Made by a program: the position numbers and the translations under genes
Source: Salinisphaera sp.
Lineage (GTDB): Bacteria; Pseudomonadota; Gammaproteobacteria; Nevskiales; Salinisphaeraceae
Direction: 5' to 3'
Length of the DNA stretch: 64,000 nt
Assembly: GCA_027858915.1 (NCBI GenBank)
Contig: JAQIBT010000014.1
Location: 1 to 64,000 of the forward strand
Shown: in pieces, positions 1 to 64,000 of the stretch
Layout of the letters: each line of letters begins with the position of its first letter
Position numbering within the stretch: the stretch's first letter is position 1
Notes under the pieces: generated by a model
Seen by the model: the letters and a program-made list of their open reading frames with translations, nothing else
Told to the model about the DNA's origin: nothing
The model's database searches: none

Positions 1-29
1 CTACTGCCTGCCTTGCTGCGAGGAAACGT

Positions 30-57
30 ATAATACGCTGTTTTACCAACGTGTCAA
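30..57 (-). promoter_or_regulatory. Strong sigma70-type promoter firing leftward (proximal of a tandem pair)
   Basis: On the minus strand a perfect TTGACA (-35, 52-57) lies 16 nt from TATTAT (-10, 30-35). The discriminator after the -10 reads ACGTTTCCTCGC, closely matching that of the promoter 100 bp upstream. No gene start lies between it and the window edge, so its transcript leaves the window. The 16-nt spacing and tandem layout resemble rRNA or tRNA operon promoters; that is inference. Confidence 0.6.
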
Positions 58-129
58 CACCTGATTTCCTCTTCTGCAAAACTCCGAAACCACCTTCCTT
101 CCTGGCTTCGCGCCGTTGCGAGAGCACGT

Positions 130-157
130 ACTCTAAACCCCTTCGCTCTGCTGTCAA
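130..157 (-). promoter_or_regulatory. Second, upstream sigma70-type promoter firing leftward
   Basis: On the minus strand TTGACA (152-157) is followed after 16 nt by TAGAGT (130-135), then a discriminator ACGTGCTCTCGC. T- and A-rich sequence (AAAAGCG, AGAGACAGAAAAG) lies just upstream of the -35, where an UP element would sit. It forms a tandem pair with the promoter at 30-57. Confidence 0.5.
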
Positions 158-159
158 CG

Positions 160-990
160 CTTTTCTGTCTCTTTTCTGTCACAAAACATCAGAACGCCCA
201 GATGACGGGCCTTCGGAATACGGCGCCTAATCCGCGATCGGGCGGACTCGCGCTGTTTGGCGCGTTTAGACCTATTCGAACCGGTGTTTTCGAAGCGGTT
301 CTGTCTGGGCCAATGAGCCGATTAATTAGGGGTCCGGGATAAGCGAGAATTGCTCGAAGCACATCAGAGCAGATTAATCATTGGTCATGCAGCAGGCTTG
401 CATCACTTCGGCCAATGCCTGCGGTAAGCGAGAGTCGACCTGGTTGCGTCTTTTGCAGCTTCGGCCGGTTACCTGCTGGTGGCTCTGCGACCACCACAAA
501 TCGACCAAGGGGCAGGGTTAGAGTCGGGCCGAAATTTTCACAAGCGAGCTGCTCTTGATGATGGCGCCTGGTCCTCGGTTCACCCGTCGGAGCATGAGAT
601 GCTACGGATAGCCTAGGCCGGATGTCCCAGCTCACTCGATTCCGGAAGAACTGTCCTGCCAGACCGGCTTACCCTCTCGGGACGATCATCGCTGCGCCTA
701 ATGTCCTTGCAAGGTTTGCCAGTGTTCACTACGTCGCTCGGTACCGCGACCTTGGACGGGCGGCGCTCGAGACTCTCTGAACGAGGCGGTGGTTGCCACC
801 ACAGGCTTGCCCCAAGCCAAGCCACCGCCCCGCCCGCCTTGGCCACCCAGCAACTCGAACAACGGGATTGGCCGCGGAGTCGCCGCTCGACCCTTCGGGC
901 CCACTCGGGTGGCACTCGACTGTCCTCGCGAGCGTTGCTCGCTCGTCGAACCGTGGGTTTCTTATGAAGTCTTCTCCGCCGGCCAGGCCA
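160..990. other. Gene-poor stretch between the tandem promoters and tRNA-Gln
   Basis: About 0.8 kb in which I recognise no protein or RNA gene. Several short frames exist on both strands but their translations are arginine/proline/serine-rich, lack recognisable domains and overlap each other. Some short inverted repeats occur, for example GCGAGC-GTT-GCTCGC at 928-942. An unrecognised small RNA cannot be excluded. Confidence 0.5.
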
Positions 991-1018
991 AAAAAAACCC
1001 GCCGTGTGGCGGGTTTTT
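991..1018 (-). terminator. Rho-independent terminator after tRNA-Gln
   Basis: Read on the minus strand: stem CCCGCC, loop ACAC, stem GGCGGG, then a run of seven T. It starts 4 nt after the tRNA CCA end, so it terminates the tRNA-Gln transcript. An A-run on the other side also makes it usable from the plus strand. Confidence 0.85.
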
Positions 1019-1022
1019 GATC

Positions 1023-1096
1023 TGGCTGGGGGAGAGGGATTCGAACCCCCGTTGGCGGAGTCAGAGTCCGCAGTCCTACCACTAGACGATCCCCCA
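1023..1096 (-). tRNA. glnV: tRNA-Gln (anticodon CUG)
   Basis: A 74-nt minus-strand gene folds as a full cloverleaf. The 7-bp acceptor stem pairs TGGGGGA with TCCCCCA, with the U1-A72 pair typical of tRNA-Gln. The anticodon stem is GCGGA/TCCGC around the loop CTCTGAC, giving anticodon CTG. The T arm contains GGTTCGAAT. The discriminator is G and the CCA end is encoded. It reads CAG codons. The symbol follows the E. coli name for this isoacceptor. Confidence 0.95.
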
Positions 1097-1143
1097 AACA
1101 ATCAGATCCAACTGGCCACCGGGTAGGCAGCGACCAGCTGGGC

Positions 1144-1164
1144 CCAAGCGTTTTTAACGCTTGG
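1144..1164 (-). terminator. Hairpin over the rpsI stop codon, possible terminator
   Basis: A perfect inverted repeat (CCAAGCGTT, 3-nt loop, AACGCTTGG) spans the rpsI stop codon. There is no T-run after it on the minus strand, so it may instead be a 3'-end stabilising or Rho-assisted structure. Confidence 0.35.
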
Positions 1165-1546
1165 AGTACTGGGGCGATTTACGCGCCTTATGCAGGCCAA
1201 CCTTCTTGCGCTCGACCTTGCGAGCGTCTCGGGTCATGAAGCCGGCAGCACGCAGTGCCGGGCGCATGCCTTCGTCGTATTCAACAAGAGCGCGCGACAG
1301 GCCGTGCCGAATAGCGCCGGCCTGGCCGCTCGGGCCGCCGCCCTTGACGGTGACGTTGATATCGAAACGTTCGACCGAGTCCGTAGCTTCCAGTGCTTGA
1401 CGCACGATCATACGCGAGGTCGGACGACCGAAGTAATCGTCGAGCGTCTTTTTGTTGACCGTAATCTGGCCGGAGCCCGGCTTGAGGAATACGCGCGCAG
1501 TGGAGGACTTGCGACGGCCGGTGCCATAGGATTGTTCGGTTGCCAT
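1154..1546 (-). CDS. rpsI: 30S ribosomal protein S9
   Basis: Component of the small ribosomal subunit head; its basic C-terminal tail reaches the P-site tRNA. The 130-residue product has the family's usual length, the N-terminal [13 protein letters not shown] segment, the central [10 protein letters not shown] loop and the conserved C-terminus ending SPQYSKR. It begins 3 nt after the rplM stop, the standard rplM-rpsI operon, so the two are co-transcribed and probably translationally coupled. It lies directly upstream of tRNA-Gln on the same strand, separated by a hairpin. Confidence 0.98.
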
Positions 1547-1549
1547 GCT

Positions 1550-1978
1550 CTAAATCTCCAGCGTCTGCGGCTGCTGTGCGGTATGCGGATGTTCGGCGCC
1601 AGCGTAGACCCGCAGCTTGCGGTACATCTCGCGACCCAGCGGATTCTTCGGCAGCATGCCCTTGACGGCGTGTTCAATGACGCGCTCGGGATGCGTGGCC
1701 AGCTGTTTCTCCAGCGTGATCGACTTCATGTTGCCGACATAACCAGTGAAACGGTAATAGATCTTCTGCTGCGGCTTCTTGCCCGTGGTCTTCACGTTTG
1801 CAGCGTTGATGACCACGATGTGGTCGCCTACGTCCATATGCGGCGTGTACTCGGGTTTGTGCTTGCCACGCAGGCGGAACGCGATTTCCGATGCCAGGCG
1901 GCCCAGTGTCTTGTCGGTGGCATCGACGACGAACCAGTTACCCGGAACCTCGTTCTTCTTCGCAGAAAACGTCTTCAT
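1550..1978 (-). CDS. rplM: 50S ribosomal protein L13
   Basis: Early-assembling large-subunit protein. From the ATG at 1978 the product is 142 residues, exactly the E. coli length, beginning MKTFSAK and containing the conserved [15 protein letters not shown] and [10 protein letters not shown] segments. The open frame extends further upstream, but that part has no L13 similarity, so the internal ATG is chosen. It heads the rplM-rpsI operon. The leader carries an 18-bp palindrome and a candidate promoter. In E. coli, L13 represses its own mRNA through the leader, so feedback control here is plausible but unproven. Confidence 0.97.
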
Positions 1979-2005
1979 TGCAATTCTCGTAAGCCGTAGC
2001 AAAAA

Positions 2006-2023
2006 CGCAGCAGCGCTGCTGCG
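2006..2023 (-). promoter_or_regulatory. Palindrome in the rplM leader followed by a T-run
   Basis: An 18-bp perfect palindrome (CGCAGCAGC/GCTGCTGCG) lies 28-45 nt before the rplM ATG. On the minus strand it is followed at once by TTTTT. It could be an attenuator-like stem or the L13 autoregulatory element; the function is inferred from position only. Confidence 0.4.
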
Positions 2024-2035
2024 AAAGCGCGCAAG

Positions 2036-2062
2036 TTTATAGCCGACCGAGCTGTTTTGCAA
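2036..2062 (-). promoter_or_regulatory. Candidate rplM-rpsI promoter
   Basis: On the minus strand TTGCAA (2057-2062) precedes TATAAA (2036-2041) by 15 nt, or TAAACT by 17 nt. It sits just upstream of the leader palindrome and about 60 nt before the rplM ATG. The spacing is imperfect. Confidence 0.35.
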
Positions 2063-2115
2063 CGCGTGTGATGCGAATTTCGCGAAAACGCTGCGTGCAA
2101 AGCTGTGGCGTCGGG

Positions 2116-2706
2116 TCAGGGCCGCTCGCGAATGATCATATCCAGACTCTTGCGCTGACTGCGCGGCGCACGTTTCGGGTAGCCATACCAGATCAGGCCG
2201 ACACAATATTCGCGGTCGCGGTCCGCGCCAATGATATCCAGAAACGCCGGCAAGCGGGTCACCGCTCCACTTGCCCATTTGGTGCCCACGCCCGCGCTGT
2301 GCAGATACAGCGCCAGATTCTGAACGGCACAGGCGCAGGCCGCATAATCCTCCTGGGCGGTGATCGGGTCTTCGTCGCGAACACAGCTAACGGCCAGCCA
2401 GCCGGGCATGGCTTCCCATCGCTGACGCTTGGCAGCGGCGATCTCGCCACCCTTGCTCGCCGTTAGCAGTTCGGTATTGAGATCAATGATGGCGGCCTGG
2501 CTTTCGGGGCCAAGCAGCGCGAAGCGCCATGGTTCGGTGCGGTGGTGATTGGGCGCCCAACGCGCCACATCGATCGCCTCGCGCAGGGTTTCCCTGCCCG
2601 GACACTCGCCCGCCCGAAAAAGATCAACGGTACGGCGGCCGCGCAGCAGAGCCGCGGCATCTGCGGGACTAACGGGACTGGGCGTAAGCGCGGCACGATC
2701 GTTCAT
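2116..2706 (-). CDS. Nitroreductase family protein (YdjA-like)
   Basis: Predicted FMN-dependent NAD(P)H oxidoreductase of the nitroreductase fold, 196 residues. Family hallmarks visible are an early RR(T)VDLF segment for flavin phosphate contacts, the [15 protein letters not shown] segment (about residues 49-63) and the C-terminal [10 protein letters not shown]. The physiological substrate cannot be deduced. It starts 7 nt downstream of lptE on the same strand, occupying the place where holA follows lptE in E. coli, so it is probably the last gene of the leuS-lptE operon. Confidence 0.85.
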
Positions 2707-2713
2707 GAGTGGC

Positions 2714-3289
2714 TCAGGAGGCGTTGCTGTCCGGCCGGACCAGCTTGTGGTTGACCTCGGCGATGCGGATCAGGATGAGGTTGGCGAGTTCCTTCTGCAT
2801 ACTGGTGAGCAACGACTCCTGCTCCGCGTCTACGGACAGACGCTGCCCCTGATCGACGCTGTAGTCACGCGTGACCGTAAGCGTCTGATCGCTGAGCTGA
2901 TCGGCGCCATTGACCCGATAGCTGAAGTTCACCTGGGTGCTGATTTCATACTCGACGGCCGTGCTATCGACCGGACTTACCGACATCAGGCGGCTGTCGT
3001 TGACCAGATGGTTGATGATCAACTGCGCCGGCGCATCGGTTTCGCCGAGCAGATGCTGGCGCCGCAGACGTTCGCGCAGGCGGGTGACCAGCGGCGGTGT
3101 ATCGACGCGGTATGGGTCGTTATAGGACACGTACATGGAATCCACGCCGTCGGGCAACGGCGAGCTGCCCTGGAGATGAAAACCACAGCCGCCCAGCACT
3201 GCGAGCAGTACCAGCACCGCCATCAGGGCAGCTGCGCGCTGCCGCCATGAGGCCAGCCCGGCAGTGCGCGATGCACCTTTGTGATTCAT
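2714..3289 (-). CDS. lptE: LPS-assembly lipoprotein LptE
   Basis: Outer-membrane lipoprotein that plugs the LptD barrel during lipopolysaccharide insertion. The product has a basic N-terminus, a hydrophobic segment and a lipobox ending LGGC, followed by GFHLQGSSPLP, the conserved start of mature LptE. From the ATG at 3289 it is 191 residues, close to E. coli (193). An upstream in-frame ATG at 3313 would add eight residues, but the 3289 start has the better purine-rich ribosome site (GGGGGCAGG). It follows leuS closely, the conserved leuS-lptE order, and indicates that this cell exports LPS. Confidence 0.93.
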   Translation of the reverse strand: MNHKGASRTAGLASWRQRAAALMAVLVLLAVLGGCGFHLQGSSPLPDGVDSMYVSYNDPYRVDTPPLVTRLRERLRRQHLLGETDAPAQLIINHLVNDSRLMSVSPVDSTAVEYEISTQVNFSYRVNGADQLSDQTLTVTRDYSVDQGQRLSVDAEQESLLTSMQKELANLILIRIAEVNHKLVRPDSNAS

Positions 3290-3322
3290 CCTGCCCCCAA
3301 TGAATAGTGTCATCAGCCGTTT

Positions 3323-5782
<2,460 letters not shown>

Positions 5783-5902
5783 TCAAATATAAACAGCCGG
5801 CAAGTGTAATGCCTGAGGCGCATCCTGTCCTGCATGCCAGCCACCACGCCCAGGCGCTCACGGCTGATCTGCACACCGCCGATTGCGTGGCCCAGGATGT
5901 GG

Positions 5903-7411
5903 CTAATAACGCCGGCGCCACAAACGCAGCAGCAGCGCGCCCAGAAGGCCCAGCAGCGTGACGCCCATACTGGCTAGCCAAAGCGGTTGATCGCCGTGGC
6001 GCATATAAGGGGTTAGTCCGCGGCGCGGCGTCACCTGACCCACAAGTCGTGCGGTTTCGCCCTGCCCGGTGGCCGCGCGGATACGTCCGGTATAACCAAT
6101 GATGGCGCTGATGCCGGTATTCGCCGCACGGATCATCGGCCGGCCTGATTCCAGCGCTCGCATCTGCGCGATCTGCAGATGCTGGGCCGCCGCGGTGGTC
6201 CCGGCAAACCACGCATCGTTGGTCACATTGACCAACGCGCCGGCCGCCGGCAGCGATCGGGCGATCTCGTAACCAAAGACATCCTCGAAACAGATCGACA
6301 GCCCAATCGCTACACCGTGGCTGCGAATCAATGGCTGCCGGGTCGGCCCGAACGCAATCTGCGAGACCGGTATACCCAATGCCACGAACGCCCGCTTGAT
6401 CAGATTTGGCACCGGGAAGTACTCACCAAACGGCACCAGATGACGCTTGTAGTAATGGCCCTGGCCCACGCCCAGAACATCCACGGCGTTATAGACACCC
6501 CGGCCGTCTTTGTTCCCCTGCAACACGCCGGCGAGAATAGTCTGATCGCGCTGGCGTGCCATCGAATCCAGGCTGGCCAGATAAGGCTGCACCTGCCGGG
6601 ACAACGCCGGAATAGCGACTTCCGGCCACACCACGAGATCTGTATGGCTGCGCTCAGTCATCTGGCGATAACGATCCAGCGTCGCCTGGAATTGCTCCGG
6701 CTGCCATTTGCGCGACTGGTCAATATTGCCCTGAATCACCGCTACGCTCAGCGGCTTGCCGTCTGCCTGCGTCCATGAGGCAGCCGCTGGAAGAGCCCAT
6801 ATCCCCAGGGGTGCTGCGCCGATCAGGCACACGGCTATCAGCCGCGCGAACAACGAGCCGGCGATCAGCAGACACAGCGTCCCGGCGGCCAACATCACCC
6901 AGAAGCTGATGAAATAAACGCCGCCAATCGGCGCGAGGGCCGTGACCGGCGCCTGGCTCATGGCATAGCCCAGCGACAGCCACGGGAAACCACCAATTGC
7001 CCAGCTGCGCAGCAGCTCCGACAACACCCAGGCGCCCGGCACCAGCAGCAGCGCCCAGAGCACACGCGGCAATCTGCGCGTGAATCCTGCAAAAAAACCT
7101 ACCAACATCGGATAGAGCGCCATATAGCCGGCCAGCAGCGCAGCCGCCACCACGCCTGCCCATACCGGCGCGCCGCCATACACATGGGTTGAGACATAGA
7201 CCCAGTAGACGCCAGTCGCAAAATGCACCACACCGAACGCGAAGCCGCGCCAGGCACAGCGACCGACGCTCGGTGAGGCCCACCAGAGCGCCACCAGACC
7301 CGCGAGCGCAAGCACGGTCAGCGGATAATAATTGAACGGGGCAAAACCCAGGGTGGCCAGCGCCCCCAATGCTGCCGGCATCAGCAGGTCCAGCGTCAAA
7401 AAACGAACCAT
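5903..7411 (-). CDS. lnt: Apolipoprotein N-acyltransferase
   Basis: Inner-membrane enzyme adding the third acyl chain to the N-terminal cysteine of lipoproteins, which is needed for Lol-dependent sorting. The 502-residue product has an N-terminal multi-helix membrane region (about residues 1-210), then a nitrilase-fold periplasmic domain with the expected E-K-C triad: Glu in VVWPEVAIPAL, Lys before RHLVPFGEYFP, and Cys in LSICFEDVFG. A last helix closes the C-terminus. It starts 16 nt before the corC stop region, in the conserved corC-lnt order. Confidence 0.96.
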   Translation of the reverse strand: MVRFLTLDLLMPAALGALATLGFAPFNYYPLTVLALAGLVALWWASPSVGRCAWRGFAFGVVHFATGVYWVYVSTHVYGGAPVWAGVVAAALLAGYMALYPMLVGFFAGFTRRLPRVLWALLLVPGAWVLSELLRSWAIGGFPWLSLGYAMSQAPVTALAPIGGVYFISFWVMLAAGTLCLLIAGSLFARLIAVCLIGAAPLGIWALPAAASWTQADGKPLSVAVIQGNIDQSRKWQPEQFQATLDRYRQMTERSHTDLVVWPEVAIPALSRQVQPYLASLDSMARQRDQTILAGVLQGNKDGRGVYNAVDVLGVGQGHYYKRHLVPFGEYFPVPNLIKRAFVALGIPVSQIAFGPTRQPLIRSHGVAIGLSICFEDVFGYEIARSLPAAGALVNVTNDAWFAGTTAAAQHLQIAQMRALESGRPMIRAANTGISAIIGYTGRIRAATGQGETARLVGQVTPRRGLTPYMRHGDQPLWLASMGVTLLGLLGALLLRLWRRRY

Positions 7412-7426
7412 GAGGCTCGTCGCTGC

Positions 7427-8281
7427 CTACTCTGCCGCGTCGGGCAGGACCGTCATCTGGAGCAGGTGGATGCGACGCGAGTCAGCCCGCTGTACGTTGA
7501 ATTGAAAACGCTCGATGGTGGTCGATTCACCGCGCTTGGGCATATGCGCAAACTCATGCACGACGAGCCCACCCACGGTATCGAACTCGTCGTCGGAGAA
7601 CTCGCAGCCAAAATAACGATTGAACTCGTCGATCGGAGTGAGCGCATGCACCTGGAAGCGATTGCTCTCCTGGCGCAGGATATTGGCGCCCTCGAACTGG
7701 TCGTATTCATCGTCGATCTCACCGACGATCTGTTCCAGCGCGTCTTCGATCGTGACCAGCCCCGCGACGCCGCCATATTCGTCGACGACCACCGCCATAT
7801 GGTTGCGCGATGCCTTGAATTCCTTGAGCAACACGTTAACGCGCTTGGACTCGGGCACATAAACCGCAGGCCGCAGCAGATCCTCGAAGACGAAGTCGTT
7901 GCGGTCGTGCTCAGGCTCGGCCAGGGCAAGCATGTCCTTGGCCAGTAGAATGCCAACGACTTCATCACGCGACTCGCCGATCACCGGAAACCGGGAATGA
8001 CCAGACTCGATCGCGATCGGCAGGATCTTAGAGGCATCGGCGTCGGACTCGATGATCACCATCTGCGAGCGCGGGATCATGATGTCGCGCACCTGTAATT
8101 CCGAGACACGCAGCACGCCCTGCATCATCCAGAGCGCATCCACATCCAGGAGCTCGTTTTCCTGAGCCTCCTTGAGTACCTCGACCAATTCATCGCGATC
8201 ACGCGGGGGACCAGCCAGTCCCTTGCCGATCTGACGCAGCCAGTTACCGCTGCGACTCTGGTCGCTGTCGTCGTCGCTCAT
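7427..8281 (-). CDS. corC: HlyC/CorC family protein (YbeX-like)
   Basis: Soluble 284-residue protein with two CBS domains (about residues 60-190) and a C-terminal CorC_HlyC domain (about 200-280). There is no membrane-spanning CNNM part, as in E. coli YbeX/CorC. The family is linked to magnesium/cobalt homeostasis and, with YbeY/YbeZ, to ribosome function. The sequence RDIMIPRSQM marks the first CBS domain and VDEYGGVAGLVTIEDALEQIVG the family signature region (abridged). It lies between ybeY and lnt in a conserved cluster. Confidence 0.93.
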   Translation of the reverse strand: MSDDDSDQSRSGNWLRQIGKGLAGPPRDRDELVEVLKEAQENELLDVDALWMMQGVLRVSELQVRDIMIPRSQMVIIESDADASKILPIAIESGHSRFPVIGESRDEVVGILLAKDMLALAEPEHDRNDFVFEDLLRPAVYVPESKRVNVLLKEFKASRNHMAVVVDEYGGVAGLVTIEDALEQIVGEIDDEYDQFEGANILRQESNRFQVHALTPIDEFNRYFGCEFSDDEFDTVGGLVVHEFAHMPKRGESTTIERFQFNVQRADSRRIHLLQMTVLPDAAE

Positions 8282-8346
8282 TCGCCTGCGGCAGCCGCCG
8301 CCTCCTGGGTGAAACCGGGTTTGTAGCGACCCGCGCGGGCACCGAT

Positions 8347-8826
8347 CTAATCGGCGGCGCGGATCACGTAGGGGTCATCGTAGCCGAGCGCGGCCATTGC
8401 GCGCCGCTCGGCGGCTTCCATGATCTGTGCCTCATCGTCGCCGATGTGATCGAACCCCAGCAAGTGCAGCGTACCGTGCACCGTCATATGCGTAAGATGA
8501 CACATCTGTGACTTGCCCTGCTCGGCGGCCTCACGAGTCACCACCGGCAGGCAGATCACCAGATCGCCCAATACGCGCAGGCCTGGCAGGCAGACGTCTG
8601 CCGGAAACGACAATACGTTGGTCGCATAGTGTCGATCACGGTATTGCCCGTTGAGACGTGCCGACTCGGCGTCGTCCACCAGACGCAAGGCGATCTCAAT
8701 ATCGTCGCCTTCGACGTCAATACCGGCATCATGAAGCGCTGCGCCTGCCGCATCAAAAAGAGCCGATTGATCGATCTGCTCGGCAGACAGATCCGGGCCG
8801 GTCTCGATCGAAAAATCGAGCGTCAT
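8347..8826 (-). CDS. ybeY: Endoribonuclease YbeY / 16S rRNA maturation factor
   Basis: Metal-dependent single-strand RNase acting in 16S rRNA 3'-end maturation and ribosome quality control. The 159-residue product has the zinc-binding motif [11 protein letters not shown] near residues 122-132, matching the family H-x3-H-x5-H pattern. Its ATG overlaps the phoH stop as ATGA, so the two are translationally coupled. Confidence 0.96.
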
Positions 8827-9815
8827 TGGCCGTCGCGGCCCTCGGCTTCCGATTCCCGCTCATAGGCCAGCACGATGCGCTGCACCAGCGGATGACGCAC
8901 GACATCGCTCGCGCTGAATCGGGTCACGCTGATCCCTTCGATATCGCCAAGCAGGCGCACGGCATGACGCAGACCCGATTTGCTGGCCACAGGCAGATCC
9001 ACCTGCGTCATGTCGCCAGTGACCACGGCGGTCGACCCAAAGCCAATACGCGTAAGAAACATCTTCATCTGTTCGGCGGTGGTGTTCTGGGCCTCGTCGA
9101 GGATGATGAAGGCCTCATTGAGTGTACGCCCGCGCATATAGGCCAGCGGCGCGATCTCGATCACGTTCTGATCGATCAGACGCCCGACCCGGTCAAAACC
9201 CAGCATCTCGTACAGCGCGTCATACAGTGGACGCAGATAAGGATCGATCTTCTGCGCCAGGTCGCCCGGCAGAAAACCCAGCCGCTCGCCGGCCTCGACC
9301 GCTGGACGAACCAGCAGCAGGCGACGCACGCGCTCATTTTCCAGCGCGTCGACCGCGGCCGCTACCGCCAGATAGGTCTTGCCGGTACCGGCCGGGCCAA
9401 TACCGAAGTTCAGGTCGTGACCGGCCAGATTCGACAGATAACGACGCTGGTTCGGGCCACGTCCACGCACCAGACCGGTGCGCGTCTTGATCACTACGTC
9501 ACGCGGCGCCTTGTCGCCCTGTCGGGCAAACTCCTCGCGTTCACGCACGGCGGTCCGGGCCACCACATGCACGCGATCTGTTTCCAGCGCGCCGCCCGCA
9601 GTGGCGGAATAGAGCTCGTTGAGCACGTCGATTGCAGCCGTGCTGGCAGGCTCGCTGCCCTCGACCTGGAACAGGTGCCCGCGGTTGTGAACCGCGACAT
9701 CCAGCGTGTTCTCGATCAATCGTAGATTGGCGTCCTGTGGGCCACAGAGATGCGCGAGCCGCGTCATGTCCGGTGGGTCGAGTTCCAGTGTCTTGCGTAC
9801 GATAGTGTCGGCCAA
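8823..9815 (-). CDS. phoH: PhoH-like ATPase (YbeZ)
   Basis: P-loop NTPase of the PhoH/YbeZ family, a partner of YbeY in RNA metabolism. The 330-residue protein has a Walker A GPAGTGKT, a Walker B-like FIILDEAQN and the GDMTQVDLP motif. The start codon is TTG at 9815, supported by GAGG a few bases upstream and no better ATG nearby. It overlaps ybeY by 4 bp and follows miaB by 23 nt, reproducing the conserved miaB-phoH-ybeY-corC-lnt order. Confidence 0.95.
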
Positions 9816-9838
9816 GATGCCTCGTCTGTAGTGAAAAT

Positions 9839-11218
9839 CTAGCCGACGACGGCCAGATGCTGTGGCTCGGATTCCGCTTCCATAATCTTCACACGCCCAC
9901 GCAGCGAATTGTCGAGCGCTTCAGTGATATCAATTTCGACGAAGTGGCCAATCATGCGGCGATCGCCGTCGAAGTTGACCCAGCGATTGGAATCGGTACG
10001 ACCGGCCAGCTGATCGCCACGTTTGGATTCTCGCTCGACCAGAACGCGCTGCGTAGTGCCGACCAACGCCTCCATGTACTGGCGATTGTAGCCGCCGATA
10101 CGGGCTTGTAATCGGGCCAAGCGGGCTTTTTTCAACTCACGCGGCGTCTCGTCGACCATGTCGGCCGCCGGCGTGCCGGGACGCTTGCTGTAGACGAACG
10201 AAAACGCGGCATCGAAGCCCATGTCGTCGACGAGTTGCATTGTATCCTCGAACTCGGCCTCGCCCTCGCCCGGATGACCGACGATGATATCGGTCGACAA
10301 GCTGATGTCGGGGCGTACTTCGCGCAGCTTTGCGATGCGCTCACGGAAATGATCGGCGGTATAACCGCGCCTCATCAGGGCCAGCACGCTGTCAGAGCCT
10401 GACTGCACCGGCAGATGCAGCACGTTGGCCAACTTGGGCACCCGGGCATAGGCCTCGATCAACGCGTCCGAGAATTCGAGCGGATGCGAAGTGGTATAGC
10501 GAATGCGCTCAATACCCTCGATCTCGGCCACGAACTCCACGAGCATCGCCAGATCGCAGATCGAGCCGTCGGCCATCGGGCCACGATAGCCGTTCACGTT
10601 CTGCCCCAGCAGGGTGATTTCCTTCACGCCCTGCGCTGCGAGCTCGGAAACTTCCAGGATCACGTCGTCGAAAGGCCGCGAGATCTCCTCGCCGCGGGTA
10701 TAAGGCACAACACAGAAGCTGCAGTACTTGGAGCAGCCTTCCATGATCGACACGAACGCGGTCGGACCTTCGGCACGCGGCTCCGGCAGATAATCGAACT
10801 TGTCGATCTCCGGGAAAGCAATATCGACCACGCCGGCGCCGTTGTCCTGGATCGCGTCCAGCATTTCGGGCAGGCGGTGCAGCGTCTGCGGGCCAAACAC
10901 CATATCGACGTACGGCGCGCGTTTGCGGATGGCATGGCCTTCCTGCGAGGCCACACAGCCACCGACGCCGATCACCAGCTCCGGACGTTCCAGTTTGAGT
11001 TCGCGCCAACGCCCGAGCTGGGAGAACACCTTCTCCTGTGCTTTCTCGCGCACCGAGCAGGTATTGAGCAGAATGATATCGGCTTCCTCGGCGCTCGCCA
11101 CACGCGTTGCGCCGCGATTTTTCACCAGCACGTCGACCATCTTGGCCGAATCGTACTCGTTCATCTGACATCCCCAGGTCTGGACAAAGACCCGGGGTTG
11201 ATCGATTGCACTAGTCAT
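9839..11218 (-). CDS. miaB: tRNA-2-methylthio-N6-dimethylallyladenosine synthase MiaB
   Basis: Radical-SAM methylthiotransferase converting i6A37 to ms2i6A37 in tRNAs. From the ATG at 11218 it is 459 residues. The N-terminal UPF0004 domain has the [11 protein letters not shown] motif with an auxiliary-cluster Cys. The radical-SAM cluster is CSKYCSFC (C162, C166, C169), and a C-terminal TRAM domain follows. The open frame extends 21 codons upstream, but family members begin just before the FVQTWGCQ segment. It is first in the leftward miaB-to-lptE gene train. Confidence 0.96.
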
Positions 11219-11334
11219 CTTGTTCGGCCCATCGCGGGCGGTGTCAAGCAGGCCGGCCAGTGTAACCGATGTGCCAAACACGCTCGATTCGCGCTCATGG
11301 ATTTATCGTTTCGACCCAACGCTGGCGTTGACCA

Positions 11335-11916
11335 TTAGAACGGAATATCGTCGTCCAGATCGTCGTCAAAGCCCGGATCGCCGGCCGGCGGCTGATACTG
11401 CGGCTGGTTACCGCCGCGCTGCTGGCCACCACCCTGGTTCTGCTGCCCGCCACCGTAGTTCGGCTGGCCACCGCCCTGTGGACGCTGCTGACCGCCGTCC
11501 TGATTACTGCTCTGGTTACCGCCTTGGCTACTGGCCTGGCCCCCGCCGAACGGCGCGCTGCCGCCCTGGCCGCCACCGCGCGAATCGAGCATCTGCATCT
11601 CGTTGGCCACGATCTCCGTGGTGTACTGATCAACGCCTTCCTTGTTCTGCCATTTGCGGGTCTGGATCCGCCCTTCAATATAGACCTTGGAGCCCTTGCG
11701 CAGATACTCGCCCGCGACCTCGGCCAGGCGCGCGAAGAAAACGATTCGATGCCATTCCGTACGTTCCTGCATCTCACCGGATGTCTTGTCGCGCCAGCTG
11801 TCGGACGTCGCCACGTTAACGTTGGTTACAGCCGTGCCGCCCGCGGTATAGCGCGTCTCTGGGTCCGCCCCGAGATTACCGACGATGATGGCCTTGTTGA
11901 TACCCCTACTTGCCAT
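11335..11916 (-). CDS. ssb: Single-stranded DNA-binding protein
   Basis: Homotetrameric SSB protecting ssDNA in replication, repair and recombination. Residues 1-110 form the OB fold (beginning [16 protein letters not shown], with [11 protein letters not shown] and [18 protein letters not shown]). Residues about 115-180 are a Gly/Gln-rich low-complexity linker with repeated GGGQ units. The tip ends DDDIPF, the acidic tail that recruits partner proteins. The 193-residue length is normal for a long-linker SSB. It lies near uvrA, as in many gammaproteobacteria, though here yajR sits between. Confidence 0.97.
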
Positions 11917-11955
11917 GGCAAGACTCCGTGTTTTGTTGCGTCTGCCGACGGCGCC

Positions 11956-13320
11956 TTACGCGCCAGCCGGCTGTGTTGAGAAACGGCTGAAGGCGTCCGG
12001 CTCGACGACCTTGCCGTCAAATTTGATGTACGCCACGCCGTCGTCCGGCACGACCACCGCTTCGAAGACACCGTCCATTGCCTCGATCTCGCCGGTCAGG
12101 CGACGAGCATCGCTGTCACTCACAGGCCCAACGTTGACCATGTGGGTGCGTGCGAATCGCGGCTTCGGCATGGTCGCCGCGACCACCAGCCAGATCGCCG
12201 AAAGGATCGCACAGAAAGTGAACACGCCCGAGATCCCGTCGACACCGTAGGCCCAGCCGCCAATCGTACCGCCCACGAAGATACCGAAGAACTGCGAGGA
12301 CGAATACACACCCATGGCCGTGCCCTTCGCATCGGCCGGCGCAACCTTGGAGATGAGCGACGGCAGACTGGCTTCCATCGTGTTGAAGGCCGCAAAGAAA
12401 GCCACCAGCAGCACTATGATGAGCACCAGACTGTTGTGATAGAGCGCGAAGATCACCTGGGTCAGGAACAGGGTCGCCACCGCGCCCACGAACACCGGCT
12501 TCATCTTGCGCTTGGCCTCGGCCACGATGATGATCGGGATCATCAGGGCAACCCCCAGCACCAGCACCGGCAGATAGATAATCCACTGATAGTTCTGATG
12601 AATGCCGACAACGTTGACCAACAGGTTGGGCAACGCGATGAAACTGGCAGTGAGAATGCCGTGCAGCGAAAAAATCGCGAAATCGAGCCGCAGCAGTTCA
12701 GTATTTGTGAGTACGCGCTTGAACAATGCGGGTACGGCTTCGGTATCCCGATGCGAACGTGCCGCCGGCGGATGCGGCACAACCGTGAACAACACGACGA
12801 TGCCCAGTAGCGCGAGCAGCGCCGTAAACCAGAAGATACCCGATACGCCGATCCAGGCGTTGAGCACAGGACCCGCCACCAGCGCTACGGCAAACGACAG
12901 GCCAATAGTCAGCCCGATGGTCGCCATGGCCTTGGTTCGGGACTCTTCGCGGGTCAGGTCGGCGTTCAACGCGAGGATGGTCGAGCCAACCGCCCCCGCC
13001 CCTTGCAGGATACGGCCAAAGATCACGCCGTAGATCGACGTGGACATTGCGGCCACTACGCTGCCCATCGCAAATATGAGCAGGCCGAGCGCGATCATCT
13101 GCTTGCGCCCGACACGGTCCGAGGCAAAGCCGAACGGAATCTGCAACAGGGCCTGGGTCAGGCCATAAGCGCCCAGCGCAAGGCCGATGGTAGTCGGCGT
13201 CGAACCGGTCAGACCCTTCGCATAGAAAGTGAACACCGGGTAGATCATGAACAGGCCGAGCATTCGCAGCGAGAAGATACCCGCCAGAGAAAACGCTGCC
13301 CGCGATTCGATCTTGGTCAT
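11956..13320 (-). CDS. yajR: MFS transporter, YajR-like
   Basis: Twelve-helix major-facilitator transporter. From the ATG at 13320 it is 454 residues, the E. coli YajR length, and begins in the same style (SLAGIFSLRMLGLFMIYPV). The cytoplasmic loop 2-3 motif is FASDRVGRKQ. After helix 12 comes a soluble segment (about residues 385-450, with AYIKFDGKVV), matching the YAM domain of YajR. The open frame extends 23 codons upstream without similarity. The substrate is unknown. It is 39 nt upstream of ssb on the same strand. Confidence 0.88.
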   Translation of the reverse strand: MTKIESRAAFSLAGIFSLRMLGLFMIYPVFTFYAKGLTGSTPTTIGLALGAYGLTQALLQIPFGFASDRVGRKQMIALGLLIFAMGSVVAAMSTSIYGVIFGRILQGAGAVGSTILALNADLTREESRTKAMATIGLTIGLSFAVALVAGPVLNAWIGVSGIFWFTALLALLGIVVLFTVVPHPPAARSHRDTEAVPALFKRVLTNTELLRLDFAIFSLHGILTASFIALPNLLVNVVGIHQNYQWIIYLPVLVLGVALMIPIIIVAEAKRKMKPVFVGAVATLFLTQVIFALYHNSLVLIIVLLVAFFAAFNTMEASLPSLISKVAPADAKGTAMGVYSSSQFFGIFVGGTIGGWAYGVDGISGVFTFCAILSAIWLVVAATMPKPRFARTHMVNVGPVSDSDARRLTGEIEAMDGVFEAVVVPDDGVAYIKFDGKVVEPDAFSRFSTQPAGA

Positions 13321-13528
13321 AAGCCGCCTATTGTTGGGAGCGCGCGACCGTAGCCCACAGGGAAAGCTGTGGATGCCTGCGCGACTCACGCGAGTACTGT
13401 GGCGCGTGGTGCCTAGGGCCTGTTACTGCTTCATCCGACCCCGCGTTGCGGCCCAAAGTCGTGTCCGCCAAGGCGCAAGAGAATATCACAGGCAAGGCCT
13501 GCTCCCTTGTACGCGGCGCCACTCCGGG

Positions 13529-13558
13529 TTATCGGCTACTTGCGGCGCTGCGTATACT
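13529..13558 (+). promoter_or_regulatory. Candidate uvrA promoter
   Basis: TATACT (13553-13558) is a good -10; TTATCG lies 18 nt upstream as a weak -35. The uvrA ATG is about 30 nt downstream. I looked for a LexA box (CTGT-N8-ACAG) in the yajR-uvrA interval and did not find one. Confidence 0.35.
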
Positions 13559-13589
13559 TGCGGATTGCTCTTTCCCGATGCACTGCTCT

Positions 13590-16562
13590 ATGGAAAGCCA
13601 TATCCGCATCCGCGGCGCCCGTACTCATAACCTCAAGAACGTCTCGCTCGATCTGCCACGCGACCAGCTGATCGTGATTACCGGCCTGTCGGGTTCCGGC
13701 AAATCGAGCCTCGCGTTCGACACCATCTATGCCGAAGGCCAGCGACGATATGTCGAATCGCTGTCGGCCTATGCCCGACAGTTTCTGTCGATGATGGAAA
13801 AACCGGACCTCGATTCCATCGAGGGTCTGTCGCCGGCAATTTCGATCGAACAGAAATCGACCTCGCACAACCCGCGTTCGACGGTCGGCACGGTCACCGA
13901 GATTCACGACTATCTGCGCCTGCTGTACGCCCGCGCCGGTACGCCCTACTGTCCGCACCACGACGAACCGCTGGCGGCCCAGAGCGTGTCCGAAATGGTC
14001 GATCAGACCTTGACCAAGGAGGCCGAATCCGCATGGATGCTGGTTGCGCCGGTGATCCGTTCGCGCAAGGGCGAACACCGCGAAGTGTTCGAGCAGATGC
14101 GCGGCCAGGGGTTCGTGCGGATGCGCGTAGACGGCAAGATCGTCGAGATTGATGAGCTGCCCGAACTCGATCCGAAAAAGAAACACGACATCGAAGTGGT
14201 GGTCGATCGCTTCAAGATCCGTAACGATATCCAGCAACGGCTGGCCGAAAGTTTCGAGACCGCTCTGCGGCTGTCGGAAGGCATTGCCTGGATCATGCCG
14301 TGGCGCGGCGACGGCGAGCCCGAGGTCTTTTCCGCGCAGTTTGCCTGCCCGGTCTGCGGTTATTCCATCAACGACATGGAACCCCGGCTGTTCTCGTTCA
14401 ACTCCCCGCACGGCGCCTGTTCCGGCTGCGACGGGCTGGGCTCACAGTCGGTATTCGATGTCGATCGGGTGATCACCGACGACACGCTGAGCCTGGCTGG
14501 CGGCGCCGTACGCGGCTGGGATCGGCGCAATCCGTATTTCTTTGGCCTCATCGAATCGCTGGCCGAGCAATACGACTTTGACGTCGATCAGCCGTGGGTC
14601 GAACTGCCGGCAGCGGCGCAACAGGTGATCCTGCACGGTTCCGGCGGCAAGAAGATCGAGTTCCGCTACGTCAATGCACAGGGACGCATACGGGTACGCA
14701 AGCATGCCTTCGAGGGCGTGCTCGACAACATGCAGCGGCGTTACGCCGAAACCGACTCGATCGCAGTGCGCGAGGAACTGGCGAAATATCTGTCCAACAA
14801 GCCCTGCCCGACCTGCGGCGGCGCGCGCCTCAACGAAGCCGCGCGTCACGTAAAGGTCGCAAACCTGACGCTGCCGCAAATCAGCGCAGCCAGCATTTCC
14901 AGCGCCTACGAATTGATTGAGGCGTTGGATCTCCCGGGCCATCGCGCAGAGATCGCGCGGCCGATTCTCAAGGAAATCAACCAGCGCCTGCGCTTCCTGC
15001 TCGATGTCGGGCTGAATTATCTCACCCTGTCGCGCAGCGCCGAGACGCTGTCGGGCGGTGAAGCCCAACGGATCCGACTGGCCAGCCAGATCGGTGCTGG
15101 CCTCGTGGGCGTGATGTACGTACTGGACGAACCCTCGATCGGCCTGCATCAGCGCGACAATCGGCGCTTGCTCAACACCCTCGAACGCCTGCGCGATCTG
15201 GGCAATACCGTGATCGTGGTCGAACACGACGAAGACGCCATCCGCGAGGCCGACTACGTGGTCGATATGGGCCTCGGCGCAGGCGATCACGGCGGGCACG
15301 TGATTGCCCAGGGCACCGGCGCCGAGATCGAGGCCAGCGAGGAATCGCTGACTGGCAAGTATCTGTCATCCCGGCTCACCCTGGCCGTGCCGGACAAGCG
15401 CGTCGCCTACGACAAGAAACGCCAGATCCGTATCAACGGCGCCCGCGGCAACAATCTGAAGAACGTCTCGGCCAGCTTGTCGATGGGGTTGCTGACCTGC
15501 ATCACCGGCGTATCGGGTTCCGGCAAATCGACGCTGATCAACGAAACGCTGTTCCCGGCCGCGGCCCGCCAGGTCAACCGCGCGGTCGCACGCGCGGCAC
15601 CGGTAACCAGCATCGATGGCCTGGAGCATATCGACAAGGTCATCGATATCAATCAGGCGCCGATCGGTCGCACCCCGCGCTCCAACCCGGCCACCTATAC
15701 CGGCTTGTTTGGCGTGATTCGTGATCTGTTTGCCAATACCCCCGAGGCCCGAGCCCGCGGCTACAAGCCGGGCCGGTTTTCGTTCAACGTCAAGGGCGGG
15801 CGCTGTGAGACCTGCCAGGGCGACGGCGTGATCAAGGTAGAGATGCACTTCCTGCCGGATATCTATGTCACCTGCGACACCTGCAAGGGAGCGCGCTACA
15901 ACCGCGAGACGCTGCAGGTGCACTACAAGGGCAAAACGGTTGCCGAAGTGCTGGACATGCGGGTCGAGGCCGCGCTGGAATTCTTTGCCCCGGTGCCGAG
16001 TCTGAGGCGAAAACTCGAGACGCTGATGGACGTAGGCCTGTCGTACGTCACCCTCGGCCAGAACGCGACCACACTATCCGGCGGCGAAGCGCAGCGCATC
16101 AAGCTCGCCCGCGAGCTGTCCAAACGCGACACCGGGCGCACGCTCTATCTATTGGATGAGCCCACGACCGGCCTGCACTTCCACGACATCAAGCAGCTGC
16201 TGGCCGTTCTGCTGCGGCTGCGCGAGGCCGGCAACGCAGTCGTCGTGATCGAACACAACCTGGACGTAATCAAGACCGCCGATTGGCTGATCGATCTGGG
16301 ACCGGAAGGCGGCGACGGCGGAGGCGAGATCATTGCGACCGGCACGCCAGAAGACATCGCGGCCGTCGAGGCTTCCCACACCGGCCGCTATCTCAAGCCG
16401 ATGCTCGGTAGCACGACACGCGGCACGCGTCGCAACACCAGCGGCGACGACAAACCCACCGGGCTGCCACCGAAGAAAGAGAAGAAACCGGACAAGAAGC
16501 CCCGCAAGCCGGCCAACGCCGGCTCGGGCCAGCGAGTCCCGCGCCGGCAGACGTCGAGTTGA
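13590..16562 (+). CDS. uvrA: Excinuclease ABC subunit A
   Basis: Damage-recognition ATPase of nucleotide excision repair. Starting at ATG 13590 ([15 protein letters not shown]) the protein is 990 residues. Both ABC modules are complete: Walker [10 protein letters not shown] and GVSGSGKST, signatures LSGGEAQRI twice, and zinc-binding CxxC pairs including CPVCGYS and CETCQGD. The family is about 940 residues; the excess is a C-terminal Lys/Pro/Arg-rich tail of about 45 residues after the normal end. The longer open frame upstream of 13590 has no UvrA similarity. Confidence 0.97.
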
Positions 16563-16567
16563 ATAGT

Positions 16568-16600
16568 TCGCTCTGGCCAGACGGAATCCGACCAGAGCGA
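16568..16600. terminator. Hairpin between convergent uvrA and the lipoprotein gene
   Basis: A 9-bp perfect inverted repeat (TCGCTCTGG, 15-nt loop, CCAGAGCGA) lies 6 nt after the uvrA stop and 12 nt from the end of the converging gene. There is no U-tract on either side, so its role as a bidirectional terminator is inferred. Confidence 0.4.
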
Positions 16601-16611
16601 GCCACCCGTGA

Positions 16612-18006
16612 CTAGTTTGTCACGTTCACTTCGTAGTTAAACGTAATCAAGTTGTTACTCGGCTGAACAGTGAACTGGAACGTCACTTTATAGGTTCCGA
16701 CGGCACTGGGCACTGAAGTCAGACCAAGAGCAAAGTAATGGTTTTTCCCAGGTGCTGCTTGATCGCCCACAGCCAGGGATTCGAAACTTCCCTTGACTTG
16801 ATTCCCATTGGCATTTGTCACGTTAGTGACCGCGACACTCGTAACGGATATCTGACCGCCAACGGCTCGAAGCTGAAAGCGATTAAGCGTCTGATTATTG
16901 GCCCCGACGTACACTTGAGCGCTTAGATTTTGGTCCGGCGACAACGGCACATAGTTGCTGCCGTCGTAGACAAATATCTGGGCTCCTGGCACTGCGAGGA
17001 CAATGGCGCTCTGCGATTCACTATCAGTCTTGCCATCGTTGACGGTCAACAACAAGGGATAGGTTCCTACCTTGTCCGCCGTGAAACTCGGGGTCGCACT
17101 GCTGGCATCCGAGAGTTGTGCCTTGCTGTGTGGTGGAACAGAGGCAAATCGCCAGTGATAAGTCAGTGGATCACCATTGGCATCGCTGCTCTTACTGCCA
17201 TCCAGCTTCACGGTATCGCCAATTACTGCCGCACGAATATATGAACCAGGATTGGCGACCGGCGCGTCGTTTTGGCCCGGCTGCCCCACGGTTACAGTGA
17301 CCGTATCGGGCGCGCTGTTGATCTGTCCGTCGTTCACCACGAGGCTGATCACATAGCGACCAGCGGCGTCCGGCGTGAATGACGGCGTTGCACTCGAAGC
17401 ATTCACCAGCGCCGTCGTCGAAGACGTGGGCATCGACGTAATAGACCAGGCATAGGTCAGCTTGTTGCCGTCTGCGTCGGTGCTTCCGCTGCCGTCGAGT
17501 TTGACCAACATGCCGCCCAGCACATTCTGATCCGGGCCAGCATCGGCTTGGGGCGCGCTGTTGACGGACGGCTCGGCAGCCGTAACCGACACGGTGTCCT
17601 GCGCATAATTGCAGTCAATGCCGTTAATGTTCAGTTTGATTTCGTAAGTGCCGGCCTGGTCGGCTGTAAACTGGGGAGCAGCACTGCGGGTATCGCTGAG
17701 CTTGGCGCTGCTGCCGCTTGGACGCGAAACAAAAGACCATGTGTAGCTCTTTGGATCTGCGCCTTTCACGCCCTGACTGCTGGTGCCGTCAAGCAACACC
17801 GTGGTGCCAACCTTTACTTGCTGATCGGGCCCCGCGTTGTCGACCAGACCGTTTGCTTTGGGACAACTGGCGGTTGGGAGACTGCCGCCACCGGAGCCAC
17901 TTCCAGCACTAGCACTGCCACTGCCGCCACCACCGCCCCCGCCACAACCGGCGAGCGCGAATACGCAGCTCAGCAACGCGAACCATTCCAATTTTTTCAG
18001 AAACAT
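16612..18006 (-). CDS. Predicted lipoprotein with three PKD/Ig-like repeats
   Basis: Probably an envelope-anchored surface or periplasmic protein; function unknown. From ATG 18006 (464 residues) it has a signal peptide with lipobox LAGC, then a Gly/Ser-rich spacer starting with a run of eight glycines. Three about 90-residue beta-sandwich repeats follow, each with the pattern AGPDQ(x)V...LDGSxSxDxxG..LTYxW and ending in (D)TVxVT. A C-terminal domain of about 110 residues is not recognised. PKD repeats usually serve adhesion or binding. The gene stands alone between uvrA and pgeF and its base composition looks less GC-rich than its neighbours, possibly a recent arrival. Confidence 0.8.
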   Translation of the reverse strand: MFLKKLEWFALLSCVFALAGCGGGGGGGSGSASAGSGSGGGSLPTASCPKANGLVDNAGPDQQVKVGTTVLLDGTSSQGVKGADPKSYTWSFVSRPSGSSAKLSDTRSAAPQFTADQAGTYEIKLNINGIDCNYAQDTVSVTAAEPSVNSAPQADAGPDQNVLGGMLVKLDGSGSTDADGNKLTYAWSITSMPTSSTTALVNASSATPSFTPDAAGRYVISLVVNDGQINSAPDTVTVTVGQPGQNDAPVANPGSYIRAAVIGDTVKLDGSKSSDANGDPLTYHWRFASVPPHSKAQLSDASSATPSFTADKVGTYPLLLTVNDGKTDSESQSAIVLAVPGAQIFVYDGSNYVPLSPDQNLSAQVYVGANNQTLNRFQLRAVGGQISVTSVAVTNVTNANGNQVKGSFESLAVGDQAAPGKNHYFALGLTSVPSAVGTYKVTFQFTVQPSNNLITFNYEVNVTN

Positions 18007-18156
18007 GTTCTTCCCCTCGTGTGATGCCGTTCGTGCGTTCGGCAATAAACTCGTCACCCCAAGGGGGCATCAAGATCTGTGCCATAAAACTCGAAACATG
18101 GGATTACCGCTGAGCCAATATCGCTTAAATCTGGATATAGCCTTTTAGATCAGTCG

Positions 18157-18900
18157 TCAACGCGCTGACCAGATGAGCGTAGCCATTCGCCCGGTCGACG
18201 ATTCGCGCCGATAAGAGTAAAACCGCGTGCCGTCTTCCACGGTACACAGACCACCACCGTAAACTTTATCGACACCGACCCGACGGAGCCGGGCACGAGC
18301 GAGTGCATAGATATCGGCCATGAACTTGCCGGGCCGCGCGCCTTCGACGAAGGCCGAGAAATCGTCTGCATGACCGTCGACAAACGTCGCGCGCACTTCG
18401 GCGCCCACCTCGAAACGCTTGGGGCCGATGGCCGGGCCCAGCCAGGCCATCAGGTCGGCTGGCCTGGCCGGCAATGTCGCAATCGTGGCCTCCAGCACGC
18501 CGGCAGCCAATCCACGCCAGCCGGCGTGGGCGGCGCCCCAGCAGCGCCCTGCTCGATCGCAGAACACTACAGGCAGGCAGTCGGCGGTCAGGACCGTACA
18601 GATGGCGTCGACGTGCGTGCCGACAGATGCATCAGCGGGCGCCGCAATCGCCTGGTCCGCGTCTGCCACGTTGGTCGCGTGGATCTGTTCGAGCCATGCA
18701 GGTTCACTGGATAAACCAAGCCCCGCCCGCAGACGTCGCCGGTTCTCGGCCACAGACGAGCGGTCGTCATCCGTATGCGCTCCGAGATTCAGACAATCGT
18801 AGGGGACAACGCTGACGCCGCCGCTGCGCAGAGTCGTGCCCGCCCGGATATGCGCCGGCGCCGGCCAGTCGGCTGCGAGAAAATCGGTCTGAGGGTTCAA
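18157..18900 (-). CDS. pgeF: Purine nucleoside phosphorylase / multicopper-type peptidoglycan editing factor PgeF (YfiH)
   Basis: Member of the YfiH/DUF152 family, assigned adenosine/purine nucleoside phosphorylase activity and, in E. coli, a role in peptidoglycan fidelity. The motifs PYDCLNLGAHTDDD, ADCLPVVFCD and GAAHAGWRGLAAGV carry the zinc-binding Cys and His residues. I place the start at a TTG at 18900: it overlaps the rluD stop as TTGA, has GGAG 8 nt upstream and gives 247 residues (E. coli 243). A longer frame to 18975 would overlap rluD by 79 bp. Confidence 0.9.
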   Translation of the reverse strand: MNPQTDFLAADWPAPAHIRAGTTLRSGGVSVVPYDCLNLGAHTDDDRSSVAENRRRLRAGLGLSSEPAWLEQIHATNVADADQAIAAPADASVGTHVDAICTVLTADCLPVVFCDRAGRCWGAAHAGWRGLAAGVLEATIATLPARPADLMAWLGPAIGPKRFEVGAEVRATFVDGHADDFSAFVEGARPGKFMADIYALARARLRRVGVDKVYGGGLCTVEDGTRFYSYRRESSTGRMATLIWSAR

Positions 18901-19871
18901 CCGGCATGCTCCGTGGCGTCGGCGGCCAGCGCTGACAACAGGCGGTCGAAATCGATCGGTCGCGGCGCCTGCCATTGCATATCTTCGCCGCTTTCCGGGT
19001 GGGTCAGGCCCAGCGTTGCTGCGTGCAGCGCCTGCCGACGGAACCCACGCAGTACGTTAGTGAATACGTCGGTCGAATCACGAGGCAGCGCAAGACGTCG
19101 TCCGTAGACCGGGTCGCCCAGCAGCGGATATCGAATATGCGCCATATGCACGCGAATCTGATGGGTCCGTCCCGTTTCGAGTTGGCAACGGATATGGGTG
19201 TGGGCACGGTAGCGATTGATCACACGGTAGTGGGTGACGGCATGGCGACCGAATTCGCGTACCGCCATGCGTTTGCGATCGACGGGGTGTCGATCGATCG
19301 GCGCATCGACGTGGCCGCCGGCCGTCATTACGCCTACCGCTACGGCTTCGTACTCGCGTTTGACCGTACGCGCTGCCAGATCCGCCACCAGTTGCTTGTG
19401 CGCGCCGAACGTCTTGGCGACTACCAGAATGCCGGAGGTTTCCTTGTCCAGACGATGCACGATGCCGGCCCGTGGCAGTGCCGCCAGCGACGGATCGTGC
19501 GCGAGCAGCGCGTTCTGGAGCGTGCCGTCGGGATTACCGGCTCCTGGATGCATCACCAGGCCGGCCGGCTTGTCGAGCACCAGAATTGCATCGTCTTCGT
19601 AGACAATGTCGAGCGCAATCGGCTCGGGAGCGACCCGTTCGTCTTGTGCATCCGCCGGCACGAACAGACGGATACGCTCGCCGCCGGCTACGGCAGTCTT
19701 GCGCGCCGGTGTGGCGCCGTCGACCGTCAGATCCCCGTCGGTCAGCCAGCGCTGCAAGCGGGAACGGGAATAGTCTGGCAACAGGCCAGCCAGTGCGCGG
19801 TCGAGCCGCTGGCCTGCGTACTCGACGGGCATCGGCGCGTCGAAATCGGGTTCGCGGCGACTTGCCGGCAT
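18897..19871 (-). CDS. rluD: 23S rRNA pseudouridine synthase RluD
   Basis: Makes pseudouridines 1911/1915/1917 in helix 69 of 23S rRNA. The 324-residue protein has an N-terminal S4 RNA-binding domain (about residues 15-75) and the RluA-type catalytic domain with the motif HRLDKETSGILVVAKT, whose aspartate is the nucleophile. RluC is an alternative name, but the divergent bamD and downstream pgeF fit rluD. The start is ATG 19871 with GGGAG upstream. Confidence 0.94.
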   Translation of the reverse strand: MPASRREPDFDAPMPVEYAGQRLDRALAGLLPDYSRSRLQRWLTDGDLTVDGATPARKTAVAGGERIRLFVPADAQDERVAPEPIALDIVYEDDAILVLDKPAGLVMHPGAGNPDGTLQNALLAHDPSLAALPRAGIVHRLDKETSGILVVAKTFGAHKQLVADLAARTVKREYEAVAVGVMTAGGHVDAPIDRHPVDRKRMAVREFGRHAVTHYRVINRYRAHTHIRCQLETGRTHQIRVHMAHIRYPLLGDPVYGRRLALPRDSTDVFTNVLRGFRRQALHAATLGLTHPESGEDMQWQAPRPIDFDRLLSALAADATEHAG

Positions 19872-19936
19872 TGGGTATACTCCCGTCTCAATTAATTCAT
19901 CAAAACAACGCGCATCGGCGCGTGTTCGGGGCTCGC

Positions 19937-20851
19937 ATGCGGAAAATGATTCTGGCGCTCGGGGTGATCGTCATCCTCGGCATCACTGGTTGTGCGTCCG
20001 ACAAGGGAATCGACGAAAGCGGCTACAGCAAGGTGCCGCTCGTGAACCGCGAGGGCAAGAAGCTCGATTCCGCCGATGCCAAACGCCTGTATGAATCGGG
20101 CCGCGATTTTTTGACTCACGGCCAGCCATCCAAGGCATTGCCATTATACGCCGAGGTGCAGGCGAGATTCCCGTTCTCAAAGTATGCTGTGCAGTCCGCG
20201 GTCGATACGGTAGCAGCCGACTACGACGCGACCGACTACAACCAGGCCGTCGATGCGGCCGACCAGTTCATCAAGCAGCGTCCGCGCAACCCAGACGTGC
20301 CGTACGTCTATTACATGCGCGGCATGTCCAATTTCAAGCGCGACAACGGCGGCCTGCTCGGCTCACCGCCGGACAAACGCAACGTGGCGTATCTCAAGCA
20401 GGCGTTCTCCGATTTCAGCCTGCTGACCAAGAACTATCCCGACAGCGTCTATGCCAAGGACGCGCAGTTGCACATGATCGACATCCGCAACCGGGTGGCC
20501 GCGTTCAATCTAGGCATTGCCGAATATTATCTGCGCCGGCATGCCTACGTGGCGGCCAGCCGGCGGGCCCAGGATATCATCACAAAGTATCAGGGATCGG
20601 ACTCGGTGCCGCGGGCGCTGGAAATCATGGAAGAATCCTATGCGCACCTGGAGCTGCCGGATCTGGCAGAAGATACACGTGCCATCCTGCAGACTTCCTA
20701 TCCCAACTACTTGCTGCATCGCAGCGAGTTCTATCGCCAGCGCGCCGGCAACAAAGCCGGATATACGCTACCGTCGATGGACAGCGATACGCCAGCACAA
20801 CAACCCCCGGCCGCTAGTGCTAGCGGTAACGGCACTTCGAACGGAAGCTGA
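19937..20851 (+). CDS. bamD: Outer membrane assembly lipoprotein BamD
   Basis: Essential lipoprotein of the BAM complex that inserts beta-barrel proteins. From ATG 19937 (304 residues) it has a signal peptide with lipobox ITGC, then about 230 residues of tetratricopeptide-like helices, including PFSKYAVQS and the YYLRRHAYVAA repeat region typical of BamD. The C-terminus carries about 50 extra Ser/Asn/Pro/Gln-rich residues that look disordered; the E. coli protein is 245. A TATACT at 19876-19881 may be its -10. It is divergent from rluD, as usual. Confidence 0.94.
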   Translation: MRKMILALGVIVILGITGCASDKGIDESGYSKVPLVNREGKKLDSADAKRLYESGRDFLTHGQPSKALPLYAEVQARFPFSKYAVQSAVDTVAADYDATDYNQAVDAADQFIKQRPRNPDVPYVYYMRGMSNFKRDNGGLLGSPPDKRNVAYLKQAFSDFSLLTKNYPDSVYAKDAQLHMIDIRNRVAAFNLGIAEYYLRRHAYVAASRRAQDIITKYQGSDSVPRALEIMEESYAHLELPDLAEDTRAILQTSYPNYLLHRSEFYRQRAGNKAGYTLPSMDSDTPAQQPPAASASGNGTSNGS

Positions 20852-20895
20852 AACGCGGCGGCCGGTTCGGCTGACGACCGACCCAATCGGCCAGA

Positions 20896-22515
20896 TCACA
20901 GATCGCCGTAAACAGCCGTGATCGGATATCGGCGATCACGGCCGAACGCGCGATGTGTGATCTTCGGCCCCGGTGCAGCCTGTCGGCGCTTGTATTCATT
21001 GCGACGGATCAAGCCGGCTGCCTGACGAACATCGTCTTCGGCAAAACCGAGTTCGCAGATATTCTCGATCGACGCGCCGTCCTCGACGTAGGCCTCGATG
21101 ATCGCATCCAGCACGTCGTATTCAGGCAGCGTGTCGGTATCGGCCTGGTCGTCGCGTAGCTCAGCCGACGGTGGCCGGGTGATCACACGCTCGGGAATGA
21201 CAGGGCTGCGCGTATTACGAAATCTGGCCAGTCGATATACAAGCGTCTTGTAGACATCCTTGAGTGGCGCGAAGCCGCCGCACATATCGCCGTATAGCGT
21301 GGCATAACCCACCGCCATCTCACTCTTGTTGCCGGTGGCCAACACCACCTGTCCGAACTTGTTGGACAGCGACATCAGCAAAGTGCCCCGGATACGCGAC
21401 TGCAGATTCTCTTCAGCGGTATCGGGCGCCCGGTCGCCGAACAACGGCGCCAGCGTATCAAGCAGCGCCGTGAAACCGTCCTCTATCGGGAGTTCGTCAT
21501 AGCGCACGCCCATGCGTCGCGCCTGCTCGGCCGCGTCGGTATTACTGATATCCGCGGTATAACGCGACGGCATGGATACCGCCCAGACGCGATCACCGCC
21601 CAGTGCATCGGCCGCGATCGCCATCGCTAGAGCCGAGTCTATGCCGCCCGAAGCCCCAATCAGCACGCCCGGAAAGCCATTACGATCGACATAGTCACGG
21701 GTCGCTCGAACCAATGCGTCATAGACCAGCGCCTCCGGCTCGGGCAGCGGTTCGATATCGCCATACGCCTGCCCGCTCGCCGACCAATCCAGGCAATAAA
21801 CGCCGGATTCGAAGGCTGGCGCCCGCGCTATGACCTGGCCACCGGCATCGACGGCGACCGATCGGCCATCGAAAATCAGCTCGTCCTGTCCACCGACACA
21901 GTTGACGTAGCAGATCGCCAGGCCGTTGTCGCATGCGCGCTGAGCCAGCAGCTGTTCGCGCTGAGCCTGCTTGTCGACGTGAAAAGGCGAGGCATTGAGG
22001 TTGATGATCACCTGCGCACCGGCAGCCGCCGACTGTGCTGCCGGCCCTTGTTCCCATATATCCTCACAGATGGTCACGCCGATACGCACGCCCTCGTGCT
22101 CGAACACGCAGGCCGAGTCACCCGGCCGGTAGTGGCGACGCTCATCGAACACGCCGTAGTTGGGCAGGCATTGTTTGCGATAATGACCGATCTGCTCGCC
22201 ATCGCGCAGCACCAGCGCCGAGTTATAGATCGAATAGCCTTCGTATTCTGGATAGCCAATAACCGCGGTAATGCCGGTCAGATTCTTGCGCAAGCCGGAC
22301 AACGCGGCTTCGATCGCCGACGGCAACCCGCGCCGTAACAGCAGATCATCGGGCGGGTAACCGATCAGCGCCATTTCCGGAAAAACCACGACCTGAGCGC
22401 CGTCACGATCGCGTGCCGTCGTGGCAGCTTCCATGATCTGGCGGGCATTGCCCTCGATGTCACCGACCCACACGTTGAGCTGGGCCATTGCGATACGTAG
22501 TGACGGTTCGCCCAT
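20896..22515 (-). CDS. nadE: Glutamine-dependent NAD+ synthetase
   Basis: Last step of NAD biosynthesis: amidation of nicotinate adenine dinucleotide using ammonia from glutamine. From ATG 22515 it has 539 residues. The N-terminal nitrilase-type glutaminase domain has the E-K-C triad (VVFPEMALIGYPP, HYRKQCLPNYG, GVTICEDIWEQ). The C-terminal synthetase domain has the P-loop GASGGIDSALAM. The open frame extends upstream without similarity. It is convergent with bamD, 44 nt apart. Confidence 0.96.
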   Translation of the reverse strand: MGEPSLRIAMAQLNVWVGDIEGNARQIMEAATTARDRDGAQVVVFPEMALIGYPPDDLLLRRGLPSAIEAALSGLRKNLTGITAVIGYPEYEGYSIYNSALVLRDGEQIGHYRKQCLPNYGVFDERRHYRPGDSACVFEHEGVRIGVTICEDIWEQGPAAQSAAAGAQVIINLNASPFHVDKQAQREQLLAQRACDNGLAICYVNCVGGQDELIFDGRSVAVDAGGQVIARAPAFESGVYCLDWSASGQAYGDIEPLPEPEALVYDALVRATRDYVDRNGFPGVLIGASGGIDSALAMAIAADALGGDRVWAVSMPSRYTADISNTDAAEQARRMGVRYDELPIEDGFTALLDTLAPLFGDRAPDTAEENLQSRIRGTLLMSLSNKFGQVVLATGNKSEMAVGYATLYGDMCGGFAPLKDVYKTLVYRLARFRNTRSPVIPERVITRPPSAELRDDQADTDTLPEYDVLDAIIEAYVEDGASIENICELGFAEDDVRQAAGLIRRNEYKRRQAAPGPKITHRAFGRDRRYPITAVYGDL

Positions 22516-22697
22516 GGCGTGATTGACTCCCTCGTTTCGGCGGTGGACGATTATCCGACCGCGATGAATACCTGCCTGCGTTATCGGCAAGGATACCTGC
22601 TGCCCAACGAAAACGGGCCGACCATTTGGTCGACCCGCTCGAGCGCTGGCGAAGTCGCCAGCGACCACGCGTTGCGCAGCGCTTGGGCGATCCGCAG

Positions 22698-23120
22698 TCA
22701 GAGTCCGATGACAGACCCGTCGTCGCATTTCTCGAGATTATCGTCTACATCAATCACGCGATCGGCATAAAACAGATGCAGCGTTGGCGCGAGCGCAGCC
22801 GGTAGCTTGCCGCCGTTGGCCTTGCGAAAAACAGCATGCGGAATGATCGGAATACCCGGTTTGTGAACGCCGTACATGATCATCCCGCACTTGGGGCAGC
22901 CGTAGCGGGTCATCTGCTTGTCGTTGATCTTGTACACGACCAGTTCGGATTGCTCCGGCAATTCGACATGATCGTTCGCCCAGCCGGTACCCGACAGCAT
23001 GTCGGCGGAGTACAGCTCGCGGCAGCTTCCACAGTGGCAATACAACGACAGCTTGGGCGAACCATTGGCAGTCATACTTACGTGGCCACAGTCACAGCTC
23101 AGTTCGTAGGTATCACTCAT
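22698..23120 (-). CDS. GFA family protein (CENP-V/GFA zinc fold)
   Basis: Small zinc protein of the glutathione-dependent formaldehyde-activating (GFA) superfamily, 140 residues. Zinc-ligand cysteines are visible as C9/C11, C28/C30/C33 and C75/C78 in the order typical of the family. Most GFA proteins have no proven substrate, so formaldehyde metabolism should not be assumed. It has no obvious operon partner: nadE lies 182 nt downstream. Confidence 0.85.
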   Translation of the reverse strand: MSDTYELSCDCGHVSMTANGSPKLSLYCHCGSCRELYSADMLSGTGWANDHVELPEQSELVVYKINDKQMTRYGCPKCGMIMYGVHKPGIPIIPHAVFRKANGGKLPAALAPTLHLFYADRVIDVDDNLEKCDDGSVIGL

Positions 23121-23249
23121 GATCGGTTGTGCTCAATTGAAAACGTTGCCTTATTCGAGCATGCAAGCACGATGTAACTCTATAACGCTAATTTCCTGAG
23201 CCCCAAATCCGCTGTGACCCCCAGCAAGTGCAAGCGATACCGAAGGCAG

Positions 23250-23326
23250 TATCCGCAGATTGCGCAGATAAAATTCGGAATTAAAAGCGCTTCTGTTCTG
23301 TCTTCAATCTGCGTCATCTGCGCATA
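23250..23326. repeat. Imperfect inverted repeat built of ATCTGCG units
   Basis: The left arm (23250-23269, TATCCGCAGATTGCGCAGAT) and right arm (23307-23326, ATCTGCGTCATCTGCGCATA) match as inverted copies at 17 of 20 positions around a 37-nt loop. Each arm itself holds two ATCTGCG words. It lies in the 317-nt gap between the GFA gene and sucD, which holds no gene I can recognise. The look is that of an interspersed intergenic (REP/BIME-like) element. Confidence 0.55.
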
Positions 23327-23367
23327 AATGCTTTGAGCGATCGCCATCCGATGCAGTCGACAGATCC

Positions 23368-23398
23368 AAAAAAGCCGGAGCCCTGACCAGACTCCGGC
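23368..23398 (-). terminator. Rho-independent terminator of the sucC-sucD operon
   Basis: On the minus strand GCCGGAG, an 11-nt loop and CTCCGGC are followed by six T, 40 nt after the sucD stop. Confidence 0.85.
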
Positions 23399-23437
23399 CG
23401 ATATCCCGAAGGAAAAATCACTGCATCAGAGCAGCGA

Positions 23438-24307
<870 letters not shown>

Positions 24308-24361
24308 GGGTAATCCTGATCTGAATACTGTTCGATAGAGAAGGTAGTGGGTGCCTGGAAA

Positions 24362-25528
<1,167 letters not shown>

Positions 25529-25701
25529 GGCACCGCCTTGGTTGCAATCGAAATCGTCAAAGACGGCTATTGTCGCGTCTTGCGTCATTCATCACAACTT
25601 CATGTATGTTTCAGATATACCGATCTTTCGCGACAATCGGCTATTCGGCCTGCGCGAACGGTGAAGTATAGTCGCGTAGTAAACATTCGCGGACGCAGCT
25701 G

Positions 25702-25971
25702 ATGGGACGTCTACTACTAGTGTTATTCGCGGTCGGACTGGTCGTACTCGTACTGCGGCGCGTGGCGCGCTCCGGCAACCAGGCGAGAGTGACACGATCG
25801 CCTACCGAGCAGGAGCCGAGGTTCGAAAAGACCACCCGTTGCGTGCGCTGTGGCGCCTACGTGCCGGCGAGTCTGACCGTATCGTCCGAGCAGGGCGTGG
25901 TCTGCCGTGATCGTTGCGAAAAAACGAACCGACCCGGTACCCAGCGCACGTCCGATCACGACCAGCCGTGA
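25702..25971 (+). CDS. PP0621-like small membrane protein with zinc-type cysteines
   Basis: An 89-residue protein with one N-terminal transmembrane helix (about residues 3-19), a basic linker and a CVRCGAYVP motif followed by CRDRC, suggesting a small metal-binding knuckle. Short proteins of this kind (PP0621 family) precede pilS in pseudomonads. Its stop overlaps the pilS GTG start as GTGA, so it heads the pilS-pilR transcript. Function unknown. Confidence 0.75.
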   Translation: MGRLLLVLFAVGLVVLVLRRVARSGNQARVTRSPTEQEPRFEKTTRCVRCGAYVPASLTVSSEQGVVCRDRCEKTNRPGTQRTSDHDQP

Positions 25972-27584
25972 GGCTGACCCTGGGCGTGCCGACGCTCGAG
26001 CCCAGCGACAACTGGCGGGCCGCAATGACGCTCGCCTGCTATCGCACTGTGGTCGGCTTTGGCCTGATGGCGATCATCAGCATCGGCCAGGGCCTGGCGG
26101 TTTTCGAACCAAGCATGCCCGACGCATTTCGGCTGACCTGCCTGCTGTACCTGGCGCAATCCGTTATCCTGCTCTTGCTGGCGATGATCAAGCGACCCGG
26201 TCTGCGTGCGCACGTCATGGCCCAGATCGCCTTCGACACCAGCGCTTTTACCCTGCTGGCCTACACTGGCGCTGGCGTGACCGGCGGGCTCGGCATGCTG
26301 CTGATTGCCCCGCTGGCGGCCGGCGGCATCCTGCTGCCGGATCGTCTGTCGGTTCTGCTGGCTGCTTGCGCCACCCTGGCCATGATCGGCCAGGAAGTCG
26401 TACGTGGCTGGCAACTCGATCAGGTACAAGCGGAACTGGTGCAGGCCGGCATTCTCGGCGGCGTCTATTTCGCGGCGGTCGGGCTTGCGCAATGGCTGGC
26501 TCGCCGTGTACGAATCAGCGAGGCGCTAGCGGCCGATCGTGCCAGCGAGGTTCGTGATCTGGCCGAGATCAACCGCCGCATCATCGATCGCATGCAGATC
26601 GGCGCGCTGGTCGTGGATCGCGCCGGTGGGATCCAGACCATCAACCAGGCAGCGCTCGGCTTGCTGGGCGATGAGCCGACCCGCCGTATGCCCAGATCAC
26701 TACTTGATCTGTCGCCGGCACTGTCGGATGCGCTGACCGGCTGGTTGTCGGGGGCGGCGCCGTCGCAACAGGTGCTGCACTACGACGGCCGCGCGCTGCT
26801 GCCGACCTTTGCGCGCCTCGATACCGGCGACGATGCGCCGCTGCTGTTGTTTGTCGAGGATGCACGGCGACAGAGCGAACAGGCTCAGCAGATCAAACTC
26901 GCGTCGCTGGGCCGACTCACGGCCAGCATCGCGCACGAAATCCGTAATCCGCTGGGCGCTATCAGTCATGCCGGGCAGTTGCTCGCAGAGTCTGCACGGC
27001 TGGGCACCGAGGAAGCGCGACTGCTTGAGATCATGCATCGGCATACACGACGTATCGACGCCATCGTATCGAATGCGCTCGGGCTATCGCGCCGCTCTGG
27101 GCATGGGCGATCGGCGTTGGTATTGAACGAATGGCTGGACAGGACAGTGGCCGACTATTGCAGCACCCGCACCGACCCGCCGCATTTTGATTATCAATCA
27201 AAAACTTTTGAGCACTTGGTAACGTTTGACCCTGGGCATCTGCGTCAGGTGCTGTTCAATCTCTGGGATAATTCGGATCGCTATGCCCGGCGCTCGGAAG
27301 CACCGGTTATCACGCTTGAATGCATGCCCACGCGCAACGGTGACCTGGCCATGGCCGTTCGCGACAACGGGCCTGGCATTGACGCGGCCATCATCGACCA
27401 GATACTGGAGCCTTTCTTCACCACGGCGCGCGACGGTACCGGGCTCGGCCTGCATATTGCCCGTGAGCTCTGCGAAGCCAACGGCGCGCGATTGTCAGCG
27501 GTTGCGAACTCAGGCGGCGCCTACTTCCGTGTAGTCTTTGCCGCTCATCAAGACGCTGCCGAAGAAATATCTCTCAACCAATGA
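25968..27584 (+). CDS. pilS: Sensor histidine kinase PilS
   Basis: Membrane kinase that responds to pilin levels and controls PilR and pilA transcription in pseudomonads. From GTG 25968 it has 538 residues: about six membrane helices (residues about 20-175), a PAS-like segment (about 200-290), HisKA with the phospho-acceptor H323 in IAHEIRNPL, and an HATPase_c domain (NxxxN in NLWDNSDRYA, DNGPGID, GTGLGLHI). The GTG overlaps the previous stop; ATG 26025 is an alternative. pilR begins 10 nt later. Confidence 0.92.
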   Translation: MRLTLGVPTLEPSDNWRAAMTLACYRTVVGFGLMAIISIGQGLAVFEPSMPDAFRLTCLLYLAQSVILLLLAMIKRPGLRAHVMAQIAFDTSAFTLLAYTGAGVTGGLGMLLIAPLAAGGILLPDRLSVLLAACATLAMIGQEVVRGWQLDQVQAELVQAGILGGVYFAAVGLAQWLARRVRISEALAADRASEVRDLAEINRRIIDRMQIGALVVDRAGGIQTINQAALGLLGDEPTRRMPRSLLDLSPALSDALTGWLSGAAPSQQVLHYDGRALLPTFARLDTGDDAPLLLFVEDARRQSEQAQQIKLASLGRLTASIAHEIRNPLGAISHAGQLLAESARLGTEEARLLEIMHRHTRRIDAIVSNALGLSRRSGHGRSALVLNEWLDRTVADYCSTRTDPPHFDYQSKTFEHLVTFDPGHLRQVLFNLWDNSDRYARRSEAPVITLECMPTRNGDLAMAVRDNGPGIDAAIIDQILEPFFTTARDGTGLGLHIARELCEANGARLSAVANSGGAYFRVVFAAHQDAAEEISLNQ

Positions 27585-27594
27585 CTGATTGCCG

Positions 27595-29004
27595 ATGAAT
27601 AGTGCCGCCCACCCGACTGCCGCTCGCGCGCTTATCGTCGACGACGAAGCCGACATCCGGGAACTGCTCGAAATTACGCTGTCGCGCATGAGCATCGATA
27701 CCCTCGCCGTTGCCACGATTGCCGAGGCGCGCGCTGCCTTCGACAAGAGCCGGTTCGACCTGTGTCTCACCGACATGCGATTACCCGACGGCGAAGGCCT
27801 CGAGCTGGTGTCTTATATCACCGAGAGGCGGCCTGATTGTCCGGTCGCCGTAATCACTGCCTACGGCAGCGCGCAAAGCGCGGTAGCCAGTCTCAAGGCC
27901 GGCGCCTTCGACTTCGTGACCAAGCCGATTGATATTGCCGGGCTTAGATCATTGGTGGCGCAAGCGCTCAAATTGGCCGGGCTCGACCATGACGCGCCCC
28001 CGCATCCTTCGCTCGACGCCTCTCCTCGGCTGGTCGGCGAAACCCCGATCATGCACCAGCTCAGAGAAACCATCGGCAAGCTGTCGCGCAGTCAGGCGCC
28101 GGTGTATATCACCGGCGAATCCGGCACCGGCAAGGAATTGGTCGCCCGCATGATTCATGCCGAGGGGCCGCGCATGAACGGGGCGTTCGTGCCGGTGAAC
28201 TGCGGCGCGATTCCGGCCGAGCTGATGGAATCGGAATTTTTTGGCTATATGCGCGGGGCATTTACCGGCGCCATGCGCGACACGCCCGGCCTGTTCGCGC
28301 GCGCCGATGGCGGCACCCTGTTTCTCGACGAGGTGGCCGACCTGCCGTTGACCATGCAGGTCAAATTGCTGCGCGCCATCCAGGAGCGGGCGATCCGACC
28401 GGTAGGCGCCAACATGGAGACCGGGGTGGACGTGCGTGTCATCTGCGCCACCCATCGCGATCTATCGGTTGAGGTCGCACGCGGACGCTTCCGCGAGGAT
28501 TTGTACTACCGCCTGAATGTCATTGAAGTACGGGTCCCACCTCTGCGCGAACGCGGCGCCGATATTCCCGCACTGACCGACCGCATCATGCACGGCTTGA
28601 CCCGCCGCATGCGGCTGGACCGCACGCCACGGCTGTCGGCCAACGCGCTGGAAGCGCTGGAGCAATACAGCTTTCCGGGCAATATCCGCGAGTTGGAGAA
28701 TATCCTCGAGCGGGCTGTCACGCTCAGCGAGCATTCCACCATCGCCCGCAAGTACCTGCGCTTGAATTCGCCGCTATCCGAGGCGGCGAGTGACAAACCC
28801 GCCAACGCGGCTGGCGGCTCGTCGGTCACCCCGATGGCCCTCGATACCAGTGCCGGCCTCGAAAGCCAGCTCGAGGCCGTCGAGCGAGAACGGATTCAAG
28901 CTGCACTGGAAGCCTGCCGATACAACAAGACCAAGGCAGCCAAGCAACTCGGCATCACTTTTCGTGCGCTGCGTTACCGATTGGCCAAACTGAACATGAA
29001 CTAG
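27595..29004 (+). CDS. pilR: Sigma54-dependent response regulator PilR
   Basis: NtrC-type activator of pilin transcription with RpoN. The 469-residue protein has an N-terminal receiver with phospho-acceptor D60 (CLTDMRLPD), an AAA+ domain with Walker A GESGTGKE and the sigma54-contact loop GAFTGA, and a C-terminal Fis-type helix-turn-helix (KTKAAKQLGITFRALRYRL). A TTG two codons upstream is possible, but ATG 27595 is preferred. pilA itself is not in this window. Confidence 0.94.
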   Translation: MNSAAHPTAARALIVDDEADIRELLEITLSRMSIDTLAVATIAEARAAFDKSRFDLCLTDMRLPDGEGLELVSYITERRPDCPVAVITAYGSAQSAVASLKAGAFDFVTKPIDIAGLRSLVAQALKLAGLDHDAPPHPSLDASPRLVGETPIMHQLRETIGKLSRSQAPVYITGESGTGKELVARMIHAEGPRMNGAFVPVNCGAIPAELMESEFFGYMRGAFTGAMRDTPGLFARADGGTLFLDEVADLPLTMQVKLLRAIQERAIRPVGANMETGVDVRVICATHRDLSVEVARGRFREDLYYRLNVIEVRVPPLRERGADIPALTDRIMHGLTRRMRLDRTPRLSANALEALEQYSFPGNIRELENILERAVTLSEHSTIARKYLRLNSPLSEAASDKPANAAGGSSVTPMALDTSAGLESQLEAVERERIQAALEACRYNKTKAAKQLGITFRALRYRLAKLNMN

Positions 29005-29055
29005 TCGCCAGCGCGCGCTTCGCCCATGCGTTGCCGTGATCGACGAGGAATCGAC

Positions 29056-30282
29056 ATGGCGCAGACGCTGAGCGAACAACACACGTTCTTCTGGATCGGA
29101 AAGGACCGCGGCGGCACCCACGTCAAGGGCCGCACTGATGGCCCGAATGAAGCCATGGTCCGAGCGATGCTGCGCAAGCAAGGCATCAATCCGATCCGCG
29201 TGCGCAAGCAGACCCGGCTGTTCGGCATCGGAGGCAAGACCAAGGGCAAGGTCAAGGCTGCCGACATCGCGATTCTTGCCCGCCAGCTGGCGACCATGCT
29301 CCAGGCCGGCGTACCGCTCGTGCAGTCGTTGGATATCGTCGCCAAGGGGGCCGACAACAAGGCCCTTGCGAAGTTGGTCAACACGATTCGCGACGACATC
29401 GAATCCGGGCTACCGCTGGCTGAGGCGCTGGCGCACCATCCTCGACACTTCGACGATCTGTTTGTGAATCTTGTGGCGGCCGGCGAGCGTTCGGGCGCGC
29501 TCGAGTCTCTGCTGGACAAGATCGCGACCTATAAGGAAAAAACCGAGGAGATCAAGGGCAAGGTAAAGAAAGCGCTGTTCTATCCCACGGCGGTGATTAT
29601 CGTTGCGATCATCGTCATGGGTATTCTGCTGTATTTCGTCGTGCCACAGTTTCAGTCGCTGTTCCAGGGCTTCGGCGCGGATCTGCCGGCTTTCACGCTG
29701 ATGGTGATCGGACTGTCGGAGTTCGTACAGCACTGGTGGTATCTGATCATTGGCGGCGTGGTTGCCGCTGGCTACGGCTTTTTCCAGGCACGCCAGCGAT
29801 CGCGTCGGTTCCGGCGAACGCTCGACCGACTGTCGCTCAAACTGCCCGTGATCGGCGGTATTCTGTACAAGGCAGCCGTGGCGCGCTTCGCACGAACTCT
29901 GGCTACCATGTTCGCGGCCGGCGTACCACTGGTCGAGGCGCTGGATTCAGTAGCACGTGCCGCCGGCAATATCCTATTCGAGGAAGCTATCATGCAGATG
30001 CGCGACCAGGTGTCATCCGGCCAGCAACTGCAACTGGCGATGAACAATACCGGTCAGTTCCCCAGCATGGCGCTGCAGATGGTGAAGATCGGTGAAGAGG
30101 CCGGCGCGCTGGATGCCATGTGTTCGCGCGTGGCTGATTTCTACGAAGCCGAGGTCGACAATCAGGTCGATTCGCTTTCGAGCCTGCTCGAACCGATGAT
30201 CATGGCTATTATCGGCGTGCTGGTGGGCGGCCTGGTCATCGCTATGTATCTGCCGATCTTCAAGCTTGGCTCCGTAGTGTAG
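29056..30282 (+). CDS. pilC: Type IV pilus inner-membrane platform protein PilC
   Basis: Polytopic platform protein linking the assembly and retraction ATPases to the pilus base. From ATG 29056 (good GAGG site) it is 408 residues with two T2SSF domains (about residues 70-195 and 275-400), each starting FARQLATMLQAGVPL-like (ILARQLATMLQAGVP, FARTLATMFAAGVP), and three to four membrane helices. It follows pilR by 51 nt: pilB, which normally precedes pilC, is absent from this position. Confidence 0.95.
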   Translation: MAQTLSEQHTFFWIGKDRGGTHVKGRTDGPNEAMVRAMLRKQGINPIRVRKQTRLFGIGGKTKGKVKAADIAILARQLATMLQAGVPLVQSLDIVAKGADNKALAKLVNTIRDDIESGLPLAEALAHHPRHFDDLFVNLVAAGERSGALESLLDKIATYKEKTEEIKGKVKKALFYPTAVIIVAIIVMGILLYFVVPQFQSLFQGFGADLPAFTLMVIGLSEFVQHWWYLIIGGVVAAGYGFFQARQRSRRFRRTLDRLSLKLPVIGGILYKAAVARFARTLATMFAAGVPLVEALDSVARAAGNILFEEAIMQMRDQVSSGQQLQLAMNNTGQFPSMALQMVKIGEEAGALDAMCSRVADFYEAEVDNQVDSLSSLLEPMIMAIIGVLVGGLVIAMYLPIFKLGSVV

Positions 30283-30297
30283 GGTCTGGATTTTTCC

Positions 30298-31173
30298 ATG
30301 TCTGCGATGGTCGCCCTGCCCTCCTGGTTCTTCTATGCCGCGCTGATACTGCTCGGCCTCGTCGTAGGCAGTTTTCTGAACGTCGTCATCGTGCGCCTGC
30401 CGCATATGATGGAAGCACGCTGGAAAGCCGATGCGGCAGAGATTCTCGATCAACCGCCGGCAAGCCAGGAGACCGCCTACAACCTCGCCGTTCCACGTTC
30501 GTCCTGCCCACACTGCGGCACTCAGCTACGCGCGATTGATAATCTGCCGGTCATCAGCTTCCTCATTTTGCGCGGTCGCTGCGCGCATTGCCGCGCAGGG
30601 ATTTCCTGGCAATATCCAGCGGTAGAGCTAATAGCAGCTGCGATGGCGCTACTGGTCGGAATGCGTTTTGGCGCCAGTATTGTCCTGCCATTTGCACTGG
30701 TTCTGTCGTGGACGCTGCTGGCGCTGGCCGCGATCGACTGGAAAACCCAGCTGCTGCCCGACTCCATCACCCTGCCTCTGTTATGGCTCGGGCTGCTGGC
30801 CAGCCTGGGGGCGCCGCTGACCATAGCAGTCACGCCAACAGACGCCATCATCGGTGCGGCCGGTGGCTACCTGATCCTGTGGTTGGTCTTTCAGGCATTT
30901 CTGCTGCTTACCGGCAAGGAAGGCATGGGCTACGGTGATTTCAAACTGCTGGCTGCAATCGGCGCCTGGGTGGGCTGGCAACAGCTACCACTGGTGCTCT
31001 TGATGGCATCCGTAGCCGGCGCTCTGGTCGGTGGCCTGCTGATGATTACCGGGCGAATCGAACGCGGCCGAGCGATACCGTTCGGGCCGTGGCTCGCATT
31101 GTCCGGCTGGCTGACGCTGCTCGCAGGCGATACAATCCTGCACGCCTACTTGACGCTCTCGGGACTGCAATAG
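30298..31173 (+). CDS. pilD: Type IV prepilin peptidase / N-methyltransferase PilD
   Basis: Bifunctional membrane aspartyl protease that trims prepilin leader peptides and methylates the new N-terminus. The 291-residue protein has the full set of four cysteines (C70, C73, C95, C98) in the cytoplasmic methylase region, the aspartates of the GxGD-type peptidase (D147 in AAIDWKT and D214 in GYGDFKLLAA), and about eight membrane helices. It lies 15 nt after pilC, in the conserved pilC-pilD-coaE order. Confidence 0.95.
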   Translation: MSAMVALPSWFFYAALILLGLVVGSFLNVVIVRLPHMMEARWKADAAEILDQPPASQETAYNLAVPRSSCPHCGTQLRAIDNLPVISFLILRGRCAHCRAGISWQYPAVELIAAAMALLVGMRFGASIVLPFALVLSWTLLALAAIDWKTQLLPDSITLPLLWLGLLASLGAPLTIAVTPTDAIIGAAGGYLILWLVFQAFLLLTGKEGMGYGDFKLLAAIGAWVGWQQLPLVLLMASVAGALVGGLLMITGRIERGRAIPFGPWLALSGWLTLLAGDTILHAYLTLSGLQ

Positions 31174-31264
31174 TGCATCGGATGACTCTCGCCCGTACCT
31201 TCAGGCGCGTCTATGACGTGTCCGTGTTTCCTGCCCAAATCCACGATGCGCAAGGAGTCCGAGC

Positions 31265-31906
31265 ATGAGCCGCAAGTTCACGATCGGACTGACCGGCGGT
31301 ATTGCCAGCGGCAAGTCGGTCGTAGCCGGGGCGTTCGAGCGGCTGGGTGTGACGATCATCGACGCCGATACCGTGGCCCGCGAGGTCGTCGAACCCGGCC
31401 AGCCAGCGCTCGCCGAAATCGTCGAGCGCTTCGGGACGAATATTGTGGATGTGGACGGCCGCCTACGGCGACGGGATCTGCGGCATATCATCTTCGACGA
31501 TGACGCTGCGCGCCGTGATCTGGAGGCGATCATGCATCCGCGAATCCGCGTTGCATTGCAGACCCAGCGCGACGCTGCGGACTCGGAATACACGATTCTC
31601 GTCGTGCCGCTGCTAGTCAAATCCACCATGATCGATCTGGTTGATCGGGTGCTGGTAGTCGATGCCCCGGAACATATCCAGCTCGAACGGCTGACCGCAC
31701 GCGACGATATCGACGAAGCGTTCGCACACAAGATGATCGCCGCACAGGATTCGCGCGCGGAGCGCCTGGCTACGGCCGACGACGTGCTGGTCAACACCGG
31801 CCCGCGCAAGGACATCGCGGATCTGGCCGCCGCGCTGCATGCGGGTTATCAGCGCATGGCGCTCGGCGAGATCGCCGACCTGCCGCCGCTGCATCTGCCC
31901 GGCTAG
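31265..31906 (+). CDS. coaE: Dephospho-CoA kinase
   Basis: Final step of coenzyme A synthesis, phosphorylating the ribose 3'-OH. The 213-residue product has Walker A GGIASGKS (residues 11-18), the DADTVAREVVEPG segment and the lid region with QLERLTARDD. An AAGGAGT site precedes the ATG at 31265. It follows pilD by 91 nt, a neighbourhood conserved in gammaproteobacteria. Confidence 0.95.
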   Translation: MSRKFTIGLTGGIASGKSVVAGAFERLGVTIIDADTVAREVVEPGQPALAEIVERFGTNIVDVDGRLRRRDLRHIIFDDDAARRDLEAIMHPRIRVALQTQRDAADSEYTILVVPLLVKSTMIDLVDRVLVVDAPEHIQLERLTARDDIDEAFAHKMIAAQDSRAERLATADDVLVNTGPRKDIADLAAALHAGYQRMALGEIADLPPLHLPG

Positions 31907-31940
31907 TCGAGCCGGCGCGCATCTGCATAGACTCGACCCA

Positions 31941-32744
31941 ATGGCTCCGCACCGCATCTCGCCAAGCGATCGCGCCACAGACGACGAGTGCTTCTGCTTC
32001 GAGCAACCACTCAACGAGCGCATCCGCACTTTTCTACGCCTGGAACATCTGACGGCCCGGCTGCGCTACCGGCGCCCGGACAATAGCGTCTGGGGACGTC
32101 GCGCTACGATGGAAGCGCTGCTGGACATGCTCAACGTCTTGGCGCGCCACGATATCCGCGGCGAAGTCAGCAAGGAACTGGCGCAGCGCCGTGCGAGTCT
32201 CCAGCGGTTGACCGATCAAGGCAACGTCAACAGACGCGCCCTCGAAAAAGTACTGGCAGACATCGACGAAATCAGCCACGCACTGTCGGCCACCCCCCGA
32301 CAGTTCGCGTCGTATCTGCTGCGCGACAACGAATTACTCAACAGCCTCAACAATCGTCATTCGATCCCTGGCGGCTCCTGCAGTTTCGACCTGCCGGCTT
32401 ATCATCACTGGCTGACCCAGCCGGCCGATCGCGTGGAGGACGACATCGCAGACTGGTGTCGCCGCATCGAACCGATCGAAAGCGGCGTCGGCACCCTGCT
32501 GCGGCTTCTACGCGCAAGCGCTGAGGCTCGCGAGACGCGCGCCGAGCAAGGCGTGCTGGTCTACAACACGGAACTCGGCACGCAGATGATCCGCGTGTTC
32601 GTCGAGTCGGCAGATATGTACCCCGAGATCAGCGCAGGTCGTCATCGTGCGACCATCCGTTTCATGCAATACCGGGACGCACCGCTGCACGTCACACAGG
32701 CGCAGACGACGATCGCGTTCCGTATGGCCTGCTGTCGATTCTAA
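31941..32744 (+). CDS. zapD: Cell division protein ZapD
   Basis: Cytoplasmic FtsZ-crosslinking protein that stabilises the Z ring. From ATG 31941 it is 267 residues (E. coli 247) with the family start FEQPLNERIRTFLRLEHL, an alpha-helical middle and the beta-strand core ending VTQAQTTIAFRMACC. The 35-residue upstream extension of the open frame overlaps coaE and is not ZapD-like. coaE-zapD-yacG is a conserved string. Confidence 0.95.
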   Translation: MAPHRISPSDRATDDECFCFEQPLNERIRTFLRLEHLTARLRYRRPDNSVWGRRATMEALLDMLNVLARHDIRGEVSKELAQRRASLQRLTDQGNVNRRALEKVLADIDEISHALSATPRQFASYLLRDNELLNSLNNRHSIPGGSCSFDLPAYHHWLTQPADRVEDDIADWCRRIEPIESGVGTLLRLLRASAEARETRAEQGVLVYNTELGTQMIRVFVESADMYPEISAGRHRATIRFMQYRDAPLHVTQAQTTIAFRMACCRF

Positions 32745-32769
32745 AAACTTGCCTGAATAACCCGAAGCC

Positions 32770-32988
32770 ATGCCCGATACCAAGACCCAAACCATAGAAT
32801 GCCCGCACTGTGGCGGCCCGGCCGTGCTCGGTCCTGCCAACCCCTATCGCCCGTTCTGCTCGCGTCGCTGCAAACTCATCGATCTGGGCGACTGGCTGGA
32901 TGAAAGCAACCGGATCGCCGATCCGGAAGGCTCGGCGACTGGTATGCCGTGGCAGGGCGATACCACTGACGATGCTTCCTCGCACTGA
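32770..32988 (+). CDS. yacG: DNA gyrase inhibitor YacG
   Basis: Small zinc protein that binds GyrB in E. coli. The 72-residue product has the four zinc cysteines C11, C14, C30 and C34 in CPHCGGP and PFCSRRCKLIDLGDW, the defining signature. It is last in the rightward pil-coaE-zapD run and converges with the mutT-thiE gene. Confidence 0.95.
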   Translation: MPDTKTQTIECPHCGGPAVLGPANPYRPFCSRRCKLIDLGDWLDESNRIADPEGSATGMPWQGDTTDDASSH

Positions 32989-33033
32989 CGCAGTTCAAAC
33001 AGCGCAATCCGGCCCGTGCGATCCAGCCAGCGT

Positions 33034-33990
33034 TCAGCCAGAAACGGGCGGCCAGAATCCCCGGATTGCCGCCACGCCTTGGGCGTTATGCGCTCGTGCG
33101 TCGGCCAGATCCGCGCCCGCGAGCCCACCCAACGCATACACCGGCAGCGCCACGTCACGGCGTATCCGTTCGAAGCCTCGCCAGCCCAGAGGTGTCTGTC
33201 CGGGATGACTCGCCGTAGCTGATACCGGCGAGAGCGTGGCGAAATCCGCCCTGTGAGCCACTGCCAGCGTCAGGTCGTCGGCATCATGCGCAGACACGGC
33301 GAGCGAAAAGCCATCATCAACCGGCCGCGCGCTATTGTCTGCCAGTCGACTGGCGGGCCAGTGCAGGCCGTGCGCGCCAATCTCATGCATGAGCGAAGCA
33401 CTGCGATCGACCAATACCCGTGCTTGCGATATCAACGCACGCTCGACGACGCGGCGTGCGAGCTCGGCGTAGCGGGTATCCGACAGATCATGGTCGCGCA
33501 CCCGCAACAGGCGGATACCGTTGGCCAACGCCCGATCGATCGCCGTCAGCCATCCGACCTCACCCAGTGACGCGACCGCCGGCGTAATCAGGTAGTGGGC
33601 AGGCAGGCGCAGCGCATTGAGGATGACCTCGGTGGCCGGCAGCAGCGCCTTCACATCCAACGCGTCGACCGGCATCCAGCGAATCGCCTGCCCTTCCCGG
33701 CCGCTGGCTTCGCCCTGCCAGCGATTGACTTGCCAGACATGCAGGCGTACGGGACGGGGCCCCCGATCGTGGGTGAAGCGCACCAGCGGCGCACCTTCTA
33801 TATCCGTGACTCCGATTTCCTCTTCGAGTTCACGCGCCAGGCACTCGAAAGGACCCTCGCCAGATTCGAACTTACCGCCCGGAAATTCCCAGAACCCTGC
33901 GCCGACTGTGTCGGCGCGCCGACGGGCGATCAGCAGCTGGCCGTCTGCTGCGACCAAGACGCCAACGGCGATATCAAGCACGTCACCCAT
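33034..33990 (-). CDS. mutT: Nudix hydrolase MutT fused to a ThiE-like domain
   Basis: Residues about 1-130 form a MutT-type Nudix domain, probably an 8-oxo-dGTP diphosphatase, with the Nudix box from GGKFESGEG to RELEEEIG. Residues about 135-318 form a TIM barrel like thiamine-phosphate synthase (YLITPAVASL, LLRVRDHDLS, GAHGLHWPAS, YALGGLAGADL). This fused form is known beside argJ/secA in pseudomonads, where the second domain's activity is uncertain. It begins 5 nt after argJ, so the two are co-transcribed. Confidence 0.92.
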   Translation of the reverse strand: MGDVLDIAVGVLVAADGQLLIARRRADTVGAGFWEFPGGKFESGEGPFECLARELEEEIGVTDIEGAPLVRFTHDRGPRPVRLHVWQVNRWQGEASGREGQAIRWMPVDALDVKALLPATEVILNALRLPAHYLITPAVASLGEVGWLTAIDRALANGIRLLRVRDHDLSDTRYAELARRVVERALISQARVLVDRSASLMHEIGAHGLHWPASRLADNSARPVDDGFSLAVSAHDADDLTLAVAHRADFATLSPVSATASHPGQTPLGWRGFERIRRDVALPVYALGGLAGADLADARAHNAQGVAAIRGFWPPVSG

Positions 33991-33994
33991 GCGC

Positions 33995-35206
33995 TCAGCT
34001 TCGATACTCGGCGTTGATGCGCACGTACTCGTAGCTCAGATCGGACGTCCAGATACGCGCTTGCGCCGAACCGCGGCCCAGACCGATGTGGATGGTGAAT
34101 TCAGGTCGGGCCATCACCTTCGCTGCATTGGCCTCGACGTAGTCGGCGCGCGGCTGACCGTCGGCGACAATCGCGACGTCATCCAGTGCGATCGATACCC
34201 CATCAATACTCAGGTCGGCGATGGGCGCGCGACCGACGGCTGCCAGAATCCGGCCCCAGTTTGGGTCTCCGGCAAAGCAGGCCGTCTTGACCAGGGGCGA
34301 ATGTGCCACCGTGAATCCCACGGCGCGGGCCTCATCGACGCTTGCCGCGCCAGACACCGCCAGTTCGATGAAACGGGTGGCCCCCTCGCCGTCGCGCACG
34401 ATGGCACAGGCCAGTTCGCGAGCGAGTTCGGTCAATGCGCCGACAAATGCCGGCCATCCGGCTTGCCCGGCGTCCAGCGCTGCCCCGGCGCCGGTCGCAC
34501 AGAGCATGCAGGCATCGTTGGTCGAGGTATCGCCGTCTATCGTGATGCTGTTGAAGGATGCTTGATTGGCCAACGCCAGCGCCTGCTGCAGATCGCTCCT
34601 GCGGATCGCGGCGTCGGTGGCGATGAACCCCAGCATGGTTGCCATGTTCGGACAGATCATGCCCGAGCCCTTGGCAATTCCGGTCATGACAATCTGTTCG
34701 CCGTTGCCGATGTCGACGGTACGCGATGCACCCTTGGCGACCGTGTCAGTGGTCATGATCGCCTGTGCGGCGTCCAGCCAGCCGTCCTTGGCGGCGCTTT
34801 CTGCCATGCCTTGAATGGCGCTCGTCATTCGGTCGATCGGCAGCGTCTGGCCAATCACGCCGGTCGAAAACGGCAGCACCTGCTCGGCCTTCAGGCCCAG
34901 TTCACCCGCGACCGTCGCGCAGCAGGCCTGTGCGTCCTGCTCGCCCTGGCGGCCAGTACCGGCGTTGGCGTTACCGCTGTTGATCAGCAGCGCCCGCGGC
35001 GCTTGCTGCATATGCCGACGCGCAATCTGTACCGGCGCTGCTGCAAACGCGTTCTGGGTGAACACGCCAGCGACGGTTGCGGTGTCCGGCAGGATCAGCA
35101 GCGCCAGATCAGCGCGCCCCGGCTTCTTGATTGCGGCTTCGGCGATCGCCCAGCGCGCGCCGGGCACCGCAGCAAGACGCTCGGGCGCCACGAGATTCAC
35201 GGCCAT
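33995..35206 (-). CDS. argJ: Glutamate N-acetyltransferase / amino-acid acetyltransferase ArgJ
   Basis: Ornithine acetyltransferase that recycles the acetyl group in arginine synthesis. The proenzyme self-cleaves before a threonine in the motif MATMLGF, present here in PNMATMLGFIATDA. From ATG 35206 (MAVNLVAPERL) it is 403 residues, the family length; an upstream ATG (35236) adds ten residues. It sits between secA and mutT, the usual order. Confidence 0.95.
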   Translation of the reverse strand: MAVNLVAPERLAAVPGARWAIAEAAIKKPGRADLALLILPDTATVAGVFTQNAFAAAPVQIARRHMQQAPRALLINSGNANAGTGRQGEQDAQACCATVAGELGLKAEQVLPFSTGVIGQTLPIDRMTSAIQGMAESAAKDGWLDAAQAIMTTDTVAKGASRTVDIGNGEQIVMTGIAKGSGMICPNMATMLGFIATDAAIRRSDLQQALALANQASFNSITIDGDTSTNDACMLCATGAGAALDAGQAGWPAFVGALTELARELACAIVRDGEGATRFIELAVSGAASVDEARAVGFTVAHSPLVKTACFAGDPNWGRILAAVGRAPIADLSIDGVSIALDDVAIVADGQPRADYVEANAAKVMARPEFTIHIGLGRGSAQARIWTSDLSYEYVRINAEYRS

Positions 35207-35265
35207 TGCATCCGCCTGTTCAGCATTGAGACACAACCGCGCAGCGACAGCGGAGCCCGCTACGA

Positions 35266-38052
<2,787 letters not shown>

Positions 38053-38216
38053 GAACCCTCGTCGTCTGGCGGAATACGACACGCACGCGTCGAATCAAAG
38101 ACGCGATGATAACGCAGCGGTCCCGCGGCTTCTAAATACAGACGCCTTAAATTTGCCGCAGCGATCTGCCAAGCTGCTAGCATCGACTCGATCACAATGA
38201 TGTTTTGCAGGGCAAT

Positions 38217-38663
38217 ATGGGGTCGGCACCGCAATCAATCCAGTCTCTTTTGCATATTGCCAGCCCGGAAGTGGCGAACATTCTCGGCCGCGCCCGATTT
38301 CTGGCGCGTATCCGAGCGGCGCTGCTGGAGGTATTGCCCGAGAATATTGCCCCGCACATGCAGGTTGCCGGCTACGATGATTATCACCTGCGACTGCACG
38401 TCAGCAATGCTGCCTGGGCAACCCGCCTGCGCTATATGGAAGCCAACCTGCGCCAGGCCCTGGCTCAGCGCATGCGTTTGCATATTGATCGCGTTGAAGT
38501 AAAAGTACGTGCGGTTGGCCTCGGGCCATTCGGGACGGCGCCACAGCCGAGACTGATGACGGCCGGGACGCGCGCGCATATCGAGATGACGGCGCGCTAT
38601 ATTCAGGATCAGCCACTGGCCAACGCCATGCGGCGGCTGGCGGCTGCCGGCCGGTCCGAATGA
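38217..38663 (+). CDS. dciA: DciA-like DUF721 protein
   Basis: DUF721 proteins of the DciA type load or regulate the replicative helicase DnaB in bacteria that lack DnaC. This 148-residue product (ATG 38217; a TTG at 38205 is an alternative) has the alpha-beta KH-like N-terminal domain, with LRLHVSNAAWATRLRYM typical of the family, and a short helical C-terminus. It is divergent from secA across 164 nt, a common neighbourhood for this family. Confidence 0.8.
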   Translation: MGSAPQSIQSLLHIASPEVANILGRARFLARIRAALLEVLPENIAPHMQVAGYDDYHLRLHVSNAAWATRLRYMEANLRQALAQRMRLHIDRVEVKVRAVGLGPFGTAPQPRLMTAGTRAHIEMTARYIQDQPLANAMRRLAAAGRSE

Positions 38664-38692
38664 TCGGAACAAATCGCAAATCGTATCGCCGC

Positions 38693-40441
38693 TCAGGCAC
38701 TGGCGCGTTCCGCATTAACGATCTGTGTCGCGCGGCCCGCCTCGATTCGGTAGACGTGGTCGGACATGTTAGTCAGCGCCGTACGATGCGAAATCGCCAG
38801 CACGGTAAAATCACAGCCCAGCGCTCCCAACGTTTCGCTCACGGCGCGCTCGGTCTCCGGATCAAGCGCGCTCGTGGCCTCGTCCAGGATCAACAGCCTG
38901 GGGCGATGCACCAGGGCACGGGCAATCACGATGCGTTGTCGCTGACCGCCAGAGAATCGGCCGCCGTGCTCACCGACGTTGGTGTGTATGCCCTCCGGCA
39001 GATCCTTCACAAACGCCCATCCACCCGACAACCTGAGTGCTTCAATCGCCCGTGCCTCGCCGAGGCTATCGTCACCGACCACCACATTGTTGTACACGCT
39101 GTCATGTAGCAGCACGGTATCCTGCGGCACGTAACCGATCATCGACCGCCAGGCCGTGATGTCGATATCGTCCAACGGCACACCGTCGATCAGCACATGG
39201 CCGCCCGTAGCGCGCAACAACCCCACCAGCAGGTCGACCAGCGTGGTCTTGCCGGCACCGGAAAAGCCGATCAGCGACGTGAACTGACCCGCCGGTATCT
39301 CGATGTTCACATCGTGCAAAACCTGGTTGTCGGCGTATGAGAAACACACGCCGTCGAGCCGAATGCCTTTCTCGAGCGTGGGCCGACGCTCGCCGAACGG
39401 CAGTTCACGGGCCTCTCGGGCTTCGTTGATCGCGTCCTGCATCGACCAGTAGAAGCTTTCCTTGGACGCCAGCTTCTGATACTCCTGCTGTAGTTTGCTC
39501 AGTCGGGTCAGCATGCGGGACAGAACGATCGTCAGCACCATGATTTCTGAAAGCTGGAGCTTCAGAACTATCAGCGAAACGGCCACGCCGCCCACCAGCA
39601 CCAACCCGATAAGCAGTTCCTGGCTCGCCTTGAGTCCTTCACTAGCCAGTACTTCGGTACGCATGGTCTTGTTGAGCTGGCGGGTCTGGCGTTCCAGCAG
39701 ATTGTCCATTTCGCGCTCGCGCGCCATGGATTTGAGCGGCTTGAGCGAAAGCAGCGAGTCAGTAAGCAACGCCATCAGTGACTTGTACAGACCCTGCTGA
39801 CGTCCGCCTGCCTCGCGCGACACCGACACCATGATCTTGAGCAGCGTAGCCACCACCACCCCGACCAACAGCGCCAGGCAGGCAATCTTCCAGTTGACAA
39901 GCAATGCGACGCCCAGGAATACGCAGGACTGCGAAATCAGCATTGCAAGACTGGCAACACTCTGAAAAGCGCCCGCACTATTGGACGCCTCCATGGAGAT
40001 CGAGTTGGCCAGGTGACCGGTGCGCTGGCGCAGGAAGTATTCCCAGCGCGAGCTGGACAGCGCGCGCAGGAACGACAGGCGCGTATCGGTTGCGATCTCA
40101 GCGACGGTAAAGCCGACCTGCCGATAGGCGATGAGCGTCAACCCCGCTTTGACGAACAGACCGATCAGTACGATGAACACCATCGTGCCGATGGTCGGGC
40201 TGATCGACAGATGGTGTAGTGTGCTGGACAGGAAATCCGAGGTCTTCTGATCGACCAGACCAGACTGCTCTCCGGTGGCCACACTCAGCATCGGCAACAA
40301 TGTCGAGAGACTCAGGCCTTCAGCAATACTCGCCACGATCAAGCAGGCCCATACAATCAGACACTGAGTTGGGTATTGCTTGAAAAACGCTTTGATTAGT
40401 CGCACGCGGGCAGCTCGCCGGTGAAATGATGCATTATACAA
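38693..40441 (-). CDS. ABC exporter, fused permease-ATPase (MsbA/lipid-flippase type)
   Basis: Half-transporter of 582 residues, expected to work as a homodimer in the inner membrane. Residues about 25-320 hold six membrane helices. The ATPase domain has Walker A GFSGAGKT, signature FSGGQRQR, Walker B LLILDEATSALD and the switch His in ISHRTAL. The family exports lipids, peptides or drugs. Its position next to the glycosyltransferase and sphingolipid genes suggests lipid export, which is inference. It converges with dciA and is divergent from the GT4 gene. Confidence 0.85.
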   Translation of the reverse strand: MYNASFHRRAARVRLIKAFFKQYPTQCLIVWACLIVASIAEGLSLSTLLPMLSVATGEQSGLVDQKTSDFLSSTLHHLSISPTIGTMVFIVLIGLFVKAGLTLIAYRQVGFTVAEIATDTRLSFLRALSSSRWEYFLRQRTGHLANSISMEASNSAGAFQSVASLAMLISQSCVFLGVALLVNWKIACLALLVGVVVATLLKIMVSVSREAGGRQQGLYKSLMALLTDSLLSLKPLKSMAREREMDNLLERQTRQLNKTMRTEVLASEGLKASQELLIGLVLVGGVAVSLIVLKLQLSEIMVLTIVLSRMLTRLSKLQQEYQKLASKESFYWSMQDAINEAREARELPFGERRPTLEKGIRLDGVCFSYADNQVLHDVNIEIPAGQFTSLIGFSGAGKTTLVDLLVGLLRATGGHVLIDGVPLDDIDITAWRSMIGYVPQDTVLLHDSVYNNVVVGDDSLGEARAIEALRLSGGWAFVKDLPEGIHTNVGEHGGRFSGGQRQRIVIARALVHRPRLLILDEATSALDPETERAVSETLGALGCDFTVLAISHRTALTNMSDHVYRIEAGRATQIVNAERASA

Positions 40442-40824
40442 AATAGCCGGTCACGGCTGTCAGCCTGAAGTTGTGGGCTGCGGATCACGACCGCGATCCG
40501 TTATCCTACCGGTTTTGTGCTGGCGGCGCTGGCCAGCCGAACGTCTCCTGAATGTCGATTTTTTCTCTCATGTCTGTCTATCGCCACGCCCATCCGATGC
40601 TGCACGTCACCGATGGGCGAGGCTCGCTTCCAGCTCATCGCTACGGATAATGGTTTGATCGACTGGATACGGCTGGCTGGATATTCGGCTCATCGCAATT
40701 GCCAGCTCTGCTGGCTTGTCGTGGCGCCGGGTGCAGTGCTGCCCACCGTCCTGCGTGCGTGGTTGCCTGGCGCCGTCTGGCCAGAGCTGCATGGCAAGGC
40801 GCAGGCCAAGCGGCAGCTGTAGAT
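40442..40824. other. Divergent intergenic region between the ABC exporter and GT4 gene
   Basis: 383 nt without a gene I can support. A rightward frame (40517-40822) ending just before the GT4 start has a Cys/Trp/Leu-rich translation without recognisable features. The region presumably contains the promoters of both flanking genes, but I see no convincing -35/-10 pair. Confidence 0.4.
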
Positions 40825-42057
40825 ATGAGTACCGGGTCGCCGAGTGGTTCAAAAAAACAACTGACACTGTTCACGTCGGAATTAACCGGGGGTGGCGTGC
40901 AGCGTTCAATGCGCAATCTGGCGGTTGCGCTTACCGGGTGCGGCTTCCGTATCGACCTGGTGGTCTGCTATGACGATGCGGTCCATCGGCAGGCCTTGAC
41001 CGCAGCCGGCGTCAACGTCGTCGCGCTGACACGCTCACCGCCGCTGGTCGGCCGACTGCTGGCACTGCGCGCCGATCCGTCAGCCCTGCGCGAGCTCGGC
41101 CCGACCGTGCTCTGGCCGCTCAAGACCTGGTCGAAAGTCCGCTATATTGCGGCCCTGCGCGACTATCTGGCGGCGGCCAGGCCGCTCGGCATGCTGTCCG
41201 CCATGACCCAGTGCAACCTGGTCGCCCTGTGGGCACACAGACTGGCCGGTATCGATGGCCGAGTCGTGATCAGCGAGCGCAATATGCTATCCAGCTTCGT
41301 CGCCGGGCATGCCCGAAAATCGCGCTGGCGAAATCTGCCAGCGCTGGTGGCTCGCACATATCGTCAAGCCGACGGTATCGTCGGTGTATCCCAGGCGGTG
41401 GCTGACGATTTGCACCGTTGCAGCGGTCTCGCACGTCATGTGATCAGCACGGCGCCCAACCCTGTGGTCGATGAAGCGCTACGCGCCGCTGCGGCGACGA
41501 GATCCGAGCATCCATGGTTCGCGCCGGGCGAGCCACCGGTTATTCTAGGCGTTGGCCGACTGCTCGAACAGAAAGACCCGACCACGCTGGTCCGCGCCTT
41601 TGCCCAGCTGCGCTTGCGACGCCTTGCCCGGCTGCTGCTGATCGGCGAAGGCCCCCTGCGCGAAGCAATGACTCAGCTTGCCCGTTCACTGGGCGTAGCC
41701 GACGATGTTCAACTGCCGGGGTGGGACGATCATCCGTTCTCTGCCATGGCGGCCGCTGCGGTCTTTGTCCTGCCCTCGAGATGGGAGGGACTGCCCGGCG
41801 TGCTGATCCAGGCCCTGGCCTGTGGCTGCCCGTCGGTCGCCACCGACTGCCCTGGCGGTAGCGCCGAAATCCTCGACCACGGCCGTTACGGACGCCTCGT
41901 ACCCGTTGGCGACGTCGAGTCCATGGCCGAGGCCATCGAAGCTACGCTGGACGCCCCGCCCAACCCCGAACGCCTGAAAGCCCGCGCCGAGGACTACTCG
42001 GTCGAGCGGTCGGCCAGACGGTATGCCGAACTGCTGACGGGGCAAACACAGGCATAG
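40825..42057 (+). CDS. GT4-family glycosyltransferase
   Basis: Retaining GT-B glycosyltransferase of 410 residues, probably cytoplasmic at the inner membrane. The N-terminal acceptor domain has the glycine-rich loop SELTGGGVQRSM. The C-terminal donor domain has LGVGRLLEQKDP, LLIGEGPLREAM and SRWEGLPGVLIQALACGCP. The second residue of the family's E-x7-E motif is Gln here. Donor sugar and acceptor are unknown; LPS core or a glycosphingolipid are the best guesses from context. The start at 40825 matches the beginning of similarity; the frame extends upstream without it. Confidence 0.88.
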   Translation: MSTGSPSGSKKQLTLFTSELTGGGVQRSMRNLAVALTGCGFRIDLVVCYDDAVHRQALTAAGVNVVALTRSPPLVGRLLALRADPSALRELGPTVLWPLKTWSKVRYIAALRDYLAAARPLGMLSAMTQCNLVALWAHRLAGIDGRVVISERNMLSSFVAGHARKSRWRNLPALVARTYRQADGIVGVSQAVADDLHRCSGLARHVISTAPNPVVDEALRAAAATRSEHPWFAPGEPPVILGVGRLLEQKDPTTLVRAFAQLRLRRLARLLLIGEGPLREAMTQLARSLGVADDVQLPGWDDHPFSAMAAAAVFVLPSRWEGLPGVLIQALACGCPSVATDCPGGSAEILDHGRYGRLVPVGDVESMAEAIEATLDAPPNPERLKARAEDYSVERSARRYAELLTGQTQA

Positions 42058-42154
42058 CGTCTACGGACAGTTTTTTGCAAAGCGCGAGAGCCCGATGCCG
42101 TTTCATACGGCAACAAGCCCAAAACCGTTCGCAAATGAGCGCGAATAAACGAGG

Positions 42155-43168
42155 CTATCTGGCCTTGAGGTCGCGGTAGATTTGTTGAATTTCGCGCACC
42201 GGGCTCGCTGGATTCCAACGCGCCCGGGCATTCTGCGCGCGCATGTGATCAAACTCGGCGAGGAACGGGCGCAGATCGGCGACCGCCTGTTCGACCGCTG
42301 CCCAACGTGCTACGAACTCGGGCGAATCCAACGTCAGCTCGTCTGCCGCCACCTGGTCCAGAAGACTGTAACCCTCGGCCGTCCAGCGATTGGCCGACGG
42401 ATCGGTCAGCAGGTCTTCGCGGCTGAAACGCGTTCTGGGCTTGTCTTGCTTCAGGAACTGGGTCGCGTATTCATGGATGCCGGCCTGCTGGGCGTCGCCA
42501 AGCGGCAGACCCAGGCCGCGGGCCACGCGCGCCAGCTGGGCGGTCGGATGACGCATGAGGCGGTCGAAATCAACGACTACGCAGGGACGACCGACGATCA
42601 GATGAAAATACGGCACGACGTTCACCAGCCATTCCATATCCGACCAGACCTGGCGACCACGCTGCGGGTTGATCTGACCGCGCGAGCGCGCAACCGACAG
42701 CGGATTGCGCAATGCGAGGACGTAGCGCACGTCCAGATCCAAGGCCTCGTGAATAGCCCGCCAGAACGGCATCGTACGCAACGTGCGCGAATACTTGTAG
42801 CCCCATAACGGCGTATCGCGGAATCGTTGGCCGAGCGTTCTGGTCGCTTGGGCCTGAAGCCTGGTCATGTCAGACGTCGCGAATTCGCTGTCGTCCAGCA
42901 AGCGCACGCTGTGGCCGCGGATCCCGAGTGTTTGCTTGAGCCGTCTGCTGATTGCCAACACGTCCTTGTCTTCGAAGAATCCGGTGGGATTCTTTCCACC
43001 CGCCTGTCGCAGCTGGTCACCCAGGTCGACGCCGAGGGCAGCCAATCCGCGCGTCATGGCACTGGTGCCGCTCCGACCGGCCCCCAGCACCGGGATGACG
43101 ATCGAGCGATTCGGATCGGGCTGGACAATACCGACTTCGCTGCCAGGCGCCGGAACTGCTTCAGACAT
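42155..43168 (-). CDS. Sulfotransferase-family protein
   Basis: P-loop-like sulfotransferase fold, 337 residues from ATG 43168. The 5'-phosphosulfate loop is GAGRSGTSAM near the N-terminus, and a 3'-phosphate motif follows in LALRNPLSVARSRGQ, so PAPS use is plausible. The acceptor is unknown. Its start overlaps the end of the 2OG-oxygenase gene by 8 bp, so it is translationally coupled and last in the long leftward lipid operon. It converges with the GT4 gene. Some members of this fold are not sulfotransferases, so the activity needs caution. Confidence 0.78.
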   Translation of the reverse strand: MSEAVPAPGSEVGIVQPDPNRSIVIPVLGAGRSGTSAMTRGLAALGVDLGDQLRQAGGKNPTGFFEDKDVLAISRRLKQTLGIRGHSVRLLDDSEFATSDMTRLQAQATRTLGQRFRDTPLWGYKYSRTLRTMPFWRAIHEALDLDVRYVLALRNPLSVARSRGQINPQRGRQVWSDMEWLVNVVPYFHLIVGRPCVVVDFDRLMRHPTAQLARVARGLGLPLGDAQQAGIHEYATQFLKQDKPRTRFSREDLLTDPSANRWTAEGYSLLDQVAADELTLDSPEFVARWAAVEQAVADLRPFLAEFDHMRAQNARARWNPASPVREIQQIYRDLKAR

Positions 43169-43883
43169 CACGGATTTCTTCACCCTTGAGCCGGCCCTTG
43201 AATCGACGTACGGCAGCACGCAAGCGGTCGTTGATCACCACGATGAATACCTTGCGGTACATGCCTTCCGGGCAGGTGATCTCGCGTACGCCATGCCAGG
43301 ACTTGGACTGGCGCTGAAACAGCAGGCTGTAGTTGCCCATGCTGTGGCCTTGATGCGCTTGCGGAAAATCTTCGAATTCCGGTGCCGACTTCGAGCTGAA
43401 CTGGCCGTGGTCGTCGAGAATTACGGTGTCGCCACCCCAGTCGGCCTGCCAGTTGTCGGGCGAACTGAAATAGAAGATATGCGAGCCGAGTTTGCGGTGT
43501 GCATCACAGTGCGGCGATACCGAGGCGCCGCGCGGCGCATAGTGCCAATGAAAATTGAGTTTGAAAAAACCGCGGCCAAACATCCGTTTGATGAAATCGT
43601 GGTATCGGTCGCCTTGCAGTTCATCGATGAACGCCTGCCATTCGGGCGATATATCCACCCCGGGCCGATATTCGAGTGAGTAGCGGTCATGCGGTTTCTG
43701 CCCGTGTGATCGTGCGTTGCCGAACTGTGCCGTCATGCTGTCAGTCCTCGGCATGGTATCGATCAGGCGCTGGTATCCCTCCTCGGTCAACAGCTGGGCA
43801 GGGTTGACCCAGGGATAGGGTTCGGTGGCCCGAAAGCGCTTGCCATCCATCGCGTCGAGACGGGCATAGTCCAGATAGTTCAT
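43161..43883 (-). CDS. 2OG-Fe(II) oxygenase
   Basis: Non-haem iron dioxygenase of the prolyl-4-hydroxylase-like superfamily, 240 residues from ATG 43883. The iron facial triad appears as the HxD in SPHCDAH and a distal His in SWHGVREIT, with a downstream Arg for 2-oxoglutarate. The substrate is unknown; in this operon a lipid or sugar hydroxylation is conceivable. It starts 10 nt after the ELM1 gene and overlaps the sulfotransferase gene. Confidence 0.82.
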   Translation of the reverse strand: MNYLDYARLDAMDGKRFRATEPYPWVNPAQLLTEEGYQRLIDTMPRTDSMTAQFGNARSHGQKPHDRYSLEYRPGVDISPEWQAFIDELQGDRYHDFIKRMFGRGFFKLNFHWHYAPRGASVSPHCDAHRKLGSHIFYFSSPDNWQADWGGDTVILDDHGQFSSKSAPEFEDFPQAHQGHSMGNYSLLFQRQSKSWHGVREITCPEGMYRKVFIVVINDRLRAAVRRFKGRLKGEEIRDV

Positions 43884-43893
43884 AGCGTTCAAC

Positions 43894-44970
43894 TCAAGTC
43901 TCGTAGAGTGAAACAGATCGCGACTCGGTCTTGAAGTCACTCTTCATCAACGACCGGATACGGGCAACCGTGGCGGCCATGTCATCCGGCGGCGTCAACG
44001 GCGCGTCACAGTCGATCAGGCCGTGATTTCGCAGGCACTCATGAAAGGCAGAAAAATCACGCCGCGGTTTGTGCCAGCCGCTATAGATTAATCGACGCTG
44101 GATCGCCTGGGCGACTCCCGGCCAAAGACGCGGCGGTTTTCTCGGCGCCCATTGAAACAGATCAACGGGCCGACCGGTAGCACAGGCCTCGGCGGGAAGC
44201 GATGCGCTATCGGCGGTCACCAGAAACCGGTCGGCCAGCGCGAGAAACGCAGGATAGGGATTCTCACCGATGGCCGGCGTCCATCGGTGAAAATAATGCG
44301 GCTCGGCCAGGCCGGCGGCCAGCACGTCTGCCGCCGCTGTCGACGTACGCTTGCTGGTCGTAACGAGCAGGCTGCCACCGGTAGTGCGCGCCATGGCATT
44401 CGCGCGCTCGACGAGGGTCCGCGCCTTCGCGGCGTCGAACACGTAGCTAGAGCTGTCACCGCCGACCAGAACGCCAATCCATGGGCGCGGCAGCTGCGCC
44501 CATCGTGGCGCCCATCGTTCCGCGGCGGCTTGCCGCTCGGCTGCGGGAATTACGTTTAACGGTAGGGTATTGCGCAGCACGTTCGAAGCCGCTGGCACCC
44601 TGAACTGCGCCAGCGTCACCACGAGGTCGAAATGATGCAGCGGCATCTGCGTATGCAACAGATGTACCAGCCGCGTATGGCCGCCCGATTGGCGCTTGAT
44701 CCAGCGCGCGATCGGCGCTGAGCGGCGTGAAGCCGCAATCACCAGATCGGGCCACGGTGGCGCCAAGGTATCCGCCTGCCGGTCGAGCGTGAATGCATGC
44801 GCGCCAATCAACGGATTTGGCAGATAGTTCAAACTGTTCCACGACAGCTGTCGGGTTTCGTAAGGCCAGCCCAGCGCGTCTGCCAGAGCACGCATCTGGG
44901 CGTTCCCACCGGCTCCCTCGCCCAGCAGCACCCATACCGTGGGTGCTGCAAGCAACGACGGATCAGCCAT
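43894..44970 (-). CDS. ELM1-family (DUF1022) predicted glycosyltransferase
   Basis: 358 residues from ATG 44970. It matches the mitochondrial-fission ELM1 family of bacteria, a GT-B-like fold: WVLLGEGAGGNAQMRAL at the N-terminus, PWPDLVIAASRRSAPIARW, VLVGGDSSSYVF and the late VTADSASLPAEACATGRPV. In bacteria these genes lie among envelope-lipid or LPS genes and no reaction is firmly established. Its start overlaps the preceding fusion gene by 8 bp, and it resembles that gene's C-terminal half, so the two likely arose by duplication. Confidence 0.8.
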   Translation of the reverse strand: MADPSLLAAPTVWVLLGEGAGGNAQMRALADALGWPYETRQLSWNSLNYLPNPLIGAHAFTLDRQADTLAPPWPDLVIAASRRSAPIARWIKRQSGGHTRLVHLLHTQMPLHHFDLVVTLAQFRVPAASNVLRNTLPLNVIPAAERQAAAERWAPRWAQLPRPWIGVLVGGDSSSYVFDAAKARTLVERANAMARTTGGSLLVTTSKRTSTAAADVLAAGLAEPHYFHRWTPAIGENPYPAFLALADRFLVTADSASLPAEACATGRPVDLFQWAPRKPPRLWPGVAQAIQRRLIYSGWHKPRRDFSAFHECLRNHGLIDCDAPLTPPDDMAATVARIRSLMKSDFKTESRSVSLYET

Positions 44971-47407
44971 GGGCAGACCGCGGCCCGCTGCTGGCGCGCG
45001 CGCGTGGCCGTCCTTGCGTGCCAGCGATGGGCAGCATGGCGCGAATACGCTGGGCAACCCAATCGGTTTCGTGCCACACCGGCGGCGTCCAGCGTTCCAG
45101 ACGGCCGTTGAATATCCGGGCCACGCCCTGATCGATCAGCGCATCGTGCAGAGCCGGCATGTTCCGGCGTGGCACGAACACCCGTTTTTGCACCAGACGG
45201 GCACAGATATATTGTAATCCTTCCTGGGGTCGCCGCGAGCCGCGCGCGTTGAAACGGTCCGTGCCGGCCTGACGCACGACCCAATCCGCCAGTCGCCGAC
45301 GAGCGTCGGGCGCCCGCTCAGCCAACGGCAGAATATAGACAGGCTTACCGGTGGCGACCGCCTCAGCCAGCATGGATTCGCTTTCTCCCGTCACCACCAG
45401 CACGTCGGCGCTGGCCAGATAACCCAGATAAGGGTTGGCTTCGCCGGCCTGCGAATTCCAGCCCTCGAACAACGCCTGGCTGCCGGCAGCTTCCCGGATC
45501 GCCGCGGCCGCATCGGCCGGCGTACGCCGGCTGGTCAATACGGCCAACTCCCCTTTCTCATCCTCGACCGCTTGGCGCACGTCGGCGGCCATGCGCCAAG
45601 CCGCGTCTGCCGTCAGCACGTGCTGCGGGGTGTGGCCGCCAACCAGCATCACCACGCGCAGCTTGCCTTCATCGCCGTACAGCTCGGTCCAGCGTCGACG
45701 TGCCGCGGCCAGCTGCTTTTCTGCCACCTTGCTCGGTGGCAAGGTGGTGCTGAGCTCACGCGGGTTCGGGGGCAGATCGAAGTGACGACACACCAGGCCG
45801 ATATTCTGGGTTTCGTCGACTCGCCCACCGCGACGGCCCATCAGAACAAGCCGCGTGTTGGCGTGGTTGCGTGCCGCAACGGCCCGTGCAATAACCGATG
45901 GCAGCCAGCCTGAGGCAACCACCACATCTGGCCACGGCGGATTGATGCCACCCGGCCAGCGGGCGCGACCCAGACCTATCTGGTCGCGCAGGAACGCCAG
46001 GCCGTGCGCCTTGCGATCACGCACGATATCGCGGGTCTCGAACGGCCAGCCCAGCGCTTCGGCCACGCCCAGCGCCTGTGACCGGTGACCTGTCTTGTAG
46101 TGCAGCAGTGTCCAGACGGTTGGGTTGGCGGACAACAACGCCCCGCCCGACCATCGCCAGACACGATGACGGTGGGCAAACCGGGGCTGGAGCACAATCA
46201 ACCGCCAGTGACGATTCGGATAACGCGCACCGGCAGCCACCAGTTGGCTGTACCACCACAGTTCGTCAGCCGGGGTCGCGCGATTGCTGCCATCGTTCAG
46301 GGTGATCGCCACCAGCAGCGCACGTTGCGCCCGTTCGAACAGGCTGTCGAGTATCCATGGGATATCCAGATCGGGCAGCTCGGCAAGGCCAGCGGCCAGG
46401 ACCACCTCGGCTGTCTGCCCCGGTACACCGTTGGCCAGCGCCTCGGGTACCAGAGTGGCGATGGTTTTCTGGTCGAGGCTCGGCGCGCTGGCGAGTTGGG
46501 TAATCGCCTGCGGATCGTCATAACCGCAATAGATCAGCGAGGCCGCACGAGCATCGTCGACCAACCGGCGAAAATCTGCCATATGAGCCGGGAGCGGCTT
46601 CTCAACGGGCTGCCGCAGCGGGCGCGCAGCAAATGCCGGGCTGGTATGTCCGGGGCCGAAAAGCTGGAAACCTGCCGCGTCCGCTTCACGCTCGATCGTC
46701 AACCAGATATCGGCCGCCGGATTGGCCCGGTAGATGTAATCCTGCGGCGTGGGCCGCCAGGGCTGGGAATGAATCGTCGTGTAATGCACGACTCGCGACT
46801 CACCGGGCACATACTCGGCGTCGCGCGCGTTCCACGCGCCGTCGATAGCCGCCCACAGATGGGCGTTGCGCATCTGTTTCTCGAGCTCGCGATTGCCTGT
46901 GCCGCGTGCGGTGCGGCCATTCCAGAGGCCGATCATCTTCTCGCAGTCGATCAGCATGACCGAGGTATCGCGGTCGTTGATCGACAAGACACCCGCATCG
47001 CCCATATCCGCGTCGAACAGATCGGCCGGATCGTGCAGATAGATCTGATCGGCGTCGTTGTAAATGGCACGTCCCCGACCGCCGGCCAGTTCGGGTATTG
47101 CAAACCGGTAATTGGTAAAGCCGGTTAACCACAGGCGTCGTTCGTAGCCAACGAAATCACGCATGAGATAGATTTCGTACTGGCGCGCCGGATCTCGTAC
47201 ACGCTCAACCGACCAGACGAAGGCCCGCTCGGCACGGAACTGGACTGCCTCAGTACCCAGATAAATGCGTACCGGGGTCTTATCGCTGGGTGGCATACCG
47301 GGTTTTGGCGGCAGGGTCAGACAGAGCGGACGCGTATGGGTCGATTCCGCATGTCGCAGATCGCCGGCCAGAAATGTCTCAATCACCCGCTTGGTTCTAA
47401 TTGCCAT
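44963..47407 (-). CDS. Multidomain fusion: GT-A-like glycosyltransferase plus ELM1 domain
   Basis: 814 residues. Residues about 1-270 resemble a GT8-like GT-A transferase (IYLGTEAVQFRAERAFVWS and the DxD-type NDADQIYLHD near 116-125). Residues about 280-440 are unclear, with a segment recalling a degenerate methyltransferase. Residues about 450-790 are an ELM1/DUF1022 domain (WTLLHYKTGHRSQALGVAEALGW, VVMLVGGHTPQHV, VVTGESESMLAEAVATGKPV). The start has an AGGTAG site. It probably adds sugars to an envelope lipid. It is flanked by an LpxL-family gene and a separate ELM1 gene on the same strand. Confidence 0.75.
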   Translation of the reverse strand: MAIRTKRVIETFLAGDLRHAESTHTRPLCLTLPPKPGMPPSDKTPVRIYLGTEAVQFRAERAFVWSVERVRDPARQYEIYLMRDFVGYERRLWLTGFTNYRFAIPELAGGRGRAIYNDADQIYLHDPADLFDADMGDAGVLSINDRDTSVMLIDCEKMIGLWNGRTARGTGNRELEKQMRNAHLWAAIDGAWNARDAEYVPGESRVVHYTTIHSQPWRPTPQDYIYRANPAADIWLTIEREADAAGFQLFGPGHTSPAFAARPLRQPVEKPLPAHMADFRRLVDDARAASLIYCGYDDPQAITQLASAPSLDQKTIATLVPEALANGVPGQTAEVVLAAGLAELPDLDIPWILDSLFERAQRALLVAITLNDGSNRATPADELWWYSQLVAAGARYPNRHWRLIVLQPRFAHRHRVWRWSGGALLSANPTVWTLLHYKTGHRSQALGVAEALGWPFETRDIVRDRKAHGLAFLRDQIGLGRARWPGGINPPWPDVVVASGWLPSVIARAVAARNHANTRLVLMGRRGGRVDETQNIGLVCRHFDLPPNPRELSTTLPPSKVAEKQLAAARRRWTELYGDEGKLRVVMLVGGHTPQHVLTADAAWRMAADVRQAVEDEKGELAVLTSRRTPADAAAAIREAAGSQALFEGWNSQAGEANPYLGYLASADVLVVTGESESMLAEAVATGKPVYILPLAERAPDARRRLADWVVRQAGTDRFNARGSRRPQEGLQYICARLVQKRVFVPRRNMPALHDALIDQGVARIFNGRLERWTPPVWHETDWVAQRIRAMLPIAGTQGRPRARASSGPRSAHG

Positions 47408-47452
47408 GCACTCTACCTCGATCGTACCTGCTCGCCGTGATGTTAGGCGGCA

Positions 47453-48391
47453 TCATGCATTGTGCTCGTGCACCGCCTTGGGCCAACGTCGCTTCATGCA
47501 AAGCCACTGATCCGGATGGCGCGCGATTTCGGTTTCCAGCAGCGCGTTGATCTGGCGACTCATATCCAGCACTTTTTCGTCGCGGCTGGCCTCCGGCTGT
47601 CTCGGCTGGACGGGCGGATGAATATTCACCCGAAATCGGCCGCCGGGCAGGCGCTCGGCCAACACCGGCACCAGGTCGCATTCGAAGCGCAGCGCCAAAC
47701 GCGCCGGTGCCGTGTTAGTCGACGCTGGATGGCCGAAGAACGGCACCGCATCGCCGCCGTCCATACGCGTATCGACAGTGAGACCGATCGATTCGCCGCG
47801 CATCAACGACCGCATGAACATACGCATGCCGCCGTCACGCGAGACCAATGGGTTGGCAAATGTTGCGCGCAGGCGATAGAGCGCACGGTCGATGTAGGGA
47901 TTCTGTTCGGGCGCGTAGATCACAGGGAGCGTCACGTCGTAGTAACGACCGATCAGGGGCGTCAGGGTCCATGCGCCGGTGTGCGCTGAGACAAAGATGC
48001 TCGGCCGGTCGCTCTGCGGGCGTTTCGCGCCTGGCAAGACATTGAACTCCAGCCGTTTTCCGCGCTGCCGCCAGATACGGTCGAGATTGGCCATCTCGGC
48101 TGTTGTGACACCGACATTGGCCAGAGACGCCCGGGTCATATCCTCGAGCCGGTCGCTGCGCGCATCCGGCAGCACGATGCGCAGGTTGTGCCGGACCTTC
48201 TCCACGCGCGGCGACAGACGCCCCAGGCTCCGGCCAATGAACGCACTCAGGCTCAGCGCAGTCTCCAGCGGCAGAATGCGAAGCAGACCCATTACGCTCT
48301 TGAGAACCGCGGCTTCCAACCACCAGATCAGCTTTCGCCGCCGGGCGGTCACTTCGTGACTGCGGCGGCCCGAGAAGTAGAATCGCGGCAT
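47453..48391 (-). CDS. LpxL/HtrB-family lipid acyltransferase
   Basis: 312 residues from ATG 48391. Late lipid A acyltransferases transfer acyl chains from acyl-ACP to lipid A at the inner membrane. Family features are an N-terminal hydrophobic helix region, EQNPYIDRALYRLR and VDTRMDGGDAVPFFG. The usual catalytic HLGNWE motif reads HTGAWT here: the histidine is kept, but the acidic residue five positions on is threonine. So the enzyme may act on a different acceptor, use another base or be non-catalytic. It lies in the sphingolipid operon, not beside lipid A genes. Confidence 0.82.
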   Translation of the reverse strand: MPRFYFSGRRSHEVTARRRKLIWWLEAAVLKSVMGLLRILPLETALSLSAFIGRSLGRLSPRVEKVRHNLRIVLPDARSDRLEDMTRASLANVGVTTAEMANLDRIWRQRGKRLEFNVLPGAKRPQSDRPSIFVSAHTGAWTLTPLIGRYYDVTLPVIYAPEQNPYIDRALYRLRATFANPLVSRDGGMRMFMRSLMRGESIGLTVDTRMDGGDAVPFFGHPASTNTAPARLALRFECDLVPVLAERLPGGRFRVNIHPPVQPRQPEASRDEKVLDMSRQINALLETEIARHPDQWLCMKRRWPKAVHEHNA

Positions 48392-48422
48392 GCTTATGTC
48401 CTCGTCGACCGCTCGCGTTTCA

Positions 48423-49184
48423 CTAGCTGGCAGCGGCGCGGTAGCGCGCCTCCCACGCCCGCTGATTAGCCAGCGCGTCACGAAAGTATGCGGTGCGCCG
48501 AAGTGCAGCGATCATGGCGCGCGATACCATGCGACCGGGCATGCCCATCGGCCGCTCGATATCGAACAGGAGCACAGCACGCTCGCCGTCGGTCTCGTTC
48601 CAGACCTCGTGCTTGTAAGTATCGTCGAAGAAAAACATGCCGCCGTCTTTCCATTCGCAGTCGACATCGTCAACCTGAATCAGGCAACGGCCCGGACCTT
48701 TCGGCACGCGCAGGCCGATATGGCAACGCACCAGACCCTTGGTTACGCCACGATGCCTCGGGATATGCTTGCCCGGCCCAAGAATCGAAAAGAAGGCGTT
48801 GGACAGATGCGGCACTTTTTCAAGTGCAGCGGCGGTTTGTGGACACATTTCGCAACCAAAATCGAGCCGCGTCCCGAACGCGTACAGCATAAACGTCTTC
48901 CACTTGTCGTCGGTGGAAATACGTGATTGATCCGGGCTGATCTCCTGGAAACTCGGCAAGGCATCGCGACGCTCGAGGAGCGCTTCGAGCTCGTCGCGAA
49001 TCACTGGCCACTGGGCTCGTAGCTCCTCGGCCCAGGGAAAGTGGCGATTCTCGATCACCGGTTCGTCCGGCACCTTCGATTGCCGCGACAGGAATTCCAT
49101 CAACGTGCCGCGAAACAGCTTCTTGCCGAATCGCTTGACGATTCGGCGTCGCTTGCTGTCGAGATTCGACGAATGGGTAGCCAT
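48423..49184 (-). CDS. Aspartyl/asparaginyl beta-hydroxylase-family dioxygenase (LpxO-like)
   Basis: 253 residues from ATG 49184. The jelly-roll Fe(II)/2-oxoglutarate domain shows RHRGVTKGLVRCHIGLRVP with an iron His and KHEVWNETDGERAVLLFDIERP (abridged) with the second His and Arg. LpxO, the best known bacterial relative, 2-hydroxylates a lipid A acyl chain; a C-terminal RMVSRAM-like tail is also LpxO-like. In this operon a 2-hydroxy-acyl group of a sphingolipid is an alternative product. It is 31 nt upstream of the LpxL-family gene. Confidence 0.8.
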   Translation of the reverse strand: MATHSSNLDSKRRRIVKRFGKKLFRGTLMEFLSRQSKVPDEPVIENRHFPWAEELRAQWPVIRDELEALLERRDALPSFQEISPDQSRISTDDKWKTFMLYAFGTRLDFGCEMCPQTAAALEKVPHLSNAFFSILGPGKHIPRHRGVTKGLVRCHIGLRVPKGPGRCLIQVDDVDCEWKDGGMFFFDDTYKHEVWNETDGERAVLLFDIERPMGMPGRMVSRAMIAALRRTAYFRDALANQRAWEARYRAAAS

Positions 49185-49238
49185 ACAGTGCCTCGTTTTA
49201 GTCCGCCTGCCGTGCGGCAAGGAAGTCCATAATATCGG

Positions 49239-50012
49239 TTATTTCAATTTGCGGCGCTTGCCGTGACCGGCCATCAGCCAATCGTAACTGGCCGTCGGTA
49301 TCAATCGCAGCATGCCTGCCGCCAGTGTCAGACCGATCGGTGCGGCCCAACGTGCCTGACGTGCGAGAATCGCTTTTTCCATCGCTCCGGTCGCTTGCTC
49401 GAGCTCCATTGAAAAGCGTTTGCGCTTGCCCGGTTTGGTCGCCACGAACCCCGGAACCAGCAAGGTGACTGCGATGCCCGTGCCGCGCAAATCAATGCGC
49501 AGGCTTTCCATGAAGTTGGCCACGCCCGCCTTGGCCGCCGAGTAGGCGGCCGCGGACGGCAACCCACGGCTGCCAGCTAGGCTGCCCATCGCAACCAGCT
49601 GTCCGCTGCCCCGCGCCTGCATGGCCGGCAACACGCCTGCCACCGTATTGACCACCCCGATCAGATTCAGCCGGATCGTGGACTCGATCGTCTCTGCGTC
49701 AAAGTGATTCACATCCGTGCGCACGCCGCCGCCGGCGTTGGCGATGACGCAAGTAATAGCTCCCAGCTCATGCTCGATCTCGGCCGCAGCCGCCATAACG
49801 GCCTGACGTTCGGTCACATCGGCGACCACGACGTGCGCCCTACCACCGAGGGCCCGAATTTCGTCAGCCAGCTCTTCCAGCGCCGGGCGGCCGCGCGCCA
49901 GCAAACCGACCGCGTGCCCTCGGCGTGCAAACCGCAAGGCCAGGCTGCGACCAATGCCTGACGAGGCGCCTGTGATGAAAGTGACCGCCACCGCTCGCTT
50001 GGCCAGACTCAA
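49239..50012 (-). CDS. Short-chain dehydrogenase/reductase
   Basis: Classical SDR of 257 residues with GASSGIG for NAD(P) binding, NAGGG, the catalytic Ser in MGSLAG and YSAAK. A hydrophobic C-terminal stretch (GLTLAAGMLRLIP) suggests membrane association, as in 3-ketosphinganine reductases. The TTG start at 50012 overlaps the spt stop as TTGA; GTG 49991 is an alternative. The tight coupling to spt suggests reduction of a keto-sphingoid intermediate, although a cerR-like gene is also present. Confidence 0.82.
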   Translation of the reverse strand: MSLAKRAVAVTFITGASSGIGRSLALRFARRGHAVGLLARGRPALEELADEIRALGGRAHVVVADVTERQAVMAAAAEIEHELGAITCVIANAGGGVRTDVNHFDAETIESTIRLNLIGVVNTVAGVLPAMQARGSGQLVAMGSLAGSRGLPSAAAYSAAKAGVANFMESLRIDLRGTGIAVTLLVPGFVATKPGKRKRFSMELEQATGAMEKAILARQARWAAPIGLTLAAGMLRLIPTASYDWLMAGHGKRRKLK

Positions 50013-51240
50013 CCCGCGACCAGCGTCTCGCGGCTGATCGCGGCAAACGCATCGATGATGTGATCAATCTGGGCCGGCGTATGGGCCGCGCTCAAGCTGG
50101 CACGCACCAGACACTGCCCGTTGGGGGTAGCTGGCGGCAGCATCAGATTGACATAGACGCCGCGGTCCAACAGTCCTTGCCAGAACAAAAGTGCCACATC
50201 GCGCGACTCGAACATCGCCGCCACGACGGGCCCTGGGCGCGCGCCCAGGGTCAGGCCCAACTCGGCAAGTCCTGCATGCAGCCGATGCGCGTTGTCCCAG
50301 ATACGGGTGCGTAGCCCGCCGTCGTCGTGCAGACGTTTCAGTGCCGCTCGCGTAGACGCAATAACCGAGGGTACCGGCGACGCCGTGAAGATATAGGGTC
50401 GACTGGCATAGCGCACCATGTCGAGCTCGGGGTGCCGGCTGACACAAAAGCCGCCGGCGGCACCCAGGCTCTTGCTGAACGTGCCAACGATGAAGTCAAC
50501 GTCATTGATCACGCCGGCAGTCTCGACCACGCCGCGGCCGTATTGCCCGACGATGCCCATCGAATGGGCTTCGTCAACAAAAATATAGGCGCCGTGCTTC
50601 TTGACCACAGCCACCAGCTCCGCCAGCGGCGCTTCGTCGCCCAGCATGCTGTAGATGCCTTCGACCACGACCAGCGTCTGCGCTGCCCTGTCGCCCAGGC
50701 GTCGCAGACGCTTGTCCAGATCGGCGGGGTCGTTGTGGCGGAACCGCAGGGTGGCGGCACCGCCGAGCTTGACGCCGTCGTAGATGCTGGCATGGCAGTC
50801 AGCGTCGAGCATGACCGTGTCGCGAGGGCCCGCCAGGGCAGACAGCATGCCGAGATTAGCCTGGTAACCGGTCGAGAACACCATCGCCTGCTCGACGCCG
50901 TAGAAGGCGGCCAGTTCGGCCTCCAGGGCAAGATGGCCATCATAAGACCCATTGGCCATGCGCGAACCGGTAGTGCCCGTACCCTGCTCCCGAACCGCAG
51001 TCACGGCCGCTTCCACGCAATCGGGATCGAACGTCAAGCCGAGATAGTTGTTGCTGCCGGCCAAAATGGTGTGCTTGCCGCGCACGATTGCTTCGCTGGC
51101 CGACAGGATCCGATCCACCGGCACACCCAATGGATCAACACCGGTCGTCGCCAGATCGGCACGGATACGCGCGATCGGCGCAAACTTGTCGAACAGACCG
51201 GGCGCGCTATCGAGCTTGGCGTCTGCCAGCGTGTTCTGGG
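50009..51240 (-). other. spt: SPT segment of the joint frame: serine palmitoyltransferase
   Basis: Alpha-oxoamine synthase that condenses L-serine with an acyl thioester to give 3-ketosphinganine, the first step of sphingolipid synthesis. It contains GLFDKFAPIARI near its start, TILAGSNNYLGLTFDPD, DADCHASIYDG, VDEAHSMGIVG, and the PLP lysine in GTFSKSLGAAGGF, about residue 659 of the joint frame. These features favour SPT over KBL or BioF, as do the acp and cerR neighbours. About 410 residues belong to this segment. CTG codons near 51216-51240 are the only near-start codons after the acp stop. Confidence 0.88.
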
Positions 51241-52447
51241 TTAGTTCAGGGTTTGCTCCATGGCTCGCGTCAGATCGTCCATGGTCTGGACGTCCGGCAG
51301 CGAATTCATGGGAATCGAGCTGTCCAACCGATCCTCGAGTTCCATCAGCACTTCCATGATCTGAACCGAGTCCAGCCCCATGTCGTCCACGAGCCTGGTC
51401 TGTGGCTTGATCTCGACCCCGCTCGGGGCGTAGGGCCCGAGCAATTCTTGCAAATGGCCGTAAATTTCGTCGTAGCGAGTGGTCATGTGCCTCTGCTTCC
51501 TGGTCGTTCGATATGTCCGGCAACAAGGCGCCAGCCGCCCAGTCGCAGGTCAGGCCGAGCCCGATCGTAAAATCCACGACTGGCTGCCAGTCGGGCAACA
51601 CTGACTGCAAGCTTCGATTATCTGCCACCCAGTCCGTATGCCATATTTCACGTACTTTGCCGGGCGTCAACATCGGCTGGTGGCCCAGCGCACGGCTGAC
51701 CTTGCTGTTGATCGCAGCTGCCCAGCCGACGCCACGCCGTGATAGCGCCAGCCGACGCACCGGTCTGCCGCGCAATGCCGTCGCAATGTCGATGATATCG
51801 CGCCAGGCATAACCGCCCGTTCGACCGTCGTGGATTTCATGCACACCGCCCTGTTCACGGGCGCCAGATACCCAGGCGACCACGGCCGAGGCGAGATCAC
51901 TGACGTGAATCAGAGACAGACGCGCGTGATTGGAAGGGACCGGCGCCAGACCGCGGCCGAACGCCTCGAACAACGGGGCCAGTTCACGATCGCCAGCGCC
52001 GTAGACAGCCGGCGGACGAAGCACCAGCGCAGGCACGCGAATCGACTCCAACAGACATTCCATGGCGCGTTTGGACAGGGCGTAGTCAGACAGCCTGGGC
52101 TCGCGTGCCGCCAGCGACGACAGCGCCACGACCGGCACGGCTGCCTGCTCGGCAGCGTCAAACAGCTGAGCGCTGCCCAGCACGTTGACGGCTTCAAAGG
52201 TAGCGTAGTCGGCACCGCGCACAGCACCGGCGCAATGGATGACCGCCGAGCTATCGCGAACCAGACGCATCAGCGCTCCGGTATCGCTGAGGTCGCCGAC
52301 AACCACCTCGCCGCCGAGCGCACGAATAGTCTCAGCGGCAGCGGGCGAGCGCGCCAAGGCCCGCACGGCCCAGCCGGCGTCCACTAATTGGCGCAACACC
52401 TCACGCCCTATAAACCCGGAGCCTCCGGTCAGTGCGACAGCCGGCAT
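50009..52447 (-). CDS. One open frame encoding a ceramide-reductase-like epimerase joined to serine palmitoyltransferase
   Basis: From ATG 52447 (8 nt before the upstream stop) the frame is open for 812 codons. Residues 1-about 315 are an NAD-dependent epimerase-type protein; about 403-812 are a PLP-dependent serine palmitoyltransferase. Residues about 321-402 are an Arg/Asp/Gly-rich stretch with no similarity, which is the acp gene read in the wrong phase. There is no stop at the natural epimerase end. No in-frame ATG, GTG or TTG exists from the acp start until a TTG at 51130, inside the SPT domain. A ribosome starting at 52447 must therefore make a fusion unless it shifts frame. Sequence error is the main alternative. 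Confidence 0.75.
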   Translation of the reverse strand: MPAVALTGGSGFIGREVLRQLVDAGWAVRALARSPAAAETIRALGGEVVVGDLSDTGALMRLVRDSSAVIHCAGAVRGADYATFEAVNVLGSAQLFDAAEQAAVPVVALSSLAAREPRLSDYALSKRAMECLLESIRVPALVLRPPAVYGAGDRELAPLFEAFGRGLAPVPSNHARLSLIHVSDLASAVVAWVSGAREQGGVHEIHDGRTGGYAWRDIIDIATALRGRPVRRLALSRRGVGWAAAINSKVSRALGHQPMLTPGKVREIWHTDWVADNRSLQSVLPDWQPVVDFTIGLGLTCDWAAGALLPDISNDQEAEAHDHSLRRNLRPFARIARALRPERGRDQATDQARGRHGAGLGSDHGSADGTRGSVGQLDSHEFAAGRPDHGRSDASHGANPELTQNTLADAKLDSAPGLFDKFAPIARIRADLATTGVDPLGVPVDRILSASEAIVRGKHTILAGSNNYLGLTFDPDCVEAAVTAVREQGTGTTGSRMANGSYDGHLALEAELAAFYGVEQAMVFSTGYQANLGMLSALAGPRDTVMLDADCHASIYDGVKLGGAATLRFRHNDPADLDKRLRRLGDRAAQTLVVVEGIYSMLGDEAPLAELVAVVKKHGAYIFVDEAHSMGIVGQYGRGVVETAGVINDVDFIVGTFSKSLGAAGGFCVSRHPELDMVRYASRPYIFTASPVPSVIASTRAALKRLHDDGGLRTRIWDNAHRLHAGLAELGLTLGARPGPVVAAMFESRDVALLFWQGLLDRGVYVNLMLPPATPNGQCLVRASLSAAHTPAQIDHIIDAFAAISRETLVAG
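51241..51486 (-). CDS. acpR: Acyl carrier protein dedicated to sphingolipid synthesis (AcpR-like)
   Basis: 81-residue acyl carrier protein. The phosphopantetheine site is S40 in MGLDSVQIMEVL, in an acidic four-helix context. The ATG has AGGAAGCAGAGG just upstream. In Caulobacter, AcpR accepts the acyl chain from AasR and hands it to SPT. The gene lies wholly inside the open frame joining cerR and spt but in a different phase, so both frames encode over this stretch as sequenced. Its ATGA start looks like a typical stop-start overlap, except that the TGA is not in the upstream cerR phase. Confidence 0.9.
   Translation of the reverse strand: MTTRYDEIYGHLQELLGPYAPSGVEIKPQTRLVDDMGLDSVQIMEVLMELEDRLDSSIPMNSLPDVQTMDDLTRAMEQTLN
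51490..52447 (-). other. Epimerase segment of the joint frame: ceramide reductase-like (CerR)
   Basis: Extended SDR of the NAD-dependent epimerase type. The nucleotide-binding loop is TGGSGFIG at residues 6-13. The catalytic-type YALSKRAME follows DxSSLAARE, and the C-terminus (DFTIGLGLTCDWAAG) is where homologues stop. In Caulobacter, CerR of this family reduces the keto group of 3-ketoceramide and is encoded between acpR and aasR, exactly as here. The end coordinate is an estimate because there is no stop codon. Confidence 0.75.
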
Positions 52448-52454
52448 TCGCGAA

Positions 52455-54248
52455 TCACCCAGCCTGTCGATCTTTAGCGGCTGAATCACTCCGCGCGGCT
52501 TGCTGGGCCGACCCACCTCGGGCCCGTGCCCGCTCGGCCAGCCGATCGATATAATCCCGGCGCGCGCCAGCACGCGACAGCTTACCCGACGAGGTACGCG
52601 GCAGCGTGTGCGGAGCCACCGCCTCGACCAGACATTCCACGCTGAACTCGCGACGCACCAGTCCTTCCAACCGTTTGATCAGCGCCTCGCGCGCCGCGGG
52701 CTCGCGCACCCGGCACTGAATGACCAGAACCGCTGCATCTTGCCCCGTACTGGAGGGCGCCGCGAAGGCCAGCGCGTCGCCGGGGCGCAATTCAGGCTGC
52801 GACTCGGCCAGCCACTCGAGATCCTGGGGCCAGATATTACGGCCGTTGACAATGATCAGATCCTTGGCGCGCCCGGTAATCACGATTCGGCGCCCCAGCC
52901 GATAGCCGAGATCGCCAGTGTTTAGCCAGCCATCGTCACTCAGAACACGCGCCGTTTCCTCAGGGCATTGGAAGTAACCAGACATCACGCTCGGCCCGCG
53001 CACGAAGACAGCGCCGACCGCGCGATCAGCCAGCGACCGGCCAGTGGCGTCACGGATCTCGAAGTCATATTCCGGCAGCACATCGCCGCAGTCGACGAAT
53101 TGGCCGCGCGGATCATCGTTCGCCGCGACCTGAGCCGCGCGCTGATCATCGGCCAACGTATCCGGGTCGATATGATCGATCTCCAGACCACGGTCGAGCG
53201 GTGCAAAACTGATCGCCAGCGAACATTCCGCCATACCGTAGCAGGCCACGAATGCACGGCGATCGAAACGGGCAGGCGCCAACGTGTCGGCAAAACGATC
53301 CAGCGAGTCTGGACGAATAGTCTCCGCGCCGGCGCCAGCGATACGCCAGCTCGACAGATCGAAATCATCAGCGTTGTGCCGGATACGGCGAGCGCACAGC
53401 TCATAGCCAAAAGAAGGACTGAAGGATATCGTGCCACGGTTGCGGCTGATCAGTGCCAGCCATTGACGCGGACGCATGGCAAAATCGCGGGTCGCGAGAT
53501 AATCAACCGAGCGCTGCGACGTCAGAGCGGCAAGCATGAAACCGACCAGACCCATGTCATGGTAGAGCGGCAACCACGATACCAGGCGGTCGTCAGGCCG
53601 CATCTGTACGCCCAGCTTCAGAATACTGGTCAGGTTCTGCATCACCTGAGCCTGAGAGATCACCACGCCGCGTGGGAACTGGGTACTGCCTGAGGTGTAC
53701 TGAAGATAAGCAGTGCTCCGGACATCCTGATCGGGAAAGCCCTGATCGCTCGGCGCCAATGCCTGGACCTCTTCATAGCTTCCCAGCCATGTCAATTCCA
53801 CCGTATCGGCGGCTTGCTCGGCGGCCTGGGTCAGAAACGGCATGAAGTCCTCGGGCGCGATAGCGACTGATGCATCGCAGCCTCGAAGCAGGCCGCCCAA
53901 CTGACGGATATAAGCGTCGCGACTGCCCAGTCCAACCGTGACGGGCAGCGGCACAGGCACGAGTCCTGCGTACTGGCAGGCAAAGAAGCAGGCCATGAAG
54001 CCGGGCACCGTATCGGCTACCAGCGCAACACGCGCTCCGTCTTCCAGACCCAGACCAATCAAGCGTTTCGCGGTTGATTGCGCCTGATCGCGAAGTGCTG
54101 CATAGCTCAGCGCACAGCTGAGATGGCCTCGACCGTCATGGAAGTTGAAGCCGGTTTCACCGCCGGCAGCGTAATCCAGCGCATCAGCCAGCGTCGCGAA
54201 GTCCGCATGACGCATTGGCAGCCCGTGTTCGGTCGGCGTCGGCATCAT
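52455..54248 (-). CDS. aasR: Fatty acyl-AMP ligase / acyl-ACP synthetase (AasR-like)
   Basis: Adenylate-forming enzyme of the FAAL/acyl-CoA ligase class, 597 residues from ATG 54248 (AGGTAA site). Motifs: [46 protein letters not shown] and [10 protein letters not shown]. In Caulobacter the equivalent protein loads fatty acid onto AcpR for SPT. The cerR start lies 8 nt after its stop. It heads the leftward lipid operon. An alternative substrate is CoA rather than ACP, but the adjoining acp argues for ACP. Confidence 0.88.
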
Positions 54249-54682
54249 TATTGGGTTACCTGTGTCGAGTGGGCCTATGTTCACGACACCCTGCCGGGCG
54301 CGCCACCGAAGCCATTGCGAGGTGCGCCGGCCGGTCGCGTCGGCCGCCATTCGCGCCTATTCACGTGCCCAACAAAAACGCCGCCAAGCAGCGTTTAGCG
54401 GCATGAAACGTTTTTTTCGCCCGGCATGTACGTATCATCAATCGTGAAAGTTTACTGCAAAGTGCGCCGACTTGCACGAATGACGGAATGCCCAACTGGC
54501 GAAACTTGCAAGCGTACCAAGGCTTGAGCCGGTTGCCGAAAGACTCTATCGTCGCTGCGCGGCAAAATCGTCCTTCGCTACAACCGTTCATCCGATCCGT
54601 GGTTAAAAACCTGTTCACGTGCTTGTGACTGTATCGCAACGTGAGCCTGCCGAAACTCACTGGTAACCGAGAGTAAATCGCC
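54249..54682. other. Divergent control region of the two sphingolipid operons
   Basis: 434 nt between the leftward aasR operon and the rightward bcerS-like operon, with no gene I can support. It should hold both operons' promoters. TTGCAG about 17 nt before TGATAC on the minus strand is a weak candidate. A terminator-like hairpin lies at 54374-54395 between this candidate and aasR. Confidence 0.45.
54374..54395 (-). terminator. Terminator-like hairpin in the leader of the aasR operon
   Basis: On the minus strand AACGCTGC, loop TTG, GCGGCGTT form an 8-bp stem with one G-U pair, followed by TTT. It lies about 125 nt upstream of aasR, downstream of where the operon's promoter should be, so it could be an attenuator. 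No leader peptide or ligand-binding fold is evident. Confidence 0.4.
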
Positions 54683-55828
54683 ATGACCGAGTCCTCGCCT
54701 GCGTCTCTGCGCATTTCACGAGTTTCTGGCAAAAAAGACCTCAGGCGTTTCATCAACCTGCCCGGCGCACTCTACGCAGATCGCAAGGAGTGGCGAGCCC
54801 CACTGTATCTGGAAAGACGGATACACCTGTCGGAAAAACACAATCCGGCGTTCAAGCATCTCGATTGGCAGGCATGGATCGCCTGGCAGGGCAGTCGCCC
54901 TGTGGGCCGGATCACCGCTCAGATCGATTCTCTCCGAGCCGAACAACACGACGATAATGTAGGTTACTTCGGCATGCTTGAAGCGCCGGATGACCCCCAG
55001 GTGTTCGAACTGCTGCTGACGACCGCCGAGAACTGGCTGCGTGAGCGCGGCATGTCAGCGGTCCACGGGCCTTTCAACCTTACGATCAACGACGAATGCG
55101 GCCTACTCATTGACGGCTTCGACACCCCGCCGATGATGATGATGGGGCACGCCCAAGCGTATTATAAGCATCACCTTGAAGCATTGGGCTATGCCAAGGC
55201 GGTCGACATGTTGGCCTACTGGATCGACCTGGCCTTTGCGCATCCGCGCCCCATGCGCCGGCTGCTGGATCGCTACGGCTCGCGCATCCGTGTCCGGCCG
55301 ATTGAACGCAAAGGCTACACTGAGGAATTGGACCTGCTGCGGGATATCTTCAACGATGCCTGGGCTAATAACTGGGGGTTTGTCCCGTTCACCCAGGACG
55401 AGTTCCGCGACATGGGGAGTACCCTCAAATTTCTAATCGCCGACGATCTTGTCCAGATCGCTGAGGTCGACGGCAAAGCGGCCGCATTCATTGTCGGACT
55501 GCCGAATCTCAACGAAGCCGCTCGCGATCTCAACGGCCGATTGCTGCCCACCGGCGTGTTCAAACTGCTCTGGCGTCTGAAGATCGCCTTCCCAGACACC
55601 TCGCGCGTTCCGCTGATGGGCGTACGACAGGCGTTTCAGCGAGGACCGATGGGCGCAGCACTTGCCTTTACTGTCATTGCTGCCATGCAAACCAGTCTTT
55701 ACAACCACGGCGCGCGCGGCTGCGAGCTGTCCTGGATCCTCGAAGACAACAAGGGCATGCGCGACATTATCGAATCCCTGGGCGGCGAACGCTACAAGAC
55801 TTACCGTGTGTTTCAGAAAGCCCTGTGA
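54683..55828 (+). CDS. bcerS: GNAT-family bacterial ceramide synthase-like protein (bCerS)
   Basis: 381-residue GNAT-fold acyltransferase of the type that N-acylates the sphingoid base in Caulobacter (CCNA_01212/CC_1154). Features: an N-terminal FINLPGALYADRKEWRAPL segment, a middle GRITAQID acetyl-CoA-domain strand, GPFNLTINDECGLLIDGFD, a central MMMMGHAQAYYKHHLEALGY, and a C-terminal second GNAT-like half with ELSWILEDNKGMRDIIESLGG (abridged). The family is annotated widely as hypothetical GNAT; the operon context supports ceramide synthase. It starts the rightward operon and overlaps the next gene as GTGA. Confidence 0.82.
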   Translation: MTESSPASLRISRVSGKKDLRRFINLPGALYADRKEWRAPLYLERRIHLSEKHNPAFKHLDWQAWIAWQGSRPVGRITAQIDSLRAEQHDDNVGYFGMLEAPDDPQVFELLLTTAENWLRERGMSAVHGPFNLTINDECGLLIDGFDTPPMMMMGHAQAYYKHHLEALGYAKAVDMLAYWIDLAFAHPRPMRRLLDRYGSRIRVRPIERKGYTEELDLLRDIFNDAWANNWGFVPFTQDEFRDMGSTLKFLIADDLVQIAEVDGKAAAFIVGLPNLNEAARDLNGRLLPTGVFKLLWRLKIAFPDTSRVPLMGVRQAFQRGPMGAALAFTVIAAMQTSLYNHGARGCELSWILEDNKGMRDIIESLGGERYKTYRVFQKAL

Positions 55829-56619
55829 ATGGAATCGGTTACACGGCCTTGGTGCTGGCAGGTGACCGCGGTCCCGCTGATGCCGTAGCACGGCATGTCG
55901 GCGCGCCTTGCAAGGCATTGAGCCCGGTTAACGGCGTCATGCTGATCGAGCGTGTTCTCGATACGCTCTCACGCTGCCCGGACATCACGTCAATCCAGGT
56001 GGTCGGGCCACAACAGCGACTGCTCGATACACAGCCCCGACTGGCGCAACTGCTGCAACGATACGGCGCAAGCTGGACGCCACCGCAGGCCTCACCGAGT
56101 CGCAGCGCCGCAGCCGCGCTGGCCCACCTGCCGGCTACACAACCGATCCTGCTGACCACAGCCGATCATGCCCTGCTGACACCCAGCATGGTGGCTCAGA
56201 TGTGCCGAGCGCCCGCGAACACGGACCTCGGTGTCGGCATGGTTCGCCATACCGACGTAATGAGCGCTTATCCACAGACTCGACGCACCGCAATACGCCT
56301 AGGACGGGATGGTGGCTACTGCGGCTGCAATCTGTTTGCGTTGTATCGCGCTTCCGCGCGCGAACTGGTGACGCACTGGCAACAGGTGGAAACCCGGCGC
56401 AAACATCCTGCCCGCGTGATTGCCGGCTTGCTGGGCTGGGGCGGCATCTTTCGCTATGGCCTTGGACGTCTGTCGCTGACCGCTGCGTTCGACCGCTTGT
56501 CGCGGCGCACCGGCATCCGGGTTCGCCCGATCATGCTGATCGAACCCGAGGCTGCGATCGATGTCGATTCTGTGGACGACCTGATCGAAGTCGAGCGTAT
56601 TCTGGCCAGTCGCACCTAA
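55825..56619 (+). CDS. MobA-like nucleotidyltransferase
   Basis: 264-residue protein of the MobA-like NTP-transferase (GT-A-like) class. It starts ALVLAGDRGPADAVARHVG with CKALSPVNG (a K/R-containing NTP-binding loop), then LLTTADHALLTP with the D-H metal motif and a C-terminal AAIDVDSVDDL tail typical of these enzymes. It is neither cofactor-type MobA nor IspD by context. Three genes next to Caulobacter spt (cpgA-C) are needed for ceramide phosphoglycerate and I believe one is of this type. The GTG start overlaps the bcerS-like stop. Confidence 0.75.
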   Translation: MNGIGYTALVLAGDRGPADAVARHVGAPCKALSPVNGVMLIERVLDTLSRCPDITSIQVVGPQQRLLDTQPRLAQLLQRYGASWTPPQASPSRSAAAALAHLPATQPILLTTADHALLTPSMVAQMCRAPANTDLGVGMVRHTDVMSAYPQTRRTAIRLGRDGGYCGCNLFALYRASARELVTHWQQVETRRKHPARVIAGLLGWGGIFRYGLGRLSLTAAFDRLSRRTGIRVRPIMLIEPEAAIDVDSVDDLIEVERILASRT

Positions 56620-56847
56620 CTATGCCCCCCGGCCCGCGGTCCAGGGCCCATGAGCCGGCCAGGCCTACCCTCGGCAATCGATGGGGCCCGTTGCCCCACC
56701 CTGCGACATAGGCGGGGATACCAGCCCGATCGCCACAGTATCCGTTTGTGCGACAAAGCGCCCAATAGATGCGCTCTCGCCCGCACAGTTACTGCGTCAA
56801 CATGTCATAAGCTAGAATAGGGGTTTGCCAAGGCCCGGCCAGACTTG
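56620..56847. other. Intergenic gap before the lipid kinase gene
   Basis: 228 nt. TAGAAT (56813-56818) with TTACTG (56789-56794) 18 nt upstream is a weak rightward promoter candidate close to the kinase ATG. Otherwise nothing recognised; the GC-rich stretch around 56630-56700 may fold into a hairpin. Confidence 0.35.
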
Positions 56848-57825
56848 ATGAATCGCCCCGATCGCTCCGTAACGCCGCGCCGGCTTGGCATTATCTACAA
56901 CAGTCAAAGTGGTCGTCATCGCCGTCGCTGGGGGCGCCACCCGCTGCCGACGGGCGTCCCCGCAGTCGAGGCCAATACGCCGGCCGAGATCGAGATAGCG
57001 GTGGCGACCATGGCCAAACAGGGCATCGATCTGCTGGCCGTCGCTGGCGGCGATGGCACCGTGCAATGCGTGCTGACCCATCTGCTGCTCGGCGAGCAGT
57101 TCGACAAGACACCGATTCTGGCATTGGTCCCGACCGGCAGCACGAACATGACCGGCCATGACGTCGGCCACGTGCAGGTACGACGACGTGGCTGGGACGC
57201 GCTGTGCACATGGGCCGCGCATCCGGAAACGACCACAGGCCGCGTGCAGTCGCGTGCGGTTCTGCGTATTCAAGCCGGCGACCGCGGCACGCCGTTCTGC
57301 GGCATGTTCTTCGGGGCGGGCGCCATTCACCATGCGGTGCAGTACACGCAAAAGCAATTACACAGCGTCGGCCTGCGCGGCGAGATAGGCCCCGGCTTTG
57401 CGTTTCTGCGCTTCCTCAAGGCGGTCGCTACCGGCGATCGACGCGACTTCGCACCGACCCATCTGCGACTGACTGACGATGCCGACCGCCACATAGAACA
57501 AGATACGCTGCTGGTGGCAGTCAGTACGCTGCATCGCCTTGTGCTGCATTTTCATCCGTTCTGGGGCCGCGAATCGGCGCCGATCGCCTGGACCACGGTC
57601 GCGGACGATGCCCGACATTTCCTGCTGCGACTGCCACTGGTCGCCCGTGGCCTGCAGCGCGCGGGAGTGAACAGCGGCAACGGTTATGTCAGCCATAGAA
57701 GTCAGGCGCTGACGCTAGATTTCGACGGCGGATTCATCGTAGACGGTGAATTCTTCGAAGCGCGCCGCAGCGATGGTCCGATTCGGCTGAGGATCGCTGG
57801 CCACGTCGACTTTCTGAGCCTCTGA
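56848..57825 (+). CDS. DAGK-catalytic-domain lipid kinase (ceramide kinase-like)
   Basis: 325 residues from ATG 56848. It has the diacylglycerol/sphingosine kinase catalytic signature AGGDGTVQCVLTH and ALVPTGSTNMTGHDVG, then the beta-sandwich C-terminal domain (FGAGAIHHAV, DFDGGFIVDGEFFE). Known relatives phosphorylate diacylglycerol, sphingosine or ceramide; Caulobacter CpgB is a ceramide kinase of this class. The adjoining sphingolipid genes favour ceramide. It is 3 nt upstream of the Tam41-like gene. Confidence 0.83.
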   Translation: MNRPDRSVTPRRLGIIYNSQSGRHRRRWGRHPLPTGVPAVEANTPAEIEIAVATMAKQGIDLLAVAGGDGTVQCVLTHLLLGEQFDKTPILALVPTGSTNMTGHDVGHVQVRRRGWDALCTWAAHPETTTGRVQSRAVLRIQAGDRGTPFCGMFFGAGAIHHAVQYTQKQLHSVGLRGEIGPGFAFLRFLKAVATGDRRDFAPTHLRLTDDADRHIEQDTLLVAVSTLHRLVLHFHPFWGRESAPIAWTTVADDARHFLLRLPLVARGLQRAGVNSGNGYVSHRSQALTLDFDGGFIVDGEFFEARRSDGPIRLRIAGHVDFLSL

Positions 57826-57828
57826 CGC

Positions 57829-58773
57829 ATGGCTAGCGACATCCATACCACGCTGCGTGCAATCGCAGGCCCCTGCGAGAGCGATCAAGCCAACGCATTG
57901 GCGCCGCTGATCGATCAGATAACCGCGCTTTATAGCGATTCTTTGCAGGGCATCATCTACTACGGCTCGTGTCTGCGCAGCGGCAACCCTTATGAGGGCC
58001 TGGTCGACTTCTATGTCGTTGTAGACAGCTATCGGCGCGCCCACGCGCACTGGCTGGCAGCCACCGCCAACGCACTCATCCCGCCCAACGTCTATTACCT
58101 CGAAGCCGAGGGCGCCAGAGGCCAACTCCGCTGCAAGTATGCAGTGATCAATGAACCGGGCCTGGTTTGCGGGGTAAGAACAAATTTCCTCAGCGCCCTG
58201 TGGGGACGACTGGCGCAACCGGTCGCTATTGTGCATGCGGCCAATGACGATGCGCGCCAGCGTCTGCAGACCTGTTGCGGCCAAGCGGTCGTAACACTGC
58301 TGAACCGCAGCTTGCCCGCATTGCGGCCGCCAGCCAGCGCGGCCGAAACCTATGCTCGCGCACTCGCCCTGAGTTATAGCGGCGAGCTGCGTACCGAGCA
58401 CAGCAGCCGCAGCGGCGAGGTGGTGGCACAGAATGCCGGCGAATATGCCCGTCGGGTCCACGCCGCCATTCCTGTCCTATCGTTTAGCGTTCACGTCGGC
58501 AGCGATGGCCAAGTGGCGTGGCAACCGAGCGCTGCGCAGAAACATCGCGCACAGCGGGCATGGCGGTTGATGCGTCCAGCGGGCCGGGCCCTGTCGATTG
58601 CACGGTTGAGCAAGGCCTGTTTCACCTTTGGCGACGCGGTTGATTACGGCGCGTGGAAAATCGAACGCCACACCGGCATTCACGTGGAAGTCACGCCCAG
58701 ATTGCGCAAGCACCCCCTGATTTTTGGCTGGCCGGTACTCTGGCGTCTATATCGTGCCGGCACATTACGCTAA
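57829..58773 (+). CDS. Tam41-like nucleotidyltransferase
   Basis: 314-residue cytoplasmic protein. The segment IIYYGSCLRSGNPYEGLVDFYVVVD (abridged), with GS and a D-x-hydrophobic pattern, looks like the pol-beta-type nucleotidyltransferase active site, and the neighbouring HWLAATANALIPPNVYYLE resembles Tam41, the mitochondrial CDP-diacylglycerol synthase. That resemblance is by eye. In this operon CTP-dependent activation of a phosphorylated lipid is a reasonable guess. It ends the rightward operon and converges with rppH. Confidence 0.7.
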   Translation: MASDIHTTLRAIAGPCESDQANALAPLIDQITALYSDSLQGIIYYGSCLRSGNPYEGLVDFYVVVDSYRRAHAHWLAATANALIPPNVYYLEAEGARGQLRCKYAVINEPGLVCGVRTNFLSALWGRLAQPVAIVHAANDDARQRLQTCCGQAVVTLLNRSLPALRPPASAAETYARALALSYSGELRTEHSSRSGEVVAQNAGEYARRVHAAIPVLSFSVHVGSDGQVAWQPSAAQKHRAQRAWRLMRPAGRALSIARLSKACFTFGDAVDYGAWKIERHTGIHVEVTPRLRKHPLIFGWPVLWRLYRAGTLR

Positions 58774-58834
58774 CGACGCTTATTCCGCCGTGCATCGCCA
58801 GGCGCTGCGCAATGGCCCGCGTGTGACGCTTCAA

Positions 58835-59311
58835 TCAGCAAGCCTGCAGACAATCGGACAATTCATGCAGTGCGAGCCGGTAGACCTGGCGTTTGAAAAA
58901 CACCACTTCATGCACTGGATGCCAGTAATCGACCCAGCGATAGCCGTCGAATTCGGGCTTGTCACAGGTATCGAAACAGACACAGGACTCAGGTGCCAGC
59001 AGCTGCAGCATGAACCACTTCTGCTTCTGACCGATGCACAGCGGCTGGCTGTGGCGGCGCACATAGCGCTTGGGTAGCCGGTAGCGCAACCAGCGCCGGG
59101 TCGCCCCGATGATCTGCACGTGCTCAGGTCTGAGGCCGACTTCTTCGTTGAGCTCGCGGTAGAGGGCATCGGTTGCGGCTTCGCCTTCCCGAATACCGCC
59201 CTGCGGAAACTGCCACGATTGTTGTCCAATACGTTTGGCCCAGAAAACCTGGCCCTGCTGGTTGCTCAGTATGATGCCGACGTTGGCACGGAAGCCCTGT
59301 GCATCAATCAC
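58835..59311 (-). CDS. rppH: RNA pyrophosphohydrolase RppH
   Basis: Removes pyrophosphate from mRNA 5' ends to trigger RNase E decay. The 158-residue Nudix protein begins [15 protein letters not shown] as in RppH, with [12 protein letters not shown] and the Nudix box ending RELNEEVGL, and RPEHVQIIG downstream. The HAD-IB gene runs divergently, as in pseudomonads. Confidence 0.95.
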
Positions 59312-59539
59312 GAGGATACCCTCGGTATAAGTACTGACTCGATTCTTTCATAAATCGGTCAAAAACAAAAAGTCGTTGTTTCGACAGGTCGGCGTTACCG
59401 GTCGTCAACATGCAGAGCGCCGCCTGACCGCGCAGTGAATGTTCGCCTGGCTACACGTTTGCGATTCGTTTTGCGGTATCCATCAACCCGCGGCATCATG
59501 CCGTCCTCTATTCCCTGTATCGGCCGAGGGTGACTCACC

Positions 59540-60217
59540 TTGCAGCTCACTTTTTTCGATCTTGACCAGACCCTGCTGTCTGGCGACAGCGATTACGAAT
59601 GGAACCGTTTCCTGCTGGAAGAAGGAGCAGTTGATCGCGAGCGATACGCCGCGGCCAACGAGCGGTTCGCCGGCGATTACGCAGCCGGGGTGCTTGATAT
59701 CCACGCCTACCAGCGTTTTGCCCTGCAACCGCTGATCGATATTCCCTACGCCGAGATCACGGCATTGCGCGCGCGTTTTGTCGAGCAGCGCATCGAGCCG
59801 GTAATCGCCGCCCAGGCGCGCGCGGTGCTCGATCATCATCGAGCGCGTGGCGACACGATCGCGATCATCACGGCCACCAATCGCTTCATCACCGAACCGA
59901 TCGCGACCCGCCTGGGTGTCGATCATCTGATTGCGACCGAACCCGAAATTGTCGACGGGATCTATACCGGCGCAATTGCCGGCACGCCGTCATTCCAGGA
60001 CGGCAAGATCGAGCGCGCGAAGGCATTCGTCGCCGACCAGGACACGACGTTCGATCACATCACGTTCTACTCCGACTCGCACAACGACCTACCGCTGCTG
60101 CGCTGGGCAGATACCGCCATCGCCGTAGATCCGGATGAGCGTCTGGCAGCCGCCGCGCGTCAAGCGGGCTGGCCGATTGTCACTTTCCGTGGCTCGCAGT
60201 GGCCGTTGCCAGTCTGA
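59540..60217 (+). CDS. HAD-IB family phosphatase
   Basis: 225 residues, SerB-like HAD subfamily IB hydrolase. The nucleophile loop is FFDLDQTLLSGDSD; motif III/IV is TFYSDSHNDLPLL. The TTG start at 59540 has GAGGGTGA just upstream and no closer ATG. Phosphoserine or other phosphomonoester substrates are possible; none is implied by its neighbours. It converges with the inositol-phosphatase-family gene. Confidence 0.85.
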   Translation: MQLTFFDLDQTLLSGDSDYEWNRFLLEEGAVDRERYAAANERFAGDYAAGVLDIHAYQRFALQPLIDIPYAEITALRARFVEQRIEPVIAAQARAVLDHHRARGDTIAIITATNRFITEPIATRLGVDHLIATEPEIVDGIYTGAIAGTPSFQDGKIERAKAFVADQDTTFDHITFYSDSHNDLPLLRWADTAIAVDPDERLAAAARQAGWPIVTFRGSQWPLPV

Positions 60218-60243
60218 AGCGCCGACACGACCCGGGATCAGCT

Positions 60244-61062
60244 TCACGGCGCGTCGCGCGCCTCGTCCCAGTCGGCTACGTAGGGCGCAATAGCCGCACG
60301 CAGCCGGCCGTTGGTAGCAAATACGCTGCGGGTATCGAGGCCGATATTGCCACCGTCAAGCGCCGTGATATCACCGCCGGCCTCGCGCAGAACGACCGTA
60401 AGCGCGGCGATATCCAGGATATTCAGATCGGACTCGAGAATGGCATCGATCCGACCGCTGGCCAGCAGATGATAATGATAGAAATCACCATAGCCGCGGA
60501 TACGATGCACATCTCCAACCAGCCGACCGATACCAGCCCAGACCGCTGACCCGCCGAGCGACCCGATATTGCCGAGCGACAAGCTGGTCTGGTCGATCGT
60601 CGCGATATCGGAGGTCTGGATTGGCTCGCCGTTGAGCGTTGCGCCCAGTCCTTTGGCCGCGCAGGCCAGCTCGCCGCCGTTGAAGGCGGGCGCATTGGAT
60701 ACGCCGACAATCAGTTCTTCGCCGTCGTGGCCGCGGTGCAACAAGGCAATCTGGGTAGAGAAGAACGGATAGCCGCGGACAAAGCTCTTGGTCCCGTCGA
60801 TGGGATCGATCAGCCAGACATATTCGGCGTCCATCGACTCGCGGCCCAGCTCTTCGCCGTAGAACCCATGGTCGGGGAAGGCGTCGGCAAGCACCGATTT
60901 GATCACTCGCTCGGATTCGATATCCGCTACGGTGACCGGACTGGCGTCTGCCTTGTGCTCGACATCGAAATCGCTGTGATAGTAACGGTTGATCACGGCC
61001 TCAGCCGCGCGCGCAGCGTCCACAGCCACCTCAAGAAAACAGGTCAAGTCAGTCACGTTCAT
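60244..61062 (-). CDS. Inositol monophosphatase-family phosphatase (possible HisN)
   Basis: Mg- and Li-sensitive phosphatase fold, 272 residues from ATG 61062. Metal motifs are GEELG, IDPIDGTKSF and the late LNILDIAALTVV (where WDxAA is usual). HisN-type histidinol-phosphatases are the closest functional candidates, but the family also includes CysQ and inositol monophosphatases. The open frame extends 33 codons upstream without similarity. Confidence 0.85.
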   Translation of the reverse strand: MNVTDLTCFLEVAVDAARAAEAVINRYYHSDFDVEHKADASPVTVADIESERVIKSVLADAFPDHGFYGEELGRESMDAEYVWLIDPIDGTKSFVRGYPFFSTQIALLHRGHDGEELIVGVSNAPAFNGGELACAAKGLGATLNGEPIQTSDIATIDQTSLSLGNIGSLGGSAVWAGIGRLVGDVHRIRGYGDFYHYHLLASGRIDAILESDLNILDIAALTVVLREAGGDITALDGGNIGLDTRSVFATNGRLRAAIAPYVADWDEARDAP

Positions 61063-61237
61063 ACCAGGTTCGATCAGCAAATTAACGCCGAGCATACTAG
61101 GGCGTGTAGCCATTTCATACGACGCCTCGCCGGCGGCTATTTTTTTGCAAGAGCAAGGCACAGGGAGCGCGATGTAGCCGAGCTACAACGCTGGATTGCG
61201 GGAAATAGCCGCTATCTGTTCGAGTTCCGGCACGGAA

Positions 61238-62128
61238 TCAGCGCAGAACGCCGACCATCGTGAGCACCGCCAGCATAGCGAGCAGTACCAGCAGCGCACG
61301 CGAAATCAACGATAGCGCTTCGAGCAACGTGACGTTGAACTGCTCGGCATAGCGCGGCGAATCGGTGTCGGCCGGCCCGAGCCCCAGCGCGCCACGCCCG
61401 ACGCAGGCCAGCAATCGCCAGCTGGCCAGGCCGCTGATATGGGTAGTAGCGCTTGCGGCCCGCCAGGCGCGCACGGCGCAGCGTGTCTCTCCGGCCAGCG
61501 CATAGACGATGGCCGCGAGATGCGCCGGAAACCAGGCCGCCAGGCCGTGGACGTATTCAGCCGTGCGCGCAGTCGCCTGCGTTGCCGGCTCGCGGTCTGC
61601 CAGGCTGGGCAGTTCTCGCACCAGCCGGTAGAACAGCGCGCCGGTCGGACCCGCCACGAAAAACCAGAGCAGCACGGCAAGCACCCGCTCGTGCCCCTGA
61701 ACCAGCACCGCGCCGAGGATCGTCGCACCCTTGATGTCGACGGCAGCCCGCCCGGTCGCGCGACGCGACAGAGCCACTGCGCGGGCTCGGGCCTCTTCCT
61801 GCCCCGACTCGCTGCGGGCATGGGCCAGCGCATAGACGTCTTCCCATAGATCGCGCGGTCCGAAGCTGATCAGCAGCACCACAAGACCGAACAGCAGCTG
61901 AAAACCCAGCCACAGGTAGTAATAGACCGCAATCTGAATGGCCGCTACAACCAGCAGCGGCGGCAGGATGACCAGCACGCCGGTCGGCGACGACAGCCAG
62001 GCACAGCCAGGGCGGCTGCGCTCGATCAGCCGTACATAGGCCGCGAACGCATCGATACGCCGCCAACGAGTCAACTGACCGAGCGTACGCTCGATCAACA
62101 GCGCGGCCACAATCACAATCAGATGCAC
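61238..62128 (-). CDS. ampE: AmpE regulatory membrane protein
   Basis: 296-residue inner-membrane protein, CobD/CbiB-like superfamily, with four or more helices at residues about 1-90, 135-165, 200-225 and 265-296. AmpE forms an operon with ampD in E. coli and pseudomonads and modulates beta-lactamase/peptidoglycan recycling signalling. Its start overlaps ampD by 10 bp. There is no beta-lactamase gene in the window. Confidence 0.9.
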   Translation of the reverse strand: MHLIVIVAALLIERTLGQLTRWRRIDAFAAYVRLIERSRPGCAWLSSPTGVLVILPPLLVVAAIQIAVYYYLWLGFQLLFGLVVLLISFGPRDLWEDVYALAHARSESGQEEARARAVALSRRATGRAAVDIKGATILGAVLVQGHERVLAVLLWFFVAGPTGALFYRLVRELPSLADREPATQATARTAEYVHGLAAWFPAHLAAIVYALAGETRCAVRAWRAASATTHISGLASWRLLACVGRGALGLGPADTDSPRYAEQFNVTLLEALSLISRALLVLLAMLAVLTMVGVLR

Positions 62129-62685
62129 GCAGCGATCTCCAAGGCACGATTAAACCCGACCCAGTCGAACGCCGGGCCGGGGTCGGTCTTGCGTCCGGGG
62201 GCAATCTGGTTGTGGCCGACGATGCGATCTTGCGTCATCTGCGGATAATGCCGCATCAACGCCGCAGCCACAGCGGCCAGCCATCGATACTGGGCCAGCG
62301 CATAGGGACAGTCGTCCGTGCCTTCCAGCTCGATGCCGACAGCAAAATCGTTGACCCGGGCCCGCCCGTCGAACATGGAAACGCCGGCGTGCCAGGCGCG
62401 ATCGTCAAAGCCGACATACTGGGTCATTCGCCCGCTACGCTCGATCAGCAGATGGGCCGACACCCGCAGCCCAACCAATTCCTGGTAACAGACATGACGG
62501 GCCGTATCGAGCGTGTTGCTGAACAGCGCATCCACCTGACCATGGCCAAACTGTCCCGGCGGCAGCGAGATGCCGTGGACCACCAGCGTGTCCACGGCCG
62601 TACCCGGCGGTCTGGCATCGAAGTTTGGCGAGCGACACTGGCGAGCCCCGCCCAGCCAGCCTGATTGGATCGTCATCGGTTCCAT
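62119..62685 (-). CDS. ampD: 1,6-anhydro-N-acetylmuramyl-L-alanine amidase AmpD
   Basis: Cytoplasmic zinc amidase of peptidoglycan recycling, 188 residues. Zinc ligands: His in VVHGISLPP, then His and Asp ten apart in GHNQIAPGRKTDPG. Its expected substrate is 1,6-anhydroMurNAc-peptide. The ATG at 62685 is 22 nt downstream of the DUF4105 gene. Confidence 0.96.
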   Translation of the reverse strand: MEPMTIQSGWLGGARQCRSPNFDARPPGTAVDTLVVHGISLPPGQFGHGQVDALFSNTLDTARHVCYQELVGLRVSAHLLIERSGRMTQYVGFDDRAWHAGVSMFDGRARVNDFAVGIELEGTDDCPYALAQYRWLAAVAAALMRHYPQMTQDRIVGHNQIAPGRKTDPGPAFDWVGFNRALEIAACI

Positions 62686-62707
62686 CGCATCACTCGTCGA
62701 TCATCAA

Positions 62708-64000
62708 TTAGAAATACGCTTGAATGCCAAAGTCGACGCGCACGCCATCGTCGACTGCGGTCTGGTCATATTCGACCGACGTGCGCAGCGCGAACTCGTC
62801 GATTAACGGAAACTGCGCGCCCAGCTTTGCCCAGCGGAAATAGCCGTCAGCACCGGCCACATATTGCAGAGCGCCGACTTCGCTCTTGATCTGAATGCCG
62901 GGCAGCGGATAAGCCAGCAGCCCGGCACTGCCGCCAGCACCTACGGCATAGGCCGGCTGCAACGAGGGGTTGGCATCGAACGACCCCAGGCCGAACACAT
63001 AGGCGGTCAGTTTGTCATGCCCCCAGGCAAGGCCCGGGCCTGCCTGCAGGTAGTAGCCCAGATCGTTGGGTGCGTCGCCGAACACGCGCGCCGAAGGGCG
63101 TCGCCTCACCCCGGTATCAACCTGGAATGAAATCGGTTTGAACAGGCTGTCGCGCGGGGACAGCGACACGATGTCAAGCAGGCGAAAATCCTCGATGCGC
63201 ACGCGTCCGTCACTGGGATCGAGCCGCAGCCCGAGATCGGCCAGATTGATCTCGGCGCCGCGGGTATAGCCACCGGGGTTATCCAGCAGATCGTGATAGG
63301 CCGGACGGATACGCACACCGAGTGAGAAATTACCGTCTGCATAGATGCCCGATGCGTTGATCCGCAACGAGCGATGGCCGTCCTCGGGCGACGTCCGGGG
63401 TGCCGGCACCGGACTAAACGGCGAGCGTCTCGGGATACGGCTGCGGGCCAGCAGAATCCGATTGGCGAAGCGTTCCGTGGCGGTGTCGGCCGGGGTCGCC
63501 GCAACCGGGTCACCGTTGTTGTCGAGATCCTCGTCGACGTCACCCGCCTGTGCGCCTTTCGCCTGCAGTCGATAGCGCAACTCGTCGTAAGCCACCTCGA
63601 GCACGCCGGCATGATCGGCGCCGTCGAGCGCGGCCAGCCTGGGCGCGTTGAGCGGCAAACGCCGATTAGCCACAGCCTGGGCGAGCGACAGCTGCGCATG
63701 GGTCAGCTGGCTAGCTTCCCAGTGCAGACTCGTCTGCATCGACGGGCGGTACTCGGCCGGCCCCAGCAGCCCGGGTACAGCAGCCAGGCTGCGGATGGTG
63801 TCCGAGGGTATGGCGTACCAGGTGTATTGCCGAGTCAGGTGCAGGGACGGACGGGCGACGTCCAGCAGGCTCAGCAACTGGTAAGAGCAATTTTTGTTGA
63901 AGAAATAATAAACAAATCGAACGCTGTCCATCTCCCATATATGATCGATCAGCCGGGCGATTTGCGGCCGACTCAGCGCCAGCGGATAAGACCACACATC
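62708..64000 (-). CDS. DUF4105 (Lnb N-terminal periplasmic) protein, partial
   Basis: At least 430 residues; the N-terminus is beyond the right edge. NKNCSYQLLSLLDVARPS is a DUF4105 hallmark with the likely Cys active-site motif. After a central linker with a DVDEDLDNNGDP acidic stretch, the C-terminal about 200 residues look like an outer-membrane barrel or beta-rich domain, ending FGIQAYF. Function unknown. It heads, or continues from beyond, the ampD-ampE transcript. Confidence 0.8.
   Translation of the reverse strand, partial: DVWSYPLALSRPQIARLIDHIWEMDSVRFVYYFFNKNCSYQLLSLLDVARPSLHLTRQYTWYAIPSDTIRSLAAVPGLLGPAEYRPSMQTSLHWEASQLTHAQLSLAQAVANRRLPLNAPRLAALDGADHAGVLEVAYDELRYRLQAKGAQAGDVDEDLDNNGDPVAATPADTATERFANRILLARSRIPRRSPFSPVPAPRTSPEDGHRSLRINASGIYADGNFSLGVRIRPAYHDLLDNPGGYTRGAEINLADLGLRLDPSDGRVRIEDFRLLDIVSLSPRDSLFKPISFQVDTGVRRRPSARVFGDAPNDLGYYLQAGPGLAWGHDKLTAYVFGLGSFDANPSLQPAYAVGAGGSAGLLAYPLPGIQIKSEVGALQYVAGADGYFRWAKLGAQFPLIDEFALRTSVEYDQTAVDDGVRVDFGIQAYF

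Follow-up and report, generated by a model that had tools for sequence, protein, structure and literature searches.

A Salinisphaera chromosomal locus joining ceramide synthesis genes, with acpR nested in a single cerR-spt reading frame, to candidate lipid-decorating genes

The closest described system is the Caulobacter crescentus region CC_1168-CC_1152 (PMC11324152), which shares with the locus examined here the aasR-cerR-acpR-spt order, a CC_1153-like gene directly after a bCerS-type GNAT, and a CpgB/CpgC-like pair. Unlike the Caulobacter region, the Salinisphaera locus has cerR and spt fused with acpR nested between them, lacks CpgA (with no close CpgD in the genome), and carries additional SDR, LpxO-, LpxL-, GT8/ELM1, ELM1, oxygenase, and sulfotransferase genes. 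In Rhodobacteria, the AcpR/AasR acyl-ACP route to 3-oxosphinganine (PMC9386255) similarly places a dedicated carrier protein and ligase beside spt, but acpR there precedes a free-standing spt rather than overlapping a cerR-spt fusion. A further point of comparison, by family and motif, is the ELM1-like KdoT of Acinetobacter, which is reported (PMC12856342) to be a CMP-Kdo transferase of the LOS core locus in which the second arginine of an SRRT motif matters. The window analysed, a 64,000-nucleotide stretch of Salinisphaera sp. contig JAQIBT010000014.1, carries two ELM1 copies linked to spt, one of them fused to a GT8-type domain.

The sphingolipid cluster (42155-58773) consists of two divergent operons comprising AasR, CerR, AcpR, Spt, a bCerS-type GNAT, ceramide-kinase-like, Tam41-fold, and CofC-like genes together with the tailoring set (SDR, LpxO/OlsC-like, LpxL-like, GT8-ELM1, ELM1, 2OG oxygenase, and sulfotransferase). 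The features, including two possible flanking members, are as follows.

38693..40441, minus strand: ABC exporter, candidate sphingolipid flippase and possible left extension of the cluster (Pfam ABC_tran, ABC_membrane)
40699..42057, plus strand: GT4 glycosyltransferase, possible member (Pfam Glycos_transf_1)
42155..43219, minus strand: PAPS-type sulfotransferase (Sulfotransfer_3 23.9 bits, below the cut-off of 27)
43161..43940, minus strand: 2-oxoglutarate/Fe(II) oxygenase (2OG-FeII_Oxy_3 27.6 bits, cut-off 27)
43894..45057, minus strand: ELM1-family glycosyltransferase, ELM1b (Mito_fiss_Elm1 202 bits)
44963..47407, minus strand: fused GT8-type and ELM1-type glycosyltransferase (C-terminal Mito_fiss_Elm1 180 bits; N-terminal model resembling GT8-type PDB enzymes)
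47453..48481, minus strand: LpxL-like acyltransferase-family protein (Lip_A_acyltrans 142 bits)
48423..49220, minus strand: candidate LpxO/OlsC-like acyl-chain 2-hydroxylase (Asp_Arg_Hydrox 170 bits)
49239..50012, minus strand: short-chain dehydrogenase/reductase, SDR (adh_short 168 bits)
50009..52447, minus strand: CerR-linker-Spt single open frame (a single ORF of 854 codons, probably starting with the ATG at 52447)
51241..51486, minus strand: acpR, specialised acyl carrier protein, fully enclosed by the CerR-Spt linker and out of frame with it (PP-binding 35 bits; GLDS attachment site)
52455..54350, minus strand: aasR, fatty acyl-AMP/ACP ligase (AMP-binding 182 bits; PRK09192 fatty acyl-AMP ligase 789 bits, cut-off 600)
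54683..55828, plus strand: candidate bCerS-type GNAT ceramide synthase (44% to the Phenylobacterium protein in the CC_1154 place)
55825..56619, plus strand: CC_1153-like nucleotidyltransferase, MobA/CofC-like (NTP_transf_3 58 bits; weak CofC match, 20 bits)
56845..57825, plus strand: CpgB-like ceramide kinase, DAGK family (DAGK_cat 41 bits)
57829..58773, plus strand: CpgC-like Tam41-fold nucleotidyltransferase (Tam41_Mmp37 22 bits, below the cut-off of 24)

Every gene named in a first-pass annotation of this DNA was recovered in place with its expected family, and the ceramide-synthesis identity that it had given the core genes was borne out by family, PDB, and synteny assignments. Its Caulobacter-like gene order was also recovered, although not as three tandem genes, since cerR and spt share one frame and acpR is nested. 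The leftward operon, said to be packed mostly with overlaps or gaps under 60 nt, has genes that overlap or lie at most 45 nt apart when the longest ORFs are taken, and the cerR ATG follows aasR by 7 nt. On the same basis, the rightward genes overlap by 4 nt at the first junction and are separated by 225 nt and 3 nt at the next two; this operon holds the bCerS-like GNAT as claimed, but the earlier list was incomplete, omitting the ceramide-kinase-like, CpgC/Tam41-like, and CC_1153/CofC-like genes. Nine of nine same-family spt-bearing relatives have all 15 genes with order and orientation unchanged (in G004 with the cerR match split into two pieces), which argues that the cluster is not a chance assembly and agrees with the proposed physical linkage of ceramide and lipid-decorating genes. 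The reading that ceramide synthesis is joined to lipid decoration is thus supported, and we infer a decorated end product. Gene content, order, and conservation were computed here, as were the fused frame with its nested acpR and the ELM1 grouping.

The fused protein comprises a Rossmann reductase domain, a linker of approximately 100 residues, and a serine palmitoyltransferase domain. The latter passes the bacterial SPT equivalog cut-off (NCBIfam NF047599; 618 bits, cut-off 500) and outscores KBL (309 bits, cut-off 460) and BioF (309 bits, cut-off 426). Its nearest solved chains are serine palmitoyltransferases by name (best 2x8u, 445 bits; best KBL 1fc4, 240 bits), so that both profile and PDB scores favour SPT over the KBL/BioF affinity that had been named as grounds for rejecting the assignment. 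The gene set of the rhodobacterial ceramide cluster (aasR, cerR, acpR, spt, and GNAT) is present together. The AcpR phosphopantetheine attachment site was GLDS in 8 of 10 orthologs and GLSS in the other 2. Synonymous divergence was lower in acpR (0.35) than in its neighbours (0.48-0.52); a similar dip was noted in the one non-fused pair (0.26 compared to 0.41-0.49, over only 23 sites), so the reduction does not strengthen the case that the linker is translated. The fused reading frame opens 3-7 nt beyond aasR, and the Rossmann motif lies at the N-terminus of the protein, leaving no visible export signal. A missing signal proves nothing alone, since the CerR of Caulobacter is reported to be periplasmic (PMC11087976). 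CerR fused to Spt should nevertheless be cytoplasmic, because Spt needs acyl-AcpR.

The fusion, with cerR and spt in one stop-free frame and acpR in another, was found in six of the eight spt-bearing Salinisphaera (G000, G001, G005, G007, G009, and G013). These genomes formed one group on the CerR (SH-aLRT 97), Spt (96), and AasR (83) trees, on which the fusion appears to have arisen once; the tree of the short AcpR protein did not recover them as one group (2 changes, weak support). Among the 106 spt loci scanned, some duplicated, cerR lay upstream in 80, and the fusion was confined to these six genomes (7 loci, one duplicate) and found in 0 of the other 99 loci. Among the open-licence PMC titles listed, none reported a CerR-Spt fusion, a Salinisphaera sphingolipid, or such a cluster.

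Among the rightward genes, no Pfam model matched the GNAT, and its Phenylobacterium counterpart sits between LptF/G-type and CC_1153-like genes. The CC_1153-like protein is 39% identical to the Phenylobacterium CC_1153-like protein, and the Phenylobacterium CpgB-like homolog is flanked by CpgC- and CpgA-like genes; CpgB and CpgC likeness was judged against this Phenylobacterium proxy for Caulobacter. The CpgC-like AlphaFold model was confident (pLDDT 92), and its five best PDB matches were all Tam41 (Foldseek E 5e-8, probability 1.00, TM 0.55). The predicted fold is thus that of the Tam41 CDP-DAG synthase (PDB 7ecd, 6ig4), whereas identity is only about 13% at a TM of about 0.5 and the presumed substrate is ceramide-1-phosphate. 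A CpgD query, an ORF from L054 picked by eye as COG1213-like, gave only a weak 64-residue match in the window genome, compared to 53-74% in three controls and a weak match in control G139.

In the tailoring set, the GAGRSGTS (P-loop-like) motif of the sulfotransferase and the HCD plus later H of the oxygenase were invariant in 10 of 10 orthologs. The LpxO/OlsC-like protein shares the Asp_Arg_Hydrox domain of the OlsC and LpxO acyl 2-hydroxylases but is linked to spt and falls far under both equivalog cut-offs (OlsC 226 bits, cut-off 450; LpxO 124 bits, cut-off 500). LpxL/LpxM late acyltransferases usually carry the catalytic motif HX4(D/E), and the LpxL-like protein departs from it, with HX4T here and HX4Q in the other seven cluster-bearing Salinisphaera. 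The acid is E in both sister-genus genomes; among homologs from other families, the motif could be read in two, one with Q (G186) and one with E (G263). The SDR was also considered as a recognised 3-ketosphinganine reductase but left unassigned, the 60 chains among the matches listed being generic SDRs by name. For the glycosyltransferases, S[RK]RT was present in all 10 ELM1b orthologs (SKRT here) and SRRT plus DxD in all 10 GT8-ELM1 orthologs, with the second arginine kept throughout both sets. The GT8 model is of moderate confidence, averaging pLDDT 68, with poorly predicted stretches at residues 1-20, 211-230, and 261-340. In the ELM1 tree, 62 rows from sphingolipid loci or genomes were separated from 27 others (support 100/100), and both proteins fall in the sphingolipid-linked group, which spans Pseudomonadota and Nitrospirota.

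We consider it probable (about 0.72) that these genes form a chromosomal island for the synthesis and decoration of an outer-membrane sphingolipid, by way of a cytoplasmic CerR-Spt fusion and its nested acpR. Another reading holds that CerR and Spt are two proteins, that coupling to acpR lets Spt start at a non-canonical codon, and that high G+C explains the open linker frame. In keeping with this, the codon at the former spt start is CTG in two of the six fused genomes, and when codons were reshuffled synonymously, following the codon usage of the spt gene in the same genome, the chance of an open linker frame, given the AcpR protein, reached 0.13 in single genomes (G009 0.129, G013 0.116, G001 0.032, G000 0.016, G005 0.011, and G007 0.002). 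The spt frame also runs open back past acpR in the non-fused G004, where cerR lies in another frame, indicating that an open linker frame can occur without fusion. However, the codon is GTA (3) or CCC (1) in the remaining four, neither of which is known to serve as a start codon, and no in-frame ATG, GTG, or TTG lies between the acpR start and Spt in any of the six. In the family relatives with separate genes (G003, G004, G014, and G016), spt begins with an ATG at the corresponding alignment position. Five non-fused spt loci lacked a start codon in the 25 codons preceding the match, but loss of the local start together with a frame open to cerR was absent from every other spt locus scanned, and we regard two separate proteins as distinctly unlikely.

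The tailoring half (LpxO-, LpxL-, and KdoT-like proteins and the sulfotransferase) could instead act on lipid A or core oligosaccharide and be merely co-located beside lpxC. Its proteins bear the family names of lipid A enzymes, the KdoT substrate is reported to be Kdo2-lipid IVA (PMC12856342), and the cluster borders lpxC in seven relatives that carry spt (G001, G003, G004, G005, G007, G009, and G013). Against this, lpxC and a separate LpxL-type gene were found in 14 of 14 genus genomes, whereas the cluster LpxL-like and ELM1 genes were present in 8 of 8 with detected spt and 0 of 6 without (G010, among the latter, is 81% complete, and one of its contig ends carries part of the cluster). By this distribution, the lipid-A-type cluster genes track spt rather than lipid A. 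The sphingolipid-locus ELM1 proteins also stand apart from the 27 others of the class, and an LpxO-like gene was close to spt in 7 of the 80 named loci, including one from Salinisphaera; a lipid A target therefore seems unlikely. Loss of lipid A itself is ruled out by the lpxC genes. We find it highly improbable that only a ceramide phosphoglycerate-like lipid is made, as in Caulobacter, with the extra operon decaying: the CpgB- and CpgC-like genes of the CPG/CPG2 pathway are present and the LpxL motif is altered, but the order of 15 genes is kept in the nine relatives (allowing for the split G004 match), and a CpgA-like (CDP-alcohol transferase) gene occurs in 0 of 10 family stretches while found in 25 others besides its source.

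Under the preferred reading of an island for sphingolipid synthesis and decoration, the enzyme activities, compartment, step order, and final structure would be as follows. AasR would load a fatty acid onto the dedicated carrier AcpR, which would be made as a protein of its own from an ATG within the DNA that encodes the linker. The Spt domain would condense acyl-AcpR with serine to 3-ketosphinganine, and the CerR domain of the same polypeptide would reduce the ketone, before or after the GNAT attaches the amide-linked acyl chain. The CpgB-like kinase would then phosphorylate ceramide, and the Tam41-fold CpgC-like enzyme would probably activate it to CDP-ceramide, leading to a phospho-headgroup. 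The LpxO/OlsC-like enzyme may hydroxylate an acyl chain, and the LpxL-like protein perhaps attaches a further one. Sugars may be added by the GT8 and two ELM1-type enzymes, the ELM1 donors being possibly Kdo-like, with hydroxylation and sulfate also contributed by the leftward operon. More tentatively, and with the odds somewhat against it, one Salinisphaera clade may pair a cytoplasmic synthase-reductase polypeptide, its carrier gene in the linker, with a lipid-A-like acylated, ulosonate-glycosylated, sulfated sphingolipid, a second LPS-like molecule beside true lipid A, made by an spt-linked ELM1 family of at least Pseudomonadota and Nitrospirota.

Two groups are at odds over whether bacterial ceramide reduction precedes or follows N-acylation, and the periplasmic placement of Caulobacter CerR leaves its electron source unexplained (PMC11087976). 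That CerR and Spt are naturally fused speaks for reduction in the cytoplasm, at least in this case, and offers a one-protein system for testing the question. Nesting of a carrier-protein gene in the fusion linker is an unusual way for genes to overlap. The ELM1 group suggests that lipid-A-type dressing of sphingolipids extends past Salinisphaera, and it offers a function that can be tested for proteins whose label is still 'mitochondrial fission'. At the lpxC-secA site of spt-less Salinisphaera, lpxC adjoins secA in four of the five sites read and the fifth carries part of the cluster; genomes with and without the island at this common site are natural controls.

LptF/G-family genes number four in G003 and G004, the only genomes with a second pair as in the Caulobacter region (here in the cluster), and two in the other 12 genus genomes; a second Lpt set was thus ruled out as a transport route in the window genome, which has two copies. 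The ABC transporter, and perhaps also the GT4 gene, may extend the cluster leftward. The position of the GT4 gene differs among relatives, while the ABC gene lies in the sulfotransferase-secA interval in G007 and beside secA in G003, and a similar gene (at least 150 bits) was encountered in 21 of 80 named spt loci.

All genes named by the first-pass annotation, which had claimed a supercluster for sphingolipid synthesis and tailoring, were found in the window, which is part of contig C59; the genome measures 4.3 Mb and is 99.6% complete. The 15 genes (42155-58773) were arranged in two divergent operons:

Leftward operon: aasR, cerR/acpR/spt, SDR, LpxO/OlsC-like, LpxL-like, GT8-ELM1, ELM1, 2OG oxygenase, sulfotransferase
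Rightward operon: GNAT (bCerS-type), CofC-like nucleotidyltransferase, DAGK-family kinase, Tam41-like protein

The pathway itself is of a known kind, bacterial ceramide synthesis; what is new here is the fused CerR-Spt with a nested acpR, together with the long decorating operon. Past the cluster, two genes of histidinol-phosphatase type, one from the HAD family and one from the unrelated inositol-phosphatase family, were encountered near each other (59540-61161).

In the fusion, an uninterrupted 854-codon ORF encodes both the CerR and the Spt domain, and the whole of acpR (51241-51486) falls between the two in another frame. The same arrangement was found in G001, G005, G007, G009 and G013. 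In the non-fused relatives G003 and G004, and in G014 and G016 of the sister genus, cerR is closed by a stop and spt has its own ATG, two codons ahead of a conserved hydrophobic-F-[DE]-K-F stretch. At the aligned position, the fused genomes read CTG (G007, G005), GTA (G001, G009, G013) or CCC (G000, the window genome), and none of them has an in-frame ATG, GTG or TTG downstream of the acpR start. The fusion begins 3-7 nt past aasR, with a Rossmann motif at its beginning, and purine-rich, Shine-Dalgarno-like stretches were seen by eye within about 15 nt upstream of acpR. The spt frame of non-fused G004 is open back beyond acpR all the same; synonymous reshuffling with the AcpR protein held fixed left the linker frame open by chance 0.2-13% of the time, the fused genomes being related rather than independent. 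A scan of spt loci returned a strong spt match in 106 of 110 stretches, at least four pairs of which are one record under two identifiers. CerR lies just upstream of spt in 80 of these 106 loci and is fused in the six Salinisphaera only. Trees of Spt, CerR and AasR each bring the fused genomes together in one group, unlike the tree of the short AcpR protein. Most likely, the fusion arose once and was then retained.

The fusion bears on the dispute over whether reduction precedes or follows N-acylation in ceramide synthesis. One research group prefers reduction as the first step (in passages of PMC11087976), and acyl-AcpR is described as the preferred substrate of rhodobacterial Spt in part of PMC9386255. 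A reductase fused to Spt should be located in the same compartment as Spt.

We found an spt-type match well over the BioF/KBL background in 23 of the 61 genomes searched (table judged by reading), 10 from the same family, window included, and 13 from another family of the order. Each of the 9 relatives from the same family with an spt has all 15 cluster genes in unchanged order and orientation. For the other family, 11 of the 13 loci were fetched as 20-kb stretches; the ceramide genes occur in these 11, a kinase-like or Tam41-like gene in 9, an ELM1/GT8-type gene in two and an LpxO-like gene in one, and LpxL-like, SDR, oxygenase and sulfotransferase genes in none. Within the genus, spt is present in 8 of 14 genomes and absent from 6. 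The lpxC-secA junction was read in five of the latter (G002, G006, G008, G010 and G011, all but G012). LpxC adjoins secA directly in the island-less G002, G006, G008 and G011 (stretches L207, L208, L209 and L210), where relatives carry the cluster; the cluster is therefore an island at the lpxC-secA junction. In G010 (81% complete, no spt detected), the cluster's right arm lies next to lpxC at a contig end. The window retains secA to the left of the cluster (35266-38082), with lpxC on a different contig.

Compared with window 42155-49220, the LpxO-like and oxygenase proteins of G003 (L044) are 88% identical and cerR is 53% identical, and the two ELM1 genes give G003 differing tree placements; from these identities and placements, the cluster looks mosaic. 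A second LptF/LptG pair, absent from the cluster in the window genome, was noted in G003 (L044, 3115-5207) and G004 (C40, 15273-17365), where it separates the CofC-like gene from the kinase gene. The cerR match of G004 is split in two pieces (L045, 9856-10808), possibly by a frameshift or assembly fault.

Because of the lipid-A-type character of several tailoring enzymes, an alternative is that they act on lipid A instead. However, each of the 14 genus genomes carries lpxC and, away from the cluster, one strong LpxL-type gene, while the cluster's LpxL-like copy and ELM1 track spt: all 8 genomes in which spt was detected have them, and none of the other 6 does. For this reason we favor sphingolipid as the probable substrate and consider lipid A the less favored one. 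On the sphingolipid reading, extra acylation by the LpxL-like protein would be the weakest step of the proposed pathway, since the protein keeps its histidine and the acid is replaced by Q or T in 8 of 8 Salinisphaera; the residue is E in two sister-genus genomes, Q in G186 and E in G263. LpxL-like genes (33-40%) were also encountered beside ELM1 genes in L089 (G186) and L091 (G263), other-family genomes with spt, with HX4E kept in one and HX4Q in the other.

The ELM1 Pfam family was found in 80 of 369 class genomes, and spt at E 1e-100 or better in 24 (21 over the cut-off). Short-ended ELM1 matches, defined post hoc as starting no later than profile position 2 and ending no later than position 278, were recorded for 12 of these 24 spt genomes and for 1 of the 345 others. 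In a tree of 89 rows (84 different), the 62 rows that come from sphingolipid loci or were retrieved with ELM1 proteins of the window as queries fall on one side of a branch with 100/100 support, although the sampling was not neutral, as the 62 came through window queries and the 27 others from among the best Pfam hits. For three of the loci (L085, L086 and L091), the stretch lacks spt and the genome has it. Among 80 named spt loci, including the Salinisphaera one and many cut by contig ends, we counted ABC transporters in 21 (150 bits or more), ELM1 genes in 17, LpxO-like genes in 7, oxygenases in 3, sulfotransferases in 2, and LpxL-like and SDR genes in 1 each (SDR at 150 bits or more). The GT8-type assignment of the domain joined to ELM1 is a prediction from a model of moderate confidence, which was matched in structure by enzymes of GT8 type (GlyE, 3tzt and LgtC, for example). 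The biochemistry of KdoT, an ELM1-like CMP-Kdo transferase, follows sections of PMC12856342 and PMC10936431. In L126 and L131, titled Nitrospirota, spt is followed by a GT8-ELM1 fusion, an arrangement that may thus cross phyla. An ELM1-type sphingolipid cluster was also noted in L179, a metagenome-assembled contig titled Klebsiella pneumoniae and probably a misnamed bin.

The headgroup genes were compared with those of a Phenylobacterium contig, L191, using Caulobacter gene roles as given in part of PMC11324152. On L191, Tam41-like, DAGK-like and CDP-alcohol-transferase genes are placed like CC_1161, CC_1160 and CC_1159, and two LptF/G-type genes, a GNAT and an NTP gene like CC_1156-CC_1153. 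Portions of PMC12275187 describe CC_1160 (CpgB) as a ceramide kinase and CDP-glycerate as made by CpgD. The confident predicted fold of the Tam41-like protein (pLDDT 92) has Tam41 CDP-DAG synthases as its five best PDB matches (TM about 0.5), which supports an NDP-ceramide step of the kind suggested in a section of PMC11324152. A CpgA-like gene was found in none of 10 family stretches and in 25 other stretches besides its source. The CpgD-like protein was recovered at 53-74% in three control genomes and weakly in a fourth (G139); the window genome gave only a weak 64-residue match, and G001, G003, G005, G009 and G013 carry near full-length homologs (33-35%) elsewhere in the genome. Because CpgA-like genes are absent from the family stretches and the CpgD-like match in the window genome is poor, CPG2 as such is an unlikely end product.

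Two further ORFs were noted by eye at related loci. An Sfp-type phosphopantetheinyl transferase-like ORF lies beside sphingolipid genes in L054 (12061-12729, minus strand), and its product could activate AcpR. In L164 of Solimonas marina (20564-21142, minus strand), an ORF with fatty acid hydroxylase-like histidine boxes adjoins a CC_1153-like gene.
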